Shown: positions 1-64,000 of the stretch, one piece after another
Position numbering within the stretch: the first letter of the stretch is position 1
Layout of the letters: every line of letters starts with the position of its first letter
IMG/VR virus record: IMGVR_UViG_3300045976_000031
Coordinates: 1 to 64,000 of that record
DNA length: 64,000 nucleotides
Direction: 5' to 3' (one strand)
From: a virus
The notes under the pieces: model-generated
What the model was told of the DNA's origin: nothing
The model's input: the letters and a program-made list of their open reading frames with translations, nothing else
Database searches by the model: none
Made by a program: the position numbers and the translations under genes

Positions 1-399
1 GCTCGTCGGACCCCCGAGGCCCGGACGCCGGGAAGAGGGACCCATTGACCAGGGCAGGCAAGGCCCGGCCCGCCACGCCGCGCGACGGCCGGCAGGCTAC
101 CAGGGCATAGGACAGGCTTAAATCGTTCAATGGCGGGCCGATTTGACCCCTTGCCGGGCATGCGGACATGCTAGGGACATCCCGACATGCAGCCATGCGG
201 GCATGCAGCCATGCAGGGCAGGGCAGGGACCAGGGCAGGAAGGGGCAGGACAGGCCCGCCATGCGGCGACCAGGGCGCACCCGGTATGCAGGGCAGGCCG
301 CACCAGGGCGCACCCGCTACGGGCCTCTGTGCGGGCAGGCGTCCAGGCCGGCGGGCGCGGCGCTCGCGTATGCGTACACGTACACGAGGCGGCAGGCCA
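1..399. other. Non-coding, repeat-rich region
   Basis: No convincing gene. Rightward open frames here have no ribosome site and read through short repeats, so I do not call them. The stretch is dominated by CATGC words (about 158-215), five copies of ACCAGGGC (48, 99, 229, 269, 302) and GGCAGG-type runs. It lies downstream of the leftward block's terminator. It could be an origin or control region, but nothing here proves that. Confidence 0.6.
186..214. repeat. 13-bp direct repeat, iteron-like
   Basis: CATGCAGCCATGC occurs exactly at 186-198 and 202-214, inside a cluster of CATGC words. Two copies 16 bp apart resemble iterons, but no matching initiator protein can be assigned from the window. 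Confidence 0.6.
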
Positions 400-401
400 A
401 A

Positions 402-428
402 AGAAAAACCCGGCACGGCGGCCGGGTC
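402..428 (-). terminator. Intrinsic terminator of the left leftward block
   Basis: On the minus strand a CCCGGC/GCCGGG stem (409-414 with 421-426, six-base loop) is followed by TTTTTCT. It starts about 27 bp beyond the stop codon of the last leftward gene, the normal place for a factor-independent terminator. Confidence 0.85.
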
Positions 429-454
429 ATGAGGTGAAGCGGGGAAGGGTCGAT

Positions 455-676
455 CTAGTATCGCTTTTTGAAGCGGGCCTGTTGCTCTTGGTATGCGTGG
501 AACTCGGCGCGCGCTTCCGCAGTGGGGCGCACTGCCCAAGCCACGATCCCGGCAATGATGCAGGTTGTCAGCGCTGCATCTTTGTCGCCGATCCCGCATT
601 GCACCAGGGCGACGCACCCGCCAACGAATGCGGCCAGCAGTTCAGCCACCATGCGCAGGACAGTACCGGCAATCAT
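455..676 (-). CDS. Small putative membrane protein
   Basis: 73 aa, family not recognised. Residues about 5-50 are largely hydrophobic (MVAELLAAFVGG, then CIIAGIVAWAV), suggesting two membrane-embedded segments. The C-terminus is short, charged and basic (ARFKKRY). Its ATG overlaps the stop of the upstream gene in an ATGA arrangement, indicating translational coupling. It is the last gene before the terminator. Confidence 0.6.
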   Translation of the reverse strand: MIAGTVLRMVAELLAAFVGGCVALVQCGIGDKDAALTTCIIAGIVAWAVRPTAEARAEFHAYQEQQARFKKRY

Positions 677-990
677 GCGTGCCCCCTACCGAACACGAAC
701 GCGCGGCGCGGCGCTGCTGCTGGCGCACTGGCCGGCGTGCTGCTGGTCGTGGTGATGCCGCGCGACAGGTAGACATAAAACGCGGCGGCCAGCGTGAGGC
801 GGCAGGAAATGCCCTTACGCCATGAAACGGCTTTTGCCATGTCTTCCAGGCGCGCGCGCTGGTCGCGGGTCAGTTCCTCATGCGACAGGCCGAAGCGCAC
901 GCCGTGCGCCGTGGTCAGGTGCGCGCGCATAGCGATGCGTCGCGGTTCGCCGGTAATCGTGCGGAAGTGTTTGAAGTCGGTTTTGCACAT
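673..990 (-). CDS. Hypothetical protein, 105 aa
   Basis: The frame is open further upstream, but I start it at the ATG at 990. GAAGGGAA lies just ahead of it, and the upstream part would overlap the preceding gene. The protein is rich in Arg and His in its first half and ends in an Ala/Pro/Arg stretch. No family is recognised. Four bases separate it from the upstream stop, and its own stop overlaps the next start, so it belongs to the leftward operon. Confidence 0.6.
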   Translation of the reverse strand: MCKTDFKHFRTITGEPRRIAMRAHLTTAHGVRFGLSHEELTRDQRARLEDMAKAVSWRKGISCRLTLAAAFYVYLSRGITTTSSTPASAPAAAPRRAFVFGRGHA

Positions 991-995
991 GGTCG

Positions 996-1733
996 TTAGT
1001 TCCCTTCGTTCGATTCCAGGCCGGCGCACGCGCGGGCCGATTCGGTCATGTTGTATTCGTCCAGGTCGAAAGAGCCGGCCAGCTTTGCCGCCGTCGTGAG
1101 TTCGTCGCCGATCTTGCCCAAGCCACGATCCCAAAAGCCTGCGCCGTGTCCGTTGCGGGTCAACCAAAAGTCATGACCAGCGCGCGCGGCCGGCGCGTGT
1201 TCGTCGCCCATCTTCGACAGGTAGACATCATAGGCCCGGCGCAGCAATGCCCGGTTCGTGTGCTGGAAGTCGCGGCAGTCCGAAACCATGCTGGCGCGCG
1301 TGTCGGCGTCCAGGTCGTCACGGTCGAAGTATTCATCCAATGCCGTGCCGTTGCTTGCGGTCGTGGACCACAGCGCCGCATCAATGTATGCGGTTGCGAA
1401 CGCGTCCAACTTGGCATGAGGTGCGTACACGTCGCACCCGGCGAAAGCGGAAACGCGGGCCGGCAGGTGCGAGCGGTCGAAGGCCCAATCCACCGCATGC
1501 GAGTGCGACACGAAAACGGTTTTGCCGATGTAGCCGTTACCGTAATAAACCGTCACATTGCCGCCGCCGTCCAGGATTGCGGGCGCGGCCTGCATGCCGC
1601 ATGCGGGCATGTTCGCCGGCAGTACGGCAATGCGACGCACGCCGCCATACGATCCAGCGCCGCGCAGGATTGCGCGCAGGTTGTGAGACTGTGCAACGGC
1701 TTTGCCGTCATTGTTGTAAATGGTCGAAGTCAT
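996..1733 (-). CDS. Conserved phage protein with GHDFWLTRNGHG motif
   Basis: 245 aa. The C-terminal third carries GHDFWLTRNGHGAGFWDRG (about residues 186-204) followed by a leucine/alanine helix. I recall this block from proteins of unknown function in diverse phages and plasmids. The N-terminal half has a Gly-rich segment (GGGNVTVYYGNGYIG) and no catalytic signature I can name. The start has AGGGGC at good spacing. I considered an ArdA-type antirestriction role and do not support it. Probably an early accessory protein. Confidence 0.75.
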   Translation of the reverse strand: MTSTIYNNDGKAVAQSHNLRAILRGAGSYGGVRRIAVLPANMPACGMQAAPAILDGGGNVTVYYGNGYIGKTVFVSHSHAVDWAFDRSHLPARVSAFAGCDVYAPHAKLDAFATAYIDAALWSTTASNGTALDEYFDRDDLDADTRASMVSDCRDFQHTNRALLRRAYDVYLSKMGDEHAPAARAGHDFWLTRNGHGAGFWDRGLGKIGDELTTAAKLAGSFDLDEYNMTESARACAGLESNEGN

Positions 1734-1744
1734 GATTGCCCCTA

Positions 1745-1761
1745 AATCGTTTATACCGTTT
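1745..1761. promoter_or_regulatory. Quasi-palindromic 17-bp intergenic motif, copy 1
   Basis: The sequence reads AATCGTTTATACCGTTT on the plus strand, the inverse orientation of copies 2 and 3. It overlaps the TAA of the upstream leftward gene and precedes the ribosome site of the next. The 14-base core CGTTTATACCGTTT is identical in four places in the window. Confidence 0.55.
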
Positions 1762-2449
1762 ATTCAATATCGCTGTATTCGTCGTCGCGGCGTGCGCGCA
1801 AGGTGCGCAGCGTATCGACGGCGGCGGCCAGTTCACGGCGTGCGCGTGCATGGTGGCGCATGGGGAAGAGTTCGCGCACGTCCGTTTCACGCTGCGCTAT
1901 TTCGTCGTCCAGGTCGTGCGCGGCCTGATAGCGTTCGCTGTACTCTTTCTCATCTTCGGCAATGCGGCGTGCTTCGTCGTCCGCTTCCTGCGCGGCCTCT
2001 TCGATGCTATCGAACACGCGGGCAAGGTACACGCGTTCGCCGTTTTCGCTGCTGTAGTAACCCGCCATCCAACGATCATGCGGCAGGCGCGCCACGATCC
2101 CGCAGACAGTCGCCGAGCAATCCGCATCCGCATACCATCCGCTATGCCGGATGTTCAGTTCGCGCACGTCGTGGATTTTCTCTTCGTTGCGGAAACGCGG
2201 GCCGGCGAACGTTGACCAGATCGGGCGGCGCTTTTCCGTGTTGCCGATGTATTCGACGTTGTACCCTTCGCACAAGTCGAGCGTGCGAGTGTTGAACCCG
2301 AATTCACGAGCCGCGCGCCAGTCCGCAAAGCGCTTGGACGGCGGCAAATTCACGTCGGGCGCATTGGAGTGCGCAGCGATGCCGCGCAAGATGGTCAGGC
2401 GGGCCAGCGCGCCGCCGCGTGCGTTCAGGTTCAGATAAGCGGAAGTCAT
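1760..2449 (-). CDS. Hypothetical protein with C-terminal coiled coil
   Basis: 229 aa. The N-terminal part (about 1-130) is a mixed domain with aromatic patches (YSSENGERVYLARVF follows near 140). From about residue 145 to the end it is highly charged, Glu/Asp/Arg-rich and heptad-like, predicting a long coiled coil. AGGAGC lies ahead of the ATG. Family not recognised. It sits in a run of leftward genes separated by the AAACGGTATAAACG motif, implying a shared origin or shared control. Confidence 0.65.
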   Translation of the reverse strand: MTSAYLNLNARGGALARLTILRGIAAHSNAPDVNLPPSKRFADWRAAREFGFNTRTLDLCEGYNVEYIGNTEKRRPIWSTFAGPRFRNEEKIHDVRELNIRHSGWYADADCSATVCGIVARLPHDRWMAGYYSSENGERVYLARVFDSIEEAAQEADDEARRIAEDEKEYSERYQAAHDLDDEIAQRETDVRELFPMRHHARARRELAAAVDTLRTLRARRDDEYSDIE

Positions 2450-2479
2450 GTTTTTTGCTCCTATCGGTAGGATTGTTTT

Positions 2480-2496
2480 AAACGGTATAAACGGTT
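2480..2496. promoter_or_regulatory. Quasi-palindromic 17-bp intergenic motif, copy 2
   Basis: AAACGGTATAAACGGTT directly abuts the TAA of the gene ending at 2497. The following TAGGAGC ribosome site closely matches the one at copy 3. Confidence 0.55.
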
Positions 2497-3096
2497 TTAC
2501 AGATCGCGTTTGCGCTGCACTTCGGTATGGTCGTATTCAATGCCGCACGTCTCGCGGAAATAGATAGTCGGGTGCCCGTTGTCGTGCGCCGGGAACAGGT
2601 CAGGCCGTTGAGCGTGCATTGCGTCGCGCATCGCATACGACCATGCGTCACTGCCCCACGTCGTACCGGACACGCCCACCAGCTTTTTACCGCTCGACAC
2701 TTCGACCAGTTCGCCGACGAATTCGCCGCCGTTCTTCCCGTACCATGTGCGCGCCGTGATGCGGTATTTAGGCCCGAGTGATGCAGCGTAAGCGGCGGCC
2801 ACTTCGCGCGGCACTTCGACGAACGCATACGAACCATCGGGCAAAGCGCCGCCAATCATCGGCCCGTAATAGTCGCGGTTGTCCCATCCGAATTTCTTTG
2901 CCAGCGCAGCAGCGGCGGCGGCGTGCCGTTCTTCCGGCGTGCTGCCGGCTTCGTCATAGCCGATGGTGACGCTACCGGCTTGCGCCGTGGCTTTGATGCG
3001 AGCGCCGCGCGAATTCGTCGCCGGGAAAACTTGGGTGCGGATCGCTTGACGCATGAATTTCTGTTCGATGGCTTGCGGCGCTTTTGCTTTGGTCAT
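2497..3096 (-). CDS. Hypothetical protein, 199 aa
   Basis: The family is not recognised. The N-terminal 40 residues are basic and rich in Ala/Thr. The middle (about 80-135) has alternating hydrophobic and aromatic residues suggestive of a compact alpha/beta domain. The C-terminus is Arg/Lys-rich and ends RKRDL. TAGGAGC precedes the ATG. It lies between two copies of the AAACGGTATAAACG motif. Confidence 0.6.
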   Translation of the reverse strand: MTKAKAPQAIEQKFMRQAIRTQVFPATNSRGARIKATAQAGSVTIGYDEAGSTPEERHAAAAAALAKKFGWDNRDYYGPMIGGALPDGSYAFVEVPREVAAAYAASLGPKYRITARTWYGKNGGEFVGELVEVSSGKKLVGVSGTTWGSDAWSYAMRDAMHAQRPDLFPAHDNGHPTIYFRETCGIEYDHTEVQRKRDL

Positions 3097-3128
3097 GGTG
3101 ATTTGCTCCTATTCATGAGGATTGTTTT

Positions 3129-3145
3129 AAACGGTATAAACGATT
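3129..3145. promoter_or_regulatory. Quasi-palindromic 17-bp intergenic motif, copy 3
   Basis: AAACGGTATAAACGATT overlaps the TAA of the gene ending at 3144 and is followed leftward by a TAGGAGC ribosome site, the same arrangement as copy 2. Confidence 0.55.
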
Positions 3146-3707
3146 AGCGGGCGGCCGGCATGAGTGCGATGCAGGCCGGGCAGGTAACGGCGGCGGCATC
3201 CTTCGTGCACTTCGCATGAAACGAACCATTGCCGCAAATCGGCGTGGTGCGGTCGTCCAGGATCGACGGATGCACGCCACGGCGGCGCGCCAGTTCGTCA
3301 CGCGTCAGGCCGTAATGCGTCGCACCTTCGACCGGCGCGCCGTACAGGCGGTAATGCGAACTGCCGTTGTACGTTTTGAGATGTTCGGCCGGCGTGGTGT
3401 ATGCGAACTTTTCGCCGCCAACTGCCCACGATGGCGCGCCGGCCGTGATGTATGCGCGGGCCTGTTCTTCCGTGACGCCGGTTTGCTCTTTTGCGATGCC
3501 CCAGCCCGTACCGATGCGGCGGCCACCTTCGGAAGTCAGCGCGCGATAGTTGCCGCTGAAGTCAACAGAGAAATTCCAGTGTCCACCGAACGAAACAACC
3601 CGGTTGCCGTCCGTGTAGAAACCATAGTCACCACTGCCGGCGATGTAGACCTGATAGCCGTACGAATGCAGGGCGGCGGCGAGTTCTGCGATTAACTGTT
3701 TTTTCAT
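3144..3707 (-). CDS. Hypothetical protein with C-terminal Cys pairs
   Basis: 187 aa, not recognised. The N-terminus is helical (KKQLIAELAAALHSYGYQV) and a glycine/aromatic-rich beta-like middle follows (about 22-65). Near the C-terminus C-(9)-C and C-P-A-C (about 157-178) could bind a metal. It lies 13 bp downstream of a 36-residue membrane peptide gene in the same operon. Confidence 0.6.
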   Translation of the reverse strand: MKKQLIAELAAALHSYGYQVYIAGSGDYGFYTDGNRVVSFGGHWNFSVDFSGNYRALTSEGGRRIGTGWGIAKEQTGVTEEQARAYITAGAPSWAVGGEKFAYTTPAEHLKTYNGSSHYRLYGAPVEGATHYGLTRDELARRRGVHPSILDDRTTPICGNGSFHAKCTKDAAAVTCPACIALMPAAR

Positions 3708-3720
3708 GATGATTCGATCC

Positions 3721-3831
3721 TTAGAAAGATTGGATGAGGTTGACCAGGGCGACGCCGGCCACAGTCAGCGCCGCACCGATGAACGGCACGGCGAGAACGT
3801 CAGCGATACGGAAAATAACGGCGTCAGACAT
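3721..3831 (-). CDS. Tiny single-pass membrane peptide, 36 aa
   Basis: Short open frame starting ATGTCTGACGCC at 3831 and ending TAA at 3721. AAGGGG lies just upstream. After a polar start the peptide is almost wholly hydrophobic (FRIADVLAVPFIGAALTVAG, then VALVNLIQSF), consistent with one or two short membrane helices. It is the first gene after the promoter at 3878-3907. Function unknown; small phage membrane peptides can act on host envelope or division proteins, but nothing specific supports that. Confidence 0.6.
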   Translation of the reverse strand: MSDAVIFRIADVLAVPFIGAALTVAGVALVNLIQSF

Positions 3832-3877
3832 GGCAACCCCTTGTCACTGCCGCGCACCATTGCGCGACAGAGATTGC

Positions 3878-3907
3878 ATTTTAAGTGACAAGGTTTTTCC
3901 CTGTCAA
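3878..3907 (-). promoter_or_regulatory. Leftward promoter with palindromic operator, P1
   Basis: The minus strand carries TTGACA (3907-3902), an 18-bp spacer and TAAAAT (3883-3878). The -35 box opens an interrupted inverted repeat TGACAGGG-AAAAA-CCTTGTCA occupying the spacer. A further half-site CCTTGTCA at 3839-3846 lies in the leader and overlaps the ribosome site of the 36-aa peptide gene. It drives 3831 to 455. Confidence 0.8.
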
Positions 3908-3929
3908 CTCGTTTGCATGAGGTTGTGTC

Positions 3930-4271
3930 TCAACCGATCCAGAACGCGCGGCGCGGCTGTCCGTATTCTTCGCGTTCCATCGTGCCCGACTTCCAGCGCG
4001 TGCGCCGTTCGCCGACGTGTTCAACGATGCGCAGCACGCACCCGCGCGCCGCCAGCGATGCCCGGAACGCGTCAGTAACGAACCGTTCAGCGCCGCCGCG
4101 CGAGACTTGGACAGGCCCGGAAAACCCGCCCGGTATGTACTGTTCGCCGCCAGCTAACGGCGCATCCATGCGGACATGCAGATAGAACGAAGAGTTAGCC
4201 GGCGCGCGACGGATCAGCGCCGCCGCCTCTTCCGCGTTCTTCGTCTCGTGTTCGATGCGCTGGCCGCTCAT
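3930..4271 (-). CDS. Hypothetical protein, 113 aa
   Basis: I start at the ATG at 4271, which overlaps the TGA of the upstream gene (ATGA). The longer upstream frame lies inside that gene. The protein has an acidic helical start (KNAEEAAALIRRA), a glycine-containing middle and a basic aromatic tail ending AFWIG. Family not recognised. Coupled to the zinc-ribbon protein, so probably made with it from promoter P2. Confidence 0.6.
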   Translation of the reverse strand: MSGQRIEHETKNAEEAAALIRRAPANSSFYLHVRMDAPLAGGEQYIPGGFSGPVQVSRGGAERFVTDAFRASLAARGCVLRIVEHVGERRTRWKSGTMEREEYGQPRRAFWIG

Positions 4272-5629
4272 GCTTGCACCTCTTCGGCGTCGCACGGCTC
4301 GACATTCAGCGCACCGCACGCGGGGCAGTCGTCGCGGGCCGCTTCGGAATATGCGCCGGTCCATTCATGCTCACACATCGGACATTGGTACACGCTGCGC
4401 ACCTCTGGCGCGTTCTGGCGGCAGTCGTCGCACATGGTTTGCCCTGCATGCAGGCAAGCGCCGCAACCGGGGCAGGGATCGCCGATAACGCACGATGCGC
4501 ACAAAGCCGGGTCAACGTGCACCACGTCGGGCGGCGGCGGCAATGCTTCGACGTGTTCAACCTCTTCCAGCACGACGGCCGGAACGGTCGACAGGCGACG
4601 GGCGCGCAGCGATGCGGCCACGCGTTCCAGCACGGACGCGTTAGGCTCTTGCGGCAGTTCCAGCACAGAGGCGACATGCAGCGGCGCGGCCGGCTTCGAC
4701 AGGTCCACGCGCGGCGCGACCAGGGCGGCGGCATTGTCGGCGCGTTCCTGTTCGGCGACCAGGGCGCGCGCGTTCGCTTCGTCGCGCAGGTTTTGCAGGA
4801 ACCCGGACCAGTGCAGGAACAGGCGCGTTTCGCTGGTCTGCTGAACCGCCAGCGTATGCGAACGCGGGCCGCACCACATGACGTAACGCGCGCCGGCCGC
4901 CGTGCCGTCACCCGTAACAGTCAGGGCCGCGCCGATCTCTGCGCCCGGCAACATTGCGACCAGGGCGGCCACGTTTGCGCGGGCAATGTTCGCGAGATCG
5001 CGAGCGGCAAAGCGCACGCCGTCCGATTCCGTGATGCTTTCGCCGGCTAAGATGTCGTCACACTCTTCCGGGCACGGAATGCGCCGGTTGTTCAGTTGCG
5101 CCGGCAGGGACATAACGAAACGGCCGTCCACGCTGTAACCGATGTGCTTACCCTTGCCGTACGATGCGACGGCGCGCACGCCGGCAAACTGCGCTTTGTG
5201 GTCCGCATACGTGCCGCTAACCTCTTCGGCATCCATGCGCATTTGATAGATTGCATCTTCCATTGCGTGCACCTGTTTGTCGTAGCTGGTAGGGTCCAGG
5301 GCGACCCATTCATAGAATTCCGCTTTGGTGAAGTCGCGACCCTCACGGCCGATCATGTCCAGCATTTCGGCATGCTTCGCGCGCTGGAAAACCTTGTGCA
5401 TCTGGTCCGGTGTGATGGTCATTGCGGCCACTTCGGTGCAATGCCAATAGAACGCGTCCGCTTCAATGTCGGCGACTTCGGACGGCGTGTACACGCTATC
5501 GAACATGCCGGCGACATGGTGACGTGCGGCCAGAATCCAGACACGGCGCGAGCGGTTGTAAGTGAAGGTCAGGCCGTGGTCCGCTGCGATTTTCTTAGCC
5601 GTGTCCGTGTTGTTCAAAGTGCGTTTCAT
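4268..5629 (-). CDS. Large hypothetical protein with C-terminal zinc ribbons
   Basis: 453 aa, starting at the ATG at 5629 behind AAGGGG. The N-terminal 290 residues form unrecognised alpha/beta domains, followed by a Pro/Ala linker (about 295-370). The C-terminal about 80 residues hold four or more Cys pairs: CASC, CPGCGAC, CDDC, then CPMC and CPAC, typical of two consecutive zinc ribbons. This suggests nucleic-acid or protein binding. It is the first gene after promoter P2. The size and position suggest an early takeover or DNA-metabolism role (inference). Confidence 0.65.
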   Translation of the reverse strand: MKRTLNNTDTAKKIAADHGLTFTYNRSRRVWILAARHHVAGMFDSVYTPSEVADIEADAFYWHCTEVAAMTITPDQMHKVFQRAKHAEMLDMIGREGRDFTKAEFYEWVALDPTSYDKQVHAMEDAIYQMRMDAEEVSGTYADHKAQFAGVRAVASYGKGKHIGYSVDGRFVMSLPAQLNNRRIPCPEECDDILAGESITESDGVRFAARDLANIARANVAALVAMLPGAEIGAALTVTGDGTAAGARYVMWCGPRSHTLAVQQTSETRLFLHWSGFLQNLRDEANARALVAEQERADNAAALVAPRVDLSKPAAPLHVASVLELPQEPNASVLERVAASLRARRLSTVPAVVLEEVEHVEALPPPPDVVHVDPALCASCVIGDPCPGCGACLHAGQTMCDDCRQNAPEVRSVYQCPMCEHEWTGAYSEAARDDCPACGALNVEPCDAEEVQA

Positions 5630-5685
5630 GTGTTGCCCCTTTTCGGTTGTTTGATTGCCGGGCGCAATTTGCCCGACTGACTGCA

Positions 5686-5714
5686 ATTCTAATGACAAGG
5701 TTTTTCCCTGTCAA
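5686..5714 (-). promoter_or_regulatory. Leftward promoter with palindromic operator, P2
   Basis: The minus strand carries TTGACA (5714-5709), a 17-bp spacer and TAGAAT (5691-5686). The spacer holds the same interrupted palindrome as P1. The transcript leader contains a small hairpin (CGGGC/GCCCG, about 5659-5675). A degenerate half-site with the same flank (CCTTGTCA then CGTTTGCA) lies at 5752-5769. It drives 5629 to 3930. Confidence 0.85.
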
Positions 5715-5773
5715 ACGGTTTGCATCATGCCGGGCTAACGACACGTTGCGCCCTTGTCACATCGTTTGCAGGT

Positions 5774-5866
5774 GCGCCGACTTCCCGACAGGGTGCGACC
5801 GTGCCGCGCCGCTTACCAGGGCGACCAGGGCGCGCCGACTTCCCGACAGGGTGCGACCGTGCCGCG
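5774..5866. repeat. 35-bp exact direct repeat, 58-bp period
   Basis: The block beginning GCGCCGACTTCCCGACAGGG and ending GTGCCGCG is identical at 5774-5808 and 5832-5866. Each copy is followed by an ACCAGGGCGACCAGGGC segment. Each also contains CCCGACAGGG, reminiscent of the TTGACAGGG arm of the operators. Confidence 0.85.
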
Positions 5867-6141
5867 ACGCCGGCAGGCGGTCCACCAGGGCGACCAGGGC
5901 CACGCCGGCAGGCCGGCCACCGGCAAACCGAACGCGCCGCCGCTATTCCGCACCATGCACCGAATAAATGCCCCGTCGATCGGCAACCAGGTCTAAATTT
6001 TCCACGGTCCACCAGGAAGGCCCGCCAAATTTCCTGCGTTTTCGGGAAAATCCGTCGACCGGGCCAGCGCCAGCGCCCAAAAGGTCGCACCCATTTCATC
6101 GGAACGCGACGCGACGCAGGCCAGGATTAGCACTCGTCCCG

Positions 6142-6231
6142 CCTTACTTGAAAGGTCCATCCGGTTCCAAAATTTTGATTTCGTTTTTCCGATTTTGCCC
6201 TGGCGCTTACTTGGGAAGTCCAGCCGGTTCC
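6142..6231. repeat. 27-bp imperfect direct repeat upstream of promoter P3
   Basis: The 27-base segments at 6142-6168 and 6205-6231 (CTTACTTG, a variable RRARGTCCA stretch, CCGGTTCC) match at 22 of 27 positions. They are spaced 63 bp, six helical turns, and end 31 bp before the -35 box. Possible activator or repressor sites. Confidence 0.6.
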
Positions 6232-6262
6232 GGTGCGCGGCGGCGCGTTACGCATTTTGTTG

Positions 6263-6292
6263 TTGACAGGGTTTTACCTTGTCATCCATAAT
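6263..6292 (+). promoter_or_regulatory. Rightward promoter with palindromic operator, P3
   Basis: TTGACA (6263-6268), an 18-bp spacer and CATAAT (6287-6292). The spacer carries GGG-TTTTA-CCTTGTCA, the same interrupted palindrome as P1, P2 and P4. It drives the small-gene block beginning at 6326. Confidence 0.8.
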
Positions 6293-6325
6293 CGGCCGGA
6301 CTCTTCAATGAATAGGACCACGACC

Positions 6326-6556
6326 ATGAACGACAAGCGCCGCAAAGAGATCAAGTCGATCCGGGATAAACTCGGTGAACTGCTGTCCCGCCTTGAAACC
6401 CTGCGGGACGACGAACAGGCCGCGTTCGATGCGATTCCTGAGAACCTGGCAGGCTCGCAGCGGTACGAGGCAGCAGAGGAAGCGACGACCAACCTGGACG
6501 ACGCATGCGACAACCTGGAAACCGTGCTCGAACACCTGGACGAAGCGGTCAAGTAA
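6326..6556 (+). CDS. Small helical/coiled-coil phage protein
   Basis: 76 aa starting at the ATG at 6326 behind AGGA. Earlier in-frame starts lie inside the promoter. The protein is almost entirely charged and helical (KEIKSIRDKLGELLSRLETL), with an acidic second half containing NLAGSQRYEAAEEA. I recall proteins of this layout as common small phage genes of unknown role. First gene of the rightward block. Confidence 0.7.
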   Translation: MNDKRRKEIKSIRDKLGELLSRLETLRDDEQAAFDAIPENLAGSQRYEAAEEATTNLDDACDNLETVLEHLDEAVK

Positions 6557-6577
6557 ATCACTCAACAAGGAAATACC

Positions 6578-6931
6578 ATGTCAAAGAATCAGCAGTCAGT
6601 TTTGCAGGCCGCACTCGTCGGCTCGATGGCACCGGAAGGCGATGTCGCGGTTCCCGCGCGTGCGCGCTCGGCCAGCTTCGCGTCGATGGTGGCGGACCTG
6701 AACGTCGGCGACCAGCCGGCCGCGCGTGTCCAGCAGATCGACCCGTCCACGCCCATCGGCGACGCCATCGCCAGCGTGTCGGAGATGTCGGAGAAGCTGC
6801 GCAACAGCGTGCAGTCGTCGGTGTCCCAGGCGAAGCGCCGCCTGCCCGGTAGCGACTACAGCATCGAGATCACCGACATCAAAACCAAGTCCGGCATGTA
6901 CCTGCTGGCGCTCGTCCACCGCACCGCATAA
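6578..6931 (+). CDS. Hypothetical protein, 117 aa
   Basis: The start is supported by CAAGGAAAT eight bases ahead of the ATG. The N-terminal 45 residues are low-complexity (Ala/Val/Arg) and probably flexible. The C-terminal 60 form a predicted helix plus short beta strands (YSIEITDIKTKSGMYLLALV). Family not recognised. Confidence 0.65.
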   Translation: MSKNQQSVLQAALVGSMAPEGDVAVPARARSASFASMVADLNVGDQPAARVQQIDPSTPIGDAIASVSEMSEKLRNSVQSSVSQAKRRLPGSDYSIEITDIKTKSGMYLLALVHRTA

Positions 6932-6941
6932 GGGGAACATC

Positions 6942-7118
6942 ATGCGTATCCGCCGCATCACCGTCATCGTAGTGACCATGCTCGTCACGTTGGCCCTCTT
7001 TCTGGCGTTCGACGCCTGGTGGCGTGCCGGCGAAACGAACTACTGGAAAATGATCTACCTGATCGTCGGCTGCACGCTGCGCAAAATCTTCGGCGGTCCC
7101 ATCTGTCTTTTCATCTAG
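6942..7118 (+). CDS. Small membrane protein, 58 aa
   Basis: AAGGGGAAC precedes the ATG. A strong transmembrane helix follows a basic start (ITVIVVTMLVTLALFLAF), and a second hydrophobic stretch (MIYLIVGCTL) precedes a short tail ending CLFI. The basic N-terminus suggests an N-in orientation. Function unknown. Confidence 0.6.
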   Translation: MRIRRITVIVVTMLVTLALFLAFDAWWRAGETNYWKMIYLIVGCTLRKIFGGPICLFI

Positions 7119-7128
7119 GAGAATCAAC

Positions 7129-7485
7129 GTGGCAAACGATCCGTTCTACAACACCGGCCTCGGCAAGCCCTGGTCCGAACTGACGCCGGCCGAGCGCAAG
7201 CACGTCCTGTCCAACACGAACGCCTCGTACGGCAAGATGGGATCGCGCCCGTCGACGCTGTACCTGGAAGAAGCGAGCGATCTGCGGCGCTTCACGGTGA
7301 TCCGCCCGGCCGCCAGCGGCAAGACGCAACCCGTCGACCAGGCTGCGCTCGAAAAGCTGCGTGACTACCTCATGCACGACCTGATCGGCGCGGGCGTGCT
7401 GCGCACCGACACGCTGCCGCCGCAGTCGCCGATTGCAATCCAGGTAAGCGCCGCGTGCGCACAGTGGGCGCGCCGTGTCGGCTGA
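7129..7485 (+). CDS. Hypothetical protein, 118 aa, GTG start
   Basis: GTG start at 7129 with TAGGAGA seven bases upstream. The N-terminus (NTGLGKPWSELTPAERKHVL) looks like a short helix-forming motif. The rest is mixed alpha/beta with no recognised signature. The stop overlaps the next gene by 11 bp. Confidence 0.6.
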   Translation: MANDPFYNTGLGKPWSELTPAERKHVLSNTNASYGKMGSRPSTLYLEEASDLRRFTVIRPAASGKTQPVDQAALEKLRDYLMHDLIGAGVLRTDTLPPQSPIAIQVSAACAQWARRVG

Positions 7486-7726
7486 TCTCAGCCCGTCGCA
7501 ATCGAGCCTGCTGGTGGCGATGCGGCACGGCGTGAAGGTGGTGATGACGTTCGGTGAGAAGCGGGACCGCGCGTCACTCGCCAGGCCAGGATTCCCGGCC
7601 GTCACGCACTCCGTGCTGGCGCTGGAACGGGCCGGGTGGGTCGAGCGCTTCAACGTGACGGCGAAGGGTTGCGAGTTCCGCATTACCGATAAAACGAAGG
7701 ACTTCTACAAGAGGATGCTGCGATGA
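7475..7726 (+). CDS. Small winged-helix-like protein
   Basis: 83 aa, GTG start inside the end of the previous gene. The layout (helical start, then THSVLALERAGWVERF and a short beta hairpin) resembles a winged helix-turn-helix. If real it would be a small DNA-binding protein. The family assignment is tentative. Confidence 0.5.
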   Translation: MSADLSPSQSSLLVAMRHGVKVVMTFGEKRDRASLARPGFPAVTHSVLALERAGWVERFNVTAKGCEFRITDKTKDFYKRMLR

Positions 7727-7938
7727 CAAAGGAAGAACTGAAACGGCAGATCGTCGAGGCGCGCGCGCAGCGTGCCGGCCTGGCCCTGAAGGTGGCCGAA
7801 CTGACGCAAGAGCGTGCACAGCAGATCACCGACCTGGCGATGACCGACCTGAAAATCGGCCAGTTGGCGATGGTGGGCGCGGACATGGACGTGAACATCG
7901 CGAAGCTGATTCGCAGCTACCACGAGGCGGACCTGTAA
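7723..7938 (+). CDS. Small coiled-coil protein, 71 aa
   Basis: The start overlaps the upstream stop (ATGA). The whole length is one amphipathic helix (KEELKRQIVEARAQRAGLA onward), suggesting a dimeric coiled coil. It ends EADL. No function recognised. Confidence 0.6.
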   Translation: MTKEELKRQIVEARAQRAGLALKVAELTQERAQQITDLAMTDLKIGQLAMVGADMDVNIAKLIRSYHEADL

Positions 7939-8177
7939 TGCTGAACGATGGACTGATAAGGCATCACGTTGACACCGTGACCGGCCTGGAAAGAACGGTA
8001 ATCCGCTTCCTGCGCCTGCGCTCGACCGGCCAGGCGAAGCCCACCGAACAGTGCGAGATCGACGCGTGCGAATCGCTGGTGGCGAAAGGCGTGTGCGTGA
8101 AGGTCGACGCTCGCACGTACGAACTGTCCGACGTGGCGAAGCGACACCTGGACGAAGGGATGAAGAATGCTGAATGA
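7938..8177 (+). CDS. Hypothetical protein, 79 aa
   Basis: Starts on the last base of the preceding stop codon (TAATG). Predicted small alpha/beta fold: a helix (VTGLERTVIRFLRL) then a segment (SLVAKGVCVKVDARTYELSD) that could form a wing, so a winged-helix fold is possible. Weak similarity in layout to the 83-aa protein two genes upstream. Function unknown. Confidence 0.55.
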   Translation: MLNDGLIRHHVDTVTGLERTVIRFLRLRSTGQAKPTEQCEIDACESLVAKGVCVKVDARTYELSDVAKRHLDEGMKNAE

Positions 8178-8718
8178 CGACTACCGCCGCGTGGCCGTAT
8201 CCACGGACCTCGCGAAAGAGAACACCAGCCAGGCCGCACCGCACGCCATCGTGCACGCGCTCTGGTACGTGAACGACGGGCGCTGGCCGACCGACACGAC
8301 GATGTGCGGCCACGTCGAAAGCCTGGACGTGACGCACCTGCCGAAGCACCGGATCGTGTCGTGCCCGGATTGCCTGAAGGCGCTGAAGCGCGAGCGCCAG
8401 CGTCGCAGCGCCGAGGCACTGTCGCGGCAGCAGGAACGCCGCAGCGACGAGATCGAGGCCGCCGTGCGCCAGGCCCGCAACCCTGACGCCGATCTCGTGG
8501 AATACATGCAGCAGCGCGCGACCGAACTGCGGGATCGCGGATACGACGGGATCGCAACCGACCTGGAAATCGTTGCCGGCCGTCTCGCGGATCACGAGAC
8601 GATCCCCCACGATACCAGTGTGCTCCAAGCCCGCGACGCCGCATTGATCTACACCGGACCTGAGCGCCGCCTGCGCCCGCGTCACATCAACCACACCACC
8701 GAAGGAGAAAACCTGTGA
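8167..8718 (+). CDS. Hypothetical protein with small zinc-finger-like motif
   Basis: 183 aa, with GAAGGG upstream of the ATG inside the previous gene's end. Residues about 43-65 carry C-G-H ... SCPDCL, the pattern of small phage zinc-binding modules. A basic coiled-coil region (KRERQRRSAEALSRQQERRS) follows. The C-terminal third is unrecognised. The next gene starts inside its stop. Confidence 0.6.
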   Translation: MLNDDYRRVAVSTDLAKENTSQAAPHAIVHALWYVNDGRWPTDTTMCGHVESLDVTHLPKHRIVSCPDCLKALKRERQRRSAEALSRQQERRSDEIEAAVRQARNPDADLVEYMQQRATELRDRGYDGIATDLEIVAGRLADHETIPHDTSVLQARDAALIYTGPERRLRPRHINHTTEGENL

Positions 8719-10085
8719 CCCCGAACGACATCATCGCCGCACTGCTGGACGTTGCCAGCGCGGCGTTCGCCGTCCAGCACGGCGCACCTGACACCGGCAA
8801 CGACGACATGGCCCGCCTGCGCGCGAAGCTGTTTGTCCTCGACCGCCTGCCGCAGCCGGCCAATCAACCGCCGCTCACGCCGAGCGCGAAGGCCCGCCAC
8901 TACATGATGGAATTCCTCGGCGGCCGGCCGGTCGAGATCGACAGCAAAGCATTCAGCGCCGCGTTCTGGTTGTCGGGCCTCGGCGAGCCGATCCCGCAGA
9001 TTCAAGCCGTGACCATCCCCGACCCTATCCCGCGTGGCTTCGGTGATCCGACCGACGCGGAGATCAACGAGATCACGCAGTTCAACCTCGGCAAGTGGCC
9101 GTCGTTCGAGGCGCAGTCGTGGGCCTGCAAGGTCGTGCACGCGGTCGCCGAGAAGCTGCGCGAAAAAGACATCGCCGCCATGCGCGACAAGCTGCTGGCC
9201 GACACCGCGAACGAGGCGCACAAAATCTGGAACGACGCCGATCTGCTGGCGAGCCTGCGCCGGCTGTGCGGGTACGTCGAGAACGGCAGCAGCGAGAGCA
9301 TCGGGATCAGCCAGGACGACGCGACCGGCGAATGGGTCCTGCGCATCGGCCCGAGCATGTCGCCGCGCGTGCGCCACTTCCACGCTCGCAGCTTCCACCA
9401 GGTGATCCGCCTGGCCGCCGACGACATGCTGGAAAACGAGCGCTGCAAGTTCTGCGGGTTCGAGGTCGAGTTCCCATGCGACGAACCGCCGCCCGACATT
9501 TGCAGCGCCGCGATCCGCGCAGCCGAGAAGCAGAAGCGCGCTACGCCGAGCATCGCCGCCATGAAGCCGGCCGGCCCGTCGCCCGAATACCTGGCGCGCG
9601 AGGCGATGAACAAGCTGCTGCTGGAATTGGCGACCACGTACAGCAACCGCACCGCGAAGCGCATCATCCTGGATGTCGGCGGCGCGCCGAAGATGAAAGA
9701 CATCCCCGACGACAAGGTGCAAGCTGTCACCATCGCCGCGCGTGATCGCCTGGCGTTCGAGCGCCGCGTCGCGGAACTGAAGGCCGCAGGCGACACGGCC
9801 GGCCTCGAATCGCTGCTGCGCGGGACGCAGGGCAAGACCGCAGGCTCGCCGGAAACCGCCGCGCGCCAGGTCGAGATTCAGGACCGCCTGCATCGCGTCG
9901 TCGCCATCACCCGCGAAGAGTTCGGCATGCCTGCGCCGCAGTTCCCGATGACGATCATGGACCCGATGCGCCTGGCAGGCATCGACACCAGCGGCACGCG
10001 CGAGGTGGAACTGCCGCAGGACGACCAGGTGCAGGGCCAGGGCGGCACGTTCGACGGCGGTGGCGCATCGGGAGACTTCCAATGA
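8715..10085 (+). CDS. Large hypothetical protein, 456 aa
   Basis: GTG start overlapping the previous stop, with GGAGAAAACC ahead. Largest unknown of the rightward block. The N-terminal domain is helical (about 1-170). A middle Cys pair near 236-239 (CKFCGFEV) with further Cys at 248 and 256 may be a metal site. The C-terminal helices are followed by a Gln/Gly-rich flexible tail. I do not recognise the family. Its size relative to neighbours makes it a good candidate for a multi-module effector. Confidence 0.65.
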   Translation: MTPNDIIAALLDVASAAFAVQHGAPDTGNDDMARLRAKLFVLDRLPQPANQPPLTPSAKARHYMMEFLGGRPVEIDSKAFSAAFWLSGLGEPIPQIQAVTIPDPIPRGFGDPTDAEINEITQFNLGKWPSFEAQSWACKVVHAVAEKLREKDIAAMRDKLLADTANEAHKIWNDADLLASLRRLCGYVENGSSESIGISQDDATGEWVLRIGPSMSPRVRHFHARSFHQVIRLAADDMLENERCKFCGFEVEFPCDEPPPDICSAAIRAAEKQKRATPSIAAMKPAGPSPEYLAREAMNKLLLELATTYSNRTAKRIILDVGGAPKMKDIPDDKVQAVTIAARDRLAFERRVAELKAAGDTAGLESLLRGTQGKTAGSPETAARQVEIQDRLHRVVAITREEFGMPAPQFPMTIMDPMRLAGIDTSGTREVELPQDDQVQGQGGTFDGGGASGDFQ

Positions 10086-10480
10086 TCGCCGCAGGCCGCG
10101 TGCACTGCGCCGTGCCGTTCGGCGCTACCGTCATCCCGACCCGCGAGACGATCCCGCCGATCACCGACCCGCTCGGCAAGCACTGGAAGCAGCCGGACCT
10201 GACGGACCTGGACATCTCGGGCGACACGGTGGAATTGACGCAGCGCGAGTTCGATGCGCTCGCCGAGTATTCGACCACGCGCCCGAGCGGCGTGTATCCC
10301 GGCAAATGCTGGAAGGCCGAAGGGATGCAGTGGCCGCAGAGTCAGCACGGCGTGCTCGGCTTCCCGAAGCCCACCGGCATCTGGTATCTCCGTTGGTTCG
10401 GCGAGTGCGACGATCCGACGAAGTGCAGCAACAACCAACGCACCATCCGATTCATCAACGAACGAAAGGAAGCAGCATGA
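10082..10480 (+). CDS. Hypothetical protein, 132 aa
   Basis: ATGA overlap with the previous stop. Trp-rich (KHWKQPDL, GKCWKAEGMQWPQS, GIWYLRWFG) with two Cys near the C-terminus. No signature recognised. Tight coupling to both neighbours supports it as real. Confidence 0.6.
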   Translation: MIAAGRVHCAVPFGATVIPTRETIPPITDPLGKHWKQPDLTDLDISGDTVELTQREFDALAEYSTTRPSGVYPGKCWKAEGMQWPQSQHGVLGFPKPTGIWYLRWFGECDDPTKCSNNQRTIRFINERKEAA

Positions 10481-10983
10481 ACACCACCAATCCGAACATC
10501 AACGTCCTCATGCTCGGCGGGCCGGTCGACGGCCAGATGTACGCCGTGCCAGCGCGCGAGCGCTTTATCCGCGTGCCGGCGCTGAAGGAAATGACGCTGG
10601 GCCTGACCAGGCCGAACGATCCGACCGAAGTGCGCGAGCACGTCTACACGCTGAACACCATCGTCGACGTGACGGGTGCGCACTACGTCGGCCAGCTTGA
10701 TCTCAACGAGTGCCCGGTGCGCACGCTCGTCGGCGCGTATCGCCGCCAGGTTCCGCACGAGAGCGAAGGCAACATCGCGGAGAACATGATCCTGCTGCTC
10801 GGCGGCGACGCGGACGCACACCGCATGCTCATGGCCGACACGCACACGAGCGCCCGCATCAAACGCGACACCTACCAGGTGATGAAGCTGACCGGCAAAG
10901 ACCGCAAGCAGTACCGCGTCGGCGTGCTCGACGTGATGGCCGTGGACCCCGTTGCGCTGCTGATCGAGGGATACCGCAAATGA
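10477..10983 (+). CDS. Hypothetical protein, 168 aa
   Basis: Start at the ATG at 10477 with GAAAGGAAG upstream, overlapping the previous stop. The frame is open further 5' but that part duplicates the preceding gene. The N-terminus has VLMLGGPVDGQMYAV, followed by a beta-rich central region. The C-terminal half is helical with a basic patch (KLTGKDRKQYRVG). Family not recognised. Confidence 0.6.
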   Translation: MNTTNPNINVLMLGGPVDGQMYAVPARERFIRVPALKEMTLGLTRPNDPTEVREHVYTLNTIVDVTGAHYVGQLDLNECPVRTLVGAYRRQVPHESEGNIAENMILLLGGDADAHRMLMADTHTSARIKRDTYQVMKLTGKDRKQYRVGVLDVMAVDPVALLIEGYRK

Positions 10984-11192
10984 ACTCGCTGTCATTCCCG
11001 AAGCCCGACAAGTATCCGCCAGCGCCACCGCCGCGCCCGCGCAAGATCGTAGGTATCGCTGCGGCCACGGAAGCATCTGGCGGCGATGCGCAGGTGTTCG
11101 CGCTGTGCGACGACGGCACGACCTGGATGCTCGTGAATGGGACCTGGCACGAACTGCCGGCGATCCCGCAACCTGAAGGGAACAACCGATGA
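10980..11192 (+). CDS. Small hypothetical protein, 70 aa
   Basis: ATGA overlap with the previous stop. Proline-rich N-terminus (YPPAPPPRPRK) then a short beta meander (VFALCDDGTTWMLVNGTWHE). The pattern resembles small phage proteins of unknown function. Overlaps the next start by four bases. Confidence 0.55.
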   Translation: MNSLSFPKPDKYPPAPPPRPRKIVGIAAATEASGGDAQVFALCDDGTTWMLVNGTWHELPAIPQPEGNNR

Positions 11193-11587
11193 ATAAGCAC
11201 ATGATCCAGACCGGCCGCACCACGCGGCAAATGCAGCAGGCGCTCGATCTGGCGGCGCGTGGCGTGAAGGTCCGCTACGTTGTCGTGACCCGCGACATGG
11301 TGCGCTACATGCGCCAGAAGATCGAGCGCATGAACGGCGGCGCGCCGTGCTACGTCGAGATCGTTTCGATGCACGACATCGACAAGCCCGGCAACCCGTT
11401 CGATTGGGATGCGCTGCGCCCGCGCGAGTCGCACCCGGCCAACGTCTACATCGTCGACCACGATGTCGTCGAGAGCCAGTACATGAAGATGGCGGCCGAG
11501 GTGCTGCGCCTGCAAACCTTGATGGCGCAACTCTATCCGTTCACGACTGGCGTGCCGCAGCCGGTGACGATGGGGAGGCAGGAATGA
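11189..11587 (+). CDS. Hypothetical protein with GRTTR motif
   Basis: 132 aa. Begins MNKHMIQTGRTTRQMQQAL, a TGRTTRQM-type start I recall from small phage proteins with a nucleotide-binding-like N-terminus. A strand (KVRYVVVTR) and later VYIVDHD follow, consistent with a reduced P-loop-like alpha/beta fold. No complete Walker A is visible, so ATPase activity is not claimed. Confidence 0.6.
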   Translation: MNKHMIQTGRTTRQMQQALDLAARGVKVRYVVVTRDMVRYMRQKIERMNGGAPCYVEIVSMHDIDKPGNPFDWDALRPRESHPANVYIVDHDVVESQYMKMAAEVLRLQTLMAQLYPFTTGVPQPVTMGRQE

Positions 11588-12228
11588 TCGGCGCGCTCAT
11601 CGGCCGCATCCTGCGCAAGCCCGCGATCCGGGACCGCATCATCGAGATCGCAAAGCGCACGCCTGAAATGCACATCGTCGGCGACGACGGCACGGTCTAC
11701 ATGTACCGATTCTGGCTGTTCAATCCCATCGCCAACCAGAAGCGCAAGTATCCGTTTATACCGTTTTCGATTCGCGTGCACGGCATCATGCGCGCCGACC
11801 AGGACAGGCACCCGCACGACCATCCGTGGCCCGCGCGCACCTGGATCATGGACGGCTGGTACTTCGAGCAACGCCTGGAAGTGCGGCCTGACCTGATCGA
11901 CGAGAACTGGACGGAACTCGTCGACGTGCACTACCGCCGCATCCCCGGCGACACCGCAACTCTCGGCGTTCGGCAGTATCACCGCATCATCAGCGTCGCA
12001 CCTGGTGGCGCGTGGACGCTGTTCGTGTTCGGCCGCTACCGCGAGCAATGGGGATTCCTGGTCGACGGCCACAAGATCGGCTTCAGGCAGTACGCGCTGC
12101 GCAAGCAGTGCCAGGCCATCACGTACGGCGATTCGACCATGTGCCACACCTGCGGCCTCGCATGGGACACGAACGATCCGGCGCGTCCGAATTGCGATCC
12201 AGACCGACAAACTGTTAAAGGAATGTGA
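11584..12228 (+). CDS. Cupin-like protein fused to a zinc-binding tail
   Basis: 214 aa. Residues about 60-150 contain SIRVHGIMRADQDRHPHDHP and later strand pairs, the HxxDHP pattern of small phage cupin-like beta barrels. The C-terminus carries CHTCGLAWDTNDP ... C (about 186-203), a Cys4-like motif I recall from separate tiny phage proteins, so a fusion is likely. The codons for YPFIPF contain an exact copy of the 14-base intergenic motif (11753-11766). Confidence 0.65.
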   Translation: MIGALIGRILRKPAIRDRIIEIAKRTPEMHIVGDDGTVYMYRFWLFNPIANQKRKYPFIPFSIRVHGIMRADQDRHPHDHPWPARTWIMDGWYFEQRLEVRPDLIDENWTELVDVHYRRIPGDTATLGVRQYHRIISVAPGGAWTLFVFGRYREQWGFLVDGHKIGFRQYALRKQCQAITYGDSTMCHTCGLAWDTNDPARPNCDPDRQTVKGM

Positions 12229-12231
12229 AAC

Positions 12232-12852
12232 ATGGGAGTGCGGTTAAACTACGCATCGAAAAAGTCGCAGCAGGTGATAAGCCAAATCCTCGCTTATCTT
12301 CTCGGTCGACCGCTCGCTGGCGCAACGCATCAACAGATCGCCTCGATGCTGAAGGCCAGCCACGGAACCGCAAACCGCTTCATTCAGTACCTCGTAGGGA
12401 TCAACCAGATTCACGTTGCACGCAAGGCGAAGGCCACGAATAAGGGTCATCTGCCGGCGATTTACAAGCATGGCCCGCGCATCGAGACTCGGTTCTCGGG
12501 GCGCACGACGTACCAGGATTTACCACTTAACTTTTTTGGGAGGAAACGCAACATGAGCAATGTCGCACAAGAGCAACCGAAGCAAATCATGACGGACTGG
12601 TATGACGGTAGCGTGTTCGCGCCGGCATACGTCGGCCCGTTCCAATGCACGATCCTCGATAACCGGCCGGCCGAGGAAACGATGCACATGCGCTGGTGGA
12701 ACGGCGAGCGCTGGTCCTATCCGCTGCAACCCGAGCACGAGGACGGCAAGGGTGGCTTCTACGCGCCGGCCGACGACTACTACGTGAAGGACAGCGACGA
12801 CAGGCCGTCGTTCGCCTGGCGCGGCTTCTGCGAGGACCAGGACGAACTGTAA
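12232..12852 (+). CDS. Two-part protein: HTH-like N-domain and DQDEL-tailed C-domain
   Basis: 206 aa. Residues 1-85 look like a winged-helix domain (ATHQQIASMLKASHGTANRF). A strong ribosome site GGGAGG precedes an in-frame ATG at 12553, so a 99-aa C-terminal product (residues 108-206) is probably also or mainly made. That part is Trp-rich (MRWWNGERWSYPL) and ends DQDEL. Bases around 12225-12570 are less GC-rich than neighbours, suggesting the N-part was acquired. Function unknown. Confidence 0.6.
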   Translation: MGVRLNYASKKSQQVISQILAYLLGRPLAGATHQQIASMLKASHGTANRFIQYLVGINQIHVARKAKATNKGHLPAIYKHGPRIETRFSGRTTYQDLPLNFFGRKRNMSNVAQEQPKQIMTDWYDGSVFAPAYVGPFQCTILDNRPAEETMHMRWWNGERWSYPLQPEHEDGKGGFYAPADDYYVKDSDDRPSFAWRGFCEDQDEL

Positions 12853-12857
12853 TTCGT

Positions 12858-12886
12858 TTGACAGGGAATTTCCTTGTCACTATACT
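12858..12886 (+). promoter_or_regulatory. Rightward promoter with palindromic operator, P4
   Basis: TTGACA (12858-12863), a 17-bp spacer and TATACT (12881-12886). The spacer holds GGG-AATTT-CCTTGTCA, the shared interrupted palindrome. It starts the second half of the rightward block, beginning at 12915. Confidence 0.85.
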
Positions 12887-12914
12887 TTCAACAAATCACC
12901 AACAGGGATTCGAC

Positions 12915-13394
12915 ATGAACAAAAAGAGCGTGAAGGGACTGGCGAACATCGCACAGCTTCTCAACCAGGGCGGCGTTCTCGCCGCAGCACCGGCACCGAA
13001 GCGCGAGCGCCGCGACACGAACGACATCTTCATGCGCACCCGCGAGAAGGTACAAGCTGCAATCCCGCTCGGCGCGAACCTGGACCCGAAGCATTGGGCG
13101 CTGATCGACAACTACCTGAAGGCGGGCATGCGCGAAGCCTACAACGTGGGCCACGCCGACGCCCTGGACCAGAACAGCCAGGTCGAGCGCCTGCTGGACA
13201 AGCAGTACCAGAAGCGCACGGAGGTCACGATGCCGGCCGTCGTCGCGGGCGTGATGGAACAACTCGGCCTGTCGTCGATGGTGCTGGACCTGGCGCTCAT
13301 GGCTACCGTGTTCGACCGCCACAAGATCACGTACACGCTGTCCGACGAGAACGTGATCGAATACACCATGCGCCCGGTCGGAGACGACGCATGA
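12915..13394 (+). CDS. Hypothetical protein, 159 aa
   Basis: First gene behind promoter P4. Basic N-terminus with a hydrophobic segment (GLANIAQLLNQGGVLAAA), then mostly helical. A central charged segment (ALDQNSQVERLLDKQYQKR) could be a coiled coil. I recall no family. Highly expressed position and an AGGG site suggest an abundant early protein. Confidence 0.65.
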   Translation: MNKKSVKGLANIAQLLNQGGVLAAAPAPKRERRDTNDIFMRTREKVQAAIPLGANLDPKHWALIDNYLKAGMREAYNVGHADALDQNSQVERLLDKQYQKRTEVTMPAVVAGVMEQLGLSSMVLDLALMATVFDRHKITYTLSDENVIEYTMRPVGDDA

Positions 13395-13513
13395 ATCCCG
13401 TCACCTGGTTGCTGTCCGCCTGCGCGGTCCTCGGCGTGTGCGCGCTGGTGATCCTGCTGGAACGCGGCATCGACGCAATTTTCGACAACGGAGAAATAGA
13501 TGACATCTACTGA
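13391..13513 (+). CDS. Tiny membrane protein, 40 aa
   Basis: ATGA overlap with the upstream stop. One clear transmembrane helix (WLLSACAVLGVCALVILL) with an acidic C-terminal tail (DNGEIDDIY). The next gene begins inside its last codons. Confidence 0.6.
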   Translation: MNPVTWLLSACAVLGVCALVILLERGIDAIFDNGEIDDIY

Positions 13514-13715
13514 AAAACCGAACGCTGACGAATCCGTCGTGTTCCCGAAGGACCACCTGGGCAACCCGCCTATCGCGTGGATCGTCGAGCCGAAGAAGTC
13601 CGGCGCGCCGTACCTCACGCTGAAGGCCGACGTGGCGATGAAGCGCTACAAAGCCGGCGACCACGTTGCGCCCTACCACACCCAGCGCGAGATCGAGACG
13701 GAGGAAGAACTGTGA
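13500..13715 (+). CDS. Small protein with EEEL C-terminus, 71 aa
   Basis: Starts 14 bp inside the previous gene. Short beta-rich layout (NPPIAWIVEPKKSGAPYLTL) and a terminal acidic run ending TEEEL, one of the shared D/E-E-L tails of this phage. The next gene's GTG lies in the last codons. Confidence 0.6.
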   Translation: MTSTEKPNADESVVFPKDHLGNPPIAWIVEPKKSGAPYLTLKADVAMKRYKAGDHVAPYHTQREIETEEEL

Positions 13716-14704
13716 AAGCCGTGAAGACCATCAAGGCGTTCATCCCGTACGCCATCAACCGCGACTTCGCCGACTGGTGCCGCAAGGCCGTGGCGCGGCC
13801 GGCAGCGGCCCGCAAAGCCGTCGACCTGTTCATCGCGAAGGACCCGGACGACCACGAGTGGAACAGCCTGGGACTGGTCGAGCCGATGGGCGGCGAGGCG
13901 CTGGTGCACGACCTGGACGGCGCGGCCTTCATGCTCATGTACCAGGTTGCCGAGCGCAAGCTGCCGGCGTCGGTGCGCGACGAAGAGGTGCACAAGCGCT
14001 ACACCGAACTGTCGGATCGCGAAGGCCGGCCGCTCAACAAGAAGGAGTTCGCGCAACTGAAGGAGGACGTGGAATCGTCGCTGCTGCCGCAGGCGTTCAT
14101 CGTGCGCAAGTTCATCCCGGTCCTCGTGACCGACGACACGCTGCTGGTGTGCACGTCGAGCGCGTCGCAGTGCGAGAAAATCCTGGCGAAGCTGGTCCGC
14201 CTGGCCGAAGTGCGCAAGGTGAAGTTCGAGATCAGCGGCGGCAGCTATGCGATGTCGCCGGGCGCGTTGCTCGGCCAGATCGCGCGAGACGGCCAGGTGC
14301 AACTCGACGACGATGACGACAACGTGCTGCACGCCGGCACCTCGGCCAAGTTCAAGGGCGAGGACAAGCGGACGATCACGGTGAAGGACCGCGACCTGCA
14401 TTGCGACGAACTCGTGAAGATCACGACGGACACGCAGTACGCGGTGACGGAACTGCGGCTGCACTTGGAGATCAACGGCGGCGAAGGTGTAAGCGAATTC
14501 ACGCTGACCGACAAGATGATCTTCAAGGGTTTCAAGCTGACGGACGTGAGCCTGGCCGGCATCAACAACGACACGGACGATCTGCACGCGACGCACTGGC
14601 TGCTGGCGAAGGAAATGCTGCGCGCGCTGGAAGCTGTCGTCTCGGCACTCGGCGAAGGGGATCACGATGTACCGCCTGCCGACGCCGACGACGAAGAACT
14701 TTAA
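13712..14704 (+). CDS. rdgC: RdgC-like recombination-associated protein
   Basis: 330 aa, GTG start overlapping the previous stop. The middle matches the RdgC family: LVH-LDG then ERKLPASVRDEEVHKRYTEL, a basic lysine-rich helix, and LLPQAFIVRKFIPVLVTDDT followed by a CTSSAS(Q)CEKIL segment. Known RdgC proteins form ring dimers that bind double-stranded DNA and restrain RecA. Length is near that of bacterial RdgC. It ends DDEEL. In a phage it may shield replicating DNA or steer recombination (inference). Confidence 0.8.
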   Translation: MKAVKTIKAFIPYAINRDFADWCRKAVARPAAARKAVDLFIAKDPDDHEWNSLGLVEPMGGEALVHDLDGAAFMLMYQVAERKLPASVRDEEVHKRYTELSDREGRPLNKKEFAQLKEDVESSLLPQAFIVRKFIPVLVTDDTLLVCTSSASQCEKILAKLVRLAEVRKVKFEISGGSYAMSPGALLGQIARDGQVQLDDDDDNVLHAGTSAKFKGEDKRTITVKDRDLHCDELVKITTDTQYAVTELRLHLEINGGEGVSEFTLTDKMIFKGFKLTDVSLAGINNDTDDLHATHWLLAKEMLRALEAVVSALGEGDHDVPPADADDEEL

Positions 14705-14966
14705 CAAGTACCTGGGGAAGAAATTTATGCCGCGAGAAAAAACAGGTCAGGCGCAGGTGAAGGTCCTGGTCGACAGGTTCGTCCGCATGCTGCCCGGCCA
14801 GTCCTTCTTCATTCCTGACGTGACGCGAATGGACGTGGAATTCTTGCGTCGCCCCATCGTGCGCATCGGGTGCGGCATCAAGATCGTAGAAGTCGAACAG
14901 GATGAAATCTACATGTCGCCGGGCGTGCGCATCTGGCGCGAGGAAGGACCGTATGACGAACTCTAA
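14667..14966 (+). CDS. Small protein with YDEL C-terminus, 99 aa
   Basis: Starts within the end of rdgC in another frame. Basic N-terminal half (TTKNFNKYLGKKFMPREK) and beta-like second half (VRIGCGIKIVEVEQDEIYM). Ends PYDEL, a shared acidic-Leu tail. The TATGACGAACTC of that tail contains the next gene's ATG. Function unknown. Confidence 0.55.
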   Translation: MYRLPTPTTKNFNKYLGKKFMPREKTGQAQVKVLVDRFVRMLPGQSFFIPDVTRMDVEFLRRPIVRIGCGIKIVEVEQDEIYMSPGVRIWREEGPYDEL

Positions 14967-15243
14967 GACCACCAGCACGGCGGACATTCCGCGCGGATCG
15001 CAGCCGGTCCCGCGTGAAGTCGGCGACGCGTTCCAGAACTTGTGCGAGGTGTGCCGCGCGAACCGTGTGCCGATGGAAGCCGCGATTCGCCACGCGCTCG
15101 CCTACAAGAACATGTTCCATGACATGCAGGATAATTGGCACGAGGCGCAGGCGGAAATTTGCCGGCGCGGCGACACGATCAAGCGGCAGCGCGAGATCAT
15201 CGCCAACCTCGAACGCCAACTCGGCATCGACGACGAACTGTAA
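14953..15243 (+). CDS. Small helical protein with IDDEL C-terminus, 96 aa
   Basis: Overlaps the previous gene by 14 bp. N-terminal flexible segment, then helices with two Cys (NLCEVCRANRVPMEAA) and a C-terminal basic heptad region (KRQREIIANLERQLG) predicting a coiled coil. Ends GIDDEL. Family not recognised. Confidence 0.6.
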   Translation: MTNSKTTSTADIPRGSQPVPREVGDAFQNLCEVCRANRVPMEAAIRHALAYKNMFHDMQDNWHEAQAEICRRGDTIKRQREIIANLERQLGIDDEL

Positions 15244-15250
15244 ATCCGAC

Positions 15251-15269
15251 GACACGGCGGCACCGTGTC
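15251..15269. other. Perfect 7-bp stem hairpin between operon genes
   Basis: GACACGG, loop CGGCA, CCGTGTC lies just after the stop at 15243. A weak T-run (15277-15280) follows on the plus strand. It could be a partial terminator, a processing site or an operator. Confidence 0.4.
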
Positions 15270-15301
15270 ACAAACTTTTCATAACGAAGGAAACACTCAT
15301 C

Positions 15302-15709
15302 ATGGCAACGAAGAAAACCGCAGCACCGAAGGCATCCCCGGCATCCACCAAACTCGCCGACAAGGTGTTCGGCATGTCGCCGCGCCGCCCGGCCGCAGCG
15401 AAGGCCGTGAAAGCCGGCCAGGACCCCGCCACCGCGAAAGCGCAGGCCATCGCGAAGGATGCCGCCAAGAAGCCGGCAGCGAAGCGCAGCGCGCCCGCGA
15501 AGGCCGAGGCCGTGACGCTGACCGGATCGAAAGACGGCATCCCCACGCACGTCGTGAAGAACCTGAAGGGTCTGCGCGAGGCGATGGACAAGCACCCGAA
15601 GGCAACAGGCTACAGCACCGACCGCAAGTTCGGCATCGACATCGTGAACCTGCACAACACGCGCGGTCGCGTCGTCGCTGAGATCAAGCTGATCTCGAAG
15701 GCCAAGTAA
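15302..15709 (+). CDS. Lysine/alanine-rich, histone-like N-terminus protein
   Basis: 135 aa, with GAAGGAAAC upstream. Residues 1-80 are a repetitive Lys/Ala/Pro tail (ATKKTAAPKASPAS onward) like histone H1-type or nucleoid-associated tails. Residues 80-135 form a small alpha/beta domain (THVVKNLKGLREAMDKHP). Probably binds DNA non-specifically (inference). Highly basic, which contrasts with the acidic tails of its neighbours. Confidence 0.7.
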   Translation: MATKKTAAPKASPASTKLADKVFGMSPRRPAAAKAVKAGQDPATAKAQAIAKDAAKKPAAKRSAPAKAEAVTLTGSKDGIPTHVVKNLKGLREAMDKHPKATGYSTDRKFGIDIVNLHNTRGRVVAEIKLISKAK

Positions 15710-15757
15710 TCCCGTCAACCCGGCCGGCCGCTGCGCCGGCCAACTAGGAGAATCCGC

Positions 15758-16027
15758 ATGACCCCCTTCCTGAAAATGATCGGCGCTGTTCTCGCGGTGT
15801 GGCTCGGCCTCTTCCTGGTCGTCATGGGCGCGGCGACAACCGGCCTCGCCGTAGTCCTCATCACCCTGACTGTCGGCGTCGTGTGCCTCGTCGGCGGCAT
15901 CTGGCTCGCGCTGTACCTGCTGAAGCGCGACGCCCATTTCAACCTGCACCTGCCACTGATCGCCCTGGTCGTGTTCGGCGGCGGTGCCGTAATCATCTAT
16001 GCGTACTCGCTGCTGCGAGCCGCGTAA
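15758..16027 (+). CDS. Three-helix membrane protein, 89 aa
   Basis: TAGGAGAATCC precedes the ATG. Three hydrophobic segments (about 5-27, 30-53, 64-86) separated by a short basic loop (LKRDAHFNLHL). No motif recognised. The location inside a rightward early-type operon, far from the endolysin, argues against a holin. Confidence 0.65.
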   Translation: MTPFLKMIGAVLAVWLGLFLVVMGAATTGLAVVLITLTVGVVCLVGGIWLALYLLKRDAHFNLHLPLIALVVFGGGAVIIYAYSLLRAA

Positions 16028-16039
16028 TCGGAGAATCAC

Positions 16040-16402
16040 ATGAGCACTACCAACGAAGTAACCGTCGTCGAGCGCATCACGCGCGGGCAGATGATGGGCG
16101 ACATCAACCCTGGCGGCAACGTCGTGCACGCGGCCTGGTTCGTGAAGACCCGCCTGCGCCAGCGCGGCGTGCCGGTGATCGGATCGCTCGGCATCATCGC
16201 GACCGAATGGGGCACGCTGACCATCGAGTTCGAGAAGGGCACGGACCCGGACCTCGGCCAGTACAGCGACGCGTGGGTCTACACCTGGACGGGCAAGCCG
16301 GTGCCGGCCGACATCGACCTCGTGCTGTATGCGCGCGAAGGCAAGGCGCTGGTGATGGACGAGCCGCTGGCCGCCCTGCTGACCGTCGACGAAGAACTGT
16401 GA
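16040..16402 (+). CDS. Paralogue A of tandem EWG/YTWTGKPVP proteins
   Basis: 120 aa. Shares with the next gene the pattern GVPVIGSLGIIATEWGTLTI ... YTWTGKPVP, indicating a recent tandem duplication. Family unknown; beta-rich by appearance. Ends VDEEL. Confidence 0.65.
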   Translation: MSTTNEVTVVERITRGQMMGDINPGGNVVHAAWFVKTRLRQRGVPVIGSLGIIATEWGTLTIEFEKGTDPDLGQYSDAWVYTWTGKPVPADIDLVLYAREGKALVMDEPLAALLTVDEEL

Positions 16403-16413
16403 AAGGAAATACC

Positions 16414-16809
16414 GTGTCAACCAATTTGCAAACCATTACCGCCACCTTCACCCGCGACCAGTTCTCGCGCTTGCCGAAGTCCGAGTTCGCCGGCAACGAC
16501 ACGAAGGCCGGCGAGATCATCGCGGCTGAACTGAAGCGCAAGGGTGTCCCGATCATCGGCCACATCGGCGTGCTCGCCGTCGAATGGGGCAAGCTGACCG
16601 TGGCGCACGAGGAAGGTCTGGACGGCGACGAATGGACCTACACCTGGACGGGCAAGCCGGTGCCGCCCGAATTCGTCACGAAGATGAACTCGCCGAACGG
16701 TGCGCTGGTGCTGGTCTATCCGCTGACGGCCCGCATCTTCGCTCACGAGAACAACCAGGCGATGATGGTCAAGGCGGCCACGGCCACCGCCGACGACGAC
16801 GAACTGTAA
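16414..16809 (+). CDS. Paralogue B of tandem EWG/YTWTGKPVP proteins
   Basis: 131 aa, GTG start with AAAGGAAAT upstream. Shares GVPIIGHIGVLAVEWGKLTV and YTWTGKPVP with paralogue A, but has a different N-terminus (FTRDQFSRLPKSEFAGND) and an extra C-terminal helix. Ends ADDDEL. Divergence of the flanks around a conserved core suggests specialised partners. Confidence 0.65.
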   Translation: MSTNLQTITATFTRDQFSRLPKSEFAGNDTKAGEIIAAELKRKGVPIIGHIGVLAVEWGKLTVAHEEGLDGDEWTYTWTGKPVPPEFVTKMNSPNGALVLVYPLTARIFAHENNQAMMVKAATATADDDEL

Positions 16810-16830
16810 TTCACACCACAAGGGGAAACC

Positions 16831-17283
16831 ATGTCAAACGAATCACCGAGCCTGCACGGCTTCACGATAGAGGACCTGGCCGCGATAGCTGACGGCCTGG
16901 AAGCCGGATACGAAAAGGGTGTGGACGTGGGCGGATCGCCGTTGGACGGCAGCGACACCAACATGATCGAGTCGACCACGGCGGCAGCGGCGCGCTTCAT
17001 CCGTGCGGCAATCGCCGATCCCGATGCGATCCGCCGCATGAGCATCGGCTGCGCGGCCCTGGACGACATCATCTCGCATTCGTGCAACCTGCAATCCGCG
17101 ATGGCGGCGCGCATCCGCCTGGCGGTCGCAGAGGACCGGGAACAGGTGAAGGCGGCCGGCATCGCGGGCGAAGAGTTCCACGGCCCGACCGACGACAACG
17201 AGTCGTACTGGAAGCGCGAAAGCCAGGTGCTCGACCGCATCATCTATCAGGCGCGCTTCGCACGAGGACACCAGACATCATGA
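16831..17283 (+). CDS. Helical hypothetical protein, 150 aa
   Basis: AAGGGGAAACC upstream. All-helical appearance (FTIEDLAAIADGLEAGYEKG; later MAARIRLAVAEDREQVKAAG). No family recognised. The stop overlaps the next start by four bases. Confidence 0.6.
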   Translation: MSNESPSLHGFTIEDLAAIADGLEAGYEKGVDVGGSPLDGSDTNMIESTTAAAARFIRAAIADPDAIRRMSIGCAALDDIISHSCNLQSAMAARIRLAVAEDREQVKAAGIAGEEFHGPTDDNESYWKRESQVLDRIIYQARFARGHQTS

Positions 17284-17657
17284 GCCTGCATCTCGAACAC
17301 ATCACACGCGCCGCGTTGCGCGCGCTCGGCGGCAGCGACGAGCAATACGCCTGGGACGGTAGCATCGGCGGCATCGTCGAGGTGAAGAATGGCGCGCCCA
17401 CCGGCATCTCGTTCGCACCGCTGCGCGATCCTGCCGACGCGTTCCAACTCGAAGCCCTGCTTCGCCTGGACGTGGTGTACGAGCGCGGTGAAAAGCACGT
17501 CCAGCTTGCGGTGCTTTGCCCGCTGAAGTCCGGCCAGATGAAGTACGTTTCGCTGCTGCCGGAAAGCGCGAGCAAAGAGATCGCCCTGGTCGAGCGCATG
17601 CGCGCGGTCACGCAGTTCGCGGCGCTGCTGGACAACCTGGACATCGCGGAGAACTGA
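17280..17657 (+). CDS. Hypothetical protein, 125 aa
   Basis: ATGA overlap with the preceding stop. Mixed alpha/beta with one notable strand-turn-strand (KHVQLAVLCPLKSGQMKYVS). The layout (short helix, central beta sheet, C-terminal helix) is shared by many small phage proteins. Function unknown. Confidence 0.6.
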   Translation: MSLHLEHITRAALRALGGSDEQYAWDGSIGGIVEVKNGAPTGISFAPLRDPADAFQLEALLRLDVVYERGEKHVQLAVLCPLKSGQMKYVSLLPESASKEIALVERMRAVTQFAALLDNLDIAEN

Positions 17658-17658
17658 C

Positions 17659-17952
17659 ATGCACTACCTCGAAAAACCGAAGCTGCGCGAGTGCGAATTG
17701 CGGCGCGAGGAAGTGCTGGAAGCCGAGGCCGGCGCTACCGCGTTTGTCGGCACCGCAATGGCAATGAAGATCGCAGGCGAAGAGGTGATCGTGACCGGCC
17801 GCAATATCGCCTCGCTGCTGATCGTGTTCAATTACGTTGAGGCGAAGCACGCGAAGGGGAACGCGAACGCGATGAAAACCCTGCGCACCGACGCCTGCCC
17901 CGAAGTAGCAATCATGTCGAAGAACAGCCTGACGTTCGACGACGAACTCTGA
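17659..17952 (+). CDS. Small protein with FDDEL C-terminus, 97 aa
   Basis: Starts one base after the previous stop. Central helix with an Ala/Met-rich surface (VGTAMAMKIAGEEVIV) and a hydrophobic segment (NIASLLIVFNYVEA). Ends SLTFDDEL, one of the shared acidic-Leu tails. Family not recognised. Confidence 0.6.
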   Translation: MHYLEKPKLRECELRREEVLEAEAGATAFVGTAMAMKIAGEEVIVTGRNIASLLIVFNYVEAKHAKGNANAMKTLRTDACPEVAIMSKNSLTFDDEL

Positions 17953-17969
17953 CCATCGAAAGGAAGATC

Positions 17970-18302
17970 ATGGCAACCGCAAACCAGGGCACGACGACCG
18001 CCCGCAAGACCACCGCCAGGCGCAACAAGCCAGGCCCGAAGCCGAAGGACCAGGCGAACGGCGACGCCGCAGCGCCGGCCGTGCCGAAGCCGCCGCGTTT
18101 CAAGTACGACCTGAAGGGAAGCGTGACCATCGCGGCCAGCGGAGAACAGGGCACCGTGCGCGCCCGCGCAGAGTGGGCCACCGGGAACGTCAGCTACTTC
18201 GTCGCCTACACCTCGAAGGCCGGCGAGTACCGCGAAGCCTGGATCGACGAAGACCTGTTGGCGGCATTCGTCGACCGCCGCCGCAAGGCAGCACGCGCAT
18301 GA
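17970..18302 (+). CDS. Basic-tailed small protein, 110 aa
   Basis: GAAAGGAAGATC upstream. A Lys/Arg/Ala-rich N-terminal tail (TARKTTARRNKPGPKPK) precedes a beta-rich domain (about 45-95) and a basic C-terminus. The tail resembles those of DNA-binding accessory proteins. Likely nucleic-acid associated (inference). Confidence 0.6.
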   Translation: MATANQGTTTARKTTARRNKPGPKPKDQANGDAAAPAVPKPPRFKYDLKGSVTIAASGEQGTVRARAEWATGNVSYFVAYTSKAGEYREAWIDEDLLAAFVDRRRKAARA

Positions 18303-18541
18303 TGGACGCCGACCACCACCATATCGGCACGACCTTCACGGAGGCCGTGGCCGAGGCGTTGGAAGCGGTCGGCGACAAGACAGATCACCGCGTCACCGCG
18401 CGCGGCCTGTTCATCAAAGACCGCATCCATGTGTTCGAGCACGGCCACCTGGTCGAGATCGAGAACCCCCACCACCACGGCCAGAACCGCGCCACACTGG
18501 TCGACACGATCCGCCGCATGCGCAACCCTGCGATGCAATAA
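18299..18541 (+). CDS. His-rich small protein, 80 aa, last gene of rightward block
   Basis: Two adjacent ATG codons at 18299 and 18302; the first overlaps the previous stop. His clusters (DADHHHIG and NPHHHGQN) could bind metal. A helical and beta-strand core lies between. Immediately followed by the convergent terminator. Confidence 0.6.
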   Translation: MMDADHHHIGTTFTEAVAEALEAVGDKTDHRVTARGLFIKDRIHVFEHGHLVEIENPHHHGQNRATLVDTIRRMRNPAMQ

Positions 18542-18573
18542 AAAAGGCCGGCTAGGGTTTCCCCCGGCCGGCC
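18541..18573 (-). terminator. Terminator at end of late leftward genes
   Basis: On the minus strand GGCCGGC/GCCGGCC (7-bp stem, 14-base loop) is followed by TTTTTTATT. The complement offers no T-run, so it mainly stops leftward late transcription coming from the spanin genes. The 105 bp to 18678 hold no gene, only a long-range GTGCGCC/GGCGCAC inverted repeat. Confidence 0.85.
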
Positions 18574-18678
18574 AGTTCACGAGTGCGCCTTCTCATCATG
18601 CAGCGGGACCGATTATACACGGCGCACAAGAGATAGTGTCACCTCCTTTCCCGTTGAACCTGTTCCCATCGTATCACC

Positions 18679-18921
18679 TCACCACCCGCAGAGCTTACGC
18701 CCGGTCAGATTATGTTCGAGAATCTGGCGCGCCGTGGCGTCGCTGATCTGGTCCACCTTCGAGATGTAGATCGGCTTTGCGGTCGCGCAGTAATCAGGCT
18801 GCGTTGCCGCTATCGCCTTTTGAACCGGCGTCGGTGCCGGCGTCGTCGTCCCGCATCCAGTCGCGACGAAGCTGGTCAGCAGCACCGCCATCAGGCAGCT
18901 TACGCGTGTCAGTTTCAGCAT
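18679..18921 (-). CDS. Outer-membrane spanin-like lipoprotein
   Basis: 80 aa starting at 18921 behind GGAG. A lipoprotein signal (LLTSFVATGC) places the lipidated residue at Cys23. The mature part has a Thr/Pro stretch, then a conserved-looking ISDATARQILEHN segment and a terminal Cys. About 128 bp overlap the inner-membrane spanin gene in another frame, the classic Rz/Rz1 arrangement. Role: with the inner spanin, disrupts the outer membrane at lysis. Confidence 0.75.
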   Translation of the reverse strand: MLKLTRVSCLMAVLLTSFVATGCGTTTPAPTPVQKAIAATQPDYCATAKPIYISKVDQISDATARQILEHNLTGRKLCGW

Positions 18922-19093
18922 CGTGAACTCCTTTCGCGCCGGCCGCAGAGCGCAGCGCCTCGTTGTAGTTGGCCTTCTTTTCAGCCGCCTTTTTCGCTGC
19001 GCGGCTTCCCCATGCGTAGGCACCGACCAGGACCAGAAGTACGGCCCATGCGGTGAGCGCCCACGACTTCAGTTTGTCGGCGAGGGGCAGCAT
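18794..19093 (-). CDS. Inner-membrane spanin-like protein (Rz type)
   Basis: 99 aa. One N-terminal transmembrane helix (AWAVLLVLVGAYAWG, about 13-28), then a basic helical stretch and a KLPDGGAADQLRRDW motif seen in phage Rz-like proteins. Its 3' end overlaps the lipoprotein gene. Shorter than lambda Rz (153 aa), so the periplasmic rod would be short. Directly follows the endolysin gene. Confidence 0.75.
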   Translation of the reverse strand: MLPLADKLKSWALTAWAVLLVLVGAYAWGSRAAKKAAEKKANYNEALRSAAGAKGVHDAETDTRKLPDGGAADQLRRDWMRDDDAGTDAGSKGDSGNAA

Positions 19094-19789
19094 TTAGGCC
19101 ACCACGCCGTGCTGGTGTTTCTTGATCTGCGAGTACGCGATCACGAGCGCGAAGCCGATGGTGATGACGCCGATGATGACGCTCACCCAATTGCCCGACG
19201 TGAGGTGTTCCTGCTGCGAGTTGAACGCGTTGACGATCTGCGGTGCCACGTCGGCGATCTGCGCGACGCCCACGGCAGCGGTGCCGGTTGCCGCCACGGT
19301 TTCCTTCGTGACCGGCACAGCGGCGACGACGGCGGCCGGCTGCACGACACCCGCGCGTTGCAGCGCTACGTCGATGGTCGAATCGTCGTACCAGGTGTTC
19401 GCGGTGGTCAGCGGGCCGCGTCCGTTCTCGTGGCGGATGATCGCTTCGACGATGGGGCGCAGGTGCGCGTACGTGTGCAGATCGAGAGTCTGCGTCAGGC
19501 CGAAGCCGGTGGCGCGCGCGACGCCTTCAGCGTACGCCTGGGTGTCGTTCTCGTTGTTCGGCGCCCACCGACCGATGATGCCGGTGATCGTGCGCAGGTT
19601 GTATTTGTCCTGGTAGTTGATGAGGATGACGGCCAGGGCGCGAATGCCCCATGACGCATCTTTGAATTGCGCGAAGCGCGGGTCGATGGGTTGCGGCTTC
19701 GGGTCGAGTCCCTGCCACTTGTCATTGCCCTTCTCGATGTTGCCGGGATTGTTGTTGCGAATTCCTCGCGGTTTGGCGTTCGTGCTCAT
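19094..19789 (-). CDS. Endolysin with C-terminal membrane segment
   Basis: 231 aa, started at the ATG at 19789 (GGAG upstream, ATGA overlap with the preceding gene). Residues 8-18 are RGIRNNNPGNI, and GIRALAVILINYQ then GRWAPNNENDT follow, the signature of phage peptidoglycan-degrading proteins of the NNNPGN type (glycosidase or transglycosylase). Unusually, residues about 200-222 form a transmembrane helix (VSVIIGVITIGFALVIAY) with a short His/Lys tail. It may tether the enzyme or help it reach the periplasm (inference). Confidence 0.75.
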   Translation of the reverse strand: MSTNAKPRGIRNNNPGNIEKGNDKWQGLDPKPQPIDPRFAQFKDASWGIRALAVILINYQDKYNLRTITGIIGRWAPNNENDTQAYAEGVARATGFGLTQTLDLHTYAHLRPIVEAIIRHENGRGPLTTANTWYDDSTIDVALQRAGVVQPAAVVAAVPVTKETVAATGTAAVGVAQIADVAPQIVNAFNSQQEHLTSGNWVSVIIGVITIGFALVIAYSQIKKHQHGVVA

Positions 19790-20202
19790 TGGTCTTTGCT
19801 CCATTCACGAAGTTGACGTTGCTGCTGCTGGGTGGGGCGCGGTGCGAAGATCAGTTGGTTCAACATGCCCTTGATCTCGCCGATGTCGGACTTCACGTCA
19901 GCGCGCAGCGATACGTTCGATGCAGCCTGGTCGACGCGAAGTGCGGCGATTGCGGCTTCGTTCTTTTCAAGACGCTGCTGCAAAACGGACACCGCAAAAT
20001 CCGTCGCCATCTGGCGCTTGTCGAGGTTGTAATACAGGCCGACACCACTGGCCGAGATGGTGATGACCAGCGTTGCGAGAGTAAGCAGTGTCGGGATGTT
20101 AAGGGTCAGGTCTACGCGCATACGTGGTGCCCGCCGATCAAGTCCGACAATGCGCTCGTCGGCTGCGGGCGATGCGGTCGTTTGTTCATTTGCCGATTCC
20201 AT
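19786..20202 (-). CDS. Holin-like membrane/coiled-coil protein
   Basis: 138 aa. A charged N-terminus, one transmembrane helix (residues about 36-58, LLTLATLVITISASGVGLYY), then a coiled coil (about 68-120, LQQRLEKNEAAIAAL). The layout and position directly upstream of the endolysin fit a holin or lysis-associated protein, but a single helix with a long cytoplasmic or periplasmic rod is not diagnostic. Confidence 0.55.
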   Translation of the reverse strand: MESANEQTTASPAADERIVGLDRRAPRMRVDLTLNIPTLLTLATLVITISASGVGLYYNLDKRQMATDFAVSVLQQRLEKNEAAIAALRVDQAASNVSLRADVKSDIGEIKGMLNQLIFAPRPTQQQQRQLREWSKDQ

Positions 20203-20234
20203 TTCTTATTCCTCATGTCGAGATAAAGGGCATG

Positions 20235-20274
20235 TTGAAAAAATAAAGCCGGGAGCGATTATACCCCCGGCTTT
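20235..20274 (-). terminator. Terminator between fibre genes and lysis cassette
   Basis: On the minus strand AAAGCCGGG/CCCGGCTTT (9-bp stem, 12-base loop) is followed by ATTTTTTC. The loop contains TATAAT, so it may also serve as a -10 element for a separate lysis transcript. No good -35 is seen 17 bp upstream. Confidence 0.85.
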
Positions 20275-20276
20275 CC

Positions 20277-22244
20277 TCACGACATCGAAACAGTGACAAT
20301 CGGTCTAGGACCTGTTCGTCTCGGAATTCCGACAAGTGAAGGGTCGATCAACAGTGCGAATTCGACCACCGATGCCACCGCGATCTCGGACATACCGAAG
20401 TTCCCTTGCAGCGACGGGTCACGGACGGCCACCGCAGCCCCTACAAGCGACGATTGAACTGCGGACGCTGGGATCATAGGGTTCGGGAACTGCGCGTCTC
20501 CTACGGCCGCAGATTCGGCCACGCTGGCGGCCTGCACGACGGACTGCGGGATCATCGAGTTCGGGAACGTCGAGTCGCCGAGCGCCACCGATTCGACCAG
20601 GCCGGCCACCTCGGCGTCAGACTGCGACACCTCGGCACCAGGGAACGTGTCGCGGACCACCGCACCCTCGAACACCTCGAACGTCCTGATCTCGGACGTG
20701 GGCACGGTCGGGTCGATCCAGCCCTGGTTGTCGCCGACCACGACATCGGCGGCCACCTGGATCGCGGTGACAGCGGACATCGGCCCCCAATCGGTATCGC
20801 GGATCACCACCTCGGCCGCGACCTGGCCGACGTAGGTTTCCGGGATCACTGGCGGCGGTTCGTCCGGTGCCGGGAACGTGCTGTCGCCGGCCACGACGTG
20901 CTCGACCAGGTTGAACACGTAACGCGACTCGCGGCTGATCGTGCCCGGCGATGTCGTCTCGCGATGCAGCAGCGCCATCATCGTGAGCGTGGCCGCATGC
21001 CGGCCGATGGCAGGGTCGATCACTTCCCACGGCTTCGGCGTCGTGCGGCCGAGCGTGAACGTCAGTTGCATCTGCATCGCGTACAACGGCGAGCGGCGTT
21101 TGACCGACGAGTCGAGGCGCTGCATGACGACTTGCTCTTGCAGCGTGCGAGAGTGCCGGCCTTGTGCGTAAGCCGGCGCGTACGTCTCGCGGTGCAGGAC
21201 CGCCAGTTCGACCGACGTGGACACGCGGGTCGTCGAGCGGTTCGTCACAGCGTCGCGCGGCGTCACGGTCTGCTGCACGAACGCGGCCACCAGGTCGTCG
21301 CCGTGCGGCGGTGCGATGTCGCGGAGACGTACCGCCTGCTGCACGAACGTCACCACGTTCTCACCACTGTTCGGTGGAACCACATCGCGGCGCTGCACGA
21401 CCATCTCGGTCAGGATGGCGTTGTCGATGGGTGAATGCGGTGCGCCTCGGCCGCTGGCCTGGATGACCTGTTCGACGAGAGTGAACGCGTCAGCCTTGGT
21501 GGTGATGACGACGACCTGGTGCGCGCGTGTAGCGATGAACTGCTGCACGAGCGTGGCCGCCGTGATCGTGGTGCGCGCCTGGTCGGGGCGGATCGAATCG
21601 CGGTGCTGGACAACCTGCTGCCGCTGGCCGGTGATACGAATCTCGGACACCGCGACGTACGCGATGCCGCGCGACTGGACCACGAGTTCGCGGTAGGTGC
21701 CGACGTAGTTGTTGCTCTTGACTGTCGGCGCGCCAGGCGTGATGCGACGCGAGATCACCTGCATGTTCAGCGTGGCGGCGAAGTCCGTGCTGCGCGCCCA
21801 CGGTCGGACAGTGGACAGCACGACTTGCTCGCGGTACGTCGCCACGTCGCGCGCGGAATGCACGGTCGACGGCAGCGCCATCGCAGGTCGCTTCTGGATC
21901 GCGGTCTGTCGATAGTTCCTGATAACGCGCTGCACAGACAGGTATTCGTTCTGCGAACTGTACAGAACTTCGCGTGATGCGTGAATGGCGCGGAATGGCG
22001 GTTCCTTGAACAGCACTTCACGCACCACGCTCGCCACGTCAGCGTAGATGTTCTGGCCGACCTTATCGCCGGTAAGGACATCGCGGCTGACATGCTGCAC
22101 GTCCGCATACCAGTCCCGCCCGACACGAGTGCCGGACAGGATTTCGCGCGTGACCCCGCCACCAACGTCTGCCACGAAGTCGAGCGCCGGCCGTTCGCTG
22201 GTCAGCGTTTCGCGTGTTACGGGAGTTACGTTAGTTTGAGCCAC
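20277..22244 (-). CDS. Long repeat-built structural protein (tail-associated)
   Basis: 655 aa made almost entirely of degenerate units of about 22-35 residues: V-QQ-V-RD-x-P patterns (FVQQAVRLRDIAPPHGD, FVQQTVTPRDAVTNR) and TREILSG/SRDVLTG/VREVLFK at the N-terminus, AVAVRD/VALGDSTFPN at the C-terminus. No known domain. Last gene before the lysis terminator, after the fibre genes, so probably a fibrous virion or adsorption component (inference). Confidence 0.6.
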   Translation of the reverse strand: MAQTNVTPVTRETLTSERPALDFVADVGGGVTREILSGTRVGRDWYADVQHVSRDVLTGDKVGQNIYADVASVVREVLFKEPPFRAIHASREVLYSSQNEYLSVQRVIRNYRQTAIQKRPAMALPSTVHSARDVATYREQVVLSTVRPWARSTDFAATLNMQVISRRITPGAPTVKSNNYVGTYRELVVQSRGIAYVAVSEIRITGQRQQVVQHRDSIRPDQARTTITAATLVQQFIATRAHQVVVITTKADAFTLVEQVIQASGRGAPHSPIDNAILTEMVVQRRDVVPPNSGENVVTFVQQAVRLRDIAPPHGDDLVAAFVQQTVTPRDAVTNRSTTRVSTSVELAVLHRETYAPAYAQGRHSRTLQEQVVMQRLDSSVKRRSPLYAMQMQLTFTLGRTTPKPWEVIDPAIGRHAATLTMMALLHRETTSPGTISRESRYVFNLVEHVVAGDSTFPAPDEPPPVIPETYVGQVAAEVVIRDTDWGPMSAVTAIQVAADVVVGDNQGWIDPTVPTSEIRTFEVFEGAVVRDTFPGAEVSQSDAEVAGLVESVALGDSTFPNSMIPQSVVQAASVAESAAVGDAQFPNPMIPASAVQSSLVGAAVAVRDPSLQGNFGMSEIAVASVVEFALLIDPSLVGIPRRTGPRPIVTVSMS

Positions 22245-22253
22245 GGTTCACCA

Positions 22254-24395
22254 TCACGAGGTAACGCGCATGCCGAACTTCGCAGCGGCGGCTTCAGCAG
22301 GCGTCCACGCGGCCCCGGTATCCGGGTTCGTAGTGGCGACGTTGTATGCAGGGACATAACCGGCCAGTGGTGTGAGCGGCGTGTCGATCAGCGCGGTCGT
22401 GTAGGCCATCATCATGCCGTTTTGTCCGACGATGAACCAATCGCCATTCGGCAGTGCGCACGCAGCATACGGATTTCCGGGCAACAGAGGTTGCCGACGC
22501 CAGTTAGCGCCGCCATCCTGGGTCGTGACGGTCGTGTTCATACCAGAAGCGTTCAGGATGACACCGCTGACCGGATCGCCGAACGAGAAGTTGATGACGA
22601 ACTGCGGCGAGCCGTTGGTGTTGTAAGTCGGAGATGCCCACGACACGCCATCCTGCGAGCGCTTGATGTAGTTCGCGGACGCGGTGTTCTGGCTCATGAT
22701 GGTGAACCAGGTGCCGTCGAACCCAAGCTGGTTCGCACCAAGACCTTCGCTCATCGAGGTCGCGATGCCGGTGGGTCGCGCCGTCCAGGTCAGCCCCTTG
22801 TCGTCGCTCGTGAAGACCGATGTGGCGGCGACAGCGGCAACCACGCGCCCAAGTCCAGGGTGATACAGCAGCGCGCCGACTGCGGCAGTGCTCGGAACGA
22901 GAAGCGTCCAACTTGCGGGAAGGGCCGGGTCTTTGTCGCCAGCGCAGCGCCACACGCGCCCGCCGTTCGCGCCAACGAGAATCGTGTTGTCCGGCAGGAC
23001 GAGCGTGCAGTTCGGCGCGTATCCGCTAATGGCGCTGATAGCGATGGCTGCACCAGGCGTATCGCTGCCTGGCGGGATGATCTGAACCTTGTAGTCGTTC
23101 CGCACGATGATGCCGGTGCCGTCAGAACGGAAGCACACCAATCCCCAATTGTTCGCGTTACCTTCGTCGGAGATCAGCGTCCACTGCGTATTCGCGTCAG
23201 CGGCGGGACCGCTCGCAGTGAGGGACGGGCCGATGCCTGCTGCGAACACCTTGCCGTCCGTGGGGCGACGATTCACCGAATACGTGTGCTTCCCATTCGG
23301 CAGGCTCGCGAGCGTTACGAGTGTGCGCGGCTTCGGGTCTTCCTTCTCGACGCCACCTGGTGACACGACCAGCGCGCGCAGCGTATGAGGATTCGATTCG
23401 AGGTTCGACGCCAGCACCTTCGTCACGACGGCGTGCACCAGCTTGCCGCTACTGGTGGACGTGTCTTTGTCGGTCGAGTAGATGTCCTGGTCGCCAGCAT
23501 TCGACGATTGCAGCGTCCAGGTCGGCGCGTCAACCAAGTCTTGCCCTGCCACCGCAGCGTTGCTCGGCGCGTCGACCGGACGAACGAAGTCCACGTCCAC
23601 GTCGTTGTTCGCGCGGACGCCGGAAATGCGGGTCGTCGGGCCGAGACGTACGTTCGGAGCCTGCGAATCTTCGACCAGGTTGTACCAGTTCGAGATCGCC
23701 CAGCGACCGGCCGCGCCCTGCATGAACGTCGCCGGTGCGGTCACGTTATTCTGAATCAGGGTAAAGCCGATGGCATCGGTCGGCGGCGATACGACGTTTT
23801 GCAGGACAAGCACGTCGTCGACCCACACCTTCACGTCGGCGTCGGACACGCGGTACTCAATGAACGCCAGGCGGCCGGGCACAAGAGTCTTCGTGCTTTG
23901 ACGGACACCGTTGTAGTTCGAGATCGCCAAGTCGCTGCTAATCGCGAAAAGGCAGTTCGCGACACCGGGCACGAAAGACTGATCGGTCGCCAGGGTGCCA
24001 ATGCAGTACAGCACGCCGACGGTGCTGACGCCGTATGTGTTCGGCACGTACTCGGGCGGAACGTACAGGCTGAAGCCGCCGATCACCACGTCACCCTGCG
24101 ACGCGAGCGGTTTCTTGATGCCGGCCTGCGTCGTGTAGGCTGAACCCTTCGACGCGTTGTTCGTGTTCCCCGACGAGAAGACGAGCGCCTGGCGATCCGG
24201 GTAGACGGGATCGGGGCGCACGATGAATGCGCCGCTGGTCTGAGCGTCGGTGTTGTCGCCGATGAGAGATTGGTAGCCGGCGCGCTTGAACGCGGCCTGG
24301 AACGCCTTGCGCATTGCCGTGTTCGCGGTGTTGTAGGCGTCGTCGCCGGTCCACTGCGAGAACGCCATGAACGATTCGGTGGAAAGAAGAGACAT
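22254..24395 (-). CDS. Tail fibre/receptor protein with LamG-like core and beta-propeller
   Basis: 713 aa. Residues 1-230 look like a concanavalin/LamG-like jelly roll (GGFSLYVPPEYVPN, then IEYRVSDADVKVWVDD). Residues about 235-350 carry a block shared with the two downstream-encoded fibre proteins (TRISGV..NNDVDVDF). Residues about 360-680 form repeated SDDKGLTWTARP and QDGGANWRRQP motifs of BNR/HCF136-type propellers. Good AAGGGGGA site. Likely receptor-binding. Confidence 0.75.
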   Translation of the reverse strand: MSLLSTESFMAFSQWTGDDAYNTANTAMRKAFQAAFKRAGYQSLIGDNTDAQTSGAFIVRPDPVYPDRQALVFSSGNTNNASKGSAYTTQAGIKKPLASQGDVVIGGFSLYVPPEYVPNTYGVSTVGVLYCIGTLATDQSFVPGVANCLFAISSDLAISNYNGVRQSTKTLVPGRLAFIEYRVSDADVKVWVDDVLVLQNVVSPPTDAIGFTLIQNNVTAPATFMQGAAGRWAISNWYNLVEDSQAPNVRLGPTTRISGVRANNDVDVDFVRPVDAPSNAAVAGQDLVDAPTWTLQSSNAGDQDIYSTDKDTSTSSGKLVHAVVTKVLASNLESNPHTLRALVVSPGGVEKEDPKPRTLVTLASLPNGKHTYSVNRRPTDGKVFAAGIGPSLTASGPAADANTQWTLISDEGNANNWGLVCFRSDGTGIIVRNDYKVQIIPPGSDTPGAAIAISAISGYAPNCTLVLPDNTILVGANGGRVWRCAGDKDPALPASWTLLVPSTAAVGALLYHPGLGRVVAAVAATSVFTSDDKGLTWTARPTGIATSMSEGLGANQLGFDGTWFTIMSQNTASANYIKRSQDGVSWASPTYNTNGSPQFVINFSFGDPVSGVILNASGMNTTVTTQDGGANWRRQPLLPGNPYAACALPNGDWFIVGQNGMMMAYTTALIDTPLTPLAGYVPAYNVATTNPDTGAAWTPAEAAAAKFGMRVTS

Positions 24396-24404
24396 GCTTC
24401 CCCC

Positions 24405-25415
24405 TTATCGCGCAATGATGCCGAAGGACGACGACTCGACCAGGTTGCGGGTCCACGGCGTGCCGCCCGGTGCCTGCTCGTAGATCACCTGCTTGTAGCC
24501 GAAGTTCGTGTCGAGCGGCACCTGCGTTTCAACGTCGCCGCCGGCCGTGCCGAGGGTCATGCCCAGCTTGCGATCATCCAGGTCGCCCTTGCGCGCGTAC
24601 GACACGAGCGCCACGGCGAAGACGGTGTTCGCGTTCGGCAGCACCACGTTCGAGGTGAACTTGTCGGTCTTGCCGTCGACGTTGGCTTGCAGGTACGGCG
24701 CGTTTGCCTTTGCCGGCGCAAGCTGCGCGAGGATCGAGTAGTGCGTGCCGGTCGAGCCTACCGGCGTCCACTGCGTCGTCACGTCGGCGGTCGGTGCGCG
24801 CGAGATGATCTGGATCGGCGACAGGCGGGCGTTGTTCTGACCACCGCTGTTATCCAGGATATACAGGTCGTCGATGTCGATGGTGCCGGCGACGGTGGAC
24901 GACGACGACAAGCCCCAGGTGATCGTGTACACGGTGCCCACGCCGCCAGGCAGCGGGACCGACAGTTGCAGCGTGTCGTTCGCGTAGACGTTGACCACGC
25001 TGTTCGTCTTGTCGATCTCGATCTCGATGTACCAGTAGGCGTTCAGGATAATCACGTCCTGGCCCAGCGTGGACCCGACCTTCATCTTGCCGGTCGTGGT
25101 GTCCCAATCGAGGTCGATCACGCCAGCGATACGCGCGAAGCGCAGGCGCGATGTCACACCCTTGAACGAGAAGCCGAAGACGACTTTCGTGGCGGCCGAG
25201 GTCACGCTGCGCGAGAACGACGGTGGCGTAGAAGCGCCGGCCTGGATGCTCATGCGCAGGCCGAACGATCCGCTGTCCTGGCCGTCGACGATGTTGAACG
25301 TCGCATTGGTCGCATTGTTCACGGTGTAGCCGGCAGATTGCAGGTATGCGGTCAGGTCGGCGGCCAGGGCCGACTTGTCGGCGTAGTGGTCAAAGCCATC
25401 GGTGAAGAGAAGCAT
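24405..25415 (-). CDS. Tail fibre module of the DGFD family, no propeller
   Basis: 336 aa. Starts MLLFTDGFDHYADKSALAAD, the N-terminal signature shared with the neighbouring larger protein. A jelly-roll region (about 70-190, with IEIEIDKTNSVVNVYANDTL) and the common C-terminal block (APTADVTTQW, then KGDLDDRKLGMTLG) follow. Simplest version of a paralogue family of fibre or receptor subunits. Confidence 0.75.
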   Translation of the reverse strand: MLLFTDGFDHYADKSALAADLTAYLQSAGYTVNNATNATFNIVDGQDSGSFGLRMSIQAGASTPPSFSRSVTSAATKVVFGFSFKGVTSRLRFARIAGVIDLDWDTTTGKMKVGSTLGQDVIILNAYWYIEIEIDKTNSVVNVYANDTLQLSVPLPGGVGTVYTITWGLSSSSTVAGTIDIDDLYILDNSGGQNNARLSPIQIISRAPTADVTTQWTPVGSTGTHYSILAQLAPAKANAPYLQANVDGKTDKFTSNVVLPNANTVFAVALVSYARKGDLDDRKLGMTLGTAGGDVETQVPLDTNFGYKQVIYEQAPGGTPWTRNLVESSSFGIIAR

Positions 25416-25427
25416 GAGGGTTTCCTT

Positions 25428-27314
25428 TTATGGGCGAACGGCGATGCCGAACGGAGTGTTGACAACCGAGTCTGCGGTCCAGGCTTGATCGCCAGGCGCT
25501 TTCTCGAAGACTGCGAAACTATATTCCATCGTGGTCGAGAGGGTCGTGTCGATCACCTCTTTCTGGTTGCCAGGTGCACCCACCACGAGGCCAAGCTGGC
25601 GCGCGTCCAGGTCCGACTTCTGCGCGAGCGCGATCACGCCCACGGCCAGGATTGGCGCGGCTGCGGTGCCAGCGCCGGCCGGCAGCGGCGAGTTCGACGA
25701 GTAGAGGTCCTGCTGGCCCGAGACGGCGGAACGCACGTAACTCGCGCTTGACGGAGGCAGCAGGCCCACCAGCGACCAGTGCGGCGCGTCGACCGATCCC
25801 GTCCAGTTCACGTCAACGTCGGCGGTCGGCATGCGCACCGGGATCGTGATCGGCTTCAGGCGGTTCGTCAGCGTCGCGCCGCCCGTCACATCGCTATCCA
25901 GGATGTACAGGTCATCGACGCGGCCGACTGCACCGTTCTCCGCTTCCCACGACATCACGTAATCGGTCATGTTCGCGGCGGCGGCCGGCAGCGCGACGGA
26001 CAGGTCGGCCGTGTCGTTGACGAACAGGGACAGCGTGTTCGCCTGCTTGTCGATCACGATCTCGTAGTAGTACCAGGTGTTGCGGATCGGGACGCTCGCG
26101 CCGCGCGTGCCGAGAATTTCAATGCCGGCCGGCCAGTCCATGTCGAACAGGTCTTTGATGCTGAAGATTCGGCCGCGCGCGGTAGCCATGTGCGCGAAGC
26201 CGATGACCACGCGGCTCTGCGTCGACGAGAACGTGCGCGACACGATGGTCGGCGGTGCCAGGGACACGTAGATCGTGGCGACGCTCGTGGTGCTGCCGCC
26301 GTTGCGCGCGCCCACCAGGACCCAGCCGACTTGCGTGCCGGTCGAGCGGTTCACCGCATACAGCGGAATGCTGCCGCCGACGCCAGTGAAGGCCGGCTTT
26401 GTCCAGGTCGTCGTGTCGTCCGAGATGTACAGGCGCGCGCCGTCGCCGACAACGACCCAGCGACCGTCTGCGACAGCGACGCCGTAGAACTGGCCGTAGG
26501 TGTTCAGCGCATCCGCAGCGGTGGCCCAGGTGACGCCGTGGTCGACCGAGCGACGCAGGTTGCCGCTGTCGATGGCGATCAGCGTGCCGTTGAACGCGGC
26601 GATGCCGTTCACGTTGCCGTTCGAGCCGAACGCGCGCGTCGTGAAATTGTCGCCGGTCGTCGACGTGAGAATCTGACCACCGAGGCCGCCGACGATCCAG
26701 GTGGTCCCGTCGTAGACCACGCTGCGGTTGCCGCGCGCACCCGGATTCTCCGTGACGCTGGACCAGCTTGCGCCGTCGTCATCCGACACGAACACGCAGC
26801 CGGCGTTGCCGAGCGTGCCGACAGCGAGCCAGCGCGCGTTGCCGAATGCGACGGCCGACAGGTTCGCGGCACCGTTCGGAGCGCTGCGCACCGACCACGC
26901 CTGGCCGTCCGTCGAGCGGAGAATCGTGCCGCCGTCGCCGACCGCGATCCAGGTGCCGGCGTTGCATTCGATGTCCTTCATGTTGGCGTTCACGCCGAGG
27001 ACCAGCGGCGACCACTGGATGCCGTCAGTCGTCGTCGCGGCCAGGCCGCCGTCGCCCACCGCAACGTACCGGCCTTGCGTGTTCGAGGCCACGCCGTGCA
27101 GATCGCCCTTGATGGTGTTCGTGCGGCTCGACCAGGATGAACCAGCAGCGCCGGCCGCGACCTGAAGTTCGAGCGCGTACGCCCCGTTCTTCCGGCCGGC
27201 CGCCATGCCGAGGCCCGACGTTACGGCGTAGCCGGCCGCCGTCAGCGACGACAGCAGCGTTTGCCCTGACTGGCCCTGGTACTGGTCAAAGCCGTCGATG
27301 TGTTTGAGTCCCAT
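25428..27314 (-). CDS. Tail fibre module of the DGFD family with inserted propeller
   Basis: 628 aa. MGLKHIDGFDQY start and C-terminal MPTADVDVNW ... DLDARQLGLVVG block match the 336-aa neighbour. About residues 58-350 are inserted: repeats with VAVGDGG, STDGQAWS, SDDGASW, SVDHGVTW and SDDTTTW, a BNR beta-propeller. The jelly roll resumes after it (YYYEIVIDKQANTLSLFVND). Clear domain-insertion relative to its paralogues; likely changes receptor specificity. Confidence 0.8.
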   Translation of the reverse strand: MGLKHIDGFDQYQGQSGQTLLSSLTAAGYAVTSGLGMAAGRKNGAYALELQVAAGAAGSSWSSRTNTIKGDLHGVASNTQGRYVAVGDGGLAATTTDGIQWSPLVLGVNANMKDIECNAGTWIAVGDGGTILRSTDGQAWSVRSAPNGAANLSAVAFGNARWLAVGTLGNAGCVFVSDDDGASWSSVTENPGARGNRSVVYDGTTWIVGGLGGQILTSTTGDNFTTRAFGSNGNVNGIAAFNGTLIAIDSGNLRRSVDHGVTWATAADALNTYGQFYGVAVADGRWVVVGDGARLYISDDTTTWTKPAFTGVGGSIPLYAVNRSTGTQVGWVLVGARNGGSTTSVATIYVSLAPPTIVSRTFSSTQSRVVIGFAHMATARGRIFSIKDLFDMDWPAGIEILGTRGASVPIRNTWYYYEIVIDKQANTLSLFVNDTADLSVALPAAAANMTDYVMSWEAENGAVGRVDDLYILDSDVTGGATLTNRLKPITIPVRMPTADVDVNWTGSVDAPHWSLVGLLPPSSASYVRSAVSGQQDLYSSNSPLPAGAGTAAAPILAVGVIALAQKSDLDARQLGLVVGAPGNQKEVIDTTLSTTMEYSFAVFEKAPGDQAWTADSVVNTPFGIAVRP

Positions 27315-27323
27315 GTTTTCCCC

Positions 27324-28289
27324 TTATGGTGCGGTGACGTTGAATCCGAATTCGGATGTCGTGATTTTAGCTGGCGTGTCAGTCGGGACCGCCTCGAAGC
27401 AAACGTACTGCGTCTTCCAATCCGCGTCGACGGTGCGCGCGGCCGACCGATCATCCGCGTCGCCGCCGATGAAGACGCCCAGCTTCGCGTTCAGGTTCGG
27501 CGACTTGCGCGCCAGGACAACGACGCCGGTTGCGACCACGGCGTTCTCGCTGGCGAGCGGCTGAATCGACTTGAAGCGGTCCTCACTGCCGATGTTCGCC
27601 GACGCGACATAGTGGTCGAGCGGCTGCGGCGGATGGATCGAGAGGGTCTGCGCGTGCGAGCTATTCGTGTCGGTGTTGAACCATTCGACGTGCGCATCGC
27701 TAGTCGGGAACCTGGTCGTCACCGAGATCGGGCCGAGCCGCGTGTCGTCGCGCATGTACCAGTCGTCGTAAGTCTTCGCGGCGGTGTCGCTCGGGACCGG
27801 CGTGACGCCCGGCCGGTAGCTGACCGGATCAACCCATCCCAGGCCGACCTCGACTTCCTGCGCCGTGAACGCGTCGACGGCGAACTGCATTTCCTGTCGG
27901 CCGTTGATGTGGACCGTCACCTGGCCCGCGCGCGTCAGCGACATCTCGAAGTAGTACCAGCGATTCTTCGTCGGCAGCGCGCCGCCCATCTGGTCGTTCA
28001 CCATCGGCATGCCGTTGTCGGGATTCATCCACAGCACGAGCGTCGACGCCCCGATCTTCAGGCGCGCCACGGAACCGCGATCAGAGAATTGATGCGCGAA
28101 GCCGGTGCTGAAGTTTGCGGTCGTCCAGGGCACCTTCCGCGACAGCATTCCGTTCTGCGTCGAGATGCCGTTCGAGAAGCGCCCGGCCACCAGGGCAATC
28201 GAGCCGGTCGTGATGTAGTCTGCGCGGGCCAGCGCGGAAGCCGGCGATTGCTCGCCAGCGAATTCCTCGAACCCGGTAATGTGGATCAT
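27324..28289 (-). CDS. Tail fibre module of the DGFD-related family
   Basis: 321 aa starting at 28289 behind GGAG (longer upstream frame lies inside the previous gene). Starts MIHITGFEEF, a divergent version of the DGFD start. The jelly roll contains RWYYFEMSLTRAGQVTVHIN and the C-terminal block FPTSDAHVEW ... LNAKLGVFIG. No propeller. Overlaps the previous stop by ATGA. Confidence 0.75.
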   Translation of the reverse strand: MIHITGFEEFAGEQSPASALARADYITTGSIALVAGRFSNGISTQNGMLSRKVPWTTANFSTGFAHQFSDRGSVARLKIGASTLVLWMNPDNGMPMVNDQMGGALPTKNRWYYFEMSLTRAGQVTVHINGRQEMQFAVDAFTAQEVEVGLGWVDPVSYRPGVTPVPSDTAAKTYDDWYMRDDTRLGPISVTTRFPTSDAHVEWFNTDTNSSHAQTLSIHPPQPLDHYVASANIGSEDRFKSIQPLASENAVVATGVVVLARKSPNLNAKLGVFIGGDADDRSAARTVDADWKTQYVCFEAVPTDTPAKITTSEFGFNVTAP

Positions 28290-29023
28290 GTGGTAGCTCC
28301 GTTTCGGTTGAGTAGCATGCGGATCGTCGCGGCGTAATTCTCGAAGCCGGCAGGCGGATTGTCGGGCACGCGGATCGCGAACAAATCGCCGGCAGCATAC
28401 ACGACGTTCTGCGTCACATCGACCGTGCCCTTCACGTTCGACGGCGTGAACGTAATGCGGCCGACGATGCTGTCGTTGCGGTAAATCTCGAAGCGCACCA
28501 GGCCGATAGGCGGGACCACCGCGCGCGCCGTCGACTCGGGTGCGCCGGCCGGCAGCGTCATCGCCTCGGGCACGGCCAGCAGCGCCAGGTATTCCTCGGG
28601 TTCCGGCTCGAACGACACCGACACTGCCACGTCGTAGCGCGAGCCGAGCGGCACCGGCTCCGCACCGCTGTTCTGGTCTTCGCCGATCCACTCTTCGCCG
28701 TTAAACCAAATCCAGCCTTCCGGGTTCTTCAGGCGCGCGCGCACGCCTTCGGTCGGCTCCGCGAAAATCCAGCCGGTCGGCGACAGCACGGCCAGGTCGC
28801 CGTCGTGCGTGGCCCAATCGCCGAACGCACCATCCGCGACGATGTACATGTCGCCCACGGTCAGGCCGGTCTGCGGCGGCGCGCCTTCGCTCATGGAGAT
28901 GATGACCGGGTTCAGCAGCATGTCGATCTTGACGAAGTTCGCCGACACCGGATCGCCCCACCAGTCCTCGCCGCGCAGCCAGCCGTACGAGAGTTTCAGT
29001 CGCGATGATTCTTTCCTTGGCAT
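28286..29023 (-). CDS. DUF2793-type tail protein
   Basis: 245 aa started at 29023 (AGGGGA upstream). Residues about 50-110 (PPQTGLTVGDMYIVADGAFG, DLAVLSPTGWIF, WIWFNGEEW) match the DUF2793 pattern of phage tail and baseplate-associated proteins. The second half is a beta-rich domain of unknown role. Located between the tail-tip proteins and fibres, consistent with an adaptor. Confidence 0.75.
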   Translation of the reverse strand: MPRKESSRLKLSYGWLRGEDWWGDPVSANFVKIDMLLNPVIISMSEGAPPQTGLTVGDMYIVADGAFGDWATHDGDLAVLSPTGWIFAEPTEGVRARLKNPEGWIWFNGEEWIGEDQNSGAEPVPLGSRYDVAVSVSFEPEPEEYLALLAVPEAMTLPAGAPESTARAVVPPIGLVRFEIYRNDSIVGRITFTPSNVKGTVDVTQNVVYAAGDLFAIRVPDNPPAGFENYAATIRMLLNRNGATT

Positions 29024-29024
29024 T

Positions 29025-31475
29025 TCAATTCCCCTGGTTGTCTTTGTTGTAGGCGTCCCAATGACGATCCCAATTCGTATCCCAATGTCCGGCCAGTTGC
29101 GGGTTCGGGTCTTCCGGGTCCGGTTCCGGCTGCGGGTCGACCGGCGTGGGCCAGTCAGGCGGCAGATCGGGCGGTGGCGGTGGACCGCTGCCATCGTCGC
29201 CACCTCCGTCGTCGCCTGGAAGCTGCGGATCGCCGCCGCCAGTATTATCGCCGCCGCCCCCGCCTGGCGGTGGTGGATTGGATGGCGGTTGCGTGGTGCC
29301 ATTGCCGCCGCCCGTATTCGGCGGAAGCTGGCCGCCGCCTGGTGTTTGACCGACCGGGCAGGAATACGACGGCAGCAGCAGCGGGATCACGTAGCCCTGC
29401 CACGACGTGAGATCGTTGCGAATGGTTTCCAGGTACAGGCCGACCGTGACGCGGCCACACGCGTTCAGCAGCGAGCCGGCGCGGTAGCCATCCGACGATG
29501 CCATCGCCGCCGTGTAGTCGTAGCTGGTGCCTTCCACGATGTCGTTGCGGATCGTCGCCACGTAGGACTTCTTCGCGATGCTGTCGTACAGCGTCAGCTT
29601 GATCGAGAGGCGGTACTTCTGGCCGTCCTCTGGCACGCGATTCGGCGCATGGTGATCGACGGCCTGCGCGCCCTGCGTGTCGCGGTTGCGGTGGTTCCAG
29701 GTGATGTGCGCGGTGACGCCGGCCGCCATCTGCGCGCCCATGTACCACGGCTTGCCGTTCACCAGCACCTCACCTGGCGGGTAAGGCCGGGCCACGCGCT
29801 GCGCGGTATCCAGGCGGTCGGTCGGCACCAGCTTCAGGTCGACAGGCGGGCCGTACACGCCCGGCACCATCTTCACCTGCATCGCCGCGCCCAGCACGCG
29901 GTTCGCCGCCATCGTCAGCGGATAGTCGGTCGGATCATTGCCGGCCGCCGCCTCGAAGAACCACACCCGCGCGCCGGCCGCGTGCTTCGTCGGCACGGTG
30001 TCGAACACGCCGCGCGCGATGGTGAACGTGTCGGCGGTGCGGCTTTCGATGCGCACCATCTCCGCGTCGACGAGCGCCACCTGGCCCGGCTGCACGTTGT
30101 CCAGGGCCACGCCGTCGTAGAAGGACGATCCGCCGATGGTGATGGTCGTGTCCAGGTAGTCGACGGTCGCGGCCAGGGTGATCCAGGGCGTGAACGCCGG
30201 GTCGACCTTGCGCTGGTATTCCAGCACCTCGCCGGTCCCGGCCGGGAAGTCGTAGCGGGTCCAGATCGAATGCGTGTCGGTGAGGCGGTCGCTCGGCCGC
30301 GCCACGACCGTGACCAGCTTCGTCGCGCTCGACGACTCGCCGCGTCGCTTCAGCAGCGCATACGGTGCCTCGAACAGATTGCGGTTCAGCGAAGCCGGCA
30401 GGCTGGTCTTCTGGCCGGCGCTCTCGTGCAGGTTCGCCACGTACATCGCATTGGACGCCGGGATCGCGTTGTAGGCGTCGTCGAGCGGCTGTGCGACCAC
30501 CTGCGCCGCCTGCGCGCCATAAACGCCGCTGGCGGGCGGATACGGGCCTCCGGTGTGCTCGATGTCGTCGACCTGGCCCACGATCTGCGCGGCCTGGCCG
30601 ACCTTGATGAAAATGCCCTGCGTGTTCACGCTGAACGGGATCGTGTAGCCCTGCCACGAGTCGAAGCCGTCGCGCGTCGAGTAGATCGTCATCAGGCCGT
30701 CTTCGACCGTGCCCTTTTCCAGCGCCACCGGAATCTGAAGGTCCGACATGGCCTGGCCCCAGGTGTACGTCCACGACGGCGGAACCAGGTTGCCGTACAT
30801 GTCGCGCGGATCGGCCATGATGCCGACTTCGGTGCGCATCAACACGCCGTTCTTGTTGAAGATGCGGACGGTGTACGTCGTGCCAGGCTCGGGTCCGACG
30901 CTCGGGTCATCGTGGTCGAGAAGCTGGTCGGCCTGGATGATGCGGTCGCGGTGGTTCCAGGTCAGCGGCAGCAGCGGATCGTCGGCGGTCATGGTGTGCG
31001 GCACCCACCAGCGATCCCCGCGCACGCGCAGCGCGCCAGGCGGATACGGGCGGAACTGCCGCCAGTTGTACGTCACGGCGTCGACCTCGGACGCGGCCAG
31101 TGGCAGCTTGCCGCCGCCGATGGTGAACGGCGCGTACTTCACGGATGTCGTCTCGCCGGCACTGTGCTCGGCCAGGTCGCCGCCGATGCCCTGGATCGGG
31201 TTCAGGAACCAGATCAGCGTCTCCTTCGCGTGGCGCGCCGGCACCGTGTCCGCGCAGCCGCGTTTCACCGCGATCTGGCCCGGCGCGATGGCCGTCACCT
31301 GCATGAACTCGTCGTCGCACAGCGCCGGCATGCCGACCTTCAGCGAGTCGATGCGCGGGAAGTTCGCGCGGCCTAGTTTGATGGTGCGGTCCAGGTAATC
31401 AATCGGCTCGGCCAATTCGGACAGCGGCGCGAACTGCGCGCTGCGGCCATCTGCTTTGTAGTCTTCGTTTGCCAT
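29025..31475 (-). CDS. Tail-tip associated protein, paralogue 1, with Pro/Gly-rich tail
   Basis: 816 aa started at 31475. Two copies of KRGCADTVPARHA/ARGVFDTVPTKHA-type units with WFLN/WFFE, FRPYPPG-type blocks and a W-HRDR/W-NHRNR motif match the adjacent 607-aa protein, marking a tandem duplication. Residues about 680-790 are an extreme Gly/Pro/Asp-rich linker ending in an Asp/Trp-rich tail (HWDTNWDRHWDAYNKD). Follows the tail-tip gene; probably decorates the tip or carries fibres. Confidence 0.7.
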   Translation of the reverse strand: MANEDYKADGRSAQFAPLSELAEPIDYLDRTIKLGRANFPRIDSLKVGMPALCDDEFMQVTAIAPGQIAVKRGCADTVPARHAKETLIWFLNPIQGIGGDLAEHSAGETTSVKYAPFTIGGGKLPLAASEVDAVTYNWRQFRPYPPGALRVRGDRWWVPHTMTADDPLLPLTWNHRDRIIQADQLLDHDDPSVGPEPGTTYTVRIFNKNGVLMRTEVGIMADPRDMYGNLVPPSWTYTWGQAMSDLQIPVALEKGTVEDGLMTIYSTRDGFDSWQGYTIPFSVNTQGIFIKVGQAAQIVGQVDDIEHTGGPYPPASGVYGAQAAQVVAQPLDDAYNAIPASNAMYVANLHESAGQKTSLPASLNRNLFEAPYALLKRRGESSSATKLVTVVARPSDRLTDTHSIWTRYDFPAGTGEVLEYQRKVDPAFTPWITLAATVDYLDTTITIGGSSFYDGVALDNVQPGQVALVDAEMVRIESRTADTFTIARGVFDTVPTKHAAGARVWFFEAAAGNDPTDYPLTMAANRVLGAAMQVKMVPGVYGPPVDLKLVPTDRLDTAQRVARPYPPGEVLVNGKPWYMGAQMAAGVTAHITWNHRNRDTQGAQAVDHHAPNRVPEDGQKYRLSIKLTLYDSIAKKSYVATIRNDIVEGTSYDYTAAMASSDGYRAGSLLNACGRVTVGLYLETIRNDLTSWQGYVIPLLLPSYSCPVGQTPGGGQLPPNTGGGNGTTQPPSNPPPPGGGGGDNTGGGDPQLPGDDGGGDDGSGPPPPPDLPPDWPTPVDPQPEPDPEDPNPQLAGHWDTNWDRHWDAYNKDNQGN

Positions 31476-31477
31476 CG

Positions 31478-33301
31478 TCAGCACGGATAGGAGGGAACGC
31501 GGATCGGCACCACGTAGGATTGCAGGGACCGCAGCGTGTTGATCTTCGCTTCGATGCGGCAGTAGATGACGACCGTACCGCACACGCCCAGCGCGCGGCC
31601 GGCGACCAGGCCATCGGCTTGCGCGAGCGCGTACGGGTACATGTAGCCGGTCGCGGCCACGTCGACGTTGCGCAGGACGTTCTGCACGGCCGGCAGGCCC
31701 GAGTCGGCGGCCGGCGTCTCGTAGTAGAAGGTGAGCGCGACGACCTGGCTGTCTTCCGGCACCTGGTCAGGGTCAGCGTGCGCCACCGTGCCGCCGCCAG
31801 TCGTCAGGCGATTCCGGCGCGCCCACGAGAAGGCGACGGCGCTGCCCGAGGTTGCCTGCGCTTCCTCGAACCAGGGCCGCCCATTGACGACGATGCGGCC
31901 AGGCGCGTACGGCAACTTCGCGCGACCGTTCAGCACCAGGGACAGCGACGGCAGCGTGTTGAGCGGATACGGCGTGCTGTAGCTGACCGGGCGCAGCTTG
32001 TAAGTCGGCATTGCGCCGTCAGTGCGCGGCGCAGGATCGAACGACGATGACGACTCGAAGAACCACAGCCGCGATCCAGCGATGTGCGCGGCCGGCACCG
32101 TGTCCAGGCATCCGCGTTTGACCGTGATCTGCTTCGCGTCGACGGCGACCACCTGGACGATCTCGGCGTCGATCAGCGCGAGTTGCCCGACCTGGACGCC
32201 GCGCAGCGCCACGCCGTCGTACAGCGACGAGGTGCGCACGTTGACGATGGTTTCAAGTTCCGGCAGGCGGAAGTCCGACGTGACCCACGGCGTGAAGAAC
32301 ACCTGGCCCGAACCGACCGGCGAGCCGTCGACGAACAGTTCGTACTTGTCGGCCATGCGGTCGCTCGGGCGCGCGGCAACGGCGAGCACATGATCGGTCG
32401 TCGGGTCGGCCACCGCGTAGCGCACGTTCACCGCGTACGGCGTTTCGATGATCGCCTGCGAGAACTGCTGGACGTTCGCGGGCAGCGGCGCGCCGGCCGG
32501 GTGCACGTCGACGGCCATGCTGTACCACTGCCACGCCTCGAAGCCGTCGCGGCTCGACGTGAGCGTGCAGATCGGCGTCAGAACCTCGCTCGGGTTGCCC
32601 AGGTCGTAGAGCGCCTGCACGCGTCGGTAGGTGAAGTCGGTGCCGACGATTCCTTCCTCGATCCGCGCGACCTGGTGCGTAATCGGATGGTACATGCGGA
32701 AGGTGTAGGTCACGCCCGGCTCCGGGCCGATGCTTGCATCGTCGTGCCCGACAAGCTGGTCGGCCTGCAACACGCGGTCGCGGTGGAACCAGGTGACGTG
32801 CATGCCGTCGTTGCTGTCGTCGACCACGGACGTGACGTTGAAGCGCTGGCCGTCGACCATGACGTGCGCGGGCGGGTATGGGCGGAACACGCGCCAGTTG
32901 AACGTCACCTGGTCCGGTGGGATGCGCGCCGGGAGCATGCCGCCGCCGCCGATGGTGAATGGCGACGCCTTCACGCCCACCACCTCGCCGGCCGAGCGTT
33001 CCACGCGGTCGGTGCCGGTAGTCGACGAATCGAACAGCCACACTACGCTGTCGGCCGGCTGCGCGGCGGGCACGGTGTCGGCGCAGCCGCGACGCACGGT
33101 GAGCGTGGTGCCGTTGATCGCGTCGATGCGCATGATCTCGTCGCCGACCATCGCGGCCATGCCGACGTGCAGCGCATCGGGCCGGGCCAGGCGGGCGCGC
33201 GTGTAGGTGAAGCTGGTGTCGAACGGGCCGAGCGCCACGTCCAGCGCCACGGACGATGCGAATGCCCCGTTCCCTTTTTTGTTGTAGTCCTCGTTTGCCA
33301 T
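31478..33301 (-). CDS. Tail-tip associated protein, paralogue 2
   Basis: 607 aa. Shares MANEDY start, RRGCADTVPA and KRGCLDTVPAAHIAG repeats, VFRPYPP, WFHRDRVLQADQLVGHDD and SIGPEPG with the 816-aa protein downstream. Lacks the Gly/Pro-rich tail and stops at PSYPC. Two residues separate it from the tail-tip gene. Function inferred from position only. Confidence 0.7.
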   Translation of the reverse strand: MANEDYNKKGNGAFASSVALDVALGPFDTSFTYTRARLARPDALHVGMAAMVGDEIMRIDAINGTTLTVRRGCADTVPAAQPADSVVWLFDSSTTGTDRVERSAGEVVGVKASPFTIGGGGMLPARIPPDQVTFNWRVFRPYPPAHVMVDGQRFNVTSVVDDSNDGMHVTWFHRDRVLQADQLVGHDDASIGPEPGVTYTFRMYHPITHQVARIEEGIVGTDFTYRRVQALYDLGNPSEVLTPICTLTSSRDGFEAWQWYSMAVDVHPAGAPLPANVQQFSQAIIETPYAVNVRYAVADPTTDHVLAVAARPSDRMADKYELFVDGSPVGSGQVFFTPWVTSDFRLPELETIVNVRTSSLYDGVALRGVQVGQLALIDAEIVQVVAVDAKQITVKRGCLDTVPAAHIAGSRLWFFESSSSFDPAPRTDGAMPTYKLRPVSYSTPYPLNTLPSLSLVLNGRAKLPYAPGRIVVNGRPWFEEAQATSGSAVAFSWARRNRLTTGGGTVAHADPDQVPEDSQVVALTFYYETPAADSGLPAVQNVLRNVDVAATGYMYPYALAQADGLVAGRALGVCGTVVIYCRIEAKINTLRSLQSYVVPIRVPSYPC

Positions 33302-33302
33302 A

Positions 33303-34847
33303 TCAGGTGCCAGTGGTAGGTGGGAATTCGTCAGGTGTCGGCGCGCCGTCTTTCACGTACAGGTTGTACGCCAGGGACAGATCGCTCGGCTTCTCGACCA
33401 CCGTGCCGATATAGCCGGCATCGTTGGCGACGTACGCGAAGTCGGCGGGTGACATCGAGCCGGCCAGGATGAAGTACGGGACCTCGAACGCGCGGTGATT
33501 CAGCAGCACCGGGGCGTTGTCAGGCTTCACCGGGTTCGGCGGCTGCTGGCCGATGAACGATGCGGACGGCAGGCCGAACACGTCCTGCACGGCGGTGATC
33601 GTGATGGTCCCGTTCGTCAGCGTGCCGTCCTCGATCTTGCCGGCTCGGACCACGATGTCGCCGATCCCGCGCACGGTGTCCTGGATGCGGAAGACGCCGG
33701 CCGGTGGGATGCGCCAGGCGCGCCGGTCGAACGTGATGGTGAACTGGCGCAGGGCCATCGCGCTAAGTCGAAGTTCGCGCTGCGCCACGCGGCGGGCCAG
33801 TTCGGCGGTCGGCAATCCGCTGTACGTTTTCTTGATCGAGTTGAACACGCCGCGCGTGGCCTGAAGCGATGCGAGGTTCTGCGCGTTCACGGTACGCACC
33901 TCGTTGCTCACCGGGTCCGTGTATTCGACGATGACCTCGTTGACGGCCGGCCCGAGACTCGACACCGCGTTCTCTTTGATTTCCAGCACGCCGCTGTCTG
34001 TCGAGTAGACCGGGAGTGTCGCCACGTCGTAATCCTTTCGGATCAGCTTCAGGGTAATGAGCGACGTTTCGCGGTCGGCATAGATCGCTGCGCCGATGTG
34101 GTCGATCACGGACTGCACGAACGAGTCGAGCGCATCGCGGCGCGCCCACTTGATGCACAAGCCGAATCCCTCGGCGGCCAGCGTGTCGGCGGCTGTCGTG
34201 AACGATGCCACGTTCAGCGACGACGCCGGCAGGCCACGGCCCCACTCGCGATTCGTGTAGCACTCGTACAGGATGTGCGCAGGGTTCATCGCGTGGATCG
34301 GCGGATACGTCACGTTGGTCTGCACGTCGGTGTCGACCACCTGCCACTTCCACGGACTGCCCTGATTCTGAAGGACCGGCGTGCTGGTGGTCGTCGTCAC
34401 CTTGTCGCCGTTCAGTTGGATCAGCGCCTTCTCGGGATACCAGGGCGCGTCGTCCTGCCAGCCCTTCGTCGTGCGGCGCACGCGGAAAGACCAGGCTTTC
34501 GGATACGGCGAGTTGCTGGCGATCTGGCCGTTGTAGAAGCCAGTGACCATGCGGCGAAAACCCGGCAGCGCGTGCCCGAGCATCTGGACCAGCGAGGCCA
34601 CGGCCTTCTGCGTCGGCTCACCCATCATCAACTCGAACTTACCCTTGATGCCGCCTTCCTGGTTGTCGCCGCCGAACAGGTCCGGCTTGTCGATCATGAA
34701 GGAACCGGACGCACTCTGTTCGCCTTCCCAGGCCACTTTGTCGCCCACCTTGATCGCGACGATGGAATTCACCGGGCCGCGACCCAGGCCCATGTGAATG
34801 CCGAAGCTGTACTTCCACCCGGTAATCGGGTCACTATTCTTGCCCAT
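33303..34847 (-). CDS. Tail-tip/hub protein (gpJ-like family)
   Basis: 514 aa. Start KYSFGIHMGLGRGPVNSI with KVGDKVAWEGE matches phage tail-tip proteins of the Nazgul and lambdoid-tail groups. The centre (AHILYECYTNREWGRG; later FTITFDRRAWRIPPAGVF) is typical of the hub domains before host-range fibres. Overlaps the small 73-aa gene start. Likely initiates the tip and adsorption complex; shorter than lambda gpJ (1132 aa), with host-range parts split into following genes. Confidence 0.75.
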   Translation of the reverse strand: MGKNSDPITGWKYSFGIHMGLGRGPVNSIVAIKVGDKVAWEGEQSASGSFMIDKPDLFGGDNQEGGIKGKFELMMGEPTQKAVASLVQMLGHALPGFRRMVTGFYNGQIASNSPYPKAWSFRVRRTTKGWQDDAPWYPEKALIQLNGDKVTTTTSTPVLQNQGSPWKWQVVDTDVQTNVTYPPIHAMNPAHILYECYTNREWGRGLPASSLNVASFTTAADTLAAEGFGLCIKWARRDALDSFVQSVIDHIGAAIYADRETSLITLKLIRKDYDVATLPVYSTDSGVLEIKENAVSSLGPAVNEVIVEYTDPVSNEVRTVNAQNLASLQATRGVFNSIKKTYSGLPTAELARRVAQRELRLSAMALRQFTITFDRRAWRIPPAGVFRIQDTVRGIGDIVVRAGKIEDGTLTNGTITITAVQDVFGLPSASFIGQQPPNPVKPDNAPVLLNHRAFEVPYFILAGSMSPADFAYVANDAGYIGTVVEKPSDLSLAYNLYVKDGAPTPDEFPPTTGT

Positions 34848-35055
34848 TGCTCACCTCGTTCTTCTGCGCCTCTTCCTCGCGCGCCAGCTTGCACACCGTC
34901 AGCGCGAAGTGATCGCCGGTCGCTTCGAGCACGTCGCACTCGATGCCGTGTTTGAGGAATTCGGTGTAATTGATGTTGTGACGTTCGGCCCATGCACGCG
35001 CACCTCTCATGCACAGGCCGCTCGCGCGGATGTGACGCACGTACATGCGCGTCAT
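34834..35055 (-). CDS. Small conserved tail-region protein, 73 aa
   Basis: Contains YVRHIRASGLCMRGARAWAE, a pattern I recall as widely conserved in small phage genes next to the tail-tip gene. A helical fold with two Cys and an acidic C-terminus. Overlaps the tail-tip gene by 14 bp, suggesting coupling; function unknown. Confidence 0.7.
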   Translation of the reverse strand: MTRMYVRHIRASGLCMRGARAWAERHNINYTEFLKHGIECDVLEATGDHFALTVCKLAREEEAQKNEVSNGQE

Positions 35056-35288
35056 TTTTTGCTGCCGGCGTTGTGGATTTCTTCGACCTTATAGTTGCCG
35101 ACCGCGAGGACCATCCAGTCCTCCGTCCAGCAGTCGCCGAAGAATACTGCTTGCGGCGTTCCTTCATCGGCTTGCGGGAAGTCGATGTCCTCGAATGCGG
35201 TGGGTTGTGCGCCCTGCTGCTTCGGCATGGTGGCATAGCTAATCAAATAGCTCGCCACCATCATTGCGATCATCCAGTAGATGTTCAC
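35052..35288 (-). CDS. Small conserved phage protein with membrane start, 78 aa
   Basis: Hydrophobic N-terminus (YWMIAMMVASYLISYA) followed by AFEDIDFPQADEGTPQAVFF and GDCWTEDWMVL, a conserved block I associate with small tail-region proteins. Four-base overlap with the next gene. Role unknown; possibly a tail-assembly factor. Confidence 0.7.
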   Translation of the reverse strand: MNIYWMIAMMVASYLISYATMPKQQGAQPTAFEDIDFPQADEGTPQAVFFGDCWTEDWMVLAVGNYKVEEIHNAGSKK

Positions 35289-35300
35289 GTTCGCTGTCCT

Positions 35301-36119
35301 TTAGAAGACAGGATCACCATCGAACGGGGATTTACCGGGGAGGTCCGGCACCCCGCCGTAGTTATCCAGATTGTTGAATTTGTCGACGCAATCCTTCGTC
35401 GTGCGCGAGCACCCCGGATACGCGTTGACGGCCAGGCCGTAGTATAGGCCATCGGCCAGTCCGAACATTTCGCACGTCGAGCCGGTCTGCTTCTCGATGG
35501 CGCGGAATTCCAGGCCACGAGACGGGTGCGTCCATTCGATGAAGCCGCCGTCGAACGTGCCGTCCGCGACGCCGTTGAGGCCGTTGAACGACACCAGGTT
35601 GTCCACGATGTCGACGACCACCAGCGGCTTCACATGCGCCATCTTGTCGGCCTTGCAGGTGAGTTCGTCGTACAGCGCGTACGGGCAATTGCGCTGCCAG
35701 CCGAGCCGCAGGCCGTCGCGCTGCATCGACGCGCTGATCGTGTCGCACGTCAGGATCGCGGTGCCAGGTTCCGGCTGGTTCACCTGGTACAACTCGCCCA
35801 CGTAGCCGAGCACCGCGTTCGCGTCACCCTCGTGGTAGTGGTAGATGCTGACCATGATGGATTGCGACGGCGGTGTGCCGAGGAACATCTGCGCGGGCGC
35901 GATGCTTGACGGTGCCGTGATTTCCAGGCTGTCGGTCGTGGCCTCGCCGCTGATCTTCACGCCGTTGTCGGAGATGGGCGATGCGATCCACCTGTAGCCG
36001 TTCAGCGTCACGTCGGCGTCGCTGGACGTGTAGCGCCAGGTTGCAGCGCCGAGCGTGAACGCGTACAGGAAAATCGGGCGGCCGTCTTCGTTGCTCGATT
36101 CGATGGTAGTGAAGGTCAT
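35301..36119 (-). CDS. DUF2163/BR0599-family tail-tip protein
   Basis: 272 aa. Beta-rich with WRYTSSDADVTLNGYRW at the start, ITAPSSIAPAQMFLG, CPYALYDELTCK and a Cys-rich C-terminus (CSRTTKDCVDKFNNLDNYGG then LPG), all hallmarks of the phage BR0599 family near lambda-like tail-tip genes. Probable tip or baseplate-hub component that may bind metal through its Cys residues. Confidence 0.8.
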   Translation of the reverse strand: MTFTTIESSNEDGRPIFLYAFTLGAATWRYTSSDADVTLNGYRWIASPISDNGVKISGEATTDSLEITAPSSIAPAQMFLGTPPSQSIMVSIYHYHEGDANAVLGYVGELYQVNQPEPGTAILTCDTISASMQRDGLRLGWQRNCPYALYDELTCKADKMAHVKPLVVVDIVDNLVSFNGLNGVADGTFDGGFIEWTHPSRGLEFRAIEKQTGSTCEMFGLADGLYYGLAVNAYPGCSRTTKDCVDKFNNLDNYGGVPDLPGKSPFDGDPVF

Positions 36120-37777
36120 GCTGGTACGGTCCTCTGGTTGGTGGCCTGGCGAAGTGTGACCGCAACGTCGATCACGGCCTGGCCGTTAGTCGGGTGATGA
36201 ATCTCGAACTGGTCCTGCGCGAAGCGAGTTTCGCATACGAACGAGATGCGCTTCAGATCGGCCATGCGGATCGCCGGCAGCGCCGCGTCGAGCACGAGCG
36301 TTTCGCTTTCGAGCGTGAGGCCGTGCCGGTTCTCGCGCGCGTCGGTGATCGTGCGGTACAGGTTCGGCGAGCCGTCGCGGAATTGGAAGACCAACTGGCG
36401 GCGGTTCGGCTGCGGGCGCAGCATCGAGCGCGCGAAGCCCTGCGACTGGATTTCCAGTTCGACGCCGCCAGTGATGTCGCCCACCGGCTCGATGTCCTGC
36501 ATGAACGTCGGCGCATAGAAGTGCTGCGCCTGGCCGCGCGCCGCCTGAAGGAACTGCCGCAGCGCGAACGCGTTGGCGCGCCCGTACAGCCGCAGGTTCG
36601 CCTGCACCACTGCCGTCGTGTACCGGCCATGATCGGTGACGGCTACCGCGCCGCTGCTGTTGTCGAGCACGTAGTTCTTCCGCGAGAATTCCACGTCCAG
36701 GGTATTCGCGCGGTCGACGCGCCAGGCGAAGTACGGCTGGCCGCCGCTCTGCTGGCCCCACGACGCCGGCACCTGGTATGGTTCAACCAGGTCGAACAGG
36801 ACTTGCGCAGTGCTCACCGTGTCCGTCACGCGGGACATCTTCGGATTCTGCGTGACGATGCGCGCGGTGCGCATTGGATAGATGCGCGTACCGGCCGGCC
36901 AGGTGCGCGGCGGCGGCGAGGCCCACGAGAAGCGCGTGTCCTGCACGTCGCCGACTTCCAGCAAATCGTACTGGTCCGGGTCGCCGTTGTTCACGAACAC
37001 GATGTCGCCTTTGCGGAACTCGCGGAAGCGCAGATCGTTCAGCGTGACGCCGGCAGCTTCCATGTCGATGCCGTCCAACATCTTGACCTGTTCGTGCCAC
37101 AGCGGGACCAGGAACATCGCCGGCCCGACGCCGCTGAAGAAGGCGTCCATGCGCTGCGCCTGCGCGCGCTGCCGCAGGAACGACGCCTCGAACGACCGGC
37201 GCGCGTTGCGGCGCACCGAACGGCGCTGCTCTGCGTCAGTCTCGCTCGCCAGCACGTCGGTCTGCCAGGACAGGCGCTCGACGATGCCGTCCTTCCAATT
37301 CGGCAGCACCGTCCACACCGGCATGCTGTATCGCGGGTCCTCGCCGGTCGGCAGATCGACATCGTTGATCGGCGCGTCGTCGAGAACCCATCCCTCTTTC
37401 GCCGATGTGTAGACGATGGTGTCGCCGCGCATGATCGTCATCGTGAACACGCACGGCGTTTGCCCGACAGGCAGGTTCACCAGAATCACGTCCATGCGGT
37501 ACTGCCCGGCCGGGATGTGCACGGTGAACGTCTTCGGCTCGCCGATCACCACCTGGCCGATGATCTGAAGGTTCAGTTGCTCCGTGCCTAGCCATATCGT
37601 TGCCGCGTCGTCGGCACTAACGGCGAAGGAGTAATCGCCGTCCACGTCGAAGTTGATCCGGCGCGCGAGGTAGTACGTTGCCGGCCCCGCTGCCGCGCCG
37701 ACAGGATTTGCGACCGAGACTTGTTTTTCACCATTCGGGTTTTCGGTAGGGAAGTCATAGGGTGTGCGAAGTGCCAT
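36116..37777 (-). CDS. Tail protein with N-terminal PA14-like domain
   Basis: 553 aa. The N-terminal 130 residues (YYLARRINFDVDGDYSFAVS, then ATIWLG) resemble a PA14-type carbohydrate-binding fold. The rest has PVWTVLPNWKDGIVERLSWQ, a motif of phage tail proteins just downstream of the tape measure, and a charged helical patch (RRSVRRNARRSFEASFLRQR). Coupled to the BR0599-like gene by ATGA. Likely a distal-tail component. Confidence 0.7.
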   Translation of the reverse strand: MALRTPYDFPTENPNGEKQVSVANPVGAAAGPATYYLARRINFDVDGDYSFAVSADDAATIWLGTEQLNLQIIGQVVIGEPKTFTVHIPAGQYRMDVILVNLPVGQTPCVFTMTIMRGDTIVYTSAKEGWVLDDAPINDVDLPTGEDPRYSMPVWTVLPNWKDGIVERLSWQTDVLASETDAEQRRSVRRNARRSFEASFLRQRAQAQRMDAFFSGVGPAMFLVPLWHEQVKMLDGIDMEAAGVTLNDLRFREFRKGDIVFVNNGDPDQYDLLEVGDVQDTRFSWASPPPRTWPAGTRIYPMRTARIVTQNPKMSRVTDTVSTAQVLFDLVEPYQVPASWGQQSGGQPYFAWRVDRANTLDVEFSRKNYVLDNSSGAVAVTDHGRYTTAVVQANLRLYGRANAFALRQFLQAARGQAQHFYAPTFMQDIEPVGDITGGVELEIQSQGFARSMLRPQPNRRQLVFQFRDGSPNLYRTITDARENRHGLTLESETLVLDAALPAIRMADLKRISFVCETRFAQDQFEIHHPTNGQAVIDVAVTLRQATNQRTVPA

Positions 37778-37780
37778 GAT

Positions 37781-40700
37781 TTAACGAAGCCATTGTTTGA
37801 GGGTTGCGATGTTTTTCTTCAGGTGGACCAGCGTGACCTTCTCGCCTTCCGACGAGGACATCGCCTCGGGCACGCGGGCACGGTCGTCGACCAGGACGAA
37901 GCGATTACCGGCACCGCCGTCAGCCGGCGCGCCAGCAGCTTTGCCGCCGTTCAGGACGTGACGCGGATCGTCGCGGGTCAGCACCTCTTCGTTCTTTTCC
38001 AGGATCGCCGGCATCTCGTTCGGCTTCAGGCCCACGATACCGCCAGTGTGATAGCGCACGGCGTTCGTGAACACGTCGGCGGCCACGGAGCGCGTGAACG
38101 TCCGCGACTGACCCATCACGCCGCCACGGTGCGCGCCGGCCGCCGCCACGCCGCCCGCTGCTGCCGCTGCGCCGCCGATCCCGCTGGACGCGCCCATCGC
38201 TTTGACCAGGGCATTCAGGATCATCTGCTTCAGGATGGCCTGCGCGATCTCCATGAGGAACTGCGCGAAGAACTGACCGATGGCGGCCAGCGCACCACGG
38301 AAGCCCTGACCGATGCTCTCGGCACCGCTGGCGACCTTCGCGATCTGTTCGGCGAGCGACTGGAACGCGGTGACGCCGTTGGTCGCGATGCTGTTCACGA
38401 TGGTCTTGTCCAGGTCCGACGATGCCGCGTGCGCGTTCTGCGTTTCCAGCTTCAGCTTGCCAGCGCCGGCCGACGCCTTGTTGAACGCATCCTCGCTGAT
38501 CGCACCGAAGTCGCGGGCGGTCTGCAACAGGCGCAGCAGTTCGTCCACGTTGGCGGTGATGCGATCCTTATACGCTGCGGCGTTGGCGTTCATCTCGGCG
38601 GCTTCCTGCGTCGAGTCGATGATGCCCAGCTTGCGCTTCGTGGCGATCAGATCGAGGTCGCGCTGCTGCTGTTCGAGAATCTGGTTCAGCGTGGTCTGCT
38701 GCGCGGCCAGGTTGTTCGCGGCCAGGGTTGCATCCACGTCCGACTTCGCCATGCCGGCGCGCACGCTCGACACCAGGTTCGAGTAGGCCACCGGGTCGAG
38801 CACGGACTTCACGCTCGCGGCGAATTTGAGCGCGGCCTGGCCGGCTTCCTCGACACCAGGGCCGAGCGTGGCGACCGCGTAGTTCGTCTGATCGAGGAAT
38901 TGCTGCGACGAGATTTTGCCAGTGTCGTACAGGGTCTTGATCTCGTTCAGGCGGTTTTGCAGGATGGTCTGCTTCGCGTTGAATTCGTCGGCCAGGCGGT
39001 TCGCCTCGTCGCGGTCGCTGTTCTCGCCTTCCAGGATTTCGCGCTGCTTCTTCAGCACGTCGAGACGCGCCTGGTCAGCGGCGGCCTGCTGCGGGTTCAC
39101 CTTCTTCTCGGCGAGAATCTTGGTGTTCAACTCGTCGTAGGCGTGGCTGATCTTGTCGATGCGCGCGGCGCGGCGTTCCTCGTACGGCTTCGTCGGATCG
39201 GCCTTCGCGTTCTTGGCCGCGATGTCGGCTTCGATACCATCCAGCTTGTCCTTAATCTCCATCGCCAGGCGCACGCGGCGGTCGCCTTCCTGCTTGCCCT
39301 TCGCGGCCTGCTCGTTGTAGAACTTCGCACGTTCGGCGGCCACGGCTTTCGCTTCGGCCGCGTCGATGATGCGCTTCGCTTCCTGGTAAGACGCCTCGCT
39401 GGTCAATCCCTTTTTCTGTTCCTCGCGTTCCTTTTCGTACGGCTCGCGGATGATCGCCAGGCGGTCTTCCAGTTCCTCCTTCGCGCTTCGCAGGCGTTGC
39501 TCCTTCATCGCGCGATCGGACTTTTTCTCGTCAGCGAGCATCGCCTTGCGCAGCGCGGCCAGCTTCGTCGGGTCGTCGTTAGGATCGCCCGGATACGCGG
39601 TGTCGCCCGAGTTGCTGCCCATCGCTGCGGCCTCGCGCTTCTTCTGATCCTGCAAAGCGTAGTTCGTCTTCGCGTCGAAGTTCACGTCCTTAGCCTGCGC
39701 CTCGGCGATCAGGCGAGACTGTTCCTTCGCGGCGTCGACGGCGATCTTCGACAGCTTGTCGTACTGCGCCTTCAGCGCGGCCTGCTGTTCTTTGTCGGTA
39801 TTCGCGTCCAGCTTTTTGCGCGCCGCCGCCGCGTCCTCGAATGCCTTGGTCGCCGCGTTCGTTGCACCCACGATGCGCTCGCGAATCCCGTTGTCCATCA
39901 TGTTGAGGATTGCGCCCGTCGCCTCGTACGCGGCATAGCCGGCCGCCAGCACCACCGTTGCCTTGCTCAACAAGCCGAACGCGCGCACCAGGTTCATCAC
40001 GAGCGGCGTCAAGCGCGCCACCACGCCGGCCACGCCACCAGTGCCGAGTGCTGCGGTGATCGCGGCTGCTGCCTCGGTGCGGGCCATCCAGGCGTTCAGT
40101 GCAACGATGGAACCCTGAAGCGCGACGACTTCGGTGCGCACGGCCACGAACGCCGCAGGCAGCGAGAACAGCCAGGCGATGATCTTCACGCCGATCACGG
40201 CTTCCAGGGCCAGCTTGAATGCGTCGAAGTGGTCGATCACGAATTGCAGCACGTTCAGCACGGCCACGAACGCCGAGGAAAGCTGCGTGGCGAACTTGTC
40301 GGCGGTGCCGTCGTTCAGCATGGCCGACAGCTTGTTGAGAAGCTGCTGGTACGCCTGCACGAATCCGCCGTTCGCGGTGTTGTTGAGGAAGCGATTGAAC
40401 GCGTTGTCGAACCGCGCCTGCGACTGCGACAGGTTCTCGACGCCATTGCCGACCACGCCGTACGTGTCCTTCAGTTCCTTCGCGACCTTGATGAGCAACG
40501 ACGGCGCGATCTGACCATCCTGCATCGCCTTCGCGAAGTCCTGGGTCGTCATGTTCGCGGCCTTCGCGAACAGGTTGTACGCGCCCGGCAGCGCATCGCC
40601 AAGCTGCTGCGACAGTTCCTCGGCGCTGACCTTGCCCTTGTTGAACATCTGCTCGATGGCCTTGAACACGCGTTCCGACTCGACGGCCGACAGGCCCAGC

Positions 40701-42538
40701 TTCGATGTCGCGGTTGCGAAGCCCTCGAAGATGTAGCGGGTCTGCTGCGTGTTCATGCCGGCCTGCTTCGCGGCGATGGCGAGTTTCGAGTAGGCCGGGG
40801 CCACCTTCGTGAAGCTGACGCCGATGCGGTCTGTCGCGGCTTGCAGATACGCGTAATCGGACGCCGCCGCCTTCGCATTCCCGTTGTTCACGACCAGCAG
40901 GCGGTTCATGATGGCCTGCGTCTGGTTGTACGCTTCGAGCGTTTTCTTGCCGAGTTCGATTGCGGCGTTCAGGCCCACGAAGCCAGCGGCCAGGGACAGC
41001 AGTTCGCCGCGCAAGCGCTGCGCGTACGACAGCGTGGTCCGGCCACCTTCACCGCCGAAGAACGACAGGATGCGCGAGCCGGTTTGCTCGGCCGCCGCGC
41101 CGTTCGCACGGTAGGCCGCGTTCAGCGAGTTGAGCGCCTGCGTGGCGCGGTTGGTCTGGTCGACAAGCTGCTGCTCGGCCTGCGCAAGCTGCGCGGTGTT
41201 CACGCCAGCGGCGGTCAGCGTGGCCTGCGTTTGCCGGGCAGCGGTCATGAGGTTGCCCAGCGCGGTCGCGGATTGCTGCAACGTGCGCTGCGCGGCGGCC
41301 AGGCGGGTCGTAATGTCGTCGCCACCGTTCCCCGCGCGCATCGCCGCGATCAGGTTGTTCACCGCCGTCCGGTTCTGCGTGTATTCGTAACGAGCGGCCC
41401 GCAGCGCCGCGATCTGGTTCTGGTAGGTATCCACCTGGCCGGCGACCGCCAAAAGCGCCGCCTGCGTGCGCCTGGCGTCTTCCAGGGCACCTCGATAGTC
41501 GCGGACAGGTCCACGGATCGCGGTGACGCGCGCTTCCAGGCGACCCACTGCGTCCTCGATCCCGGTGATCGAGCGTACGGCGGCATCGGCCGGGTTCTGG
41601 ATGTCGCGGATTTGCTGGGACAGTTGCGGCGTCAGGACCGGCGTTTGCCCGCGTGCGGTGACGACCGAACTGCGGCTCATGCGCTCGGCGGCGTCGGCGG
41701 CCTGCTGCAATGCCTGCTGCTGCGCGCGCAGTGCGGCGGTCTTCTTGTTCAGTTCCTCGGTCGCCTGGCGCTGCGCCTGCGCGAACAGCACGTCGACCTC
41801 GACCTGACGCTCGCGGTTCTTGTCGGCGGCGGCCTGGTTCGCGGCTACCTGCGCGGCACGTTCGGCGGCCAGGGCGGCGGCCACGTCGCGCTCGGCCTGC
41901 GCGAACTGGTTGTCGACCTTCACCTGCAATTCGCGCTGTGCGATGGCGTCGGCCTGCGCTTTGCGGCGCGCGGCGTCGGCGTCGGCCGTGTTGATCGCGC
42001 GTTCCTGCTTTTCCAGGGCGGCGTTCGCCTGGTTCACGGCGTCGACGATCTTCTTCTGCGAGTCGGCCAGGTTCGAGGCCGTGATGCCGAATGCAGCGAG
42101 GCGCTGGCCGGTGGCGTCGACGCGGGCCTGCGCGCGCTCGTACTGCTTCTCGACCGACAGCACGGCCTTGCCCAAGCGGTTCAATTCCGCCTGCTGCGCC
42201 TTCGTGCGTTCTTCGCCGGGAGTCAGTGAGTTGGCAAAATCCTGCTGCGCCTTGCGCGCCGCTTCCAACTTCGTGTTGAGGTCGGCCAGGGTAGCCGACT
42301 GCGCCTCGTACAGCTTCGTGAGGGATTGCTGGGACAGCAGCGCCTTCGCTGCGTTTTCAAGTTTGGTGTACGACGCTTCCAGTTGCGCGACCGTCGTGGT
42401 GCCTTTCTTCGCACTCTCGATCTGCGCATCCTGCGCCTTCGTCATCTCCTTCAGGGCGTCCACTACCTTGTCGGTAGTCTGCTTCGAGTAGTTGGTCGCC
42501 CGGATTCGGAGTTCTACGTCCTGGGAATTGTTAGCCAT
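37781..42538 (-). CDS. Tail tape-measure protein
   Basis: 1585 aa, the longest gene. Residues 1-420 are long Ala/Gln/Arg-rich coiled coil (EKQERAINTADADAARRKAQ). Around 500-680 is a tape-measure N-terminal domain (KGKVSAEELSQQLGDALPGA). Hydrophobic segments near 780-800 and 840-870 could insert in membranes during DNA ejection. The C-terminal about 120 residues are Gly/Ala-rich with HTGGIVGLKPNE, typical of the tail-distal end. Sets tail length; size predicts a long siphovirus tail. Confidence 0.9.
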   Translation of the reverse strand: MANNSQDVELRIRATNYSKQTTDKVVDALKEMTKAQDAQIESAKKGTTTVAQLEASYTKLENAAKALLSQQSLTKLYEAQSATLADLNTKLEAARKAQQDFANSLTPGEERTKAQQAELNRLGKAVLSVEKQYERAQARVDATGQRLAAFGITASNLADSQKKIVDAVNQANAALEKQERAINTADADAARRKAQADAIAQRELQVKVDNQFAQAERDVAAALAAERAAQVAANQAAADKNRERQVEVDVLFAQAQRQATEELNKKTAALRAQQQALQQAADAAERMSRSSVVTARGQTPVLTPQLSQQIRDIQNPADAAVRSITGIEDAVGRLEARVTAIRGPVRDYRGALEDARRTQAALLAVAGQVDTYQNQIAALRAARYEYTQNRTAVNNLIAAMRAGNGGDDITTRLAAAQRTLQQSATALGNLMTAARQTQATLTAAGVNTAQLAQAEQQLVDQTNRATQALNSLNAAYRANGAAAEQTGSRILSFFGGEGGRTTLSYAQRLRGELLSLAAGFVGLNAAIELGKKTLEAYNQTQAIMNRLLVVNNGNAKAAASDYAYLQAATDRIGVSFTKVAPAYSKLAIAAKQAGMNTQQTRYIFEGFATATSKLGLSAVESERVFKAIEQMFNKGKVSAEELSQQLGDALPGAYNLFAKAANMTTQDFAKAMQDGQIAPSLLIKVAKELKDTYGVVGNGVENLSQSQARFDNAFNRFLNNTANGGFVQAYQQLLNKLSAMLNDGTADKFATQLSSAFVAVLNVLQFVIDHFDAFKLALEAVIGVKIIAWLFSLPAAFVAVRTEVVALQGSIVALNAWMARTEAAAAITAALGTGGVAGVVARLTPLVMNLVRAFGLLSKATVVLAAGYAAYEATGAILNMMDNGIRERIVGATNAATKAFEDAAAARKKLDANTDKEQQAALKAQYDKLSKIAVDAAKEQSRLIAEAQAKDVNFDAKTNYALQDQKKREAAAMGSNSGDTAYPGDPNDDPTKLAALRKAMLADEKKSDRAMKEQRLRSAKEELEDRLAIIREPYEKEREEQKKGLTSEASYQEAKRIIDAAEAKAVAAERAKFYNEQAAKGKQEGDRRVRLAMEIKDKLDGIEADIAAKNAKADPTKPYEERRAARIDKISHAYDELNTKILAEKKVNPQQAAADQARLDVLKKQREILEGENSDRDEANRLADEFNAKQTILQNRLNEIKTLYDTGKISSQQFLDQTNYAVATLGPGVEEAGQAALKFAASVKSVLDPVAYSNLVSSVRAGMAKSDVDATLAANNLAAQQTTLNQILEQQQRDLDLIATKRKLGIIDSTQEAAEMNANAAAYKDRITANVDELLRLLQTARDFGAISEDAFNKASAGAGKLKLETQNAHAASSDLDKTIVNSIATNGVTAFQSLAEQIAKVASGAESIGQGFRGALAAIGQFFAQFLMEIAQAILKQMILNALVKAMGASSGIGGAAAAAGGVAAAGAHRGGVMGQSRTFTRSVAADVFTNAVRYHTGGIVGLKPNEMPAILEKNEEVLTRDDPRHVLNGGKAAGAPADGGAGNRFVLVDDRARVPEAMSSSEGEKVTLVHLKKNIATLKQWLR

Positions 42539-43225
42539 CGGTCAGCTTTCGCAGTTGTCGGTTCAAGTTTTCTACGCCCTTACCATCGAGCGAGAGAACC
42601 GCGACGATGGCCGAATGCAGTAGGGAAGTTTCAGTTGCCATCCTACCGTGGATGCGCTCGCGAGCTATTTCTGCTTCTATCCATAGTTTCGACAGCGGAT
42701 AGTCATTCGCGTGCCTGTGACCTTCTGCCATCAACAGGCTCGCATGTGCGCGGAGCGACCTATGGAATCGCTCTGCGCGGGTAAGGTGTTCTAGTCCGGT
42801 GTCGGCGTCGCGCCGCTCGGACCCATCACTTTCACCATCCCCACCAGGCTGTCGAGGAATTTTTTTGCGCCGCCCGCTTCCTCGAAGGTGAGTTCGATGA
42901 TCTTGCGAACGCATTCCACCTGGACCGGCAGCGGCAGCTTCGCGGCGGTCGGCAGCAACGACTGATCCTCATCGCCGCACAGCACGATCATCTGCGCAAC
43001 CATGCCCGGCGCTTCCTGCACGATGGTCGTGGCGAACTTGACGGACTGCGTGATTGCCAGGTCGCGGCTCGCGTCGTCCTCGTACAGCTTGAACAGGTTG
43101 TTGAGTTCGGACATGTAGCCGCGCATGAGCACGGAAAAATCGTTCAAGGACAGCCCGCGCAATTCGAGCGAGCCGCCCCGGAACGTCACGACATCGGATG
43201 CAATCTTGAAGTCTTTGAGTGACAT
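42531..43225 (-). CDS. Tail assembly chaperone fusion (GT-type) by -1 frameshift
   Basis: Predicted 231-aa product sharing its first 122 residues with the 144-aa G-like protein. At 42866-42860 the coding strand reads GCAAAAAAATTC. Slipping back one base on A7 changes KKFLD to KKIPR and continues for 109 codons to a stop at 42531, overlapping the tape-measure start. No independent start exists for the second frame. Known lambda-like phages make such G-GT pairs to fold tape measure. Confidence 0.85.
42791..43225 (-). CDS. Tail assembly chaperone (G-type)
   Basis: 144 aa unshifted product. Begins MSLKDFKIASDVVTFRGGSL, contains LRGLSLNDFSVLMRGYMSEL and a helical core, like other phage G-type chaperones lying between tail tube and tape measure. 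The slippery A-run lies near codon 120-122. Good translational context; its stop lies in the shifted frame. Confidence 0.85.
   Translation of the reverse strand: MSLKDFKIASDVVTFRGGSLELRGLSLNDFSVLMRGYMSELNNLFKLYEDDASRDLAITQSVKFATTIVQEAPGMVAQMIVLCGDEDQSLLPTAAKLPLPVQVECVRKIIELTFEEAGGAKKFLDSLVGMVKVMGPSGATPTPD
42860..42866 (-). promoter_or_regulatory. Programmed -1 frameshift slippery site
   Basis: Seven T on the plus strand, A AAA AAA in the G reading frame (0-frame codons GCA AAA AAA TTC). It satisfies the X XXY YYZ rule and sits about 70 bases before the G stop. Confidence 0.85.
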
Positions 43226-43240
43226 TTCGGGGCGTCCTTT

Positions 43241-44068
43241 TTAAACGGCGGCGGCCGGCAGCGATTCGATGTACACGCGCTCGGTGTTCGCGTCCAGCTT
43301 CAGCACCTCGAAGTTGAACGACATGACTTGCCAGTCGTCGCCCTTCAGTGCGTAGTCGCCGTTCGCGGTGATCTTCACGTACGGCCAGAAGTAGTCTTTG
43401 CGCTCGCCGACCGGGTTGGTCGCCAGGAAGCGCAGCGCGCCACGGATTTCCTGACCCTTCGCGATGATGACTTCGCGGGTGACGCCTTCCTGGTCGTAGG
43501 TGACGCGCAGCACGTCGCCGTCTTCGATGTCCGCTGCATCCGGCTCGATGTAGATGCGACCGCGTGCCAGGTCGATGTCGAAGTTCGCGGCCACCACGGC
43601 GTCGGTCAGCGGCGTCGCCACGAGCGGGTCTTGCGGCGTTGCGCCGGCTGCGACGGTTGCGATCTTCACGTTGGTGACGCTGCGCGTGCCCTGCGGCGTG
43701 TCGGCGGTTTTGCCGAGTTGGTACGAGCGGCCACGAGCGGCCACGAAGTCCGGCTCGACGACGCCAGGTGCCGCGACGATGGTGGACTTGTCGATGTCAC
43801 CGCCGAACCACATGGCGACGTTGGCCGGCTCGATGTTGTCGGTGCTGAAGCTGCCGGTGATGTCGTTGGTGATGGTGATCGACTCGTCCTTCACGTTCAA
43901 GCCTTCGTCGGCATCCATGTGGTCCAGGGTGTCCGAGGAACGCGATTGCGTGAGTTCCGGCGTGTTGCCGAGGTAGCGTTCGCCAGTGCCGATTTTCGAG
44001 CCGACCGCGAATTGATCGAAGTGCAGTTTGCCCTTACCGATCACATATTGTTTGCCTGCGCCTGCCAT
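43241..44068 (-). CDS. Major tail tube protein
   Basis: 275 aa. Beta-rich with GKGKLHFDQFAVGSKIGTGE, YLGNTPELTQS, DITGSFSTDNIEPANVAMWF and a C-terminal MSFNFEVLKLDANTERVYI segment, patterns of siphovirus tail-tube proteins. Located next to the assembly chaperones. The N-terminal GGAG site is good. Polymerises around the tape measure. Confidence 0.8.
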   Translation of the reverse strand: MAGAGKQYVIGKGKLHFDQFAVGSKIGTGERYLGNTPELTQSRSSDTLDHMDADEGLNVKDESITITNDITGSFSTDNIEPANVAMWFGGDIDKSTIVAAPGVVEPDFVAARGRSYQLGKTADTPQGTRSVTNVKIATVAAGATPQDPLVATPLTDAVVAANFDIDLARGRIYIEPDAADIEDGDVLRVTYDQEGVTREVIIAKGQEIRGALRFLATNPVGERKDYFWPYVKITANGDYALKGDDWQVMSFNFEVLKLDANTERVYIESLPAAAV

Positions 44069-44120
44069 AGTTAATTCTCCAAAATGAGAGGGTGATAAAA
44101 CGGGATTGCGAGTGCTCGCG

Positions 44121-44639
44121 CTACTCGCCGATCTTCGCTGCCATTCCTAACCGGATGGCGAGGTAGAAGAACGCGTTATTCGCCACACCTGCCTCCGGTG
44201 GCCGGATTACGGGTGGGGCGATTTCGACGGACGTAATCATACCACCCAGCAGATAGTCCTCTTTGTGCTCGGGATTGCCGTTGCGCGTTTCAGCCTGCAT
44301 GCGATTCAGCCGGCGTTCAACGTCTTGGCAGAGGTAATAGATGTCGTCTTCGGTGTCTTTGCGGTTGTCGGCCGCGATCCCCTGGATCATGATCGTCCAG
44401 TAGTCCTTACGGAATGCGGCCTCTTCGCCAGCGAACGTCGCGATGTCGGCGCGCGGCGCTTCGATGATCGCCACGGCGGGCGGCTTGTCGCTGATCTCTG
44501 CGCCGATCAGGATGCGGTTGCGGTACACCTTGCCGGCCAGGTCGAATGCGTCGCCGTTCTCTTTCGACGCGCCAGCGATGAGGTCTTGCAGCGCCATGAT
44601 GACCTTCAGGCGACGTGGGATGGGACGTTCTGGATTCAT
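44121..44639 (-). CDS. Tail terminator/minor tail protein U-like
   Basis: 172 aa. Mixed alpha/beta: RLKVIMALQDLIAGASKENG at the start, a central strand (YWTIMIQGIAAD), a helix (EDDIYYLCQDVERRLNRM) and FFYLAIRLGMAAKIGE at the end. The order, size and position between the head-tail proteins and tail tube fit a gpU/terminator role. Assigned by context. Confidence 0.65.
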   Translation of the reverse strand: MNPERPIPRRLKVIMALQDLIAGASKENGDAFDLAGKVYRNRILIGAEISDKPPAVAIIEAPRADIATFAGEEAAFRKDYWTIMIQGIAADNRKDTEDDIYYLCQDVERRLNRMQAETRNGNPEHKEDYLLGGMITSVEIAPPVIRPPEAGVANNAFFYLAIRLGMAAKIGE

Positions 44640-45217
44640 GTTGTGAGCCTTGTGAATTGTCGAAGGAATTCCTCGCCGACCATCTTGCCGACCGGGGCCG
44701 CGATGCGCTCGGACACCGACCTGAAAACTTGATCGACCGAGGGGCCGTACAGCAGTGCGACGCGATCCGGGACCAGCCAGCGAGTAGCGCCGGTCTTGTT
44801 GGCGATCTGCTGGCCCGGCTTGACGCGCACAGCCAGGCCGATGTTCCCGCTGTTCAGGCGCACGAGCCAGGCGGTTTTCAGGGTGACGCTTTTACCCTTC
44901 TTGACCTGGACTCGCACGCCGATGCGCGCACGACTGCCGAGCGTGGTGCCGGACGCGGCGAAACGCGCCAGGCTCGTCGGACGCTCGCGCGCGGCGATGA
45001 CTGCTTCGGGATTGTTGGTGGTAGCTTTTTGAGAGACGCGGAGGCGGTCGCCGGACAGGTAGTCTTTCGGGAACGCGATCTCGTCGAGGATGCCGTTGCG
45101 GGCCAGTTTCAGCCCGCCTCGGGTGGCGACCTGGTTGATCGCCATAGTCGCAGCTTTGCCAGCTACGTCAGGAAGCCGTTGAAAGAATTCGACGGCATCA
45201 AGAATTGAATCTGCCAT
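44636..45217 (-). CDS. Minor tail protein Z-like
   Basis: 193 aa. I start at the ATG at 45217, five codons after an alternative at 45232; neither has a strong ribosome site. N-terminal helix (ADSILDAVEFFQRLPDVAGK), basic RVRVQVKKGKSVTLKTAWLV-type middle, C-terminal ERIAAPVGKMVGEEFLRQF. Size and position match the gpZ family at the head-tail interface. Confidence 0.65.
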   Translation of the reverse strand: MADSILDAVEFFQRLPDVAGKAATMAINQVATRGGLKLARNGILDEIAFPKDYLSGDRLRVSQKATTNNPEAVIAARERPTSLARFAASGTTLGSRARIGVRVQVKKGKSVTLKTAWLVRLNSGNIGLAVRVKPGQQIANKTGATRWLVPDRVALLYGPSVDQVFRSVSERIAAPVGKMVGEEFLRQFTRLTT

Positions 45218-45575
45218 TGTCTCGACTCGCATGCCAGATTTCGCGTGCGGCGTCGGACTTGGGATCGCGGGTGTCGATCACGAGGACAAGGCCGGCGAAG
45301 TATCCAGCGGTGAATTTGACGAGGCCGCCGCGAGTGATCGTCACATCCTTCACGATCAGTTCGGCCACGTCGAAAAACACCCTGTCGATGGTGTCGATAC
45401 TGACCGGGTAGCCATCCCCGTTCAGATCACCAGTGGCGGCCAGCTTGTCGTGCCATCGAACCCGCAGCGGCACCGGGGCGTCCAGGTTCTCGTCCTCGTA
45501 CGTGGCGTCCACTGCCAGCGTGTCGTGCACGATCCGATGAACGCGGGCCTTTGCCGCTGCGAAGTCGAAGCCCAT
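45198..45575 (-). CDS. Head-tail joining protein (FII-like)
   Basis: 125 aa. N-terminal helix (FAAAKARVHRIVHDTLAV) then beta-rich region with VRWHDKLAATGDLNGDGYP, TRGGLVKFTAGYFAGLVLVI and a C-terminal ARE.W motif. Length close to lambda gpFII, and it lies in the equivalent place between capsid and tail genes. Overlaps the next gene by 20 bp. Confidence 0.7.
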   Translation of the reverse strand: MGFDFAAAKARVHRIVHDTLAVDATYEDENLDAPVPLRVRWHDKLAATGDLNGDGYPVSIDTIDRVFFDVAELIVKDVTITRGGLVKFTAGYFAGLVLVIDTRDPKSDAAREIWHASRDNGRFNS

Positions 45576-45577
45576 GA

Positions 45578-45931
45578 TTACAGTTCTTCGTCCTTACCGT
45601 CAGCCTTGGCCTTCTCGGTCTTCGCTGCGGCTTTGGACTGCACCTTCGCGGCCGGCGCGCCACCATCCGGCGAGGTCGCGGCACCCAGCGGGGCCGGCGT
45701 CGAGGCGTTCGGGTTGGCGTCGGTGTCGCCGAGATTCTGGATGCCGCCCACCGGGCCGTTGTCCAGGTCGGTGATCGACTCGTTGATCGGCTGGCGCAGG
45801 GCGTTCTTGTTGATGCCCTGGATTTCCTTCATCTCGTCGGCGGTGAAGTTGAACTTGTCCTTCGCCTTGACGACGATGCGCTGGCCGTCGCGGTGCAGGA
45901 TGATCTTTTGGGTTGCGATACGAATTGGCAT
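45578..45931 (-). CDS. Head-associated protein, FI-like, with DEEL tail
   Basis: 117 aa. The N-terminal 55 residues (KIILHRDGQRIVVKAKDKFN) form a small beta domain of a type seen between major capsid and head-tail genes. The remaining 60 residues are Ala/Pro/Asp-rich and probably disordered, ending ADGKDEEL. Position is that of lambda FI (packaging accessory). The end belongs to the shared acidic-Leu tail set. Confidence 0.65.
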   Translation of the reverse strand: MPIRIATQKIILHRDGQRIVVKAKDKFNFTADEMKEIQGINKNALRQPINESITDLDNGPVGGIQNLGDTDANPNASTPAPLGAATSPDGGAPAAKVQSKAAAKTEKAKADGKDEEL

Positions 45932-45962
45932 TTGAAACTCCGTTGTGAGGGTGGTGTTGAAA

Positions 45963-45980
45963 GGCCGGGTTTCCCCGGCC
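45963..45980 (-). terminator. Hairpin after major capsid gene
   Basis: On the minus strand GGCCGGG, tetraloop GAAA, CCCGGCC then TTTCAAC, 27 bp beyond the capsid stop. Only three T follow, so partial attenuation or RNA stabilisation is more likely than full termination. Confidence 0.6.
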
Positions 45981-46006
45981 AGTGCCTACTACTGCGGCGG
46001 TGCCGC

Positions 46007-47056
46007 TTACGCGACCTTGATGCTGAAGGTTGCGTTCGGCTCGCGCGGGACCATCAGCGGGGCCGATTGCGTCAGCAGGTATTCCTGCGACGGGTCTTGC
46101 TCGCGCCAGTTCTTGAAGAACGTGTCGAGCGAACGGAAGCCGGCTTCCGCGTCCATGATCGCGCCGAAGCAGCGAACGCCCTGCACCATGTCGGACACGC
46201 CGACGACGGTGTTCTGGTCCAGGTAGAACGCTTCCAGGCCGGTTTCCGGGTCGATGTACTTGGTCGTGTCGACCCAAAATTCCATGCGACCCTGACCGTT
46301 CAGGCCGGCCATCGAACCCATGTATTCCACGGTGTCGCCGTAACCGTCGTTGATGAGCGTGACGTTCGTGTTCTGGCCCGCGCCGCGATTCAGGCTGTTC
46401 ATCAGTTCCTTCAGGTCGACGCGCTGGCAGAACAGTTCCCAGGCGTTCGCGCCGAAGATGTAGCGCGAGATGCGCGCGCCCGACAGTTCGTTCGCACCGA
46501 CGCGACCTTCGCGCAGGTCCTTCAGCGGATCGGCGGTGGACTGGTCCCATTTCGCTGCGCCGGTCAGAACGATGGTCAGGTCCGGGTCGCGGCGGAAGTC
46601 GACCAGTTGCGACGGGTAGTCTTCGCCTTCGATGGTGACTTTGCCGTCGATGATGGCGCGAGCACCCAGCCAGTTCCAGGTGTTGTTGATCTTGACCTTC
46701 TGGCGGCGCAGCAGTTCGGCGATCACGGCGTTGCGGCGCTGCTCGATGGTCAGCGAACCACCCAGCGCTTCACCGGCTTGACGCTCGATGTGCATGGTGT
46801 AGTCCACGATGTCCTTCTGCTTCGAGTAGGCCGGCGTGAAGGTGTCGGCCTCGAAGCCTTCCAGGCGTTGCGGGCGACCGGCGACGTTCGGCACGACGAA
46901 CGGTGCCAGCTTACGGTCGTCGCCGTACACGCGCTCGAACAGGATTTTGCGGCCGTCGAAGTTGATCTGGCCGGGGAAGAAGGTCAGCCAGAAAGCCGGT
47001 GCGGTTTTGATGCGACGCTGCACGGCTTGCAGGGTGTAGAGATCGAAGATGTCCAT
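46007..47056 (-). CDS. Major capsid protein (lambda gpE family)
   Basis: 349 aa. Start DIFDLYTLQAVQRRIKTAPA, then FERVYGDDRKLAPFVVPNVA, a PAYSKQKD segment and a C-terminal QSAPLMVPREPNATFSIKVA are classic of the phage_cap_E family; length close to lambda gpE (341 aa). Forms the icosahedral shell. Preceded in transcription by the decoration protein gene. Confidence 0.92.
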   Translation of the reverse strand: MDIFDLYTLQAVQRRIKTAPAFWLTFFPGQINFDGRKILFERVYGDDRKLAPFVVPNVAGRPQRLEGFEADTFTPAYSKQKDIVDYTMHIERQAGEALGGSLTIEQRRNAVIAELLRRQKVKINNTWNWLGARAIIDGKVTIEGEDYPSQLVDFRRDPDLTIVLTGAAKWDQSTADPLKDLREGRVGANELSGARISRYIFGANAWELFCQRVDLKELMNSLNRGAGQNTNVTLINDGYGDTVEYMGSMAGLNGQGRMEFWVDTTKYIDPETGLEAFYLDQNTVVGVSDMVQGVRCFGAIMDAEAGFRSLDTFFKNWREQDPSQEYLLTQSAPLMVPREPNATFSIKVA

Positions 47057-47098
47057 TTTTATCTAGGTTCCTATTTTCGGTAATGGGGATGCCTGCGA

Positions 47099-47491
47099 TT
47101 ACAGCAGGTGGCCGACCATGAGCATCGTGCCGGTCAGGAACGCCTTGCGTTCCAGGTACGTGTCCAGGGCGGTGCCAGTCGGCCAGATGACGGCTTCGTG
47201 GTTGAACTTGCCGGCGTTCCAGTACGGGACCGATTGACCGGCCAGGGTCGGTTGCGCGGTGATGACGGCCTGCTGCGCGGTGTGCGTGCCGGGCACGAAG
47301 CGCACCAGCGTGCCGTCAGCGGCCAGCGCCGCCAGTTCGTATTTCTGGAAGTCGACCGCGCCGATGGCGGCGTCGGTGACGACCGGCGCACCGCCGATCC
47401 ACAGTTGGAACGGGCCGGGACGCGAGCCGACGTGCGCGGTGCCTGCCAGGTCCGAGCGCGGATCGAGCGGGCGTTGTTCGATTTCAGCCAT
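47099..47491 (-). CDS. Head decoration protein (lambda gpD family)
   Basis: 130 aa. Pattern VGSRPGPFQLWIG then AALAADGTLVRFVPG and YWNAGKFNHEAVIWP matches the gpD capsid-stabilising family; slightly longer than lambda gpD (110 aa). Sits between the protease/scaffold and major capsid genes as in lambda. Confidence 0.85.
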   Translation of the reverse strand: MAEIEQRPLDPRSDLAGTAHVGSRPGPFQLWIGGAPVVTDAAIGAVDFQKYELAALAADGTLVRFVPGTHTAQQAVITAQPTLAGQSVPYWNAGKFNHEAVIWPTGTALDTYLERKAFLTGTMLMVGHLL

Positions 47492-47529
47492 GATTCAATT
47501 CTCCGTTTGCGTTGATGGGGAAGGCGGGA

Positions 47530-47982
47530 TTATGCCTTGTCGGCCAGCTTGACGCCGCTGGCGCGCTCGTAGTCGGCCATGATCTGCGCCGCTGCATTCG
47601 GCTTCTCGCCGCCTTGCGCAGCTTGACCGGGCAGGGTGCCGTCAGCGCCGACTTGCGGGTTGCCGGTGCGGCTCATGGCGGCAGCGAAGCCGCTGTCGGC
47701 CGGCTGCTGTTGCTGTGCAGGTGCGGCTGCGGCGTCCGGGCCGGCCACGGCCAGCATTGCCTTCGCGTCGGCCAGCGACATGTTCGTGTTGAATGCCAGG
47801 TGGTTCGCCATCTTCGACTTGCCAGCGGCTTCCTCGCAATTGAGGATGCCCTGCACGCGGTCGCGCTCGGCTTTCTGCACTGCGGCCTGGTCGACGGTGC
47901 CAGCGTTTGCGGCCGGTGCCGGTTGAACGGTTGCTGCCGGTTGGCCTGCGGCCGGTTGGTTGTTGCCTTGCGTCGGGTCCAT
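47530..47982 (-). CDS. Nested scaffold protein (Nu3-like), in frame within protease
   Basis: 150 aa corresponding to protease residues 306-455. The internal ATG at 47982 has a strong AAAGGAAACC ribosome site, unusual inside a gene. Composition (Ala/Gln/Pro-rich then a helix-rich C-terminus NAAAQIMADYERASG) suits a scaffold. Mirrors lambda C/Nu3, where scaffold starts in frame inside the protease gene. Confidence 0.8.
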   Translation of the reverse strand: MDPTQGNNQPAAGQPAATVQPAPAANAGTVDQAAVQKAERDRVQGILNCEEAAGKSKMANHLAFNTNMSLADAKAMLAVAGPDAAAAPAQQQQPADSGFAAAMSRTGNPQVGADGTLPGQAAQGGEKPNAAAQIMADYERASGVKLADKA

Positions 47983-48897
47983 CGTGGTTTCCTTTTCTTT
48001 CGAGAGTTGAACGTCAGAGTCGTCGGCTTCTTCCGAGTCATCAATGATTGATTGCAGCGCCGCAGATGGTACTGCAATTGCATGCACCAGGCCGAGTTTC
48101 ATTGCGTCGTCGGCTCGGTACGTGCGCGCCTCGGTATCATAAACGACCTTCTCGTCCAGACCCAAGTTGCGCGCCACGAGCGAAACGAATTTCGCGCGCG
48201 ATTTGTCGACGCCGGCCTGGATGTCTTTCTTCACGGCCGGGTCGAGTTTTTCGTACGGGTTGCCATCCACCTTGTGATCGCCCGAGTGGATGAACGTGAT
48301 GTTGATGCCCCAATCCGACAGCATCTTCGACATGTCGACGTGCATTGCGACGACACCGATGGAGCCGACGCCGGAACTCGGCGTGACGAAGATTTTGTCG
48401 GCCGCCGATGCCAGCGCCATCGACGCGGAATAGCAGTTGGAATCGACCACGGCGATGATCGGCTTGTCGCCGCGCGACTCGTAGATTTCATCGGCCAGTT
48501 CAAAGCAGCCGGCCGCTTCGCCGCCGTACGAGTTGTGGTCGTGCACGATGTACTTCACGTCCGGGTCCAGCTTCGCCGCGTTGTGCTGGTTGCGGATGAA
48601 GTTGTATCCGGTGACGTAGCCGTAGCTCGCGCCGAAGCGGTTGATGAGGGTGCCGTGGACCGGGATGATCGCGAAGCCATCGGCGAACGCGAACGGCTTG
48701 GATTGCTCGCGGCGCGAGAAGCCGTACGCCTCGCACAGTTCATGCCGCGTCTCGGTCAGGAACTTCTCGCGTGCTGCGGCCGGATCGGTCGCGGCCATCT
48801 TCGCCAGGTCTGCGGCGAGTCCCTGGTAGTGGTGTGCGATGAACACTTCATGCAGGTTCATTCGCGAAAGTGCGCTACGCGCGGCCTGGTCACTCAT
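47530..48897 (-). CDS. Head maturation protease (S49, gpC-like)
   Basis: 455 aa. Serine peptidase S49 fold at residues about 70-270: ADGFAIIPVHGTLINRFGAS, an oxyanion-type YIVHDHNSYGGEA, likely nucleophile Ser157 in SNCYSASMALASA, and a probable catalytic Lys209 in GDHKVDGNP. Residues about 300-455 are Ala/Gln/Pro-rich, the scaffold part. Processes portal and scaffold during head assembly. Confidence 0.9.
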   Translation of the reverse strand: MSDQAARSALSRMNLHEVFIAHHYQGLAADLAKMAATDPAAAREKFLTETRHELCEAYGFSRREQSKPFAFADGFAIIPVHGTLINRFGASYGYVTGYNFIRNQHNAAKLDPDVKYIVHDHNSYGGEAAGCFELADEIYESRGDKPIIAVVDSNCYSASMALASAADKIFVTPSSGVGSIGVVAMHVDMSKMLSDWGINITFIHSGDHKVDGNPYEKLDPAVKKDIQAGVDKSRAKFVSLVARNLGLDEKVVYDTEARTYRADDAMKLGLVHAIAVPSAALQSIIDDSEEADDSDVQLSKEKETTMDPTQGNNQPAAGQPAATVQPAPAANAGTVDQAAVQKAERDRVQGILNCEEAAGKSKMANHLAFNTNMSLADAKAMLAVAGPDAAAAPAQQQQPADSGFAAAMSRTGNPQVGADGTLPGQAAQGGEKPNAAAQIMADYERASGVKLADKA

Positions 48898-50590
48898 TGG
48901 TGGTTTCCTCCTTGTTGTCGTCAGTGGCCTTATTGTCCTTCATCGTCTTCTGCGCGTCGTTCGCGCCAGGCTGCGTCGCATCCTGGTTGAAGGTCAGACC
49001 CAATTCCCGCATCATTCGCTGCTCGCGTGCCTGCTGGCGGAACGTGCGGCGGAAGTCTTCGCCGAGGCGTGCCGACTCGGCCTGGTAGCTTGACAGGCCG
49101 CCCTTGATTCGCATGATCGCGGCCTGCGTTTCCTTCAGTTCGTCGATCTGGCCGCGCGATGCGCCGATCCACTGGCACGAGCAAATTGCCTCGCGTTTGA
49201 TGGCGTCGTAGAACGCCTTCTGGAAGTCGACGCGGGACATCCCTTTCGGCATCGGCATGTCGCTCTTGAAGTAGTTGACATCCTCTTCGAGCCACAGCAT
49301 GTACATCATCGTCGCCAGCTTGTCGGCCACGGTCTTCTTCCGCGACTGCATGAACTTCCACGTCTCGGCCATCGACGCGCGAGCGGACGAGTAGTTCGTC
49401 TTCGTGTAGTCCTTACTGAACTGTTCGTACGACAGGCCCAGCGGCGCGGCGATGTGGCGCAGCAGCGATTCCTCGAACTGCGTGCCAACGCCGCCCGGCG
49501 TTCCTGCGTTCTTCAGGTTCAGCTTCGTGCCGGGGAACAGGTGCGGCATCTTCACGCCGTCGATGGCGATGTTCTCGGATGCGCCCACGTACGCGGTCAG
49601 CGCGGCCATGTACTGCCCCAGCATGTCACCGAGGCCGGCCTGCCCTGCGCCCATCGACGCGAACACCACGTCGGACGGCAGTTCGGATTCGATGGCCGCC
49701 GCGTACGTCGCATTGACCACCGCGTTCTGCAACGTGATGTCCGCGAATTTCTTGGTCATCTTCATCTGCTTCAGCACGGACACCATGTCGCTGATCCCGC
49801 GCGTCTGATCCGGTTGCAGGCGGTCGGCGATGTGAAGCACCTGGCGACGGCCCCACGGCTTGCGGGCCTCGACGCGCTTCCAGGTCGGGATGTCATCCAT
49901 CGGGTACAGGTCGCCCGGATGCGCTGTGCGGATGAAGTACGCGATGGGTCCGCCGTACGCGTCGCGCTCGATGCCGCGCCGGATCGTCGCCGTATCCATC
50001 TGCCCGTCCGGGTTCGACAGGCGCGTCGGCGACACCATCTGGATCGCGGTGTAGAACGGACGCTCGGGTCGGTTGTCCAGCCACTCGGCCGTGCCCAGCA
50101 CCTCGCCGGTCATGACGAAGCCGCCGATGGCGAGGCGGATGATGTCGGTGAACGTCATGTTGCCGCCCGCGTCGAACCAGTTGTCGGTGGACTCGGCCAG
50201 CAGGTTGAAGCGCGCCTCGACGTATTCGGTCCATTCCTCGGCCCAGGCTTCATCGGCCCCGATCACCTTCCAGTCCGGCGTGCAGATCAGGCGGTATTGC
50301 GCGCCCACGATGCTGTCGCGGTGCGTGTGGACCGCGCCGGTAGTCAGCCCGTCGTTCTGCACGGCGTCACGGCTGCGCGCGTCGGCGATCTCCTTCACCT
50401 GGTTGATCTGCGCATCCGGCGAGATGATCGGCGGCGTCCAGGACATCATCTCGCGGCTGTTGCGTGCAGCACCTTCGATGCCACCACCCATCGCCTTCTC
50501 GCTCACGCCGGTCACGACAACGGAGCGGCCCGGAACATCAATTACATCGGCACTTGCGGCGGCCGATTTGCTCGTGCGTGTCTTTGCCAT
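48890..50590 (-). CDS. Portal protein (lambda gpB family)
   Basis: 566 aa. Central signatures PERPFYTAIQMVSPTRLSNP, HPGDLYPMDDIPTW, KRVEARKPWGRRQVLHIADR and TKTNYSSARASMAETWKFMQ match phage_portal_2 (lambda portal) proteins. The C-terminus is charged and helical (TFRQQAREQRMMRELG). Overlaps the protease start. Dodecameric DNA gate for packaging. Confidence 0.9.
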   Translation of the reverse strand: MAKTRTSKSAAASADVIDVPGRSVVVTGVSEKAMGGGIEGAARNSREMMSWTPPIISPDAQINQVKEIADARSRDAVQNDGLTTGAVHTHRDSIVGAQYRLICTPDWKVIGADEAWAEEWTEYVEARFNLLAESTDNWFDAGGNMTFTDIIRLAIGGFVMTGEVLGTAEWLDNRPERPFYTAIQMVSPTRLSNPDGQMDTATIRRGIERDAYGGPIAYFIRTAHPGDLYPMDDIPTWKRVEARKPWGRRQVLHIADRLQPDQTRGISDMVSVLKQMKMTKKFADITLQNAVVNATYAAAIESELPSDVVFASMGAGQAGLGDMLGQYMAALTAYVGASENIAIDGVKMPHLFPGTKLNLKNAGTPGGVGTQFEESLLRHIAAPLGLSYEQFSKDYTKTNYSSARASMAETWKFMQSRKKTVADKLATMMYMLWLEEDVNYFKSDMPMPKGMSRVDFQKAFYDAIKREAICSCQWIGASRGQIDELKETQAAIMRIKGGLSSYQAESARLGEDFRRTFRQQAREQRMMRELGLTFNQDATQPGANDAQKTMKDNKATDDNKEETTNE

Positions 50591-50593
50591 GAT

Positions 50594-50848
50594 TTAGAAA
50601 ATGAAGCGGGCCGGGCCAGCGACGCGCAGGGCGGCCGGCACGACTGCGAGTTGAGATTCGAGCGACATGATGTACGCGTACAGCGTGCCCTTGTTCGCTG
50701 CGGTGAATTCCACGCGCTCGCCGTTCTGGTCGACGATCACGCGGGCCTGGCCGCCGATGGCGAGTTGATGGTACGCGGCGCGTGCGTCCTTCAGATTCGC
50801 TTCCAGCAGCGCGCGCTGTTCTGGTGTAAGTGGTGTGGCGATAATCAT
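50594..50848 (-). CDS. gpW-like head-tail joining protein
   Basis: 84 aa. LTPEQRALLEANLKDARAAY, then VDQNGERVEFTAANKGTLYA and a C-terminal helix match the gpW family. Three bases separate it from the portal gene. In lambda gpW closes the portal and joins the tail. Confidence 0.85.
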   Translation of the reverse strand: MIIATPLTPEQRALLEANLKDARAAYHQLAIGGQARVIVDQNGERVEFTAANKGTLYAYIMSLESQLAVVPAALRVAGPARFIF

Positions 50849-50858
50849 AGTGGTTCCC

Positions 50859-52922
50859 TCAAGCTAGGGCGTTAGCCATTTCGGCAAAATTGAATCGCGA
50901 TTTTACCCCACCGGCGAATGGCTTTTCCTGGTCAGGCGAGCGCACAAAGTCGTTCGTGTCCCATTCGGACGCCCATCGCGGCGGGTTATTCCAGTCGATG
51001 CTATCGACCCGGATGTACTGCGAGATGCACACGCCGATGCAATAGTAGGACAAGTCCCATGCCTCATTGCGCACGGTCGTATTGTGCTCCCATCCCTTCG
51101 GCGTCCGGTTCTCCGCGCACATCTCGGCGTAGAAGCTGTCTGCCAGCCAGTCCGGCGTGCGATACATGCCCTTGCCCGGCTCGATGCAGTCCAGGCGCGC
51201 GTCGAGGTCGTCCTTCAGCAGATTCGAGTTGAAGAACAGGACCGGGATGTCGCCGCGCGCGCCCGTCTTGCTGTCCTTCCGGTTGCTGTCCGGGTAGTTG
51301 ACGCGGGTGCGCGGATTGCCCGGCTTCGGATCACCCTTCACGAGCACGAAACGCTGGTGGCGGTTCAGCTTTACCAGCTTGCGCCAGAACTGGTACGCCA
51401 TGCCGGTGACGCCTTCCTGACCGCCCGAGTCGCACGCGGTGATCTTGATCGACATGAGCCGGCCGCTGTCGTCGGCGAGCGGATATTCCTTATCCATGAC
51501 GTGCTCGATAAGCTGGTCCCAATCGTCCAGGTACGAGGCCGGCTTGACCCACAGCGGATCGCCTTCATCGTCCACGCGCTTCGACTTGCGCACGTCGAAT
51601 CGGTCGATCAGCACCATGTCGAACGGCGTGCCAGGCATGATGCCGAACACCTGCACGACCCACATGTTTTTCTGCACGTCGACGGTGGCGACCAGGAAGC
51701 GCACACCCTCGGGCACGACGCGCTCGCCCAGCGAATGCTCGGCCCTGGCCTTCAGTGTCTCGGGCAGGCGAATCTCGCTGTGCTTGCGGCTGTAGTACGG
51801 CTCGCCCAGGTCGTTGTTGTAGAACTTCTTCAGGGATTCCTCGGTGCCGGTGCGCTCGAAGTCGTCGCACGCGTCCAGGTACATCACGACCAGCTTCTTC
51901 CACGACACGAACGCAGCGGCAACGCCGCGCAGCCAGAACGACGCGATCAGCGAGCGGATCGAGCGGCCGAACTTGCGGCCACGGTCGTCGATGGCCTCGC
52001 CGTCCTTCAACCACATGCCCCAAAGGTTCATCTCGTAGCGGTCATCGGGCACGATGTGGTGCGCGCACTTCGGGCATTCCATATAAACCGTTTCCGCCGC
52101 GTCCAGGTTCGACATGCCCGGCTTGCGGTCGTACTTCAGCATCTCGAACTTACCCTCGAAGTAGTGATCGCAGCATGGGCACGGCCAGTACCAGCGGCGG
52201 CGGTCGCCACGGTTGTACAGGCCGATGATCCCGTCGCACGGCGGTGCTTCGTGCGGCGTGCGCGCGATCCACTTGATGTCCTTCACCTCGCGCGACGGCG
52301 ACGATTCGGCCACGCACATCGCATTCGAGCCGAAGGTCGTGGTTCGCTTCATCGCCAGGTCGAACGGCTCGCCGTCGCCGTCCACGTCGTCCGGCATACG
52401 GTCACGGTCGGTCAGCACCACGCGGCCGATTGGCTTACCTGCCAGTTCGGTCGGCGTCGGCCAGGACAGCGACAGCATCATGCCGGTGTTGTACAGCTTG
52501 TCGAACTTGTTGTCGTTGTCCGCGCCCGGCGTCAGCATCTTCCCGATCTCGGGTGAGTAGCGGTTCAGGCGGTCGATACGGCGCATGGAGAAGTCGCGGG
52601 CCGCCGTGTTCGTCGGGCACACGATCATCATGTCCATCGGGTCGATCTTGATGGAATAGAGCGTGGTGTTGATGACCAGGGCGTCCGTCTTCGCCGACTG
52701 CGCCGGCCCGACGAAGATCATGCCGGTGTAGTTCGTCGACGCGAACACGTTCATCGGCTCGACCATGTACGGCGTCGTCGTGTTGAACCAGGGACCCACG
52801 TACGCGCCTGGCGAATTCACGATCCGGTACTTGTGCGCCGCGTCGGCCACGGTGGTGCGCTCGGGCGGGCGCAGCATCTCCGCGCACGACAGCGCGATCT
52901 GTTCTACGGAATTAAAGTTCAT
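50859..52922 (-). CDS. terL: Terminase large subunit (lambda gpA family)
   Basis: 687 aa, started at 52922, overlapping the small-subunit stop. N-terminal ATPase part: YMVEPMNVFASTNYTGMIFV, GPAQSAKT (Walker-A-like, about 74-81) and MMIVCPTNTAARDFS; a Cys-containing zinc-like segment CPCCDHYFEGKF; C-terminal nuclease part with VATVDVQKNMWVVQV and ACDSGGQEG. GpA-type packaging motor. Confidence 0.9.
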   Translation of the reverse strand: MNFNSVEQIALSCAEMLRPPERTTVADAAHKYRIVNSPGAYVGPWFNTTTPYMVEPMNVFASTNYTGMIFVGPAQSAKTDALVINTTLYSIKIDPMDMMIVCPTNTAARDFSMRRIDRLNRYSPEIGKMLTPGADNDNKFDKLYNTGMMLSLSWPTPTELAGKPIGRVVLTDRDRMPDDVDGDGEPFDLAMKRTTTFGSNAMCVAESSPSREVKDIKWIARTPHEAPPCDGIIGLYNRGDRRRWYWPCPCCDHYFEGKFEMLKYDRKPGMSNLDAAETVYMECPKCAHHIVPDDRYEMNLWGMWLKDGEAIDDRGRKFGRSIRSLIASFWLRGVAAAFVSWKKLVVMYLDACDDFERTGTEESLKKFYNNDLGEPYYSRKHSEIRLPETLKARAEHSLGERVVPEGVRFLVATVDVQKNMWVVQVFGIMPGTPFDMVLIDRFDVRKSKRVDDEGDPLWVKPASYLDDWDQLIEHVMDKEYPLADDSGRLMSIKITACDSGGQEGVTGMAYQFWRKLVKLNRHQRFVLVKGDPKPGNPRTRVNYPDSNRKDSKTGARGDIPVLFFNSNLLKDDLDARLDCIEPGKGMYRTPDWLADSFYAEMCAENRTPKGWEHNTTVRNEAWDLSYYCIGVCISQYIRVDSIDWNNPPRWASEWDTNDFVRSPDQEKPFAGGVKSRFNFAEMANALA

Positions 52923-53526
52923 CGTCGTCCTCGTGTTTCGGTGCGCCGCCGCGCGCGGCAAACACTGCATCCTCCGCTTGCTCGATCACCTGCGGATTCG
53001 TCGGTGCCTTGCTGAATTCCTCCTTCACTGCGCGGTACAGTTCTTCCAGCATGCCGTCGCCCAGCGACTTCACCAGGTGGCGTTGCCGGTCGGTGAGTTC
53101 GGCCTGGCGGTCCACCGCGTCGGCCATCAGGCGGATGCTCATCTTCACCATCTTCATCAGGCCGCCGATCACCTCGACCACGCGCGTCGTCGGCCACAGG
53201 TTGCCTTCGCGCTGCTCGTATTCCTGGCGCGAGCGCAGGCCGGCCCAAAACTCTTTCGTCAGGTGCTTCGGCAGATCGTTGTGGTGCATCCGCTTAATGT
53301 ATTCCTCGATCTCGTACGCCGGCTTCACGAGATAGGGTGCTACCTCGTGCACCTGGTAGATGTTCACGCCGTTGCGTTCGCCGCTCGGCTTGCATCCGCC
53401 CTTTTCCAGCTTCTCGACCAGGACGCGGTGATCCATGCGAAACAGGTTGCCGAGTTGCGACAGGTTCGCGCCGTCGTACAGGATCGCGCGTGTGGTGTCG
53501 TCGGTTGCGTCAGTTCTTTTTGCCAT
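52912..53526 (-). CDS. Terminase small subunit, DUF1441-like
   Basis: 204 aa. N-terminal HTH-type domain (GANLSQLGNLFRMDHRVLVE, then GERNGVNIYQVHEVAPYLVK) and a helical oligomerisation part, typical of DUF1441/Nu1-like small terminases that read the packaging site. Ends HEDDDEL. The GATGAACTTTAA of this tail contains the large-subunit ATG. DEL tail shared with other proteins. Confidence 0.8.
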   Translation of the reverse strand: MAKRTDATDDTTRAILYDGANLSQLGNLFRMDHRVLVEKLEKGGCKPSGERNGVNIYQVHEVAPYLVKPAYEIEEYIKRMHHNDLPKHLTKEFWAGLRSRQEYEQREGNLWPTTRVVEVIGGLMKMVKMSIRLMADAVDRQAELTDRQRHLVKSLGDGMLEELYRAVKEEFSKAPTNPQVIEQAEDAVFAARGGAPKHEDDDEL

Positions 53527-53734
53527 TGATTCGCTCGTCGATAAGTTGCACTCGGGCGCGCCTCGACAGGCGGCCGATGTCTTCGATGTGATTGAGGTGA
53601 TACTGCTGAAGCGGGCGACTGCAATTGCGGTACGCCGCGTATGTGGAATAGGCGATGCCGATCACCTGGCATGCTCTCGGTGGATCGAGGCCCAGCATGT
53701 CCTCGAAGTCCACCAGTGTCTTCAGTTCACTCAT
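53510..53734 (-). CDS. Small HTH-like protein before the terminase genes
   Basis: 74 aa. PPRACQVIGIAYSTYAAYRN resembles a helix-turn-helix, followed by SRPLQQYHLNHIEDIG and a basic helix. I recall similar small proteins at this place in Burkholderia phages. Lies directly behind the perfect palindrome at 53747-53761, so self-regulation of the packaging/late operon is plausible (inference). Confidence 0.7.
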   Translation of the reverse strand: MSELKTLVDFEDMLGLDPPRACQVIGIAYSTYAAYRNCSRPLQQYHLNHIEDIGRLSRRARVQLIDERINGKKN

Positions 53735-53746
53735 GTCCTCTCGCGT

Positions 53747-53761
53747 CTATTCATTGAATAG
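53747..53761. promoter_or_regulatory. Perfect 15-bp palindrome at head of packaging operon
   Basis: CTATTCATTGAATAG (arms CTATTCA/TGAATAG, single central base), 13 bp before the ATG of the small HTH-like gene in the leftward direction. No good sigma70 -35/-10 pair surrounds it. Candidate operator. Confidence 0.65.
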
Positions 53762-53779
53762 CAGCGATACTACACGATG

Positions 53780-53795
53780 CGGGGCCGAAGCCCCG
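53780..53795 (-). terminator. UUCG-tetraloop hairpin after helicase gene
   Basis: On the minus strand CGGGGC, TTCG, GCCCCG lies five bases beyond the helicase stop. No T-run follows, so it may stabilise the upstream mRNA end or weakly terminate, separating replication from late transcription. Confidence 0.55.
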
Positions 53796-53800
53796 GCTTG

Positions 53801-55747
53801 TCAAAGTTCGTCGTAGCAGTCGGACCCAGGACCGCATGGGCCGCCTGCGTCGCCGCAGTTCGGACAGCACTCGTGCGGCAGCAGGAATTCGTCGGGCACA
53901 TCCAACTCGTCGACTTCGACCAGGTTGCCGGCCTCGCTGCACACCGCCCATTCGCCGAGCGTCATCTGCGCGTAGCTGTCGCTCTCGGGATGGTAGTACC
54001 AGCGCTTCACGTCGTCGACGATCTCGTCTTCCAGCTTCACCTCGTCGCTCATCTTCGTGTCGGCCAGGATTTCGACAACCTGGTCCCAATCCGCGTCTTC
54101 TGGCTGCACCTTCTTCCGACCCTTCAGCAGCTTGCGCAGCTTCGTCCGCATGCGCTTCATGAGGCGGAACAGCATGTCCTGCGCGTCTTCCTTCGCGGTG
54201 AGCGCCTGCACCACGGCCTCGTCGAGCGTGTCGCGGCACACCAGCAGATAGACCAGCACGCGGTGCTTCTGACCCTGGCGTGCGAGGCGGCCGATGAACT
54301 GAAGGTACAGTTCGAGCGACCAGGGGATGTCGTAGAACACGATGATGTGCCCGCCCTTTTGCAGATTGAGGCCGTGCCCGCCCGACGCCGGGTGCATCGC
54401 CAGGATCGGTATCTTCCCGGCGTTCCACGGCTTCACGCATTTACCCTCGGCGTCCATGAAGGTGATCTTGGTGCCGAATGCCTTCTTCAGCCGGTCTTTC
54501 GATGCGCGGTGGTGGTAGCCGACCAGGATGTTCCGGCCCTGCGACTCTTCGATGATCTGCTTCAGTTCCTCCAACTTGTGCGTGTGAATCTGGTGAATCT
54601 TCTGAATTTTGACGTGATCGTCCTCGTCGGTTTCACCGGGTTCCAGCTTCGTCTCGTACAGCACGCCGGACGCCATTTGCAGCAGCTTCGCCGACAGCGC
54701 CGCAGCCGTCTCGGCCTCGATCTCGCTGCCATCGTCGAGCGTGACCACCATGTCGGCTTCCATCTTGCGGTACAGGGCCATCTGCTCGGGCGACATCGTG
54801 ACGTGGCGCGTGACGAACAGCGGCGGCGTGCGCGGCAGGTAGTCCTCTTCCTTCATGACCAGGCAGATGTCGCTGATCTTCGCCAGGATCGCCGGCTCCG
54901 CGCCAGGCCGCAGCTTCCACTTCCGCGTGTAGCGGTTTTCGGTGAAGAACTCTTCGCGGAACCTGGTGATCTCTTTGCCGAAGCGCTTGCCGCCGTCGAT
55001 CAGGTAAATCTGCGCGAACAGGTGCAGGTAGCTCTCGGCGGCCGGCGTCGCGGTCAGGATGTGCATGCGCGTGATGAAGCCCGGCTGATCGCGCACGGCC
55101 TGCAACGCCTTGAAGCGGGCCGCGTTGTGATCTTTGAAGCCGCTGGACTCGTCGATGATGACGGTCCTGTACGGCCATTTCAGCTTGCGCACGCGGTAGT
55201 AGGCCACGAGCCATTCGACCCAATCGCGCGAGATCAGGTGCACGCTCGCCTTGCTCAACGTCGCGGCCTCGCGGATGTCCTCGCGCATCTGCGCCGCAGC
55301 GCGCGTGCCGGCCGCCTGCGCTTCCTTCTCGATCTCCGACTTGAACATGCGCAGGTTGGCGCATTCGGCGCGGCGCGCACGGATCGCGTCGCGGCTGGCG
55401 GCCTTCACGCGCGGATCATCGTCGTCGACGTGGATGATCGAGAGGTTCAGGTGGGCCAGGTGGTTCCACTTCCTGAATTCGTCCGGCCAGGTCTGCGTGG
55501 CGACGCGCAGCGGGCCGATCACGAGCACCGGGTTGTCGTCGACGAACTCGGCCACCAGGTCGGCGATGAGCGTGGCCGTGGTGACGGTTTTGCCGAGGCC
55601 CATGTCGATGAAGAGGCCCGAGAATGGGTTCTCCTTCAGGAACTTCAGGCCGGTGTTCTGGTATCCGTGCATCTGCTCGCGGTACAGTTCCACGTCCGCG
55701 AACTTCGCGCGGATGCGCCGCAAAAAATGGTCTGCTACTACGCTCAT
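53801..55747 (-). CDS. SNF2-type DEAD/DEAH helicase with C-terminal Cys cluster
   Basis: 648 aa. Motif I GLFIDMGLGKT (44-54), motif II DESS (200-203, replacing DEAH), motif III TATPA (233-237) and motif VI QFIGRLARQGQ (484-494) define an SF2/SNF2 helicase. Residues 626-645 hold CCPNC ... C ... C, a zinc-like tail, then CYDEL. Overlaps the VRR nuclease start by ATGA. Probably remodels or unwinds replication intermediates. Confidence 0.85.
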   Translation of the reverse strand: MSVVADHFLRRIRAKFADVELYREQMHGYQNTGLKFLKENPFSGLFIDMGLGKTVTTATLIADLVAEFVDDNPVLVIGPLRVATQTWPDEFRKWNHLAHLNLSIIHVDDDDPRVKAASRDAIRARRAECANLRMFKSEIEKEAQAAGTRAAAQMREDIREAATLSKASVHLISRDWVEWLVAYYRVRKLKWPYRTVIIDESSGFKDHNAARFKALQAVRDQPGFITRMHILTATPAAESYLHLFAQIYLIDGGKRFGKEITRFREEFFTENRYTRKWKLRPGAEPAILAKISDICLVMKEEDYLPRTPPLFVTRHVTMSPEQMALYRKMEADMVVTLDDGSEIEAETAAALSAKLLQMASGVLYETKLEPGETDEDDHVKIQKIHQIHTHKLEELKQIIEESQGRNILVGYHHRASKDRLKKAFGTKITFMDAEGKCVKPWNAGKIPILAMHPASGGHGLNLQKGGHIIVFYDIPWSLELYLQFIGRLARQGQKHRVLVYLLVCRDTLDEAVVQALTAKEDAQDMLFRLMKRMRTKLRKLLKGRKKVQPEDADWDQVVEILADTKMSDEVKLEDEIVDDVKRWYYHPESDSYAQMTLGEWAVCSEAGNLVEVDELDVPDEFLLPHECCPNCGDAGGPCGPGSDCYDEL

Positions 55748-56043
55748 TTCATCAACTCCTTAAACTGGTCCAGGTCGTCCAGGACGTGCACTTCCGCGCC
55801 GTGCTCGCGCATTTCCCTGATCCTGCGGACCTGGATCGCGGACAGGCCGCTCTCGCCGCGACCTGGCCTCTTCCACTCGATCCACACCACCCGGCCGCGC
55901 CGGATGTAGCAGCGATCCGGCAGGCCGTTGAAGGTCGGCGATTCGACCTTGAACGTGAACCAGCCGCGCTTCTCCGCGTACTTGTGAGCCTTGCTGGTGT
56001 TATCGCTTTCCAGCGCCGGCTTCACGTCAAATATCTTCACCAT
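55744..56043 (-). CDS. VRR-NUC domain nuclease
   Basis: 99 aa, start ATG at 56043 behind AGAGG. A compact PD-(D/E)XK-like VRR-NUC: SPTFNGLPDRCYIRRG, VVWIEWKRPGRGESGLSAIQ and a C-terminal VHVLDDLDQF. In such proteins the acidic, Glu and Lys of the EWK motif form the active site. Lies between polymerase and helicase genes; Holliday-junction or flap resolution is known for relatives. Confidence 0.85.
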   Translation of the reverse strand: MVKIFDVKPALESDNTSKAHKYAEKRGWFTFKVESPTFNGLPDRCYIRRGRVVWIEWKRPGRGESGLSAIQVRRIREMREHGAEVHVLDDLDQFKELMK

Positions 56044-58222
56044 CGTCGTCATCCTCTGCATACGGTCGTTCTTCGCGACAGGTCTTGCACATGCGCGTGT
56101 CGTGGCCCGCTTCGTCCAGGGTTTGCCAGTTCTCGCGCACCTTCTTCTCGGCCTTGCCGCACAGTGCCGTGCGTGTCGCCATGTCGACGACGTGCGCGGT
56201 CTTCTGGCCCGGCAGCACCAACGTGCGATAGCCGAAGTTTTCCAGCTTCGGGTTCTTGGTGCGCAGGCCGATGTCGTCCAGGCGCGCGTACGCCTCGCGC
56301 ACATACCAGTCGTAGTCGATGTCGTCCGGGAAGGACTCAGGCAGGTTCATGCAGGGCACAGCGCCGGTCGTGCCGGCCACGCGCGCGCCGTTCTGCTTCG
56401 CGATGAACCCGCGTTCGCCTTCGCCGTGATACCAGCGCACCATCTTGCCCAGGTACTCGCCATCCTTCAGGCCGCCTTCCTTCTGCGTGCCGTCCGGCAG
56501 CGTGCATTTGCCCACCTGCTTGACGCCGATGAACTGCGTGAAGTCGCGGCACTTGCGGATCGTCTCTTCGATGTCCGCGCCGGTCAGCAGGTAGTCGACC
56601 ACGGCCTGCGAACAGATGTCGAAGGTCGGGTCGTGCTTCGCTTGCAGGCCGGCCTTCGCGAACAGTCCCTTGCGCTTCACTTCCGGCTGCAACACGCCGG
56701 TTTTGTCCGGGATCATGAGCACCTGGCCTGGCTCCTTCGGGTCCTCGACGATGGCGAGGTAGCTGTTCACGTCGCGGCTGTACACGCCCAGGTAGCGCAC
56801 GGCCTCGGTGGTGAAGCCGGTGTCCATTTCCCAATCCGCGACGATGCACGCGAACATGCCGTAGCGCTCGCGCGGGATCACGGTCACGATGCCGTCCGTG
56901 TTGGCCGAGATGACGTTGAAGCCGTTCAGGTGCAGTTCCTCGATCAGCATCAGCAGGGACAGTTGCCCGGTCAGCGTGGTCGAGATCAGCAGGCGCGGCG
57001 AGTAGACGATGGAGTACGGCGAGCCGGTCTTGCCGAACGTGCCGTTGTTGACGATCTTGAAGGAGTCCGAGCGCTTCTTGTACTTCATCGACTCGGACGG
57101 GTTGGACTTCTTCAGGCGCGCGGCCTGCTCTTTGTACTGGTCGCGCAGTTCGACGAAGCGCGTGAAGATCGGCACGAACTGCTTGCCCACGGCCTGCGGC
57201 ACGTATCCGCAACCCAGGATCAGGCGCGGGTAATAGGCGCGCACGTCGCGGTCTTCGATGATCGTGTTCTCGTCGGCCACGAAGGACCGGCGCTTCTCTT
57301 TCGAGTGCAGGCCGCCGATGCCGATCTTGTAGTCGGTGCCGCCGATGCGCAGGCGCTCGTTCAGGTCTTTGATGGTCTGCGGCAGCTTCACGACGCCGTA
57401 CGATTTCTTGTCGTCCGGGTTCTCGGCCGAGACGAAGAATCTGGTGGCCTCGATCTGCGCCAGCACGTCGCGCAGCAGCGGCGTCTTGAACTTGATGAAG
57501 TGCGGCGTCTCGTACTTGAACGAGAAGGTCTTGACGGTCGGCTTTTCCGGCTTGTAGCCGGTGATCTTCTCGACCTCGCGGCCGATCAGGGTTTCCGCGA
57601 TCTGCGCGTCGGACTTCGAGCGCACGTCGACGCCGTACTCGACGCTGATCTCGTTGCGGATGTCGATTTCTTCGCGCAGGCGCAGGGCCAGTTCGCCGGT
57701 CGTGTCCAGGTCGTTGCCCAGGTACTTGCGCATGAGCGGCCGGCGCGCGGCACCGATCAATTCGGACGGGTCGATGGGGAGTTCCTGCAACCAGGGCATG
57801 TTCATTCGCGCGCCGTACTTCTTCAGCGACAGCTTCACGCCGGGCGCGACTTCCATGAGGTCGATGTGGTCCAGGTAATCGGGAAGCTGGCAGTGGTAGC
57901 GGTCCAGGAACTTCCACAGCGGCAGGCGGTATTTGAAGATCGCGTCGTTCGCTTCCTTCAGCTTCTCGTTGCTCGCGCCGGCCATCGCGAGCGCGATCAT
58001 CATGAGGTCGTAGCCGAGGCCGTTGAACGTGTACAGGCGGAAGCCGCGCATGATTTTCGCGATCTTGCGGCGGTCCAGGTCCAGGCCGTCATACTTTTCC
58101 AGGATGACCTTTTTGCCGGTTTCCAGGTTCTTGAATCCGATGCTCCAATAATCGCGGTAGCACTCGGTATCGCACGCGGCCTCGGGCCGTTTGTCGAGGA
58201 AGGTTTTGATGGATATGGGCAT
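56027..58222 (-). CDS. Family B-type DNA polymerase
   Basis: 731 aa starting at 58222 (weak AGAG). N-terminal DnaQ-like proofreading: ACDTECYRDYWSIGF (DxE at 18-20), TFNGLGYD (65-72), YLGND (167-171). Palm: GIGGLHS then DVRAYYPRLI (326-335, motif A), KIVNNGTFGKTG (389-400, motif B) and NTDGI (441-445, motif C, TD pair). C-terminus is acidic and Cys-rich (CKTCREERP). Replicative polymerase, shorter than T4-type PolB. Confidence 0.85.
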   Translation of the reverse strand: MPISIKTFLDKRPEAACDTECYRDYWSIGFKNLETGKKVILEKYDGLDLDRRKIAKIMRGFRLYTFNGLGYDLMMIALAMAGASNEKLKEANDAIFKYRLPLWKFLDRYHCQLPDYLDHIDLMEVAPGVKLSLKKYGARMNMPWLQELPIDPSELIGAARRPLMRKYLGNDLDTTGELALRLREEIDIRNEISVEYGVDVRSKSDAQIAETLIGREVEKITGYKPEKPTVKTFSFKYETPHFIKFKTPLLRDVLAQIEATRFFVSAENPDDKKSYGVVKLPQTIKDLNERLRIGGTDYKIGIGGLHSKEKRRSFVADENTIIEDRDVRAYYPRLILGCGYVPQAVGKQFVPIFTRFVELRDQYKEQAARLKKSNPSESMKYKKRSDSFKIVNNGTFGKTGSPYSIVYSPRLLISTTLTGQLSLLMLIEELHLNGFNVISANTDGIVTVIPRERYGMFACIVADWEMDTGFTTEAVRYLGVYSRDVNSYLAIVEDPKEPGQVLMIPDKTGVLQPEVKRKGLFAKAGLQAKHDPTFDICSQAVVDYLLTGADIEETIRKCRDFTQFIGVKQVGKCTLPDGTQKEGGLKDGEYLGKMVRWYHGEGERGFIAKQNGARVAGTTGAVPCMNLPESFPDDIDYDWYVREAYARLDDIGLRTKNPKLENFGYRTLVLPGQKTAHVVDMATRTALCGKAEKKVRENWQTLDEAGHDTRMCKTCREERPYAEDDDDGEDI

Positions 58223-58240
58223 GGTGATCTCTAAACGAAA

Positions 58241-58271
58241 CAACGCCGCAGGTTGTGAGTCTGCGGCGTTG
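58241..58271 (-). terminator. Strong hairpin before DNA polymerase gene
   Basis: A perfect 11-bp stem CAACGCCGCAG/CTGCGGCGTTG with a nine-base loop lies between the 207-aa gene and polymerase. On the minus strand TTTCGTTT follows, so partial termination or attenuation could lower polymerase expression. Confidence 0.65.
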
Positions 58272-58286
58272 CGGGTACTTCGTGGA

Positions 58287-58910
58287 TTACAGGTCGTCGT
58301 CGTCTTCGTCTTCGGCTTCCTCGACATCCCATGCGCCGGAATCGTCGATGCGGCCCTGGCCGAATGCCTTGTCGTCCTTCACGAACATCGCGCCGACCAG
58401 GCCGGCGTTCAGTCGCTTACCGTGCTCGTTGTTCTGAACCCACGGACGAATCAGCATGTGGCCCCATGCGCCACCGTAGAACATGTCGAGGATTTGTTGC
58501 AGGTCCTCGACCGGATCGAGCTTCACGCCTTTCTTGTCGCGGAGCGTCGGGCGGTTGGTTTCGCGCGCACTGAGGAACCAGTGGCCCGCGTAGGTGTTGT
58601 CGACATCGCTGTCGTCATCATCGTCGCGGTTTGCGTCGCCGTCGCGCAGGAACTTCTTGTCGGCCGGGACGGTGATCTTGGCTTCCGCCAGGATCGCCTT
58701 CATGACCTTCGCGATTGCGGTCTTCGCTTCTTCGTGGGTTTCCTTCGGCATGAGGCCCACCAGGCCGTACTTCGCCACGCCCTTGTCGCTTTCCTTCTTC
58801 CACGGCTTGTCGACGTGAGGGTAGGAGAAGCGCACGTTGTCCACGCGGATCACGCCTTCGTTGTAGATCACATAGTTCTTGCCGCGCTCTTTGACAGTCA
58901 GTTGTGCCAT
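58287..58910 (-). CDS. DUF2815-type ssDNA-binding-like protein
   Basis: 207 aa. KNYVIYNEGVIRVDNVRFSY start, KYGLVGLMPKETH and GGAWGHMLIRPWVQNNEHGK are typical of DUF2815, thought to be phage single-strand DNA-binding proteins. The C-terminus is extremely acidic (EEAEDEDDDDL), like the tails of true SSBs, which contact replication partners. Paired with DUF2800 as in many phages. Confidence 0.8.
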   Translation of the reverse strand: MAQLTVKERGKNYVIYNEGVIRVDNVRFSYPHVDKPWKKESDKGVAKYGLVGLMPKETHEEAKTAIAKVMKAILAEAKITVPADKKFLRDGDANRDDDDDSDVDNTYAGHWFLSARETNRPTLRDKKGVKLDPVEDLQQILDMFYGGAWGHMLIRPWVQNNEHGKRLNAGLVGAMFVKDDKAFGQGRIDDSGAWDVEEAEDEDDDDL

Positions 58911-58929
58911 TTCAGTTTTCCTTCGATAT

Positions 58930-58946
58930 AAACGATATAAATGAAT
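58930..58946. promoter_or_regulatory. Diverged copy of the AAACG-ATATAAA intergenic motif
   Basis: AAACGATATAAATGAAT resembles the 17-bp motif of the left leftward block at 14 of 17 positions and sits in the same place, a gap before a leftward ATG. Confidence 0.4.
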
Positions 58947-58952
58947 TTACGA

Positions 58953-60251
58953 TCACTCGCTAAATTCGTTAAAAGCGTCGTCGTATTTCACGGCCAGGGC
59001 AGGCCGCGAATCCTTTATCGACGCCAGGGTTGCCTTGCCCGGTGGTTTGAAGATCAGGCCATCCAGCAGTTCCGGGATGTCCTTTTTCTTGTAGCCCTCG
59101 GCCATCAACAACTCTTCGACCCTTGCAGGACTCGCTACCTCTTCAGTAACGATGTCGTCCCGGTCCAGGCCCAAAGCGACCAATCTTTCGACCGCCTTGT
59201 TCTTGTCGCGGAAGGTGCGGAATGAACGCCCTTCCACGGTCTTGTGCAGCTTCAGCTTCACACCGTCGCGTGCACGTTGTTCGAGTTCTTCGCCCACCTT
59301 TTTGAAGAACCGCTCGACGGTGCCGCGCCAGCCGTACAGCCGTTCGAGTTCCAGCGTCGTCAGCTTCGCCGGATCGACGGGCGACGGCACCAGGTCCTCG
59401 GCCAGCGCCTCGCGGAAGCCGGCAATCTCTTCTGCCGTTACCTCCGGGGCCAGGTCGTCGAACGCACCGCCAGTCAGGTCGATCAGGACCTTCGCCTTCG
59501 CGGCGCACGTCGACTGCACGCGGCACCACTGGCAGGCTTCGGCGCTCGGCGTACGCGGTGCGTTCTGCACCCACGCTGCCGCAGCACGTTCCTTCACGTA
59601 TTCGGCGAACTTCAGCAGATACGCCCGATCCACCACCCATTCCTCGAACACGTCGAGGCGCGGTTGCGCGATACGGATCACGAATTCCTGGAAGTCGTAC
59701 AGCCAATCCCATTCGTAAAAAAAGCCAAGCGCGTAAAGCAACGCCTGGCTGTTCTCTTTCGCGTAGACCCGGACGCCCTTGCCCATCTTCAGGTCGGTGA
59801 TGACCATGCGCTGATACGTGCATGCGCAGTGGTCAGCGGTGCCGCCCTGGTTCGGGATCGGCGTCAAGCGGGAGAAGTCGACGCGCGTTTCGACGTAGTG
59901 ATCGCCGGGCAGGTTCTTGCACCAGTCGACGTACCGCTTCACGTACTCGAACATCGCCTCGTCGATGTCGATCAGGTAGCCCCATTCGCCTGCTTGCACG
60001 AACTCGCGACGGCCCAGCAAATACTTCGGGCGCATACCTGTCTTCAGCCACTCTTCGCCTACCATGTGGCCCACCGTTCCGTAGGCCGCATCTCGGCCGG
60101 AATCATCCGGCGCGAACAGATTGGGAATCAGCGATCCCGCGCAACCGAGCCACATCTTCGATCCCGATGGTGAGAAAACGGAGTGTCCGCCGTCCATCAC
60201 CCGCTGGATCGCAGCGCGCATTTCTGCGACGCTGAATGTGTGCTCGGTCAT
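58953..60251 (-). CDS. DUF2800 RecB-like nuclease
   Basis: 432 aa. FSPSGSKMWLGCAGSLIPN at the start, GTADHCACTYQRMVITDLKM then GKGVRVYAKENSQALLYALG form the PD-(D/E)XK core (D of GTAD, D-x-K of TDLK), and a CQWCRVQSTC cluster resembles Cas4/AddB-type iron-sulphur motifs. Typical partner of DUF2815, and probably a recombination exonuclease. Confidence 0.85.
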   Translation of the reverse strand: MTEHTFSVAEMRAAIQRVMDGGHSVFSPSGSKMWLGCAGSLIPNLFAPDDSGRDAAYGTVGHMVGEEWLKTGMRPKYLLGRREFVQAGEWGYLIDIDEAMFEYVKRYVDWCKNLPGDHYVETRVDFSRLTPIPNQGGTADHCACTYQRMVITDLKMGKGVRVYAKENSQALLYALGFFYEWDWLYDFQEFVIRIAQPRLDVFEEWVVDRAYLLKFAEYVKERAAAAWVQNAPRTPSAEACQWCRVQSTCAAKAKVLIDLTGGAFDDLAPEVTAEEIAGFREALAEDLVPSPVDPAKLTTLELERLYGWRGTVERFFKKVGEELEQRARDGVKLKLHKTVEGRSFRTFRDKNKAVERLVALGLDRDDIVTEEVASPARVEELLMAEGYKKKDIPELLDGLIFKPPGKATLASIKDSRPALAVKYDDAFNEFSE

Positions 60252-60257
60252 GCCGGA

Positions 60258-60650
60258 TTACAGGCCGTCGTCGTCGCCGTTGTCGTCGTCGCCGGTCGTG
60301 GCTTCCAGCTTCGACTTCGCCAGGGTGAACGCGGTGCCGATCTTGTCGTCCGCGATCTCGGCCATCTTCGCAGCGCCGACCTTCGTGATGATGGCCTTCG
60401 CTTCAGCGGCACCGAACTTCTCTTTCACTTCGGTCAGGGCGGCGACCATCTCTTCGCGGGACGGGCCGGTCTTCTCGGCGGTCTTGTTGGCTTTGCCCTT
60501 GCCGGTGCCGGTGGTCTTGCCTGCGGCGGTGCCGGTCGTTTCAGCGGCGGTGCCGGTCGATGCGGTCGACACGGAGCCGGCAGCGCCCAGGGCGGCGATC
60601 AGCGCTTTGATGTTGGTGTTCAGTTCGGTCAGTTGTGCGTCGAAAGACAT
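60258..60650 (-). CDS. Acidic-tailed small protein, DDDGL end, 130 aa
   Basis: Started at 60650 (GGAG upstream). N-terminal helix (FDAQLTELNTNIKALIAALG), a Thr/Ala/Gly-rich linker (about 25-60), then a helical domain (REEMVAALTEVKEKFGAAEA) and an acidic Gly/Asp tail ending GDDDGL. May be an accessory DNA-replication protein given its place at the head of the module. Confidence 0.65.
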   Translation of the reverse strand: MSFDAQLTELNTNIKALIAALGAAGSVSTASTGTAAETTGTAAGKTTGTGKGKANKTAEKTGPSREEMVAALTEVKEKFGAAEAKAIITKVGAAKMAEIADDKIGTAFTLAKSKLEATTGDDDNGDDDGL

Positions 60651-60726
60651 GTAAAACTCCATTTTGAGAAGAGGCGGTTAAAAAGGGTGCGCCGTCATAC
60701 CGCCGATCAGACAGCGCATTTGCAAA

Positions 60727-60912
60727 TCACGAATTCAGGTCCTTCAGCACTTCGTCCATTGCAGCAACCAGGCGCATGAGGCGATCCCGCTTTTCCGGGT
60801 TCGTCACGAACTCCAATCTCTCGGCGATCACGCCGCGCACGAACTGCAAATGCTCCGCATCGCGCTTACGTCGCTGAATTCCGAAACTGGTGTTGTCGTA
60901 TTCCGCTGCCAC
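60727..60912 (-). CDS. Small helical protein, 61 aa, GTG start
   Basis: A start at GTG 60912 fits AAGGTGA seven bases upstream better than the ATG at 60957. Helical, charged (QRRKRDAEHLQFVRGVIAER, then KRDRLMRLVAAMDEVLKDL). First gene of the leftward replication module, transcribed divergently from the regulator gene. Confidence 0.55.
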   Translation of the reverse strand: MAAEYDNTSFGIQRRKRDAEHLQFVRGVIAERLEFVTNPEKRDRLMRLVAAMDEVLKDLNS

Positions 60913-61031
60913 CGTGTCACCTTGTTGTCGATCAGTGCATGACCAGCATCTTCTCACGCCGATTTGCGACTCGTCAATAGGGTGTGCGATAATTTGTTCA
61001 CTTTTTTGATGTTTGATAGGAGGTCGACGAG
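60913..61031. promoter_or_regulatory. Divergent promoter region of replication genes
   Basis: Rightward: TTGCGA (60964-60969), 18-bp spacer, GATAAT (60988-60993). Leftward: a TTGACG box (60977-60972) without a convincing -10. The two overlap, so firing may be mutually exclusive. It lacks the TTGACAGGG/CCTTGTCA operator. Strong AGGAGG precedes the regulator ATG at 61032. Confidence 0.55.
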
Positions 61032-61343
61032 ATGATTACCTTTCCGGCGTGGGTCGAAAACCCGCGCGATCCCGAATTGAGCGCCGCCGACATGGACGCG
61101 CAACTGGCCCAGCGCCGATTGCGATACATGGTCGGCCTCGCGGCGCTTCACGCAACACCGAACACCAGCATCGCAGCGCTCGCAGATCATTGCGAGATCG
61201 AGCGCGCGCACGTACACGCGGCCATACGCGAAGGTCGTTTTTCGGCGCAGATCGCGGCGAAGATCGAGCGCGCGTGCGGCCGGCAGACCGTGCGCCGCGA
61301 GTGGCTGATCTATCCCCTTGAAATTCACGAACTGGCGCATTGA
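61032..61343 (+). CDS. Small DNA-binding regulator, YdaS/Cro-like
   Basis: 103 aa behind AGGAGG. A Cro/YdaS-type helix-turn-helix is suggested by NTSIAALADHCEIERAHVHA then AIREGRFSAQIAAKIERACG and RREWLIYPLE, the arrangement of phage and plasmid antirepressor/antitoxin-type regulators. Coupled by overlap to the PrimPol-helicase gene. A good candidate to bind the shared operators. Confidence 0.7.
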   Translation: MITFPAWVENPRDPELSAADMDAQLAQRRLRYMVGLAALHATPNTSIAALADHCEIERAHVHAAIREGRFSAQIAAKIERACGRQTVRREWLIYPLEIHELAH

Positions 61344-63910
61344 TGAACGACGAATACACACCGAAGAACAGCGGCCCACTCGCTTATCTCGGTGCCCGGC
61401 TGATCGACAACGGGTACAGCATCATTCCCATCGCGGTCGGCAAAAAAGCACCAGGATTCGACAATTGGAGTAGCGCGCGGTCGACCAAGGCGCAGCTTCA
61501 AGAGTGGATCGAGTCAGGACATCGCCATTCCGGCGTCGGCATCCTGACGAAACGGAATCCGACCGTCGACATCGACGTTCGGAACGAAGAAATCGCGCTC
61601 GAAGCGGAGGCAAAAGCGCGCGAGATTTTCGGTGATGGGCCAGTTCGCATCGGCATGCCGCCGAAGCGGTTGATGCTGTTCCGCACCGACACGCCATTCC
61701 GCAAAATGCGGTCGGCCAAGTACCAGGATGAATGGGGCGATCTGCACCAGATTGAAATCCTGTGCGACGGCCAGCAGTTCGTGGCGTACCACACCCACCC
61801 GGACACCGGAAAACCGTACACCTGGCCGGCCGAAAAGCTGGATAAGGACGGATCGACCATCGCCGAGGGTGGGCCGCTGACAATTCCGCAGAACGACCTG
61901 ATCGACATCACCGTCGAACAGTGCCAGGCGTTCATCGACTGGTTCGAGAAGCGCGCCGCGCAGGAATCCGATTGGAAGATCGTGAAGAAGCGCCGCGATC
62001 CGGGCACGTCGGAGGTCGACCTGGACAACCCGTTCATGGAAGACACCAACGCGGTCGACATCACCGAGGAAGAACTGCGCGGCCGGCTCATGATGGTGCC
62101 GAACCCGGACGATTACGACACATGGGTCCAGGTCGGCATGGCGCTGCACCATCAATTCGACGGTGCCGACGAAGGCATGGACCTCTGGAACGAGTGGTCC
62201 GAGACTGCCGACAACTACGACCGCGATGCGCTCGAACGTCGGTGGAAGGACTTCGCCATCGACGGGAAAAAACGTGCACCGATCACCGCGCGATACATCC
62301 TGCGGCTGTCGAAAGAAGCGGCGGCCGAGACTTCCGCAGCGCTGACGATGAAGCTGCGCGATGGATTCGCGAACGCGAAGGACGTGGCCGACTGGAACAA
62401 GGCCCGCGACGCAGCGCGCGAAGCGGAGATCGACGGCCTGGCGCGCGCGGCGCTGGCATCGCTCGCGAAGGATCGCCTCGACGTAATCACCGCCAGCAAA
62501 ACGCCGCTGTCCGAGGTGAAGAAAGCCATCGCCTACCAGCCGGCGAAAGGTGAGAAGACGCCAGGGTGGGCCGAGACGTGGGTGTACGACACGAGCGACG
62601 ACCGTTTCTTCGACACGAAGCGGAAAATCTCGACCACGCAGCAGGGTTTCAACGCGATGTACGACCGGAAGGCGCTGACGAAAAAGGACGTGCTCGATGG
62701 ACGCAGTTCGCCGACCAACACCGCATCGGCGCTCGCGCTGAACCAGTTCAAGATCACGGTCGTGAACGGTCGCCGATATGAGCCTGGCGCGGACCCGATC
62801 TTCCATCGCGCGGACGGCGTGTTCGCCAACACCTACCCCGAGCACGAGATTCCCGATCTGCCGGATGAACTGCTGCCGCGTGACAAAAAGGCGATCCGCC
62901 GCGTGAAGGATCACGTTCGTCACCTGCTGGCGAAGCCGGAAGAACGCCGCATCCTGGTCGACTGGTTGTCGTGGGTGGTCCAGAATCCGGGCAAGCATGT
63001 GAATTGGGCGATCCTGTTGCAAGGCGTCGAAGGTGACGGCAAGTCGTTCTTCGGATTCCTCATGCGCGCGGTGATGGGTGTGTCGAACGTCCAGATGCTC
63101 AATGCGCACATCCTGGAATCGCCGTTCACCGATTGGGTCGTCGGCCAGTGCCTCACCTGCATCGAAGAAGTGCGCCTCATCAAAGCGACCAACAAGTTTG
63201 AGTTGCTGAACCGGATCAAGCCGTTCATCACGAACCGGATCATCGAAGTGCACCCGAAGGGCAAGCCGACGTACGACGCGATGAACACCACGAGCTACCT
63301 GTTGTTCTCGAACTACCGCGATGCGCTGCCGCTGGACGACGACGGCCGGCGATACTGCGTGCTGTTCTCGCAGTGGCAGCGGAAGGACAAGCTGGATGCG
63401 TTCAAGCGCGATAACCCGGACTACTACGAGAAGTTGTACGCGACCATCGAAGAGTGCGCGCCGGCCCTGCGGAAGTGGTTGCTGGAACACGAGCAAGCCG
63501 AGGACTTCAAGCCGATGGGCGATGCCCCGGACACCGACGCGAAGAAGTACATGATCCGCCAGGCGCAGCCCGAGTTCATCCAGAACCTCTTCGACATCAT
63601 CGCGGAAGGCGACGAACCGCTGATCTCGTACGACCTGATCGACGGGAACCGCCTGTCCGAAGTGCTCATGGATCGCGGATTCGACGTTCCGGGCAACAAG
63701 GCGGTCGGCGCGATGCTGGCGCGCTACCGCTTCGAGTGCCTGGGTCGTGTCAAAGTCGGCAGCGATTCGCACACCTACTACACCCGCGAGACTGAGAAAT
63801 GGCAGTACCGGACGACCGAAGGCGAGGTCCACGTCGACACCGACGCTGTGCGGACTTTCGTGAAAGCGGCGAAGGCGAAGATGGCGAAGGACGACGACGA
63901 TGAACTCTGA
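61343..63910 (+). CDS. PrimPol-PriCT-SF3 helicase (DUF5906 type)
   Basis: 855 aa from the ATG at 61343 overlapping the regulator's stop. Residues 10-170: PrimPol domain (YLGARLIDNGYSIIPIAVGK, catalytic VDIDVR 75-80). About 242-330: PriCT_2-type (RLMMVPNPDDYDTW, DEGMDLWNEWS). About 555-640: helicase with Walker A GVEGDGKS and Walker B LTCIEEV, and a sensor-like YLLFSNYRDALPLDDDGRR. Ends KDDDDEL. Makes primers and unwinds DNA for the polymerase. Confidence 0.88.
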   Translation: MNDEYTPKNSGPLAYLGARLIDNGYSIIPIAVGKKAPGFDNWSSARSTKAQLQEWIESGHRHSGVGILTKRNPTVDIDVRNEEIALEAEAKAREIFGDGPVRIGMPPKRLMLFRTDTPFRKMRSAKYQDEWGDLHQIEILCDGQQFVAYHTHPDTGKPYTWPAEKLDKDGSTIAEGGPLTIPQNDLIDITVEQCQAFIDWFEKRAAQESDWKIVKKRRDPGTSEVDLDNPFMEDTNAVDITEEELRGRLMMVPNPDDYDTWVQVGMALHHQFDGADEGMDLWNEWSETADNYDRDALERRWKDFAIDGKKRAPITARYILRLSKEAAAETSAALTMKLRDGFANAKDVADWNKARDAAREAEIDGLARAALASLAKDRLDVITASKTPLSEVKKAIAYQPAKGEKTPGWAETWVYDTSDDRFFDTKRKISTTQQGFNAMYDRKALTKKDVLDGRSSPTNTASALALNQFKITVVNGRRYEPGADPIFHRADGVFANTYPEHEIPDLPDELLPRDKKAIRRVKDHVRHLLAKPEERRILVDWLSWVVQNPGKHVNWAILLQGVEGDGKSFFGFLMRAVMGVSNVQMLNAHILESPFTDWVVGQCLTCIEEVRLIKATNKFELLNRIKPFITNRIIEVHPKGKPTYDAMNTTSYLLFSNYRDALPLDDDGRRYCVLFSQWQRKDKLDAFKRDNPDYYEKLYATIEECAPALRKWLLEHEQAEDFKPMGDAPDTDAKKYMIRQAQPEFIQNLFDIIAEGDEPLISYDLIDGNRLSEVLMDRGFDVPGNKAVGAMLARYRFECLGRVKVGSDSHTYYTRETEKWQYRTTEGEVHVDTDAVRTFVKAAKAKMAKDDDDEL

Positions 63911-64000
63911 CCAGGCGCAATGCGAGCGCTTCGGATAAGCGCATCATGTGTTTGCCGGCTTCTTTCGCGAGGGTCGGCTCCATCTTCCCATCACGGGAAT
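63911..64000. other. Downstream of primase gene
   Basis: 90 bp to the window end with no gene. A 12-codon frame beginning in the DDDDEL codons (ATGAACTCTGAC) is too short to call. Nothing else seen. Confidence 0.6.

Follow-up and report, generated by a model that had tools for sequence, protein, structure and literature searches.

Unrelated proteins of a Casjensviridae phage share a lineage-specific acidic C-terminal tail, a putative docking peptide

Acidic C-terminal tails ending in a hydrophobic residue are known from the replisome of bacteriophage T7, where both the SSB gp2.5 (ending DGDF) and the primase-helicase gp4 (ending DTDF) carry a disordered tail of the form D-x-D-F that mediates docking within the replisome, and where the gp4 tails bind basic patches on the A-family DNA polymerase gp5 (PMC12593628). 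In bacteria, the acidic tip of SSB (DDDIPF), which also ends in a hydrophobic residue, recruits many genome-maintenance proteins; there one protein carries the tip and many partners read it, whereas in the phages studied here many proteins carry the tip. For the ORF6 (DUF2815) SSB of phage Enc34 (PDB 5ODJ/5ODL), an orthologue of the SSB described below, the acidic tail reaches into a groove of a neighbouring molecule in the crystal, and its removal changes DNA binding (PMC5686142); that study appears to discuss only the SSB tail, although other Enc34 proteins end the same way (DEV). Short peptides at the extreme C-terminus with lineage- or class-specific last residues are also read as PDZ ligands, by TPR domains (EEVD) or by ClpX (ssrA), but no such reader domain was found in the phages studied here. 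In the phage analyzed below and its relatives, about 10-15 proteins per phage carry a tail, including terminase and early proteins, which is many more than the two of T7. No mention of such a system was found in the literature searched, which was open-access and leaves out most subscription journals.

Tailed proteins in the 64-kb window

To examine a sequence-only reading according to which twelve unrelated proteins end in [DE]EL, a window of 64,000 nucleotides (positions 1 to 64,000 of IMG/VR record IMGVR_UViG_3300045976_000031) was analyzed. The observation was confirmed, as all twelve C-termini were found at the stated stops with the codons described. Of 640 ORFs of 30 aa or more in all six frames, exactly these 12 end in EL, and all 12 are [DE]EL. 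Among 79 called genes the rate is 12/79, against about 0.08 expected from an internal [DE]EL rate of 0.0010 per position (binomial p = 5e-23), and no [DE]EL occurs elsewhere in the last 33 residues of the 79 proteins. GAACTNTRA was found 12 times on both strands, always at a gene end.

Eight carriers are encoded on the plus strand in the 12.2-18 kb block. These are an unknown early protein (12232-12852, ...EDQDEL; the start is uncertain, 12232 or 12553, and relatives are about 218 aa), a 71-aa unknown protein (13500-13715, ...ETEEEL, kept in genomes G003-G005), RdgC (13712-14704, PF04381, ...ADDEEL), which is tailed in 17 of 17 panel phages, a 99-aa unknown protein (14667-14966, phrog_7200, ...GPYDEL) overlapping the RdgC 3' end, and unknown proteins of 96 aa (14953-15243, ...GIDDEL), 120 aa (16040-16402, ...TVDEEL), 131 aa (16414-16809, ...ADDDEL) and 97 aa (17659-17952, ...TFDDEL). 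The 120-aa and 131-aa proteins are tandem paralogues, which fall in one BLAST family and both match phrog_31589, so that the designation of the twelve as unrelated is almost right and 11 families are involved. On the minus strand, the tail is carried by a DUF7443 head-region protein (45578-45931, PF24227, ...GKDEEL), which had been called FI-like, by the terminase small subunit (52912-53526, phrog_141, ...EDDDEL) and by an SNF2-type helicase (53801-55747, PF00176, ...DCYDEL). The product ending at 63910 on the plus strand is the primase-polymerase (PrimPol; Prim-Pol, PriCT_2, DUF5906), which starts near 61343 and ends ...DDDDEL.

In addition, three minus-strand products end in related tails, namely the Enc34/T7 gp2.5-type SSB (58287-58910, PF10991, ...EDDDDL), a phrog_7721 protein (60258-60650, ...GDDDGL), which is tailed in nearly all relatives, and a PolB-type DNA polymerase (56027-58222, phrog_1252, a weak family-B match) with the tail-like end ...DDGEDI. 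The AlphaFold model of the SSB matched Enc34 SSB and T7 gp2.5 (5odj, E = 2e-21; 1je5, E = 7e-6), whereas its tail was predicted with low confidence (pLDDT 59-67) and gave no information on docking in cis. For the phrog_7721 protein, AlphaFold and Foldseek gave no fold match. Two further proteins lack the tail in the window but carry it in relatives: the DUF2800 exonuclease (58953-60251, minus strand), which ends NEFSE here and is tailed in many relatives, and a DUF7609 protein (6578-6931, plus strand, phrog_6647).

The sequence-only reading had also pointed to the GAA codon, which is used for Glu in all twelve tails. However, internal Glu followed by a CTN Leu codon is GAA in 72 of 72 cases, because GAGCT is 12-fold depleted in the whole window (9 found, 110 expected). 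The fixed codon is therefore explained by GAGCT avoidance and not by a termination signal.

Lineage dialects and concerted switching

The window was assigned to Casjensviridae (Chi-like phages) on the basis of DNA and protein matches to family members and of a conserved core gene set including small and large terminase, portal, Prim-Pol, DUF2800 exonuclease and gp2.5-like SSB; 17 families are shared by all 23 genomes that yielded the core set. Subsequently, we asked whether relatives carry the tail. Two conditions under which the idea would have failed had been named beforehand, and neither was fulfilled: relatives are enriched about 20-fold or more over background, and where the C-terminus of an orthologue has diverged, as in the small terminase, the last residues are kept. 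Acidic-plus-hydrophobic ends number 7-12 in typical relatives against about 0.4 expected, while T7, lambda, N4 and KPP10 show 0, 0, 1 and 1 against 0.2-1.0. PrimPol is tailed in 18 of 23 panel phages and mostly matches the SSB dialect, so that, as in T7, SSB and primase carry the same tail.

[DE]EL itself is not the family-wide motif. The general form is an acidic stretch followed by a lineage-specific terminal L, V, I, M or F, with F found only in JC01-like phages and distant contigs. Across the family, the carriers include SSB, primase-polymerase, RdgC, exonuclease, SNF2 helicase, small terminase, DUF7443 and orphan early proteins. Each lineage has its own dialect, as seen with DDDEV (Chi, Enc34), DEI (BUCT551), DDL (SS2019XI) and AAGL (BcepNazgul). 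Tails ending in [DE][DE] plus the terminal residue are 73 L, 2 I and 1 V in L-dialect phages, 33 V, 5 I and 0 L in V-dialect phages, and 10 I with no other residue in BUCT551. BcepNazgul has ten proteins ending GL (expected 0.44, p = 3e-11), three of them PAAGL. The host does not set the dialect, since the Aeromonas phages BUCT551 and 13AC503A use I and L, respectively, and V and M both occur in Providencia phages.

To analyze if non-homologous tails change together, 109 non-redundant genomes were compared. A closest-pair sister test gave too few switches among close pairs to be informative, and path-disjoint contrasts were used instead. Across 13 such contrasts of the SSB terminal residue, other families moved with SSB in 17 contrasts, against it in 0, and stayed unchanged in 10, whereas control pairs without an SSB switch differed in 7 of 59 (Fisher p = 2.5e-6). 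Agreement within genomes is 86% against 48% after shuffling. The concert is nevertheless imperfect, as phiAxp-2 mixes L and M and the genomes G004 and G005 mix L and I, and some contrasts are deep. Tails are gained as appendages already in the local dialect: DUF7609 orthologues end at one conserved point, but the Chi clade adds ...DDDEV and R22L adds EEEIDI (tail EEIDI).

A putative docking peptide and its possible partner

The sequence-only reading had offered three meanings, a docking peptide for one phage or host hub, protection from C-end proteases, or a termination/translation signal, and this interpretation is partly supported. Docking to one hub is well supported by evolutionary evidence, since tails are shared by dozens of non-homologous families, follow phage lineage rather than host and switch their terminal residue in concert. 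We therefore favor, with fair though not full confidence, the view that the tails are short linear motifs of the SSB-tail kind, that is, a flexible acidic stretch with a terminal aliphatic residue whose free carboxylate is probably read. In this view they would dock primase, exonuclease, helicase, RdgC, small terminase and early accessory proteins onto one phage-encoded partner, bringing them to the same site, most likely SSB-coated replicating or recombining phage DNA. Dialects would arise because the pocket and all tails co-evolve, and new genes would join by gaining an appended tail in the local dialect. The analysis itself demonstrates sharing of the tail, selection at the protein level, concerted switching, repeated gain by appendage and dependence on lineage rather than host, whereas physical docking and the existence of a single hub are inferred.

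The identity of the hub is a guess. A column-by-column scan of eight protein families (SSB, Exo, SNF2, TerL, POL, VRR-NUC, PrimPol and TerS) detected no residue that tracks dialect (best p = 0.002 among some 3300 columns), and among the families compared for relative divergence in switching pairs only the SSB core was nominally raised (p = 0.045, uncorrected), which we regard as a hint. The SSB, also a candidate origin of the tail system, is the leading candidate on weak evidence; its core and another conserved phage protein appear about equally possible, with a host factor or several partners only slightly less so.

A hub of the T7 type, the phage DNA polymerase, was suggested by the common SSB fold, the tails on both SSB and primase and the binding of gp4 tails to gp5, but it is largely ruled out as a conserved hub. 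The near-identical phages SS2019XI and L137 share SSB, Exo, SNF2 and PrimPol of 97-100% identity with the same tails but have non-homologous polymerases, PolA in one and PolB in the other (17% identity), and this replacement leaves every other tail unchanged. PolB-type polymerases often carry tail-like ends themselves (EGEDL in L137, DGEDI in the window), the polymerase of the window being taken as a client and not the hub, and polymerase columns do not track dialect. Mimicry of the bacterial SSB tail to bind a host pocket of the RecO, RecQ, chi or PriA type also appears unlikely. Distant relatives end SSB in DDIPF or DDMAF and PrimPol in DDFPF, close to the bacterial tip, but DDIPF was found only in the distant contig L240, no F/P tip is kept within Casjensviridae, and dialects differ between phages of the same host genus.

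A stability code, by which the tail protects from or delivers to a C-end-reading protease or adaptor (ClpXP- or Tsp-like), would fit the C-terminal position, the variety of proteins and the terminal aliphatic residues. It is not excluded but is unlikely, and it does not predict lineage-private dialects. Phages of one host genus differ in dialect, stable and essential proteins such as SSB, TerS and PrimPol carry the tail, BcepNazgul uses AAGL without acidity, and a phage-encoded reader would still be needed. Independent origin of acidic C-termini for solubility or charge, with dialects reflecting shared ancestry only, is improbable as well. Acidic tails are common on DNA-binding phage proteins and orthologues share history, but charge does not specify the last residue, yet L, V, I, F and GL are set per phage across unrelated families, and DUF7609 gained tails in two lineages, each in its own dialect. 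A termination, translation or transcription signal at the DNA or RNA level, to which the exclusive position of GAACTNTRA at gene ends in the window had pointed, is refuted, and the common stop context proposed by the sequence-only reading falls with it. Relatives encode the tails with GAG, TTG, GTN and ATH codons and all three stops, SS2019XI has 10 tails with 10 codon triplets, L007 has GAGCTT in the small terminase, and orthologues replace Leu by Val, Ile, Met or Phe.

A further-reaching possibility, which we hold only tentatively, is a phage-private C-terminal address code in Casjensviridae. One phage-encoded reader would recognize a short lineage-specific peptide (DEL, DDL, DEV, DEI, AAGL and others), and any phage protein, old or newly acquired, would be admitted to the replication, recombination and packaging site by gaining it, so that dialect change would be a barrier to gene exchange between lineages.

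If the docking interpretation is right, the results generalize a two-protein finding in T7 to 45 protein families in the panel, a whole viral family organizes its replication, recombination and packaging proteins by a shared, evolvable C-terminal tag, and a simple rule, the last 3-5 residues matching the phage's own SSB, would predict which orphan phage genes act at the replicating genome. The lineage dialects would then offer a natural system to study the co-evolution of a peptide motif and its reader across dozens of clients, and suggest a molecular barrier to gene swapping between phages.

C-terminal [DE]EL tails in the 64-kb window

To verify the sequence-only reading, in which twelve products were reported to end in exactly [DE]EL with GAA as Glu codon and CTN as Leu codon, the C-termini of all twelve were inspected. 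This observation was exact. The sequence GAACTNTRA occurs 12 times in the window when both strands are considered, and all 12 occurrences are gene ends. Among 79 genes predicted with a codon-usage caller, 12 end in [DE]EL, whereas 0.08 would be expected from the internal rate (p = 5e-23). Two of the twelve, 16040-16402 and 16414-16809, are tandem paralogues, so that eleven unrelated families are represented rather than twelve. When related endings are included (the SSB with DDDDL, the product of 60258-60650 with DDDGL and the polymerase with DGEDI), the window encodes 15 tailed proteins belonging to 14 families. None of 25 genes counted in the virion-gene region between 20 and 53 kb carries a tail, in contrast to 15 of 54 elsewhere; DUF7443 and the small terminase were set aside in this count.

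The record is a 64,412-base IMG/VR virus related to Casjensviridae (Chi, Enc34, phiAxp-2, AH2 and SS2019XI). The tailed proteins include RdgC (PF04381), DUF7443, the small terminase, an SNF2 helicase, an Enc34-type SSB (PF10991) and a Prim-Pol/PriCT_2/DUF5906 primase, in addition to small early proteins of unknown function. One of the tailed genes, 14667-14966, overlaps the 3' end of rdgC by 38 bases in another frame, so that the DNA encoding the RdgC tail also encodes the start of the next tailed protein. The phrog_7721 protein (60258-60650) is predicted to consist of an N-terminal helix, a low-complexity Thr/Lys/Gly linker, a helical domain and the acidic tail, and a fold search against the PDB gave no match.

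Subsequently, we aimed to understand if the conservation acts on the DNA or on the protein. In close relatives the small terminase ends in DDDEL even where the preceding residues differ, in DDDEI in one relative, and in DEDEL with a GAG codon in another, while DUF7443 ends in DEEL, DDDL or DDDI. Across the panel of relatives the tail codons are diverse (10 tails with 10 codon triplets in SS2019XI; GAG six times and GAA four times in BUCT551) and all stop codons are used. The invariant GAA of the window has a different explanation, as Glu preceding a CTN Leu codon is encoded by GAA in 72 of 72 internal cases, because GAGCT was found only 9 times against 110 expected (about 54-110, depending on the model). 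This is part of a strong avoidance of restriction-type sites over positions 1-64000: of 43 six-base palindromes with an expected count of 10 or more, 22 are absent (CCGCGG 0 versus 108 and CACGTG 0 versus 67, counted on both strands), and RGATCY-like words and GGTCTC are also avoided, with relatives differing in degree. The tail is therefore a protein feature and not a termination signal. Since a termination or translation signal was one of the meanings proposed in the sequence-only reading, while docking on one hub was another and is the one we infer below, its interpretation is supported in part.

Lineage-specific dialects of the tail

To analyze how far the tail extends beyond the window, C-termini were compared in 24 genomes or contigs. 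Acidic ends with a terminal L, I, V, M or F typically number 7-12 per phage against about 0.4 expected, while T7, lambda, N4 and KPP10 show none or one. The last residue is set per lineage: V in Chi (iEPS5), Seifer, Enc34 and PatoteraRojo, I in BUCT551, and L in the window clade, phiAxp-2, FoX4, SS2019XI and Smarc1. Tails ending in [DE][DE] plus a last residue comprise 73 L, 2 I and 1 V in L-dialect phages, 33 V, 5 I and no L in V-dialect phages, and 10 I and nothing else in BUCT551. BcepNazgul, which at first seemed to lack tails, has ten proteins ending in GL (0.44 expected, p = 3e-11), three of which end in PAAGL, demonstrating that the motif is not merely acidity. Deposited annotation agreed with the gene ends used. 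Two Aeromonas phages use I and L, respectively, and Providencia phages use V and M, so the host does not set the dialect.

Further variants of the tail were detected. In the phages L052-L054 (Carli), L049-L051 and L250 (R22L type) and L273, the shared motif seems to be longer, with D-L-x-[DG]-L or D-I-x-[DG]-[IL] on SSB, PrimPol and TerS. In distant contigs (L225-L227, L230 and L240), SSB and primase end in matching Phe tails (DDMAF with DDFPF, PVDEF with DDSTF), and one SSB ends in DDIPF, which is close to the bacterial SSB tip. In SNF2 orthologues of V-dialect phages (e.g. L060) the helicase ends in WDDEE or DDEDD, which is acidic but without the terminal aliphatic residue, as if the tail were lost or masked.

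Concerted switching and gain of tails

To test if the tails of unrelated proteins change together, orthologues of SSB, exonuclease, phrog_7721, PrimPol, SNF2, TerS, DUF7443 and RdgC were read in 78 further IMG/VR contigs and then in 178 in all. Within-genome agreement of the last residue was 86%, against 48% when shuffled. Since shared ancestry inflates such a number, path-disjoint contrasts were taken on a core-gene tree of 109 non-redundant genomes. In 13 independent contrasts in which the SSB residue differs, the other families moved with it in 17 contrasts, against it in none, and stayed in 10; ten contrasts had net agreement and none had net disagreement. In control pairs without an SSB switch 7 of 59 differ (Fisher p = 2.5e-6). 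These contrasts rest on a greedy choice of pairs and on one tree, and a third of the family contrasts did not move. The clearest case is BUCT551 (I) compared to its L relative L265, in which Exo, phrog_7721, PrimPol, TerS and SNF2 all change with SSB.

Tails are gained as appendages. The DUF7609 protein (6578-6931 in the window) ends at the same conserved position in most phages, but the Chi clade appends ...DDDEV and R22L appends EEEIDI, each in its own dialect. In all, 45 families in the panel carry a [DE][DE][LIV] end in at least one phage.

Inferred role of the tails

T7 supplies the model for how the tails most likely work. Its SSB gp2.5 ends in EADEDGDF and its primase-helicase gp4 ends in WSNDTDF, and gp4 tails bind basic patches on the polymerase gp5 (PMC12593628). 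The SSB of the window is predicted to have the Enc34/T7 gp2.5 fold, and the tail of the Enc34 SSB lies in the groove of a neighbour in the crystal and affects DNA selectivity (PMC5686142). Acidic C-terminal docking tails are already known for SSBs and T7, whereas a family-wide, lineage-coded set on many unrelated proteins was not found in the literature searched.

In contrast to T7, the polymerase is not the inferred partner of the tails. SS2019XI (L008/L030) and contig L137 have 97-100% identical SSB, exonuclease, SNF2 and primase with the same tails, but carry non-homologous polymerases (17% identity) at the same locus between SSB and VRR-NUC (L137:10675-12699), a clean polymerase replacement. 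The SS2019XI enzyme is family A by Pfam, while the L137 enzyme belongs to the other, weakly PolB-like group and itself ends in EGEDL. A search for the reader by covariation did not reveal one. SSB is the only core that diverges slightly faster in switching pairs (p = 0.045, uncorrected), and it is also the most constantly tailed protein (69 of 72 genomes), but on present evidence this does not identify the hub. Mixed dialects exist (L and M in phiAxp-2, L and I in the panel genomes G004 and G005), which suggests a tolerant pocket.

While the sharing of the tails, their dialects, their joint switching and their gain by appendage are shown by the sequence comparisons, physical interaction and the existence of a single partner are inferred. 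Taken together, we infer that the tails dock client proteins of these phages onto one phage-encoded partner at SSB-coated DNA.

Follow-up and report, generated by a model that had tools for sequence, protein, structure and literature searches.

The window (the whole stretch of DNA analysed, 64,000 nucleotides) takes in 64.0 kb of an IMG/VR virus record that is 64.4 kb long, and its source is a new Casjensviridae-like siphophage. The minus strand of the window was found to contain, in order, the terminase, a portal-like protein, the major capsid protein and the tape measure (four calls that rest on reading the translations), followed by the J-like tip ORFs, a phrog_7049 fibre gene, four phrog_2448-type genes, a gene encoding a 655-aa repeat protein and the lysis genes (Table 1). 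An earlier note, made from the sequence alone, had given the repeat gene the coordinates 20277-22244, which are correct; the strand of the ORF is minus. The note had also placed the gene after the fibres and before the lysis terminator. This was confirmed, as the phrog_7049 gene and the four phrog_2448-type genes precede it, and a strong stem-loop (20274-20245) and then the lysis genes follow. Since the terminator-like hairpin lies at the stop codon, the repeat gene ends the tail operon. In the J-like region, the second and third tip ORFs both matched positions 543-811 of phrog_1101, which suggests a duplication.

Table 1. Features of the tail-fibre and lysis region of the window, in minus-strand order.
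Feature	Positions	Strand	Description
J-like tail-tip, three ORFs (33303-34847, 31478-33301, 29025-31583)	29025-34847	minus	One 1296-aa gene in Chi (CHI_30)
phrog_7049 tail fibre protein	28286-29026	minus	Equivalent to CHI_31 / YSD1_30
phrog_2448 protein	27324-28292	minus	True start at about 28292, inside a longer ORF
628-aa phrog_2448 protein	25428-27314	minus	Inserted YCF48/BNR-like region
336-aa phrog_2448 protein	24405-25415	minus	Predicted concanavalin-like jelly roll (residues 1-206) and C-terminal domain
713-aa partner	22254-24395	minus	phrog_2448/phrog_10924-type region (69-381) and C-terminal BNR/YCF48-like part
655-aa repeat protein	20277-22244	minus	GTG start 22244, stop 20277; almost certainly the orthologue of Chi gp36 / YSD1_35 / JS26 gp49
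N-terminal zone, residues about 1-330	21255-22244	minus	Period 21-22; VxREVLxG / FVQQxVxxRD motifs; z 5.0
C-terminal zone, residues about 440-640	20325-20927	minus	Period 25-26, loop GDxxFPNPxIPxS; z 5.6 and alignment
Conserved C-terminal end GIPRRTGPRPIVTVSMS	20280-20330	minus	Equivalent to Chi gp36 MPQPPRKHRVQITCRFVY, similar to phiCbK gp316 ERPRRLIFMLGA
Intrinsic-terminator-like stem-loop	20245-20274	minus	12-bp stem, T run, directly after the repeat-gene stop
Lysis cassette	18794-20202	minus	phrog_7686 lysis-type protein, endolysin, Rz-like spanin

The repeat ORF was taken to be a real gene because of its GC content by codon position (0.67/0.48/0.80, with the neighbours alike) and because it is under purifying selection, the dN/dS values being 0.14/0.46 against the homologue in the viral contig L002 and 0.39/0.83 against that in L003. 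The dN against L002 was 0.14 for the repeat gene vs 0.04 for the 336-aa partner, which indicates a faster divergence of the repeat gene.

The repeat protein contained about 25 short imperfect motif copies. By lag autocorrelation (BLOSUM62), the N-terminal half showed a period of 21-22 residues (z 5.0) and the last 180 residues a period of 26 (z 5.6); neither value was reached in any of 500 shuffles. The same periods were found in the L002 and L003 homologues, and the Chi-type relatives had a C-terminal period of 25-26 with z of 8-13.5. The repeats described earlier over the whole length of the 655-aa protein are therefore real, being well above shuffles and kept in relatives. Their unit length, which had been given as 22-35 residues, is better described as about 22 at first, rising to 25-26 along the chain, with irregular spacers in some places. 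The shift of the consensus from the N- to the C-terminus was also borne out, with a VxREVLxG-like N-terminus, FVQQxVxxRD in the middle and VxxVxExxAxGDxxFPNPxIPxS at the C-terminus. The identity of only about 18% between branches and the varying phase of the repeats would agree with a neutral expansion of low-complexity sequence in a protein that the phage could do without and that plays no specific structural part. However, the purifying selection, the length of 580-720 aa and the synteny kept across many genera, and the conservation of S/P/D positions and of the C-terminal end make such an origin highly improbable.

The phrog_2448-type genes of the window are paralogues. For the 336-aa partner (25 homologues aligned), a concanavalin-like jelly roll was predicted at a pLDDT of 93.8, and the model gave Z of 14-18 to lectin and glycanase domains (sialidase lectin domains, GH131 glucanases and alginate lyases). 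A YCF48/BNR-like beta-propeller region was present near the N-terminus, as an insert, in the protein of 25428-27314 and at the C-terminus of that of 22254-24395. Three to five phrog_2448/phrog_10924-type genes were found to precede the repeat gene in all the examined Casjensviridae genomes that carry it; profile comparison identified these partners in Chi, JS26, Saba, AchV4 and the window, and position and length did so elsewhere. The length of the repeat array and the number of ConA-like partner genes gave a rank correlation of rho 0.89, which was set aside as evidence, the lineages being hand-counted and non-independent.

The repeat gene was the last of the tail-fibre cluster, before the lysis genes, in the phages Chi, YSD1, SP-030, Redjac, JS26, JC01, Saba, pPM_01, SAP012, Enc34, Smarc5, SNUABM_08 and AchV4. 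The order shared by these phages was J-like tip, phrog_7049 fibre, phrog_2448-type genes, repeat gene and lysis. The window protein agreed with the Chi gp36 superfamily in the last place in the tail-fibre cluster with phrog_2448-type genes before and lysis genes after, in the 25-26-residue C-terminal repeats, and in its sequence, which hhalign related significantly to the superfamily along most of its length. At the same place, BcepNazgul contained neither a phrog_2448-type gene nor a repeat gene but one large different fibre instead.

Close relatives of the repeat protein were found in four viral contigs, with identities of 79% (L002), 55% (L003), 60% (L022) and 41% (L023). In a tblastn search of 50,697 phage records, the sole match was a weak one in Serratia phage JS26 (E 2e-3), and the two-sequence blastp comparison with JS26 gp49 gave E 1.6e-13. 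A much wider family came to light from the conserved gene order of JS26, Redjac and the Salmonella phage SP-030; its members include CHI_36 (gp36, uncharacterised) in the Salmonella phage Chi, YSD1_35 in YSD1 and gp49 in JS26. In hhalign, the window branch and the Chi branch were aligned over 437 columns with a probability of 98.7%, E 2e-16 and a score of 134. Reversed and column-shuffled profiles scored at most 20 and block-shuffled profiles, in which the repeats were kept, 34-70, so that the match at 134 reflects the repeat together with its collinear order. We are nearly certain that the repeat protein is a distant homologue and orthologue of Chi gp36, YSD1_35 and JS26 gp49.

Ten of the 13 members aligned in alignment A1 matched phrog_7226, a family of unknown function; the alignment was too divergent to scan the sequence collection with. 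The window protein gave no match to the phrog_7226 profile (E up to 1), nor did the whole window record (E up to 10). With no match to this model, the window protein was filed as a sister branch and not as a phrog_7226 member. The earlier statement that no family could be recognised was thus right in that the phrog_7226 model misses the window branch, and wrong in that the protein is distantly homologous to Chi gp36, YSD1_35 and JS26 gp49. The Chi gp36 family spans the Casjensviridae, including the flagellotropic Chi as well as YSD1 and JS26, and the window branch is a divergent one. No relative of the repeat protein was found in the bacterial and archaeal genome contigs scanned, and therefore no host was assigned.

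A few database entries deserve mention. With the cut-off relaxed to E 10, the phrog_7226 model gave one match in the control genome of Corynebacterium glutamicum. Staphylococcus phage SA1 (GU169904.1) and several Listeria/Enterococcus phage contigs contained sequence whose translation was 68-98% identical to that of Chi-type gene 36, a sign that these records are contaminated or were assembled as chimeras. In the records NC_029045.1 / KR296691.1 and NC_048632.1, Chi-type gene 36 homologues were labelled 'putative capsid protein' or 'site-specific recombinase', and one phrog_2448 protein in the same set was labelled 'Histone-lysine N-methyltransferase'; these labels are probably annotation errors.

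AlphaFold2 predicted no fold for the full-length monomer with six sequences (pLDDT 25.8). A fibre that is extended or obligately multimeric would be expected to give such a failure, but so would a shallow alignment. In Pfam, nothing was above the cut-off for the repeat protein (best PF00463, E 0.078), and the family profile had no match among PDB sequences (E up to 10). Known enzymes and characterised domains gave no match above the curated cut-off, and none of the beta-helix, pectate-lyase and collagen families was found. A beta-solenoid was disfavoured, as the hydropathy had no signal at 160-180 degrees, and collagen was disfavoured by a glycine content of only 5%. A weak helix-like hydropathy periodicity was present in the Chi-type members. 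The earlier reading of the protein as a fibrous structural element is the best supported one, by the conserved repeats, the invariant position at the operon end, the lack of an enzyme match and the lectin-fold partners that invariably accompany it; its fibre shape is unproven, as the AlphaFold2 monomer had no fold.

Mass spectrometry of virions, the check proposed in the earlier note, gives a mixed picture for two homologues. JS26 needs flagella for infection, and 21 proteins were identified in its virions by MS, all from the structural cluster gp46-gp74 (PMC8754663). By annotation, this cluster holds 29 genes, of which 7 resemble lysis or assembly-chaperone genes; by this gene counting, gp49 is probably among the 21 virion proteins. 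In AchV4, LC-MS/MS of virions detected gp23-gp26, of which gp24-26 of the partner cluster are thereby proven virion proteins, and did not detect gp27 and gp28 (PMC7996906). Trypsin is predicted to cut AchV4 gp28 (578 aa) into peptides of which 22 have a usable size, 7-30 residues. Loss or low copy number of a distal subassembly, or a role in assembly outside the virion, would explain why gp27 and gp28 were missed.

In the last of these cases, the repeat protein would serve as a multivalent scaffold or chaperone, bringing the lectin-like fibre proteins together while the tail fibre is assembled, and would be absent from the particle. Tail-fibre chaperone genes often sit last, after the fibre genes, which fits the position found here; the detection of AchV4 gp24-26 without gp28, the lack of a predicted autonomous fold and the short 69-aa version in phiCbK speak in the same direction. 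Nevertheless, the JS26 count makes gp49 a likely virion protein, chaperones do not usually have the 580-720 aa found in every Casjensviridae member examined, and in Brevundimonas phages the covalent fusion of motif arrays to a lectin-like protein suggests a structural part. Moreover, AchV4 gp27, which is ConA-like, was also missed, so that distal-subassembly loss or low copy number is an alternative. We consider an assembly factor unlikely, and regard the repeat protein as a probable structural component of the tail fibre that would be present in the virion.

Chi carries a single 220-nm curly fibre which wraps the flagellum (PMC4342425, PMC9266447), and YSD1_29 or CHI_31 is named as the fibre in the literature (PMC10399903 and, reportedly, Dunstan 2019). 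In our study, YSD1_29 was found to be the equivalent of CHI_30, which is a chain in PDB 8vjh and whose residues 1-763 match the J-like tip attachment protein of 8rk3, indicating a J-like hub. The structure 8rk3 is from phage JBD30. In 2019, Dunstan reportedly used immunogold labelling to identify YSD1_29, and not YSD1_35, as the long fibre of YSD1. The remaining 533 residues of CHI_30 would span at most 181 nm when fully extended, so that a length of 220 nm calls for other gene products or for an end-to-end chain of several copies. CHI_36, with 709 aa, would reach 220-241 nm when extended (220 nm at 0.31 nm per residue) and 106 nm as a helix, which is arithmetic and not proof.

The repeat protein could instead be a compact adhesin at the tip or side (for example, a beta-solenoid or a trimeric spike) that binds the receptor itself, the shaft being formed by the C-terminus of CHI_30/YSD1_29 and by CHI_31. 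The naming of YSD1_29 or CHI_31 as the fibre in the literature favours this, as does the fast divergence against L002 (dN 0.14 vs 0.04 for the 336-aa partner). The immunogold assignment said to have been made by Dunstan would favour it as well. The lack of any beta-helix, pectate-lyase, collagen or enzyme family and the hydropathy without beta periodicity, however, argue against an adhesin, and CHI_31 (246 aa) and the 533 residues of CHI_30 past the hub are alone too short for 220 nm. An adhesin of this kind is therefore regarded as quite unlikely.

Motif arrays were also found in unrelated phages. A VTQVVVEVL query matched the Caulobacter, Brevundimonas and Redjac arrays, and a synthetic VSQVVREVL query gave no matches. 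VTQxxVEVL arrays of 3-10 copies were present in a 595-kb uncultured phage as well as in the phiCbK-like and Brevundimonas phages; all of these arrays, LR756511 included, adjoin a phrog_2448-type gene or sit one or two genes away. The LR756511 copies contained a proline within the motif, in contrast to the weak helix-like periodicity of the Chi-type members. In Brevundimonas phages the arrays were fused to a glycine-rich lectin-like protein, which in Leszy and Delta (L024:3954-5303, L042:6182-7561) carried about ten terminal motif copies of 17-20 residues. The phiCbK gp316 (L025:4986-5195), whose gene is flanked by those of a tail protein and of a phrog_2448 protein, is 69 aa long and consists almost entirely of three RVTQETVEVI repeats. 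A motif model built from Caulobacter and Brevundimonas phages only found 4 sites in the N-terminal zone of the window protein vs 0.8 in shuffles (P=0.01); the same model strongly recognised the N-terminal repeats of the Redjac and Enc34 types, whereas several relatives were not recognised. A relationship between the window repeat family and the phiCbK-type arrays is suggested by these motif matches.

Overall, the explanation we favour, with some reservation, is that the repeat protein is a Chi gp36 orthologue which, as a structural part of the adsorption fibre, forms an extended strap and works with the lectin-like proteins. About 25 hydrophobic motif copies and proline-containing loops would give a long, poorly compact strap or shaft, and 3-5 concanavalin-like proteins from the genes just upstream may be held along it or built into the same fibre; both the fibre shape and the physical contact with the lectin-like proteins are presumed. 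In Chi-type phages, the strap and its lectin-like assembly would be a candidate for all or part of the flagellum-wrapping fibre of about 220 nm. That the repeat protein is part of the long fibre is given somewhat less than an even chance, and that it is the long flagellum-binding fibre is only suggested. A wider proposal, tentative and rather doubtful, is that the gp36-type protein is the unrecognised backbone of the single long tail fibre in Chi-like flagellotropic phages. As a strap stretched almost to its full length (655-709 residues vs about 220 nm), it would dock several concanavalin-like proteins in order through its 22-26-residue motifs, and in phiCbK-like and Brevundimonas phages the arrays of 3-10 motifs would do likewise at a smaller scale. 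CHI_36 / YSD1_35, a conserved but ignored gene, and its lectin-fold neighbours are testable candidates, and a motif array common to unrelated phages would be a new way of organising fibre proteins.

In comparison with known systems, the likeness of the repeat protein to T4-type long tail fibres, as elongated adsorption fibres, lies in function only; no sequence relation was found and the gene organisation differs. The phiCbK gp316 and the Brevundimonas 'lectin-like' protein arrays share RVTQxxVEVL-type motifs near a phrog_2448 gene and close to the lysis genes, and the C-terminal end in phiCbK, Leszy and Delta resembles that of the window protein. They differ in having 3-10 copies with a period of 17-20, in a 69-aa protein or as a fusion to a glycine-rich domain, and belong to unrelated phage families. 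The gp28 of the Achromobacter phage AchV4 resembles the window protein in its synteny, repeats and ConA-like neighbours, whereas it is 578 aa long, has three partners and was not detected in virions by MS (PMC7996906). JS26 gp49, the closest relative in a characterised phage by BLAST, is syntenic with a period of 26; the identity is about 19% overall, and JS26 contains five ConA-like partners whereas the window contains four. The proteins Chi gp36, YSD1_35, FSL SP-030 gp36 and Redjac_0080 differ from the window protein in having an identity of about 18-20%, in the N-terminal repeats, which are VxREVLxG-like in the window protein, and in the C-terminus, GPRPIVTVSMS in the window protein and RKHRVQITCRFVY in the Chi gp36 type. 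They are like it in gene position, neighbours and length (580-720 aa), and share with it the 25-26-residue C-terminal repeats, the YPD/FPN loops and the conserved C-terminal end.
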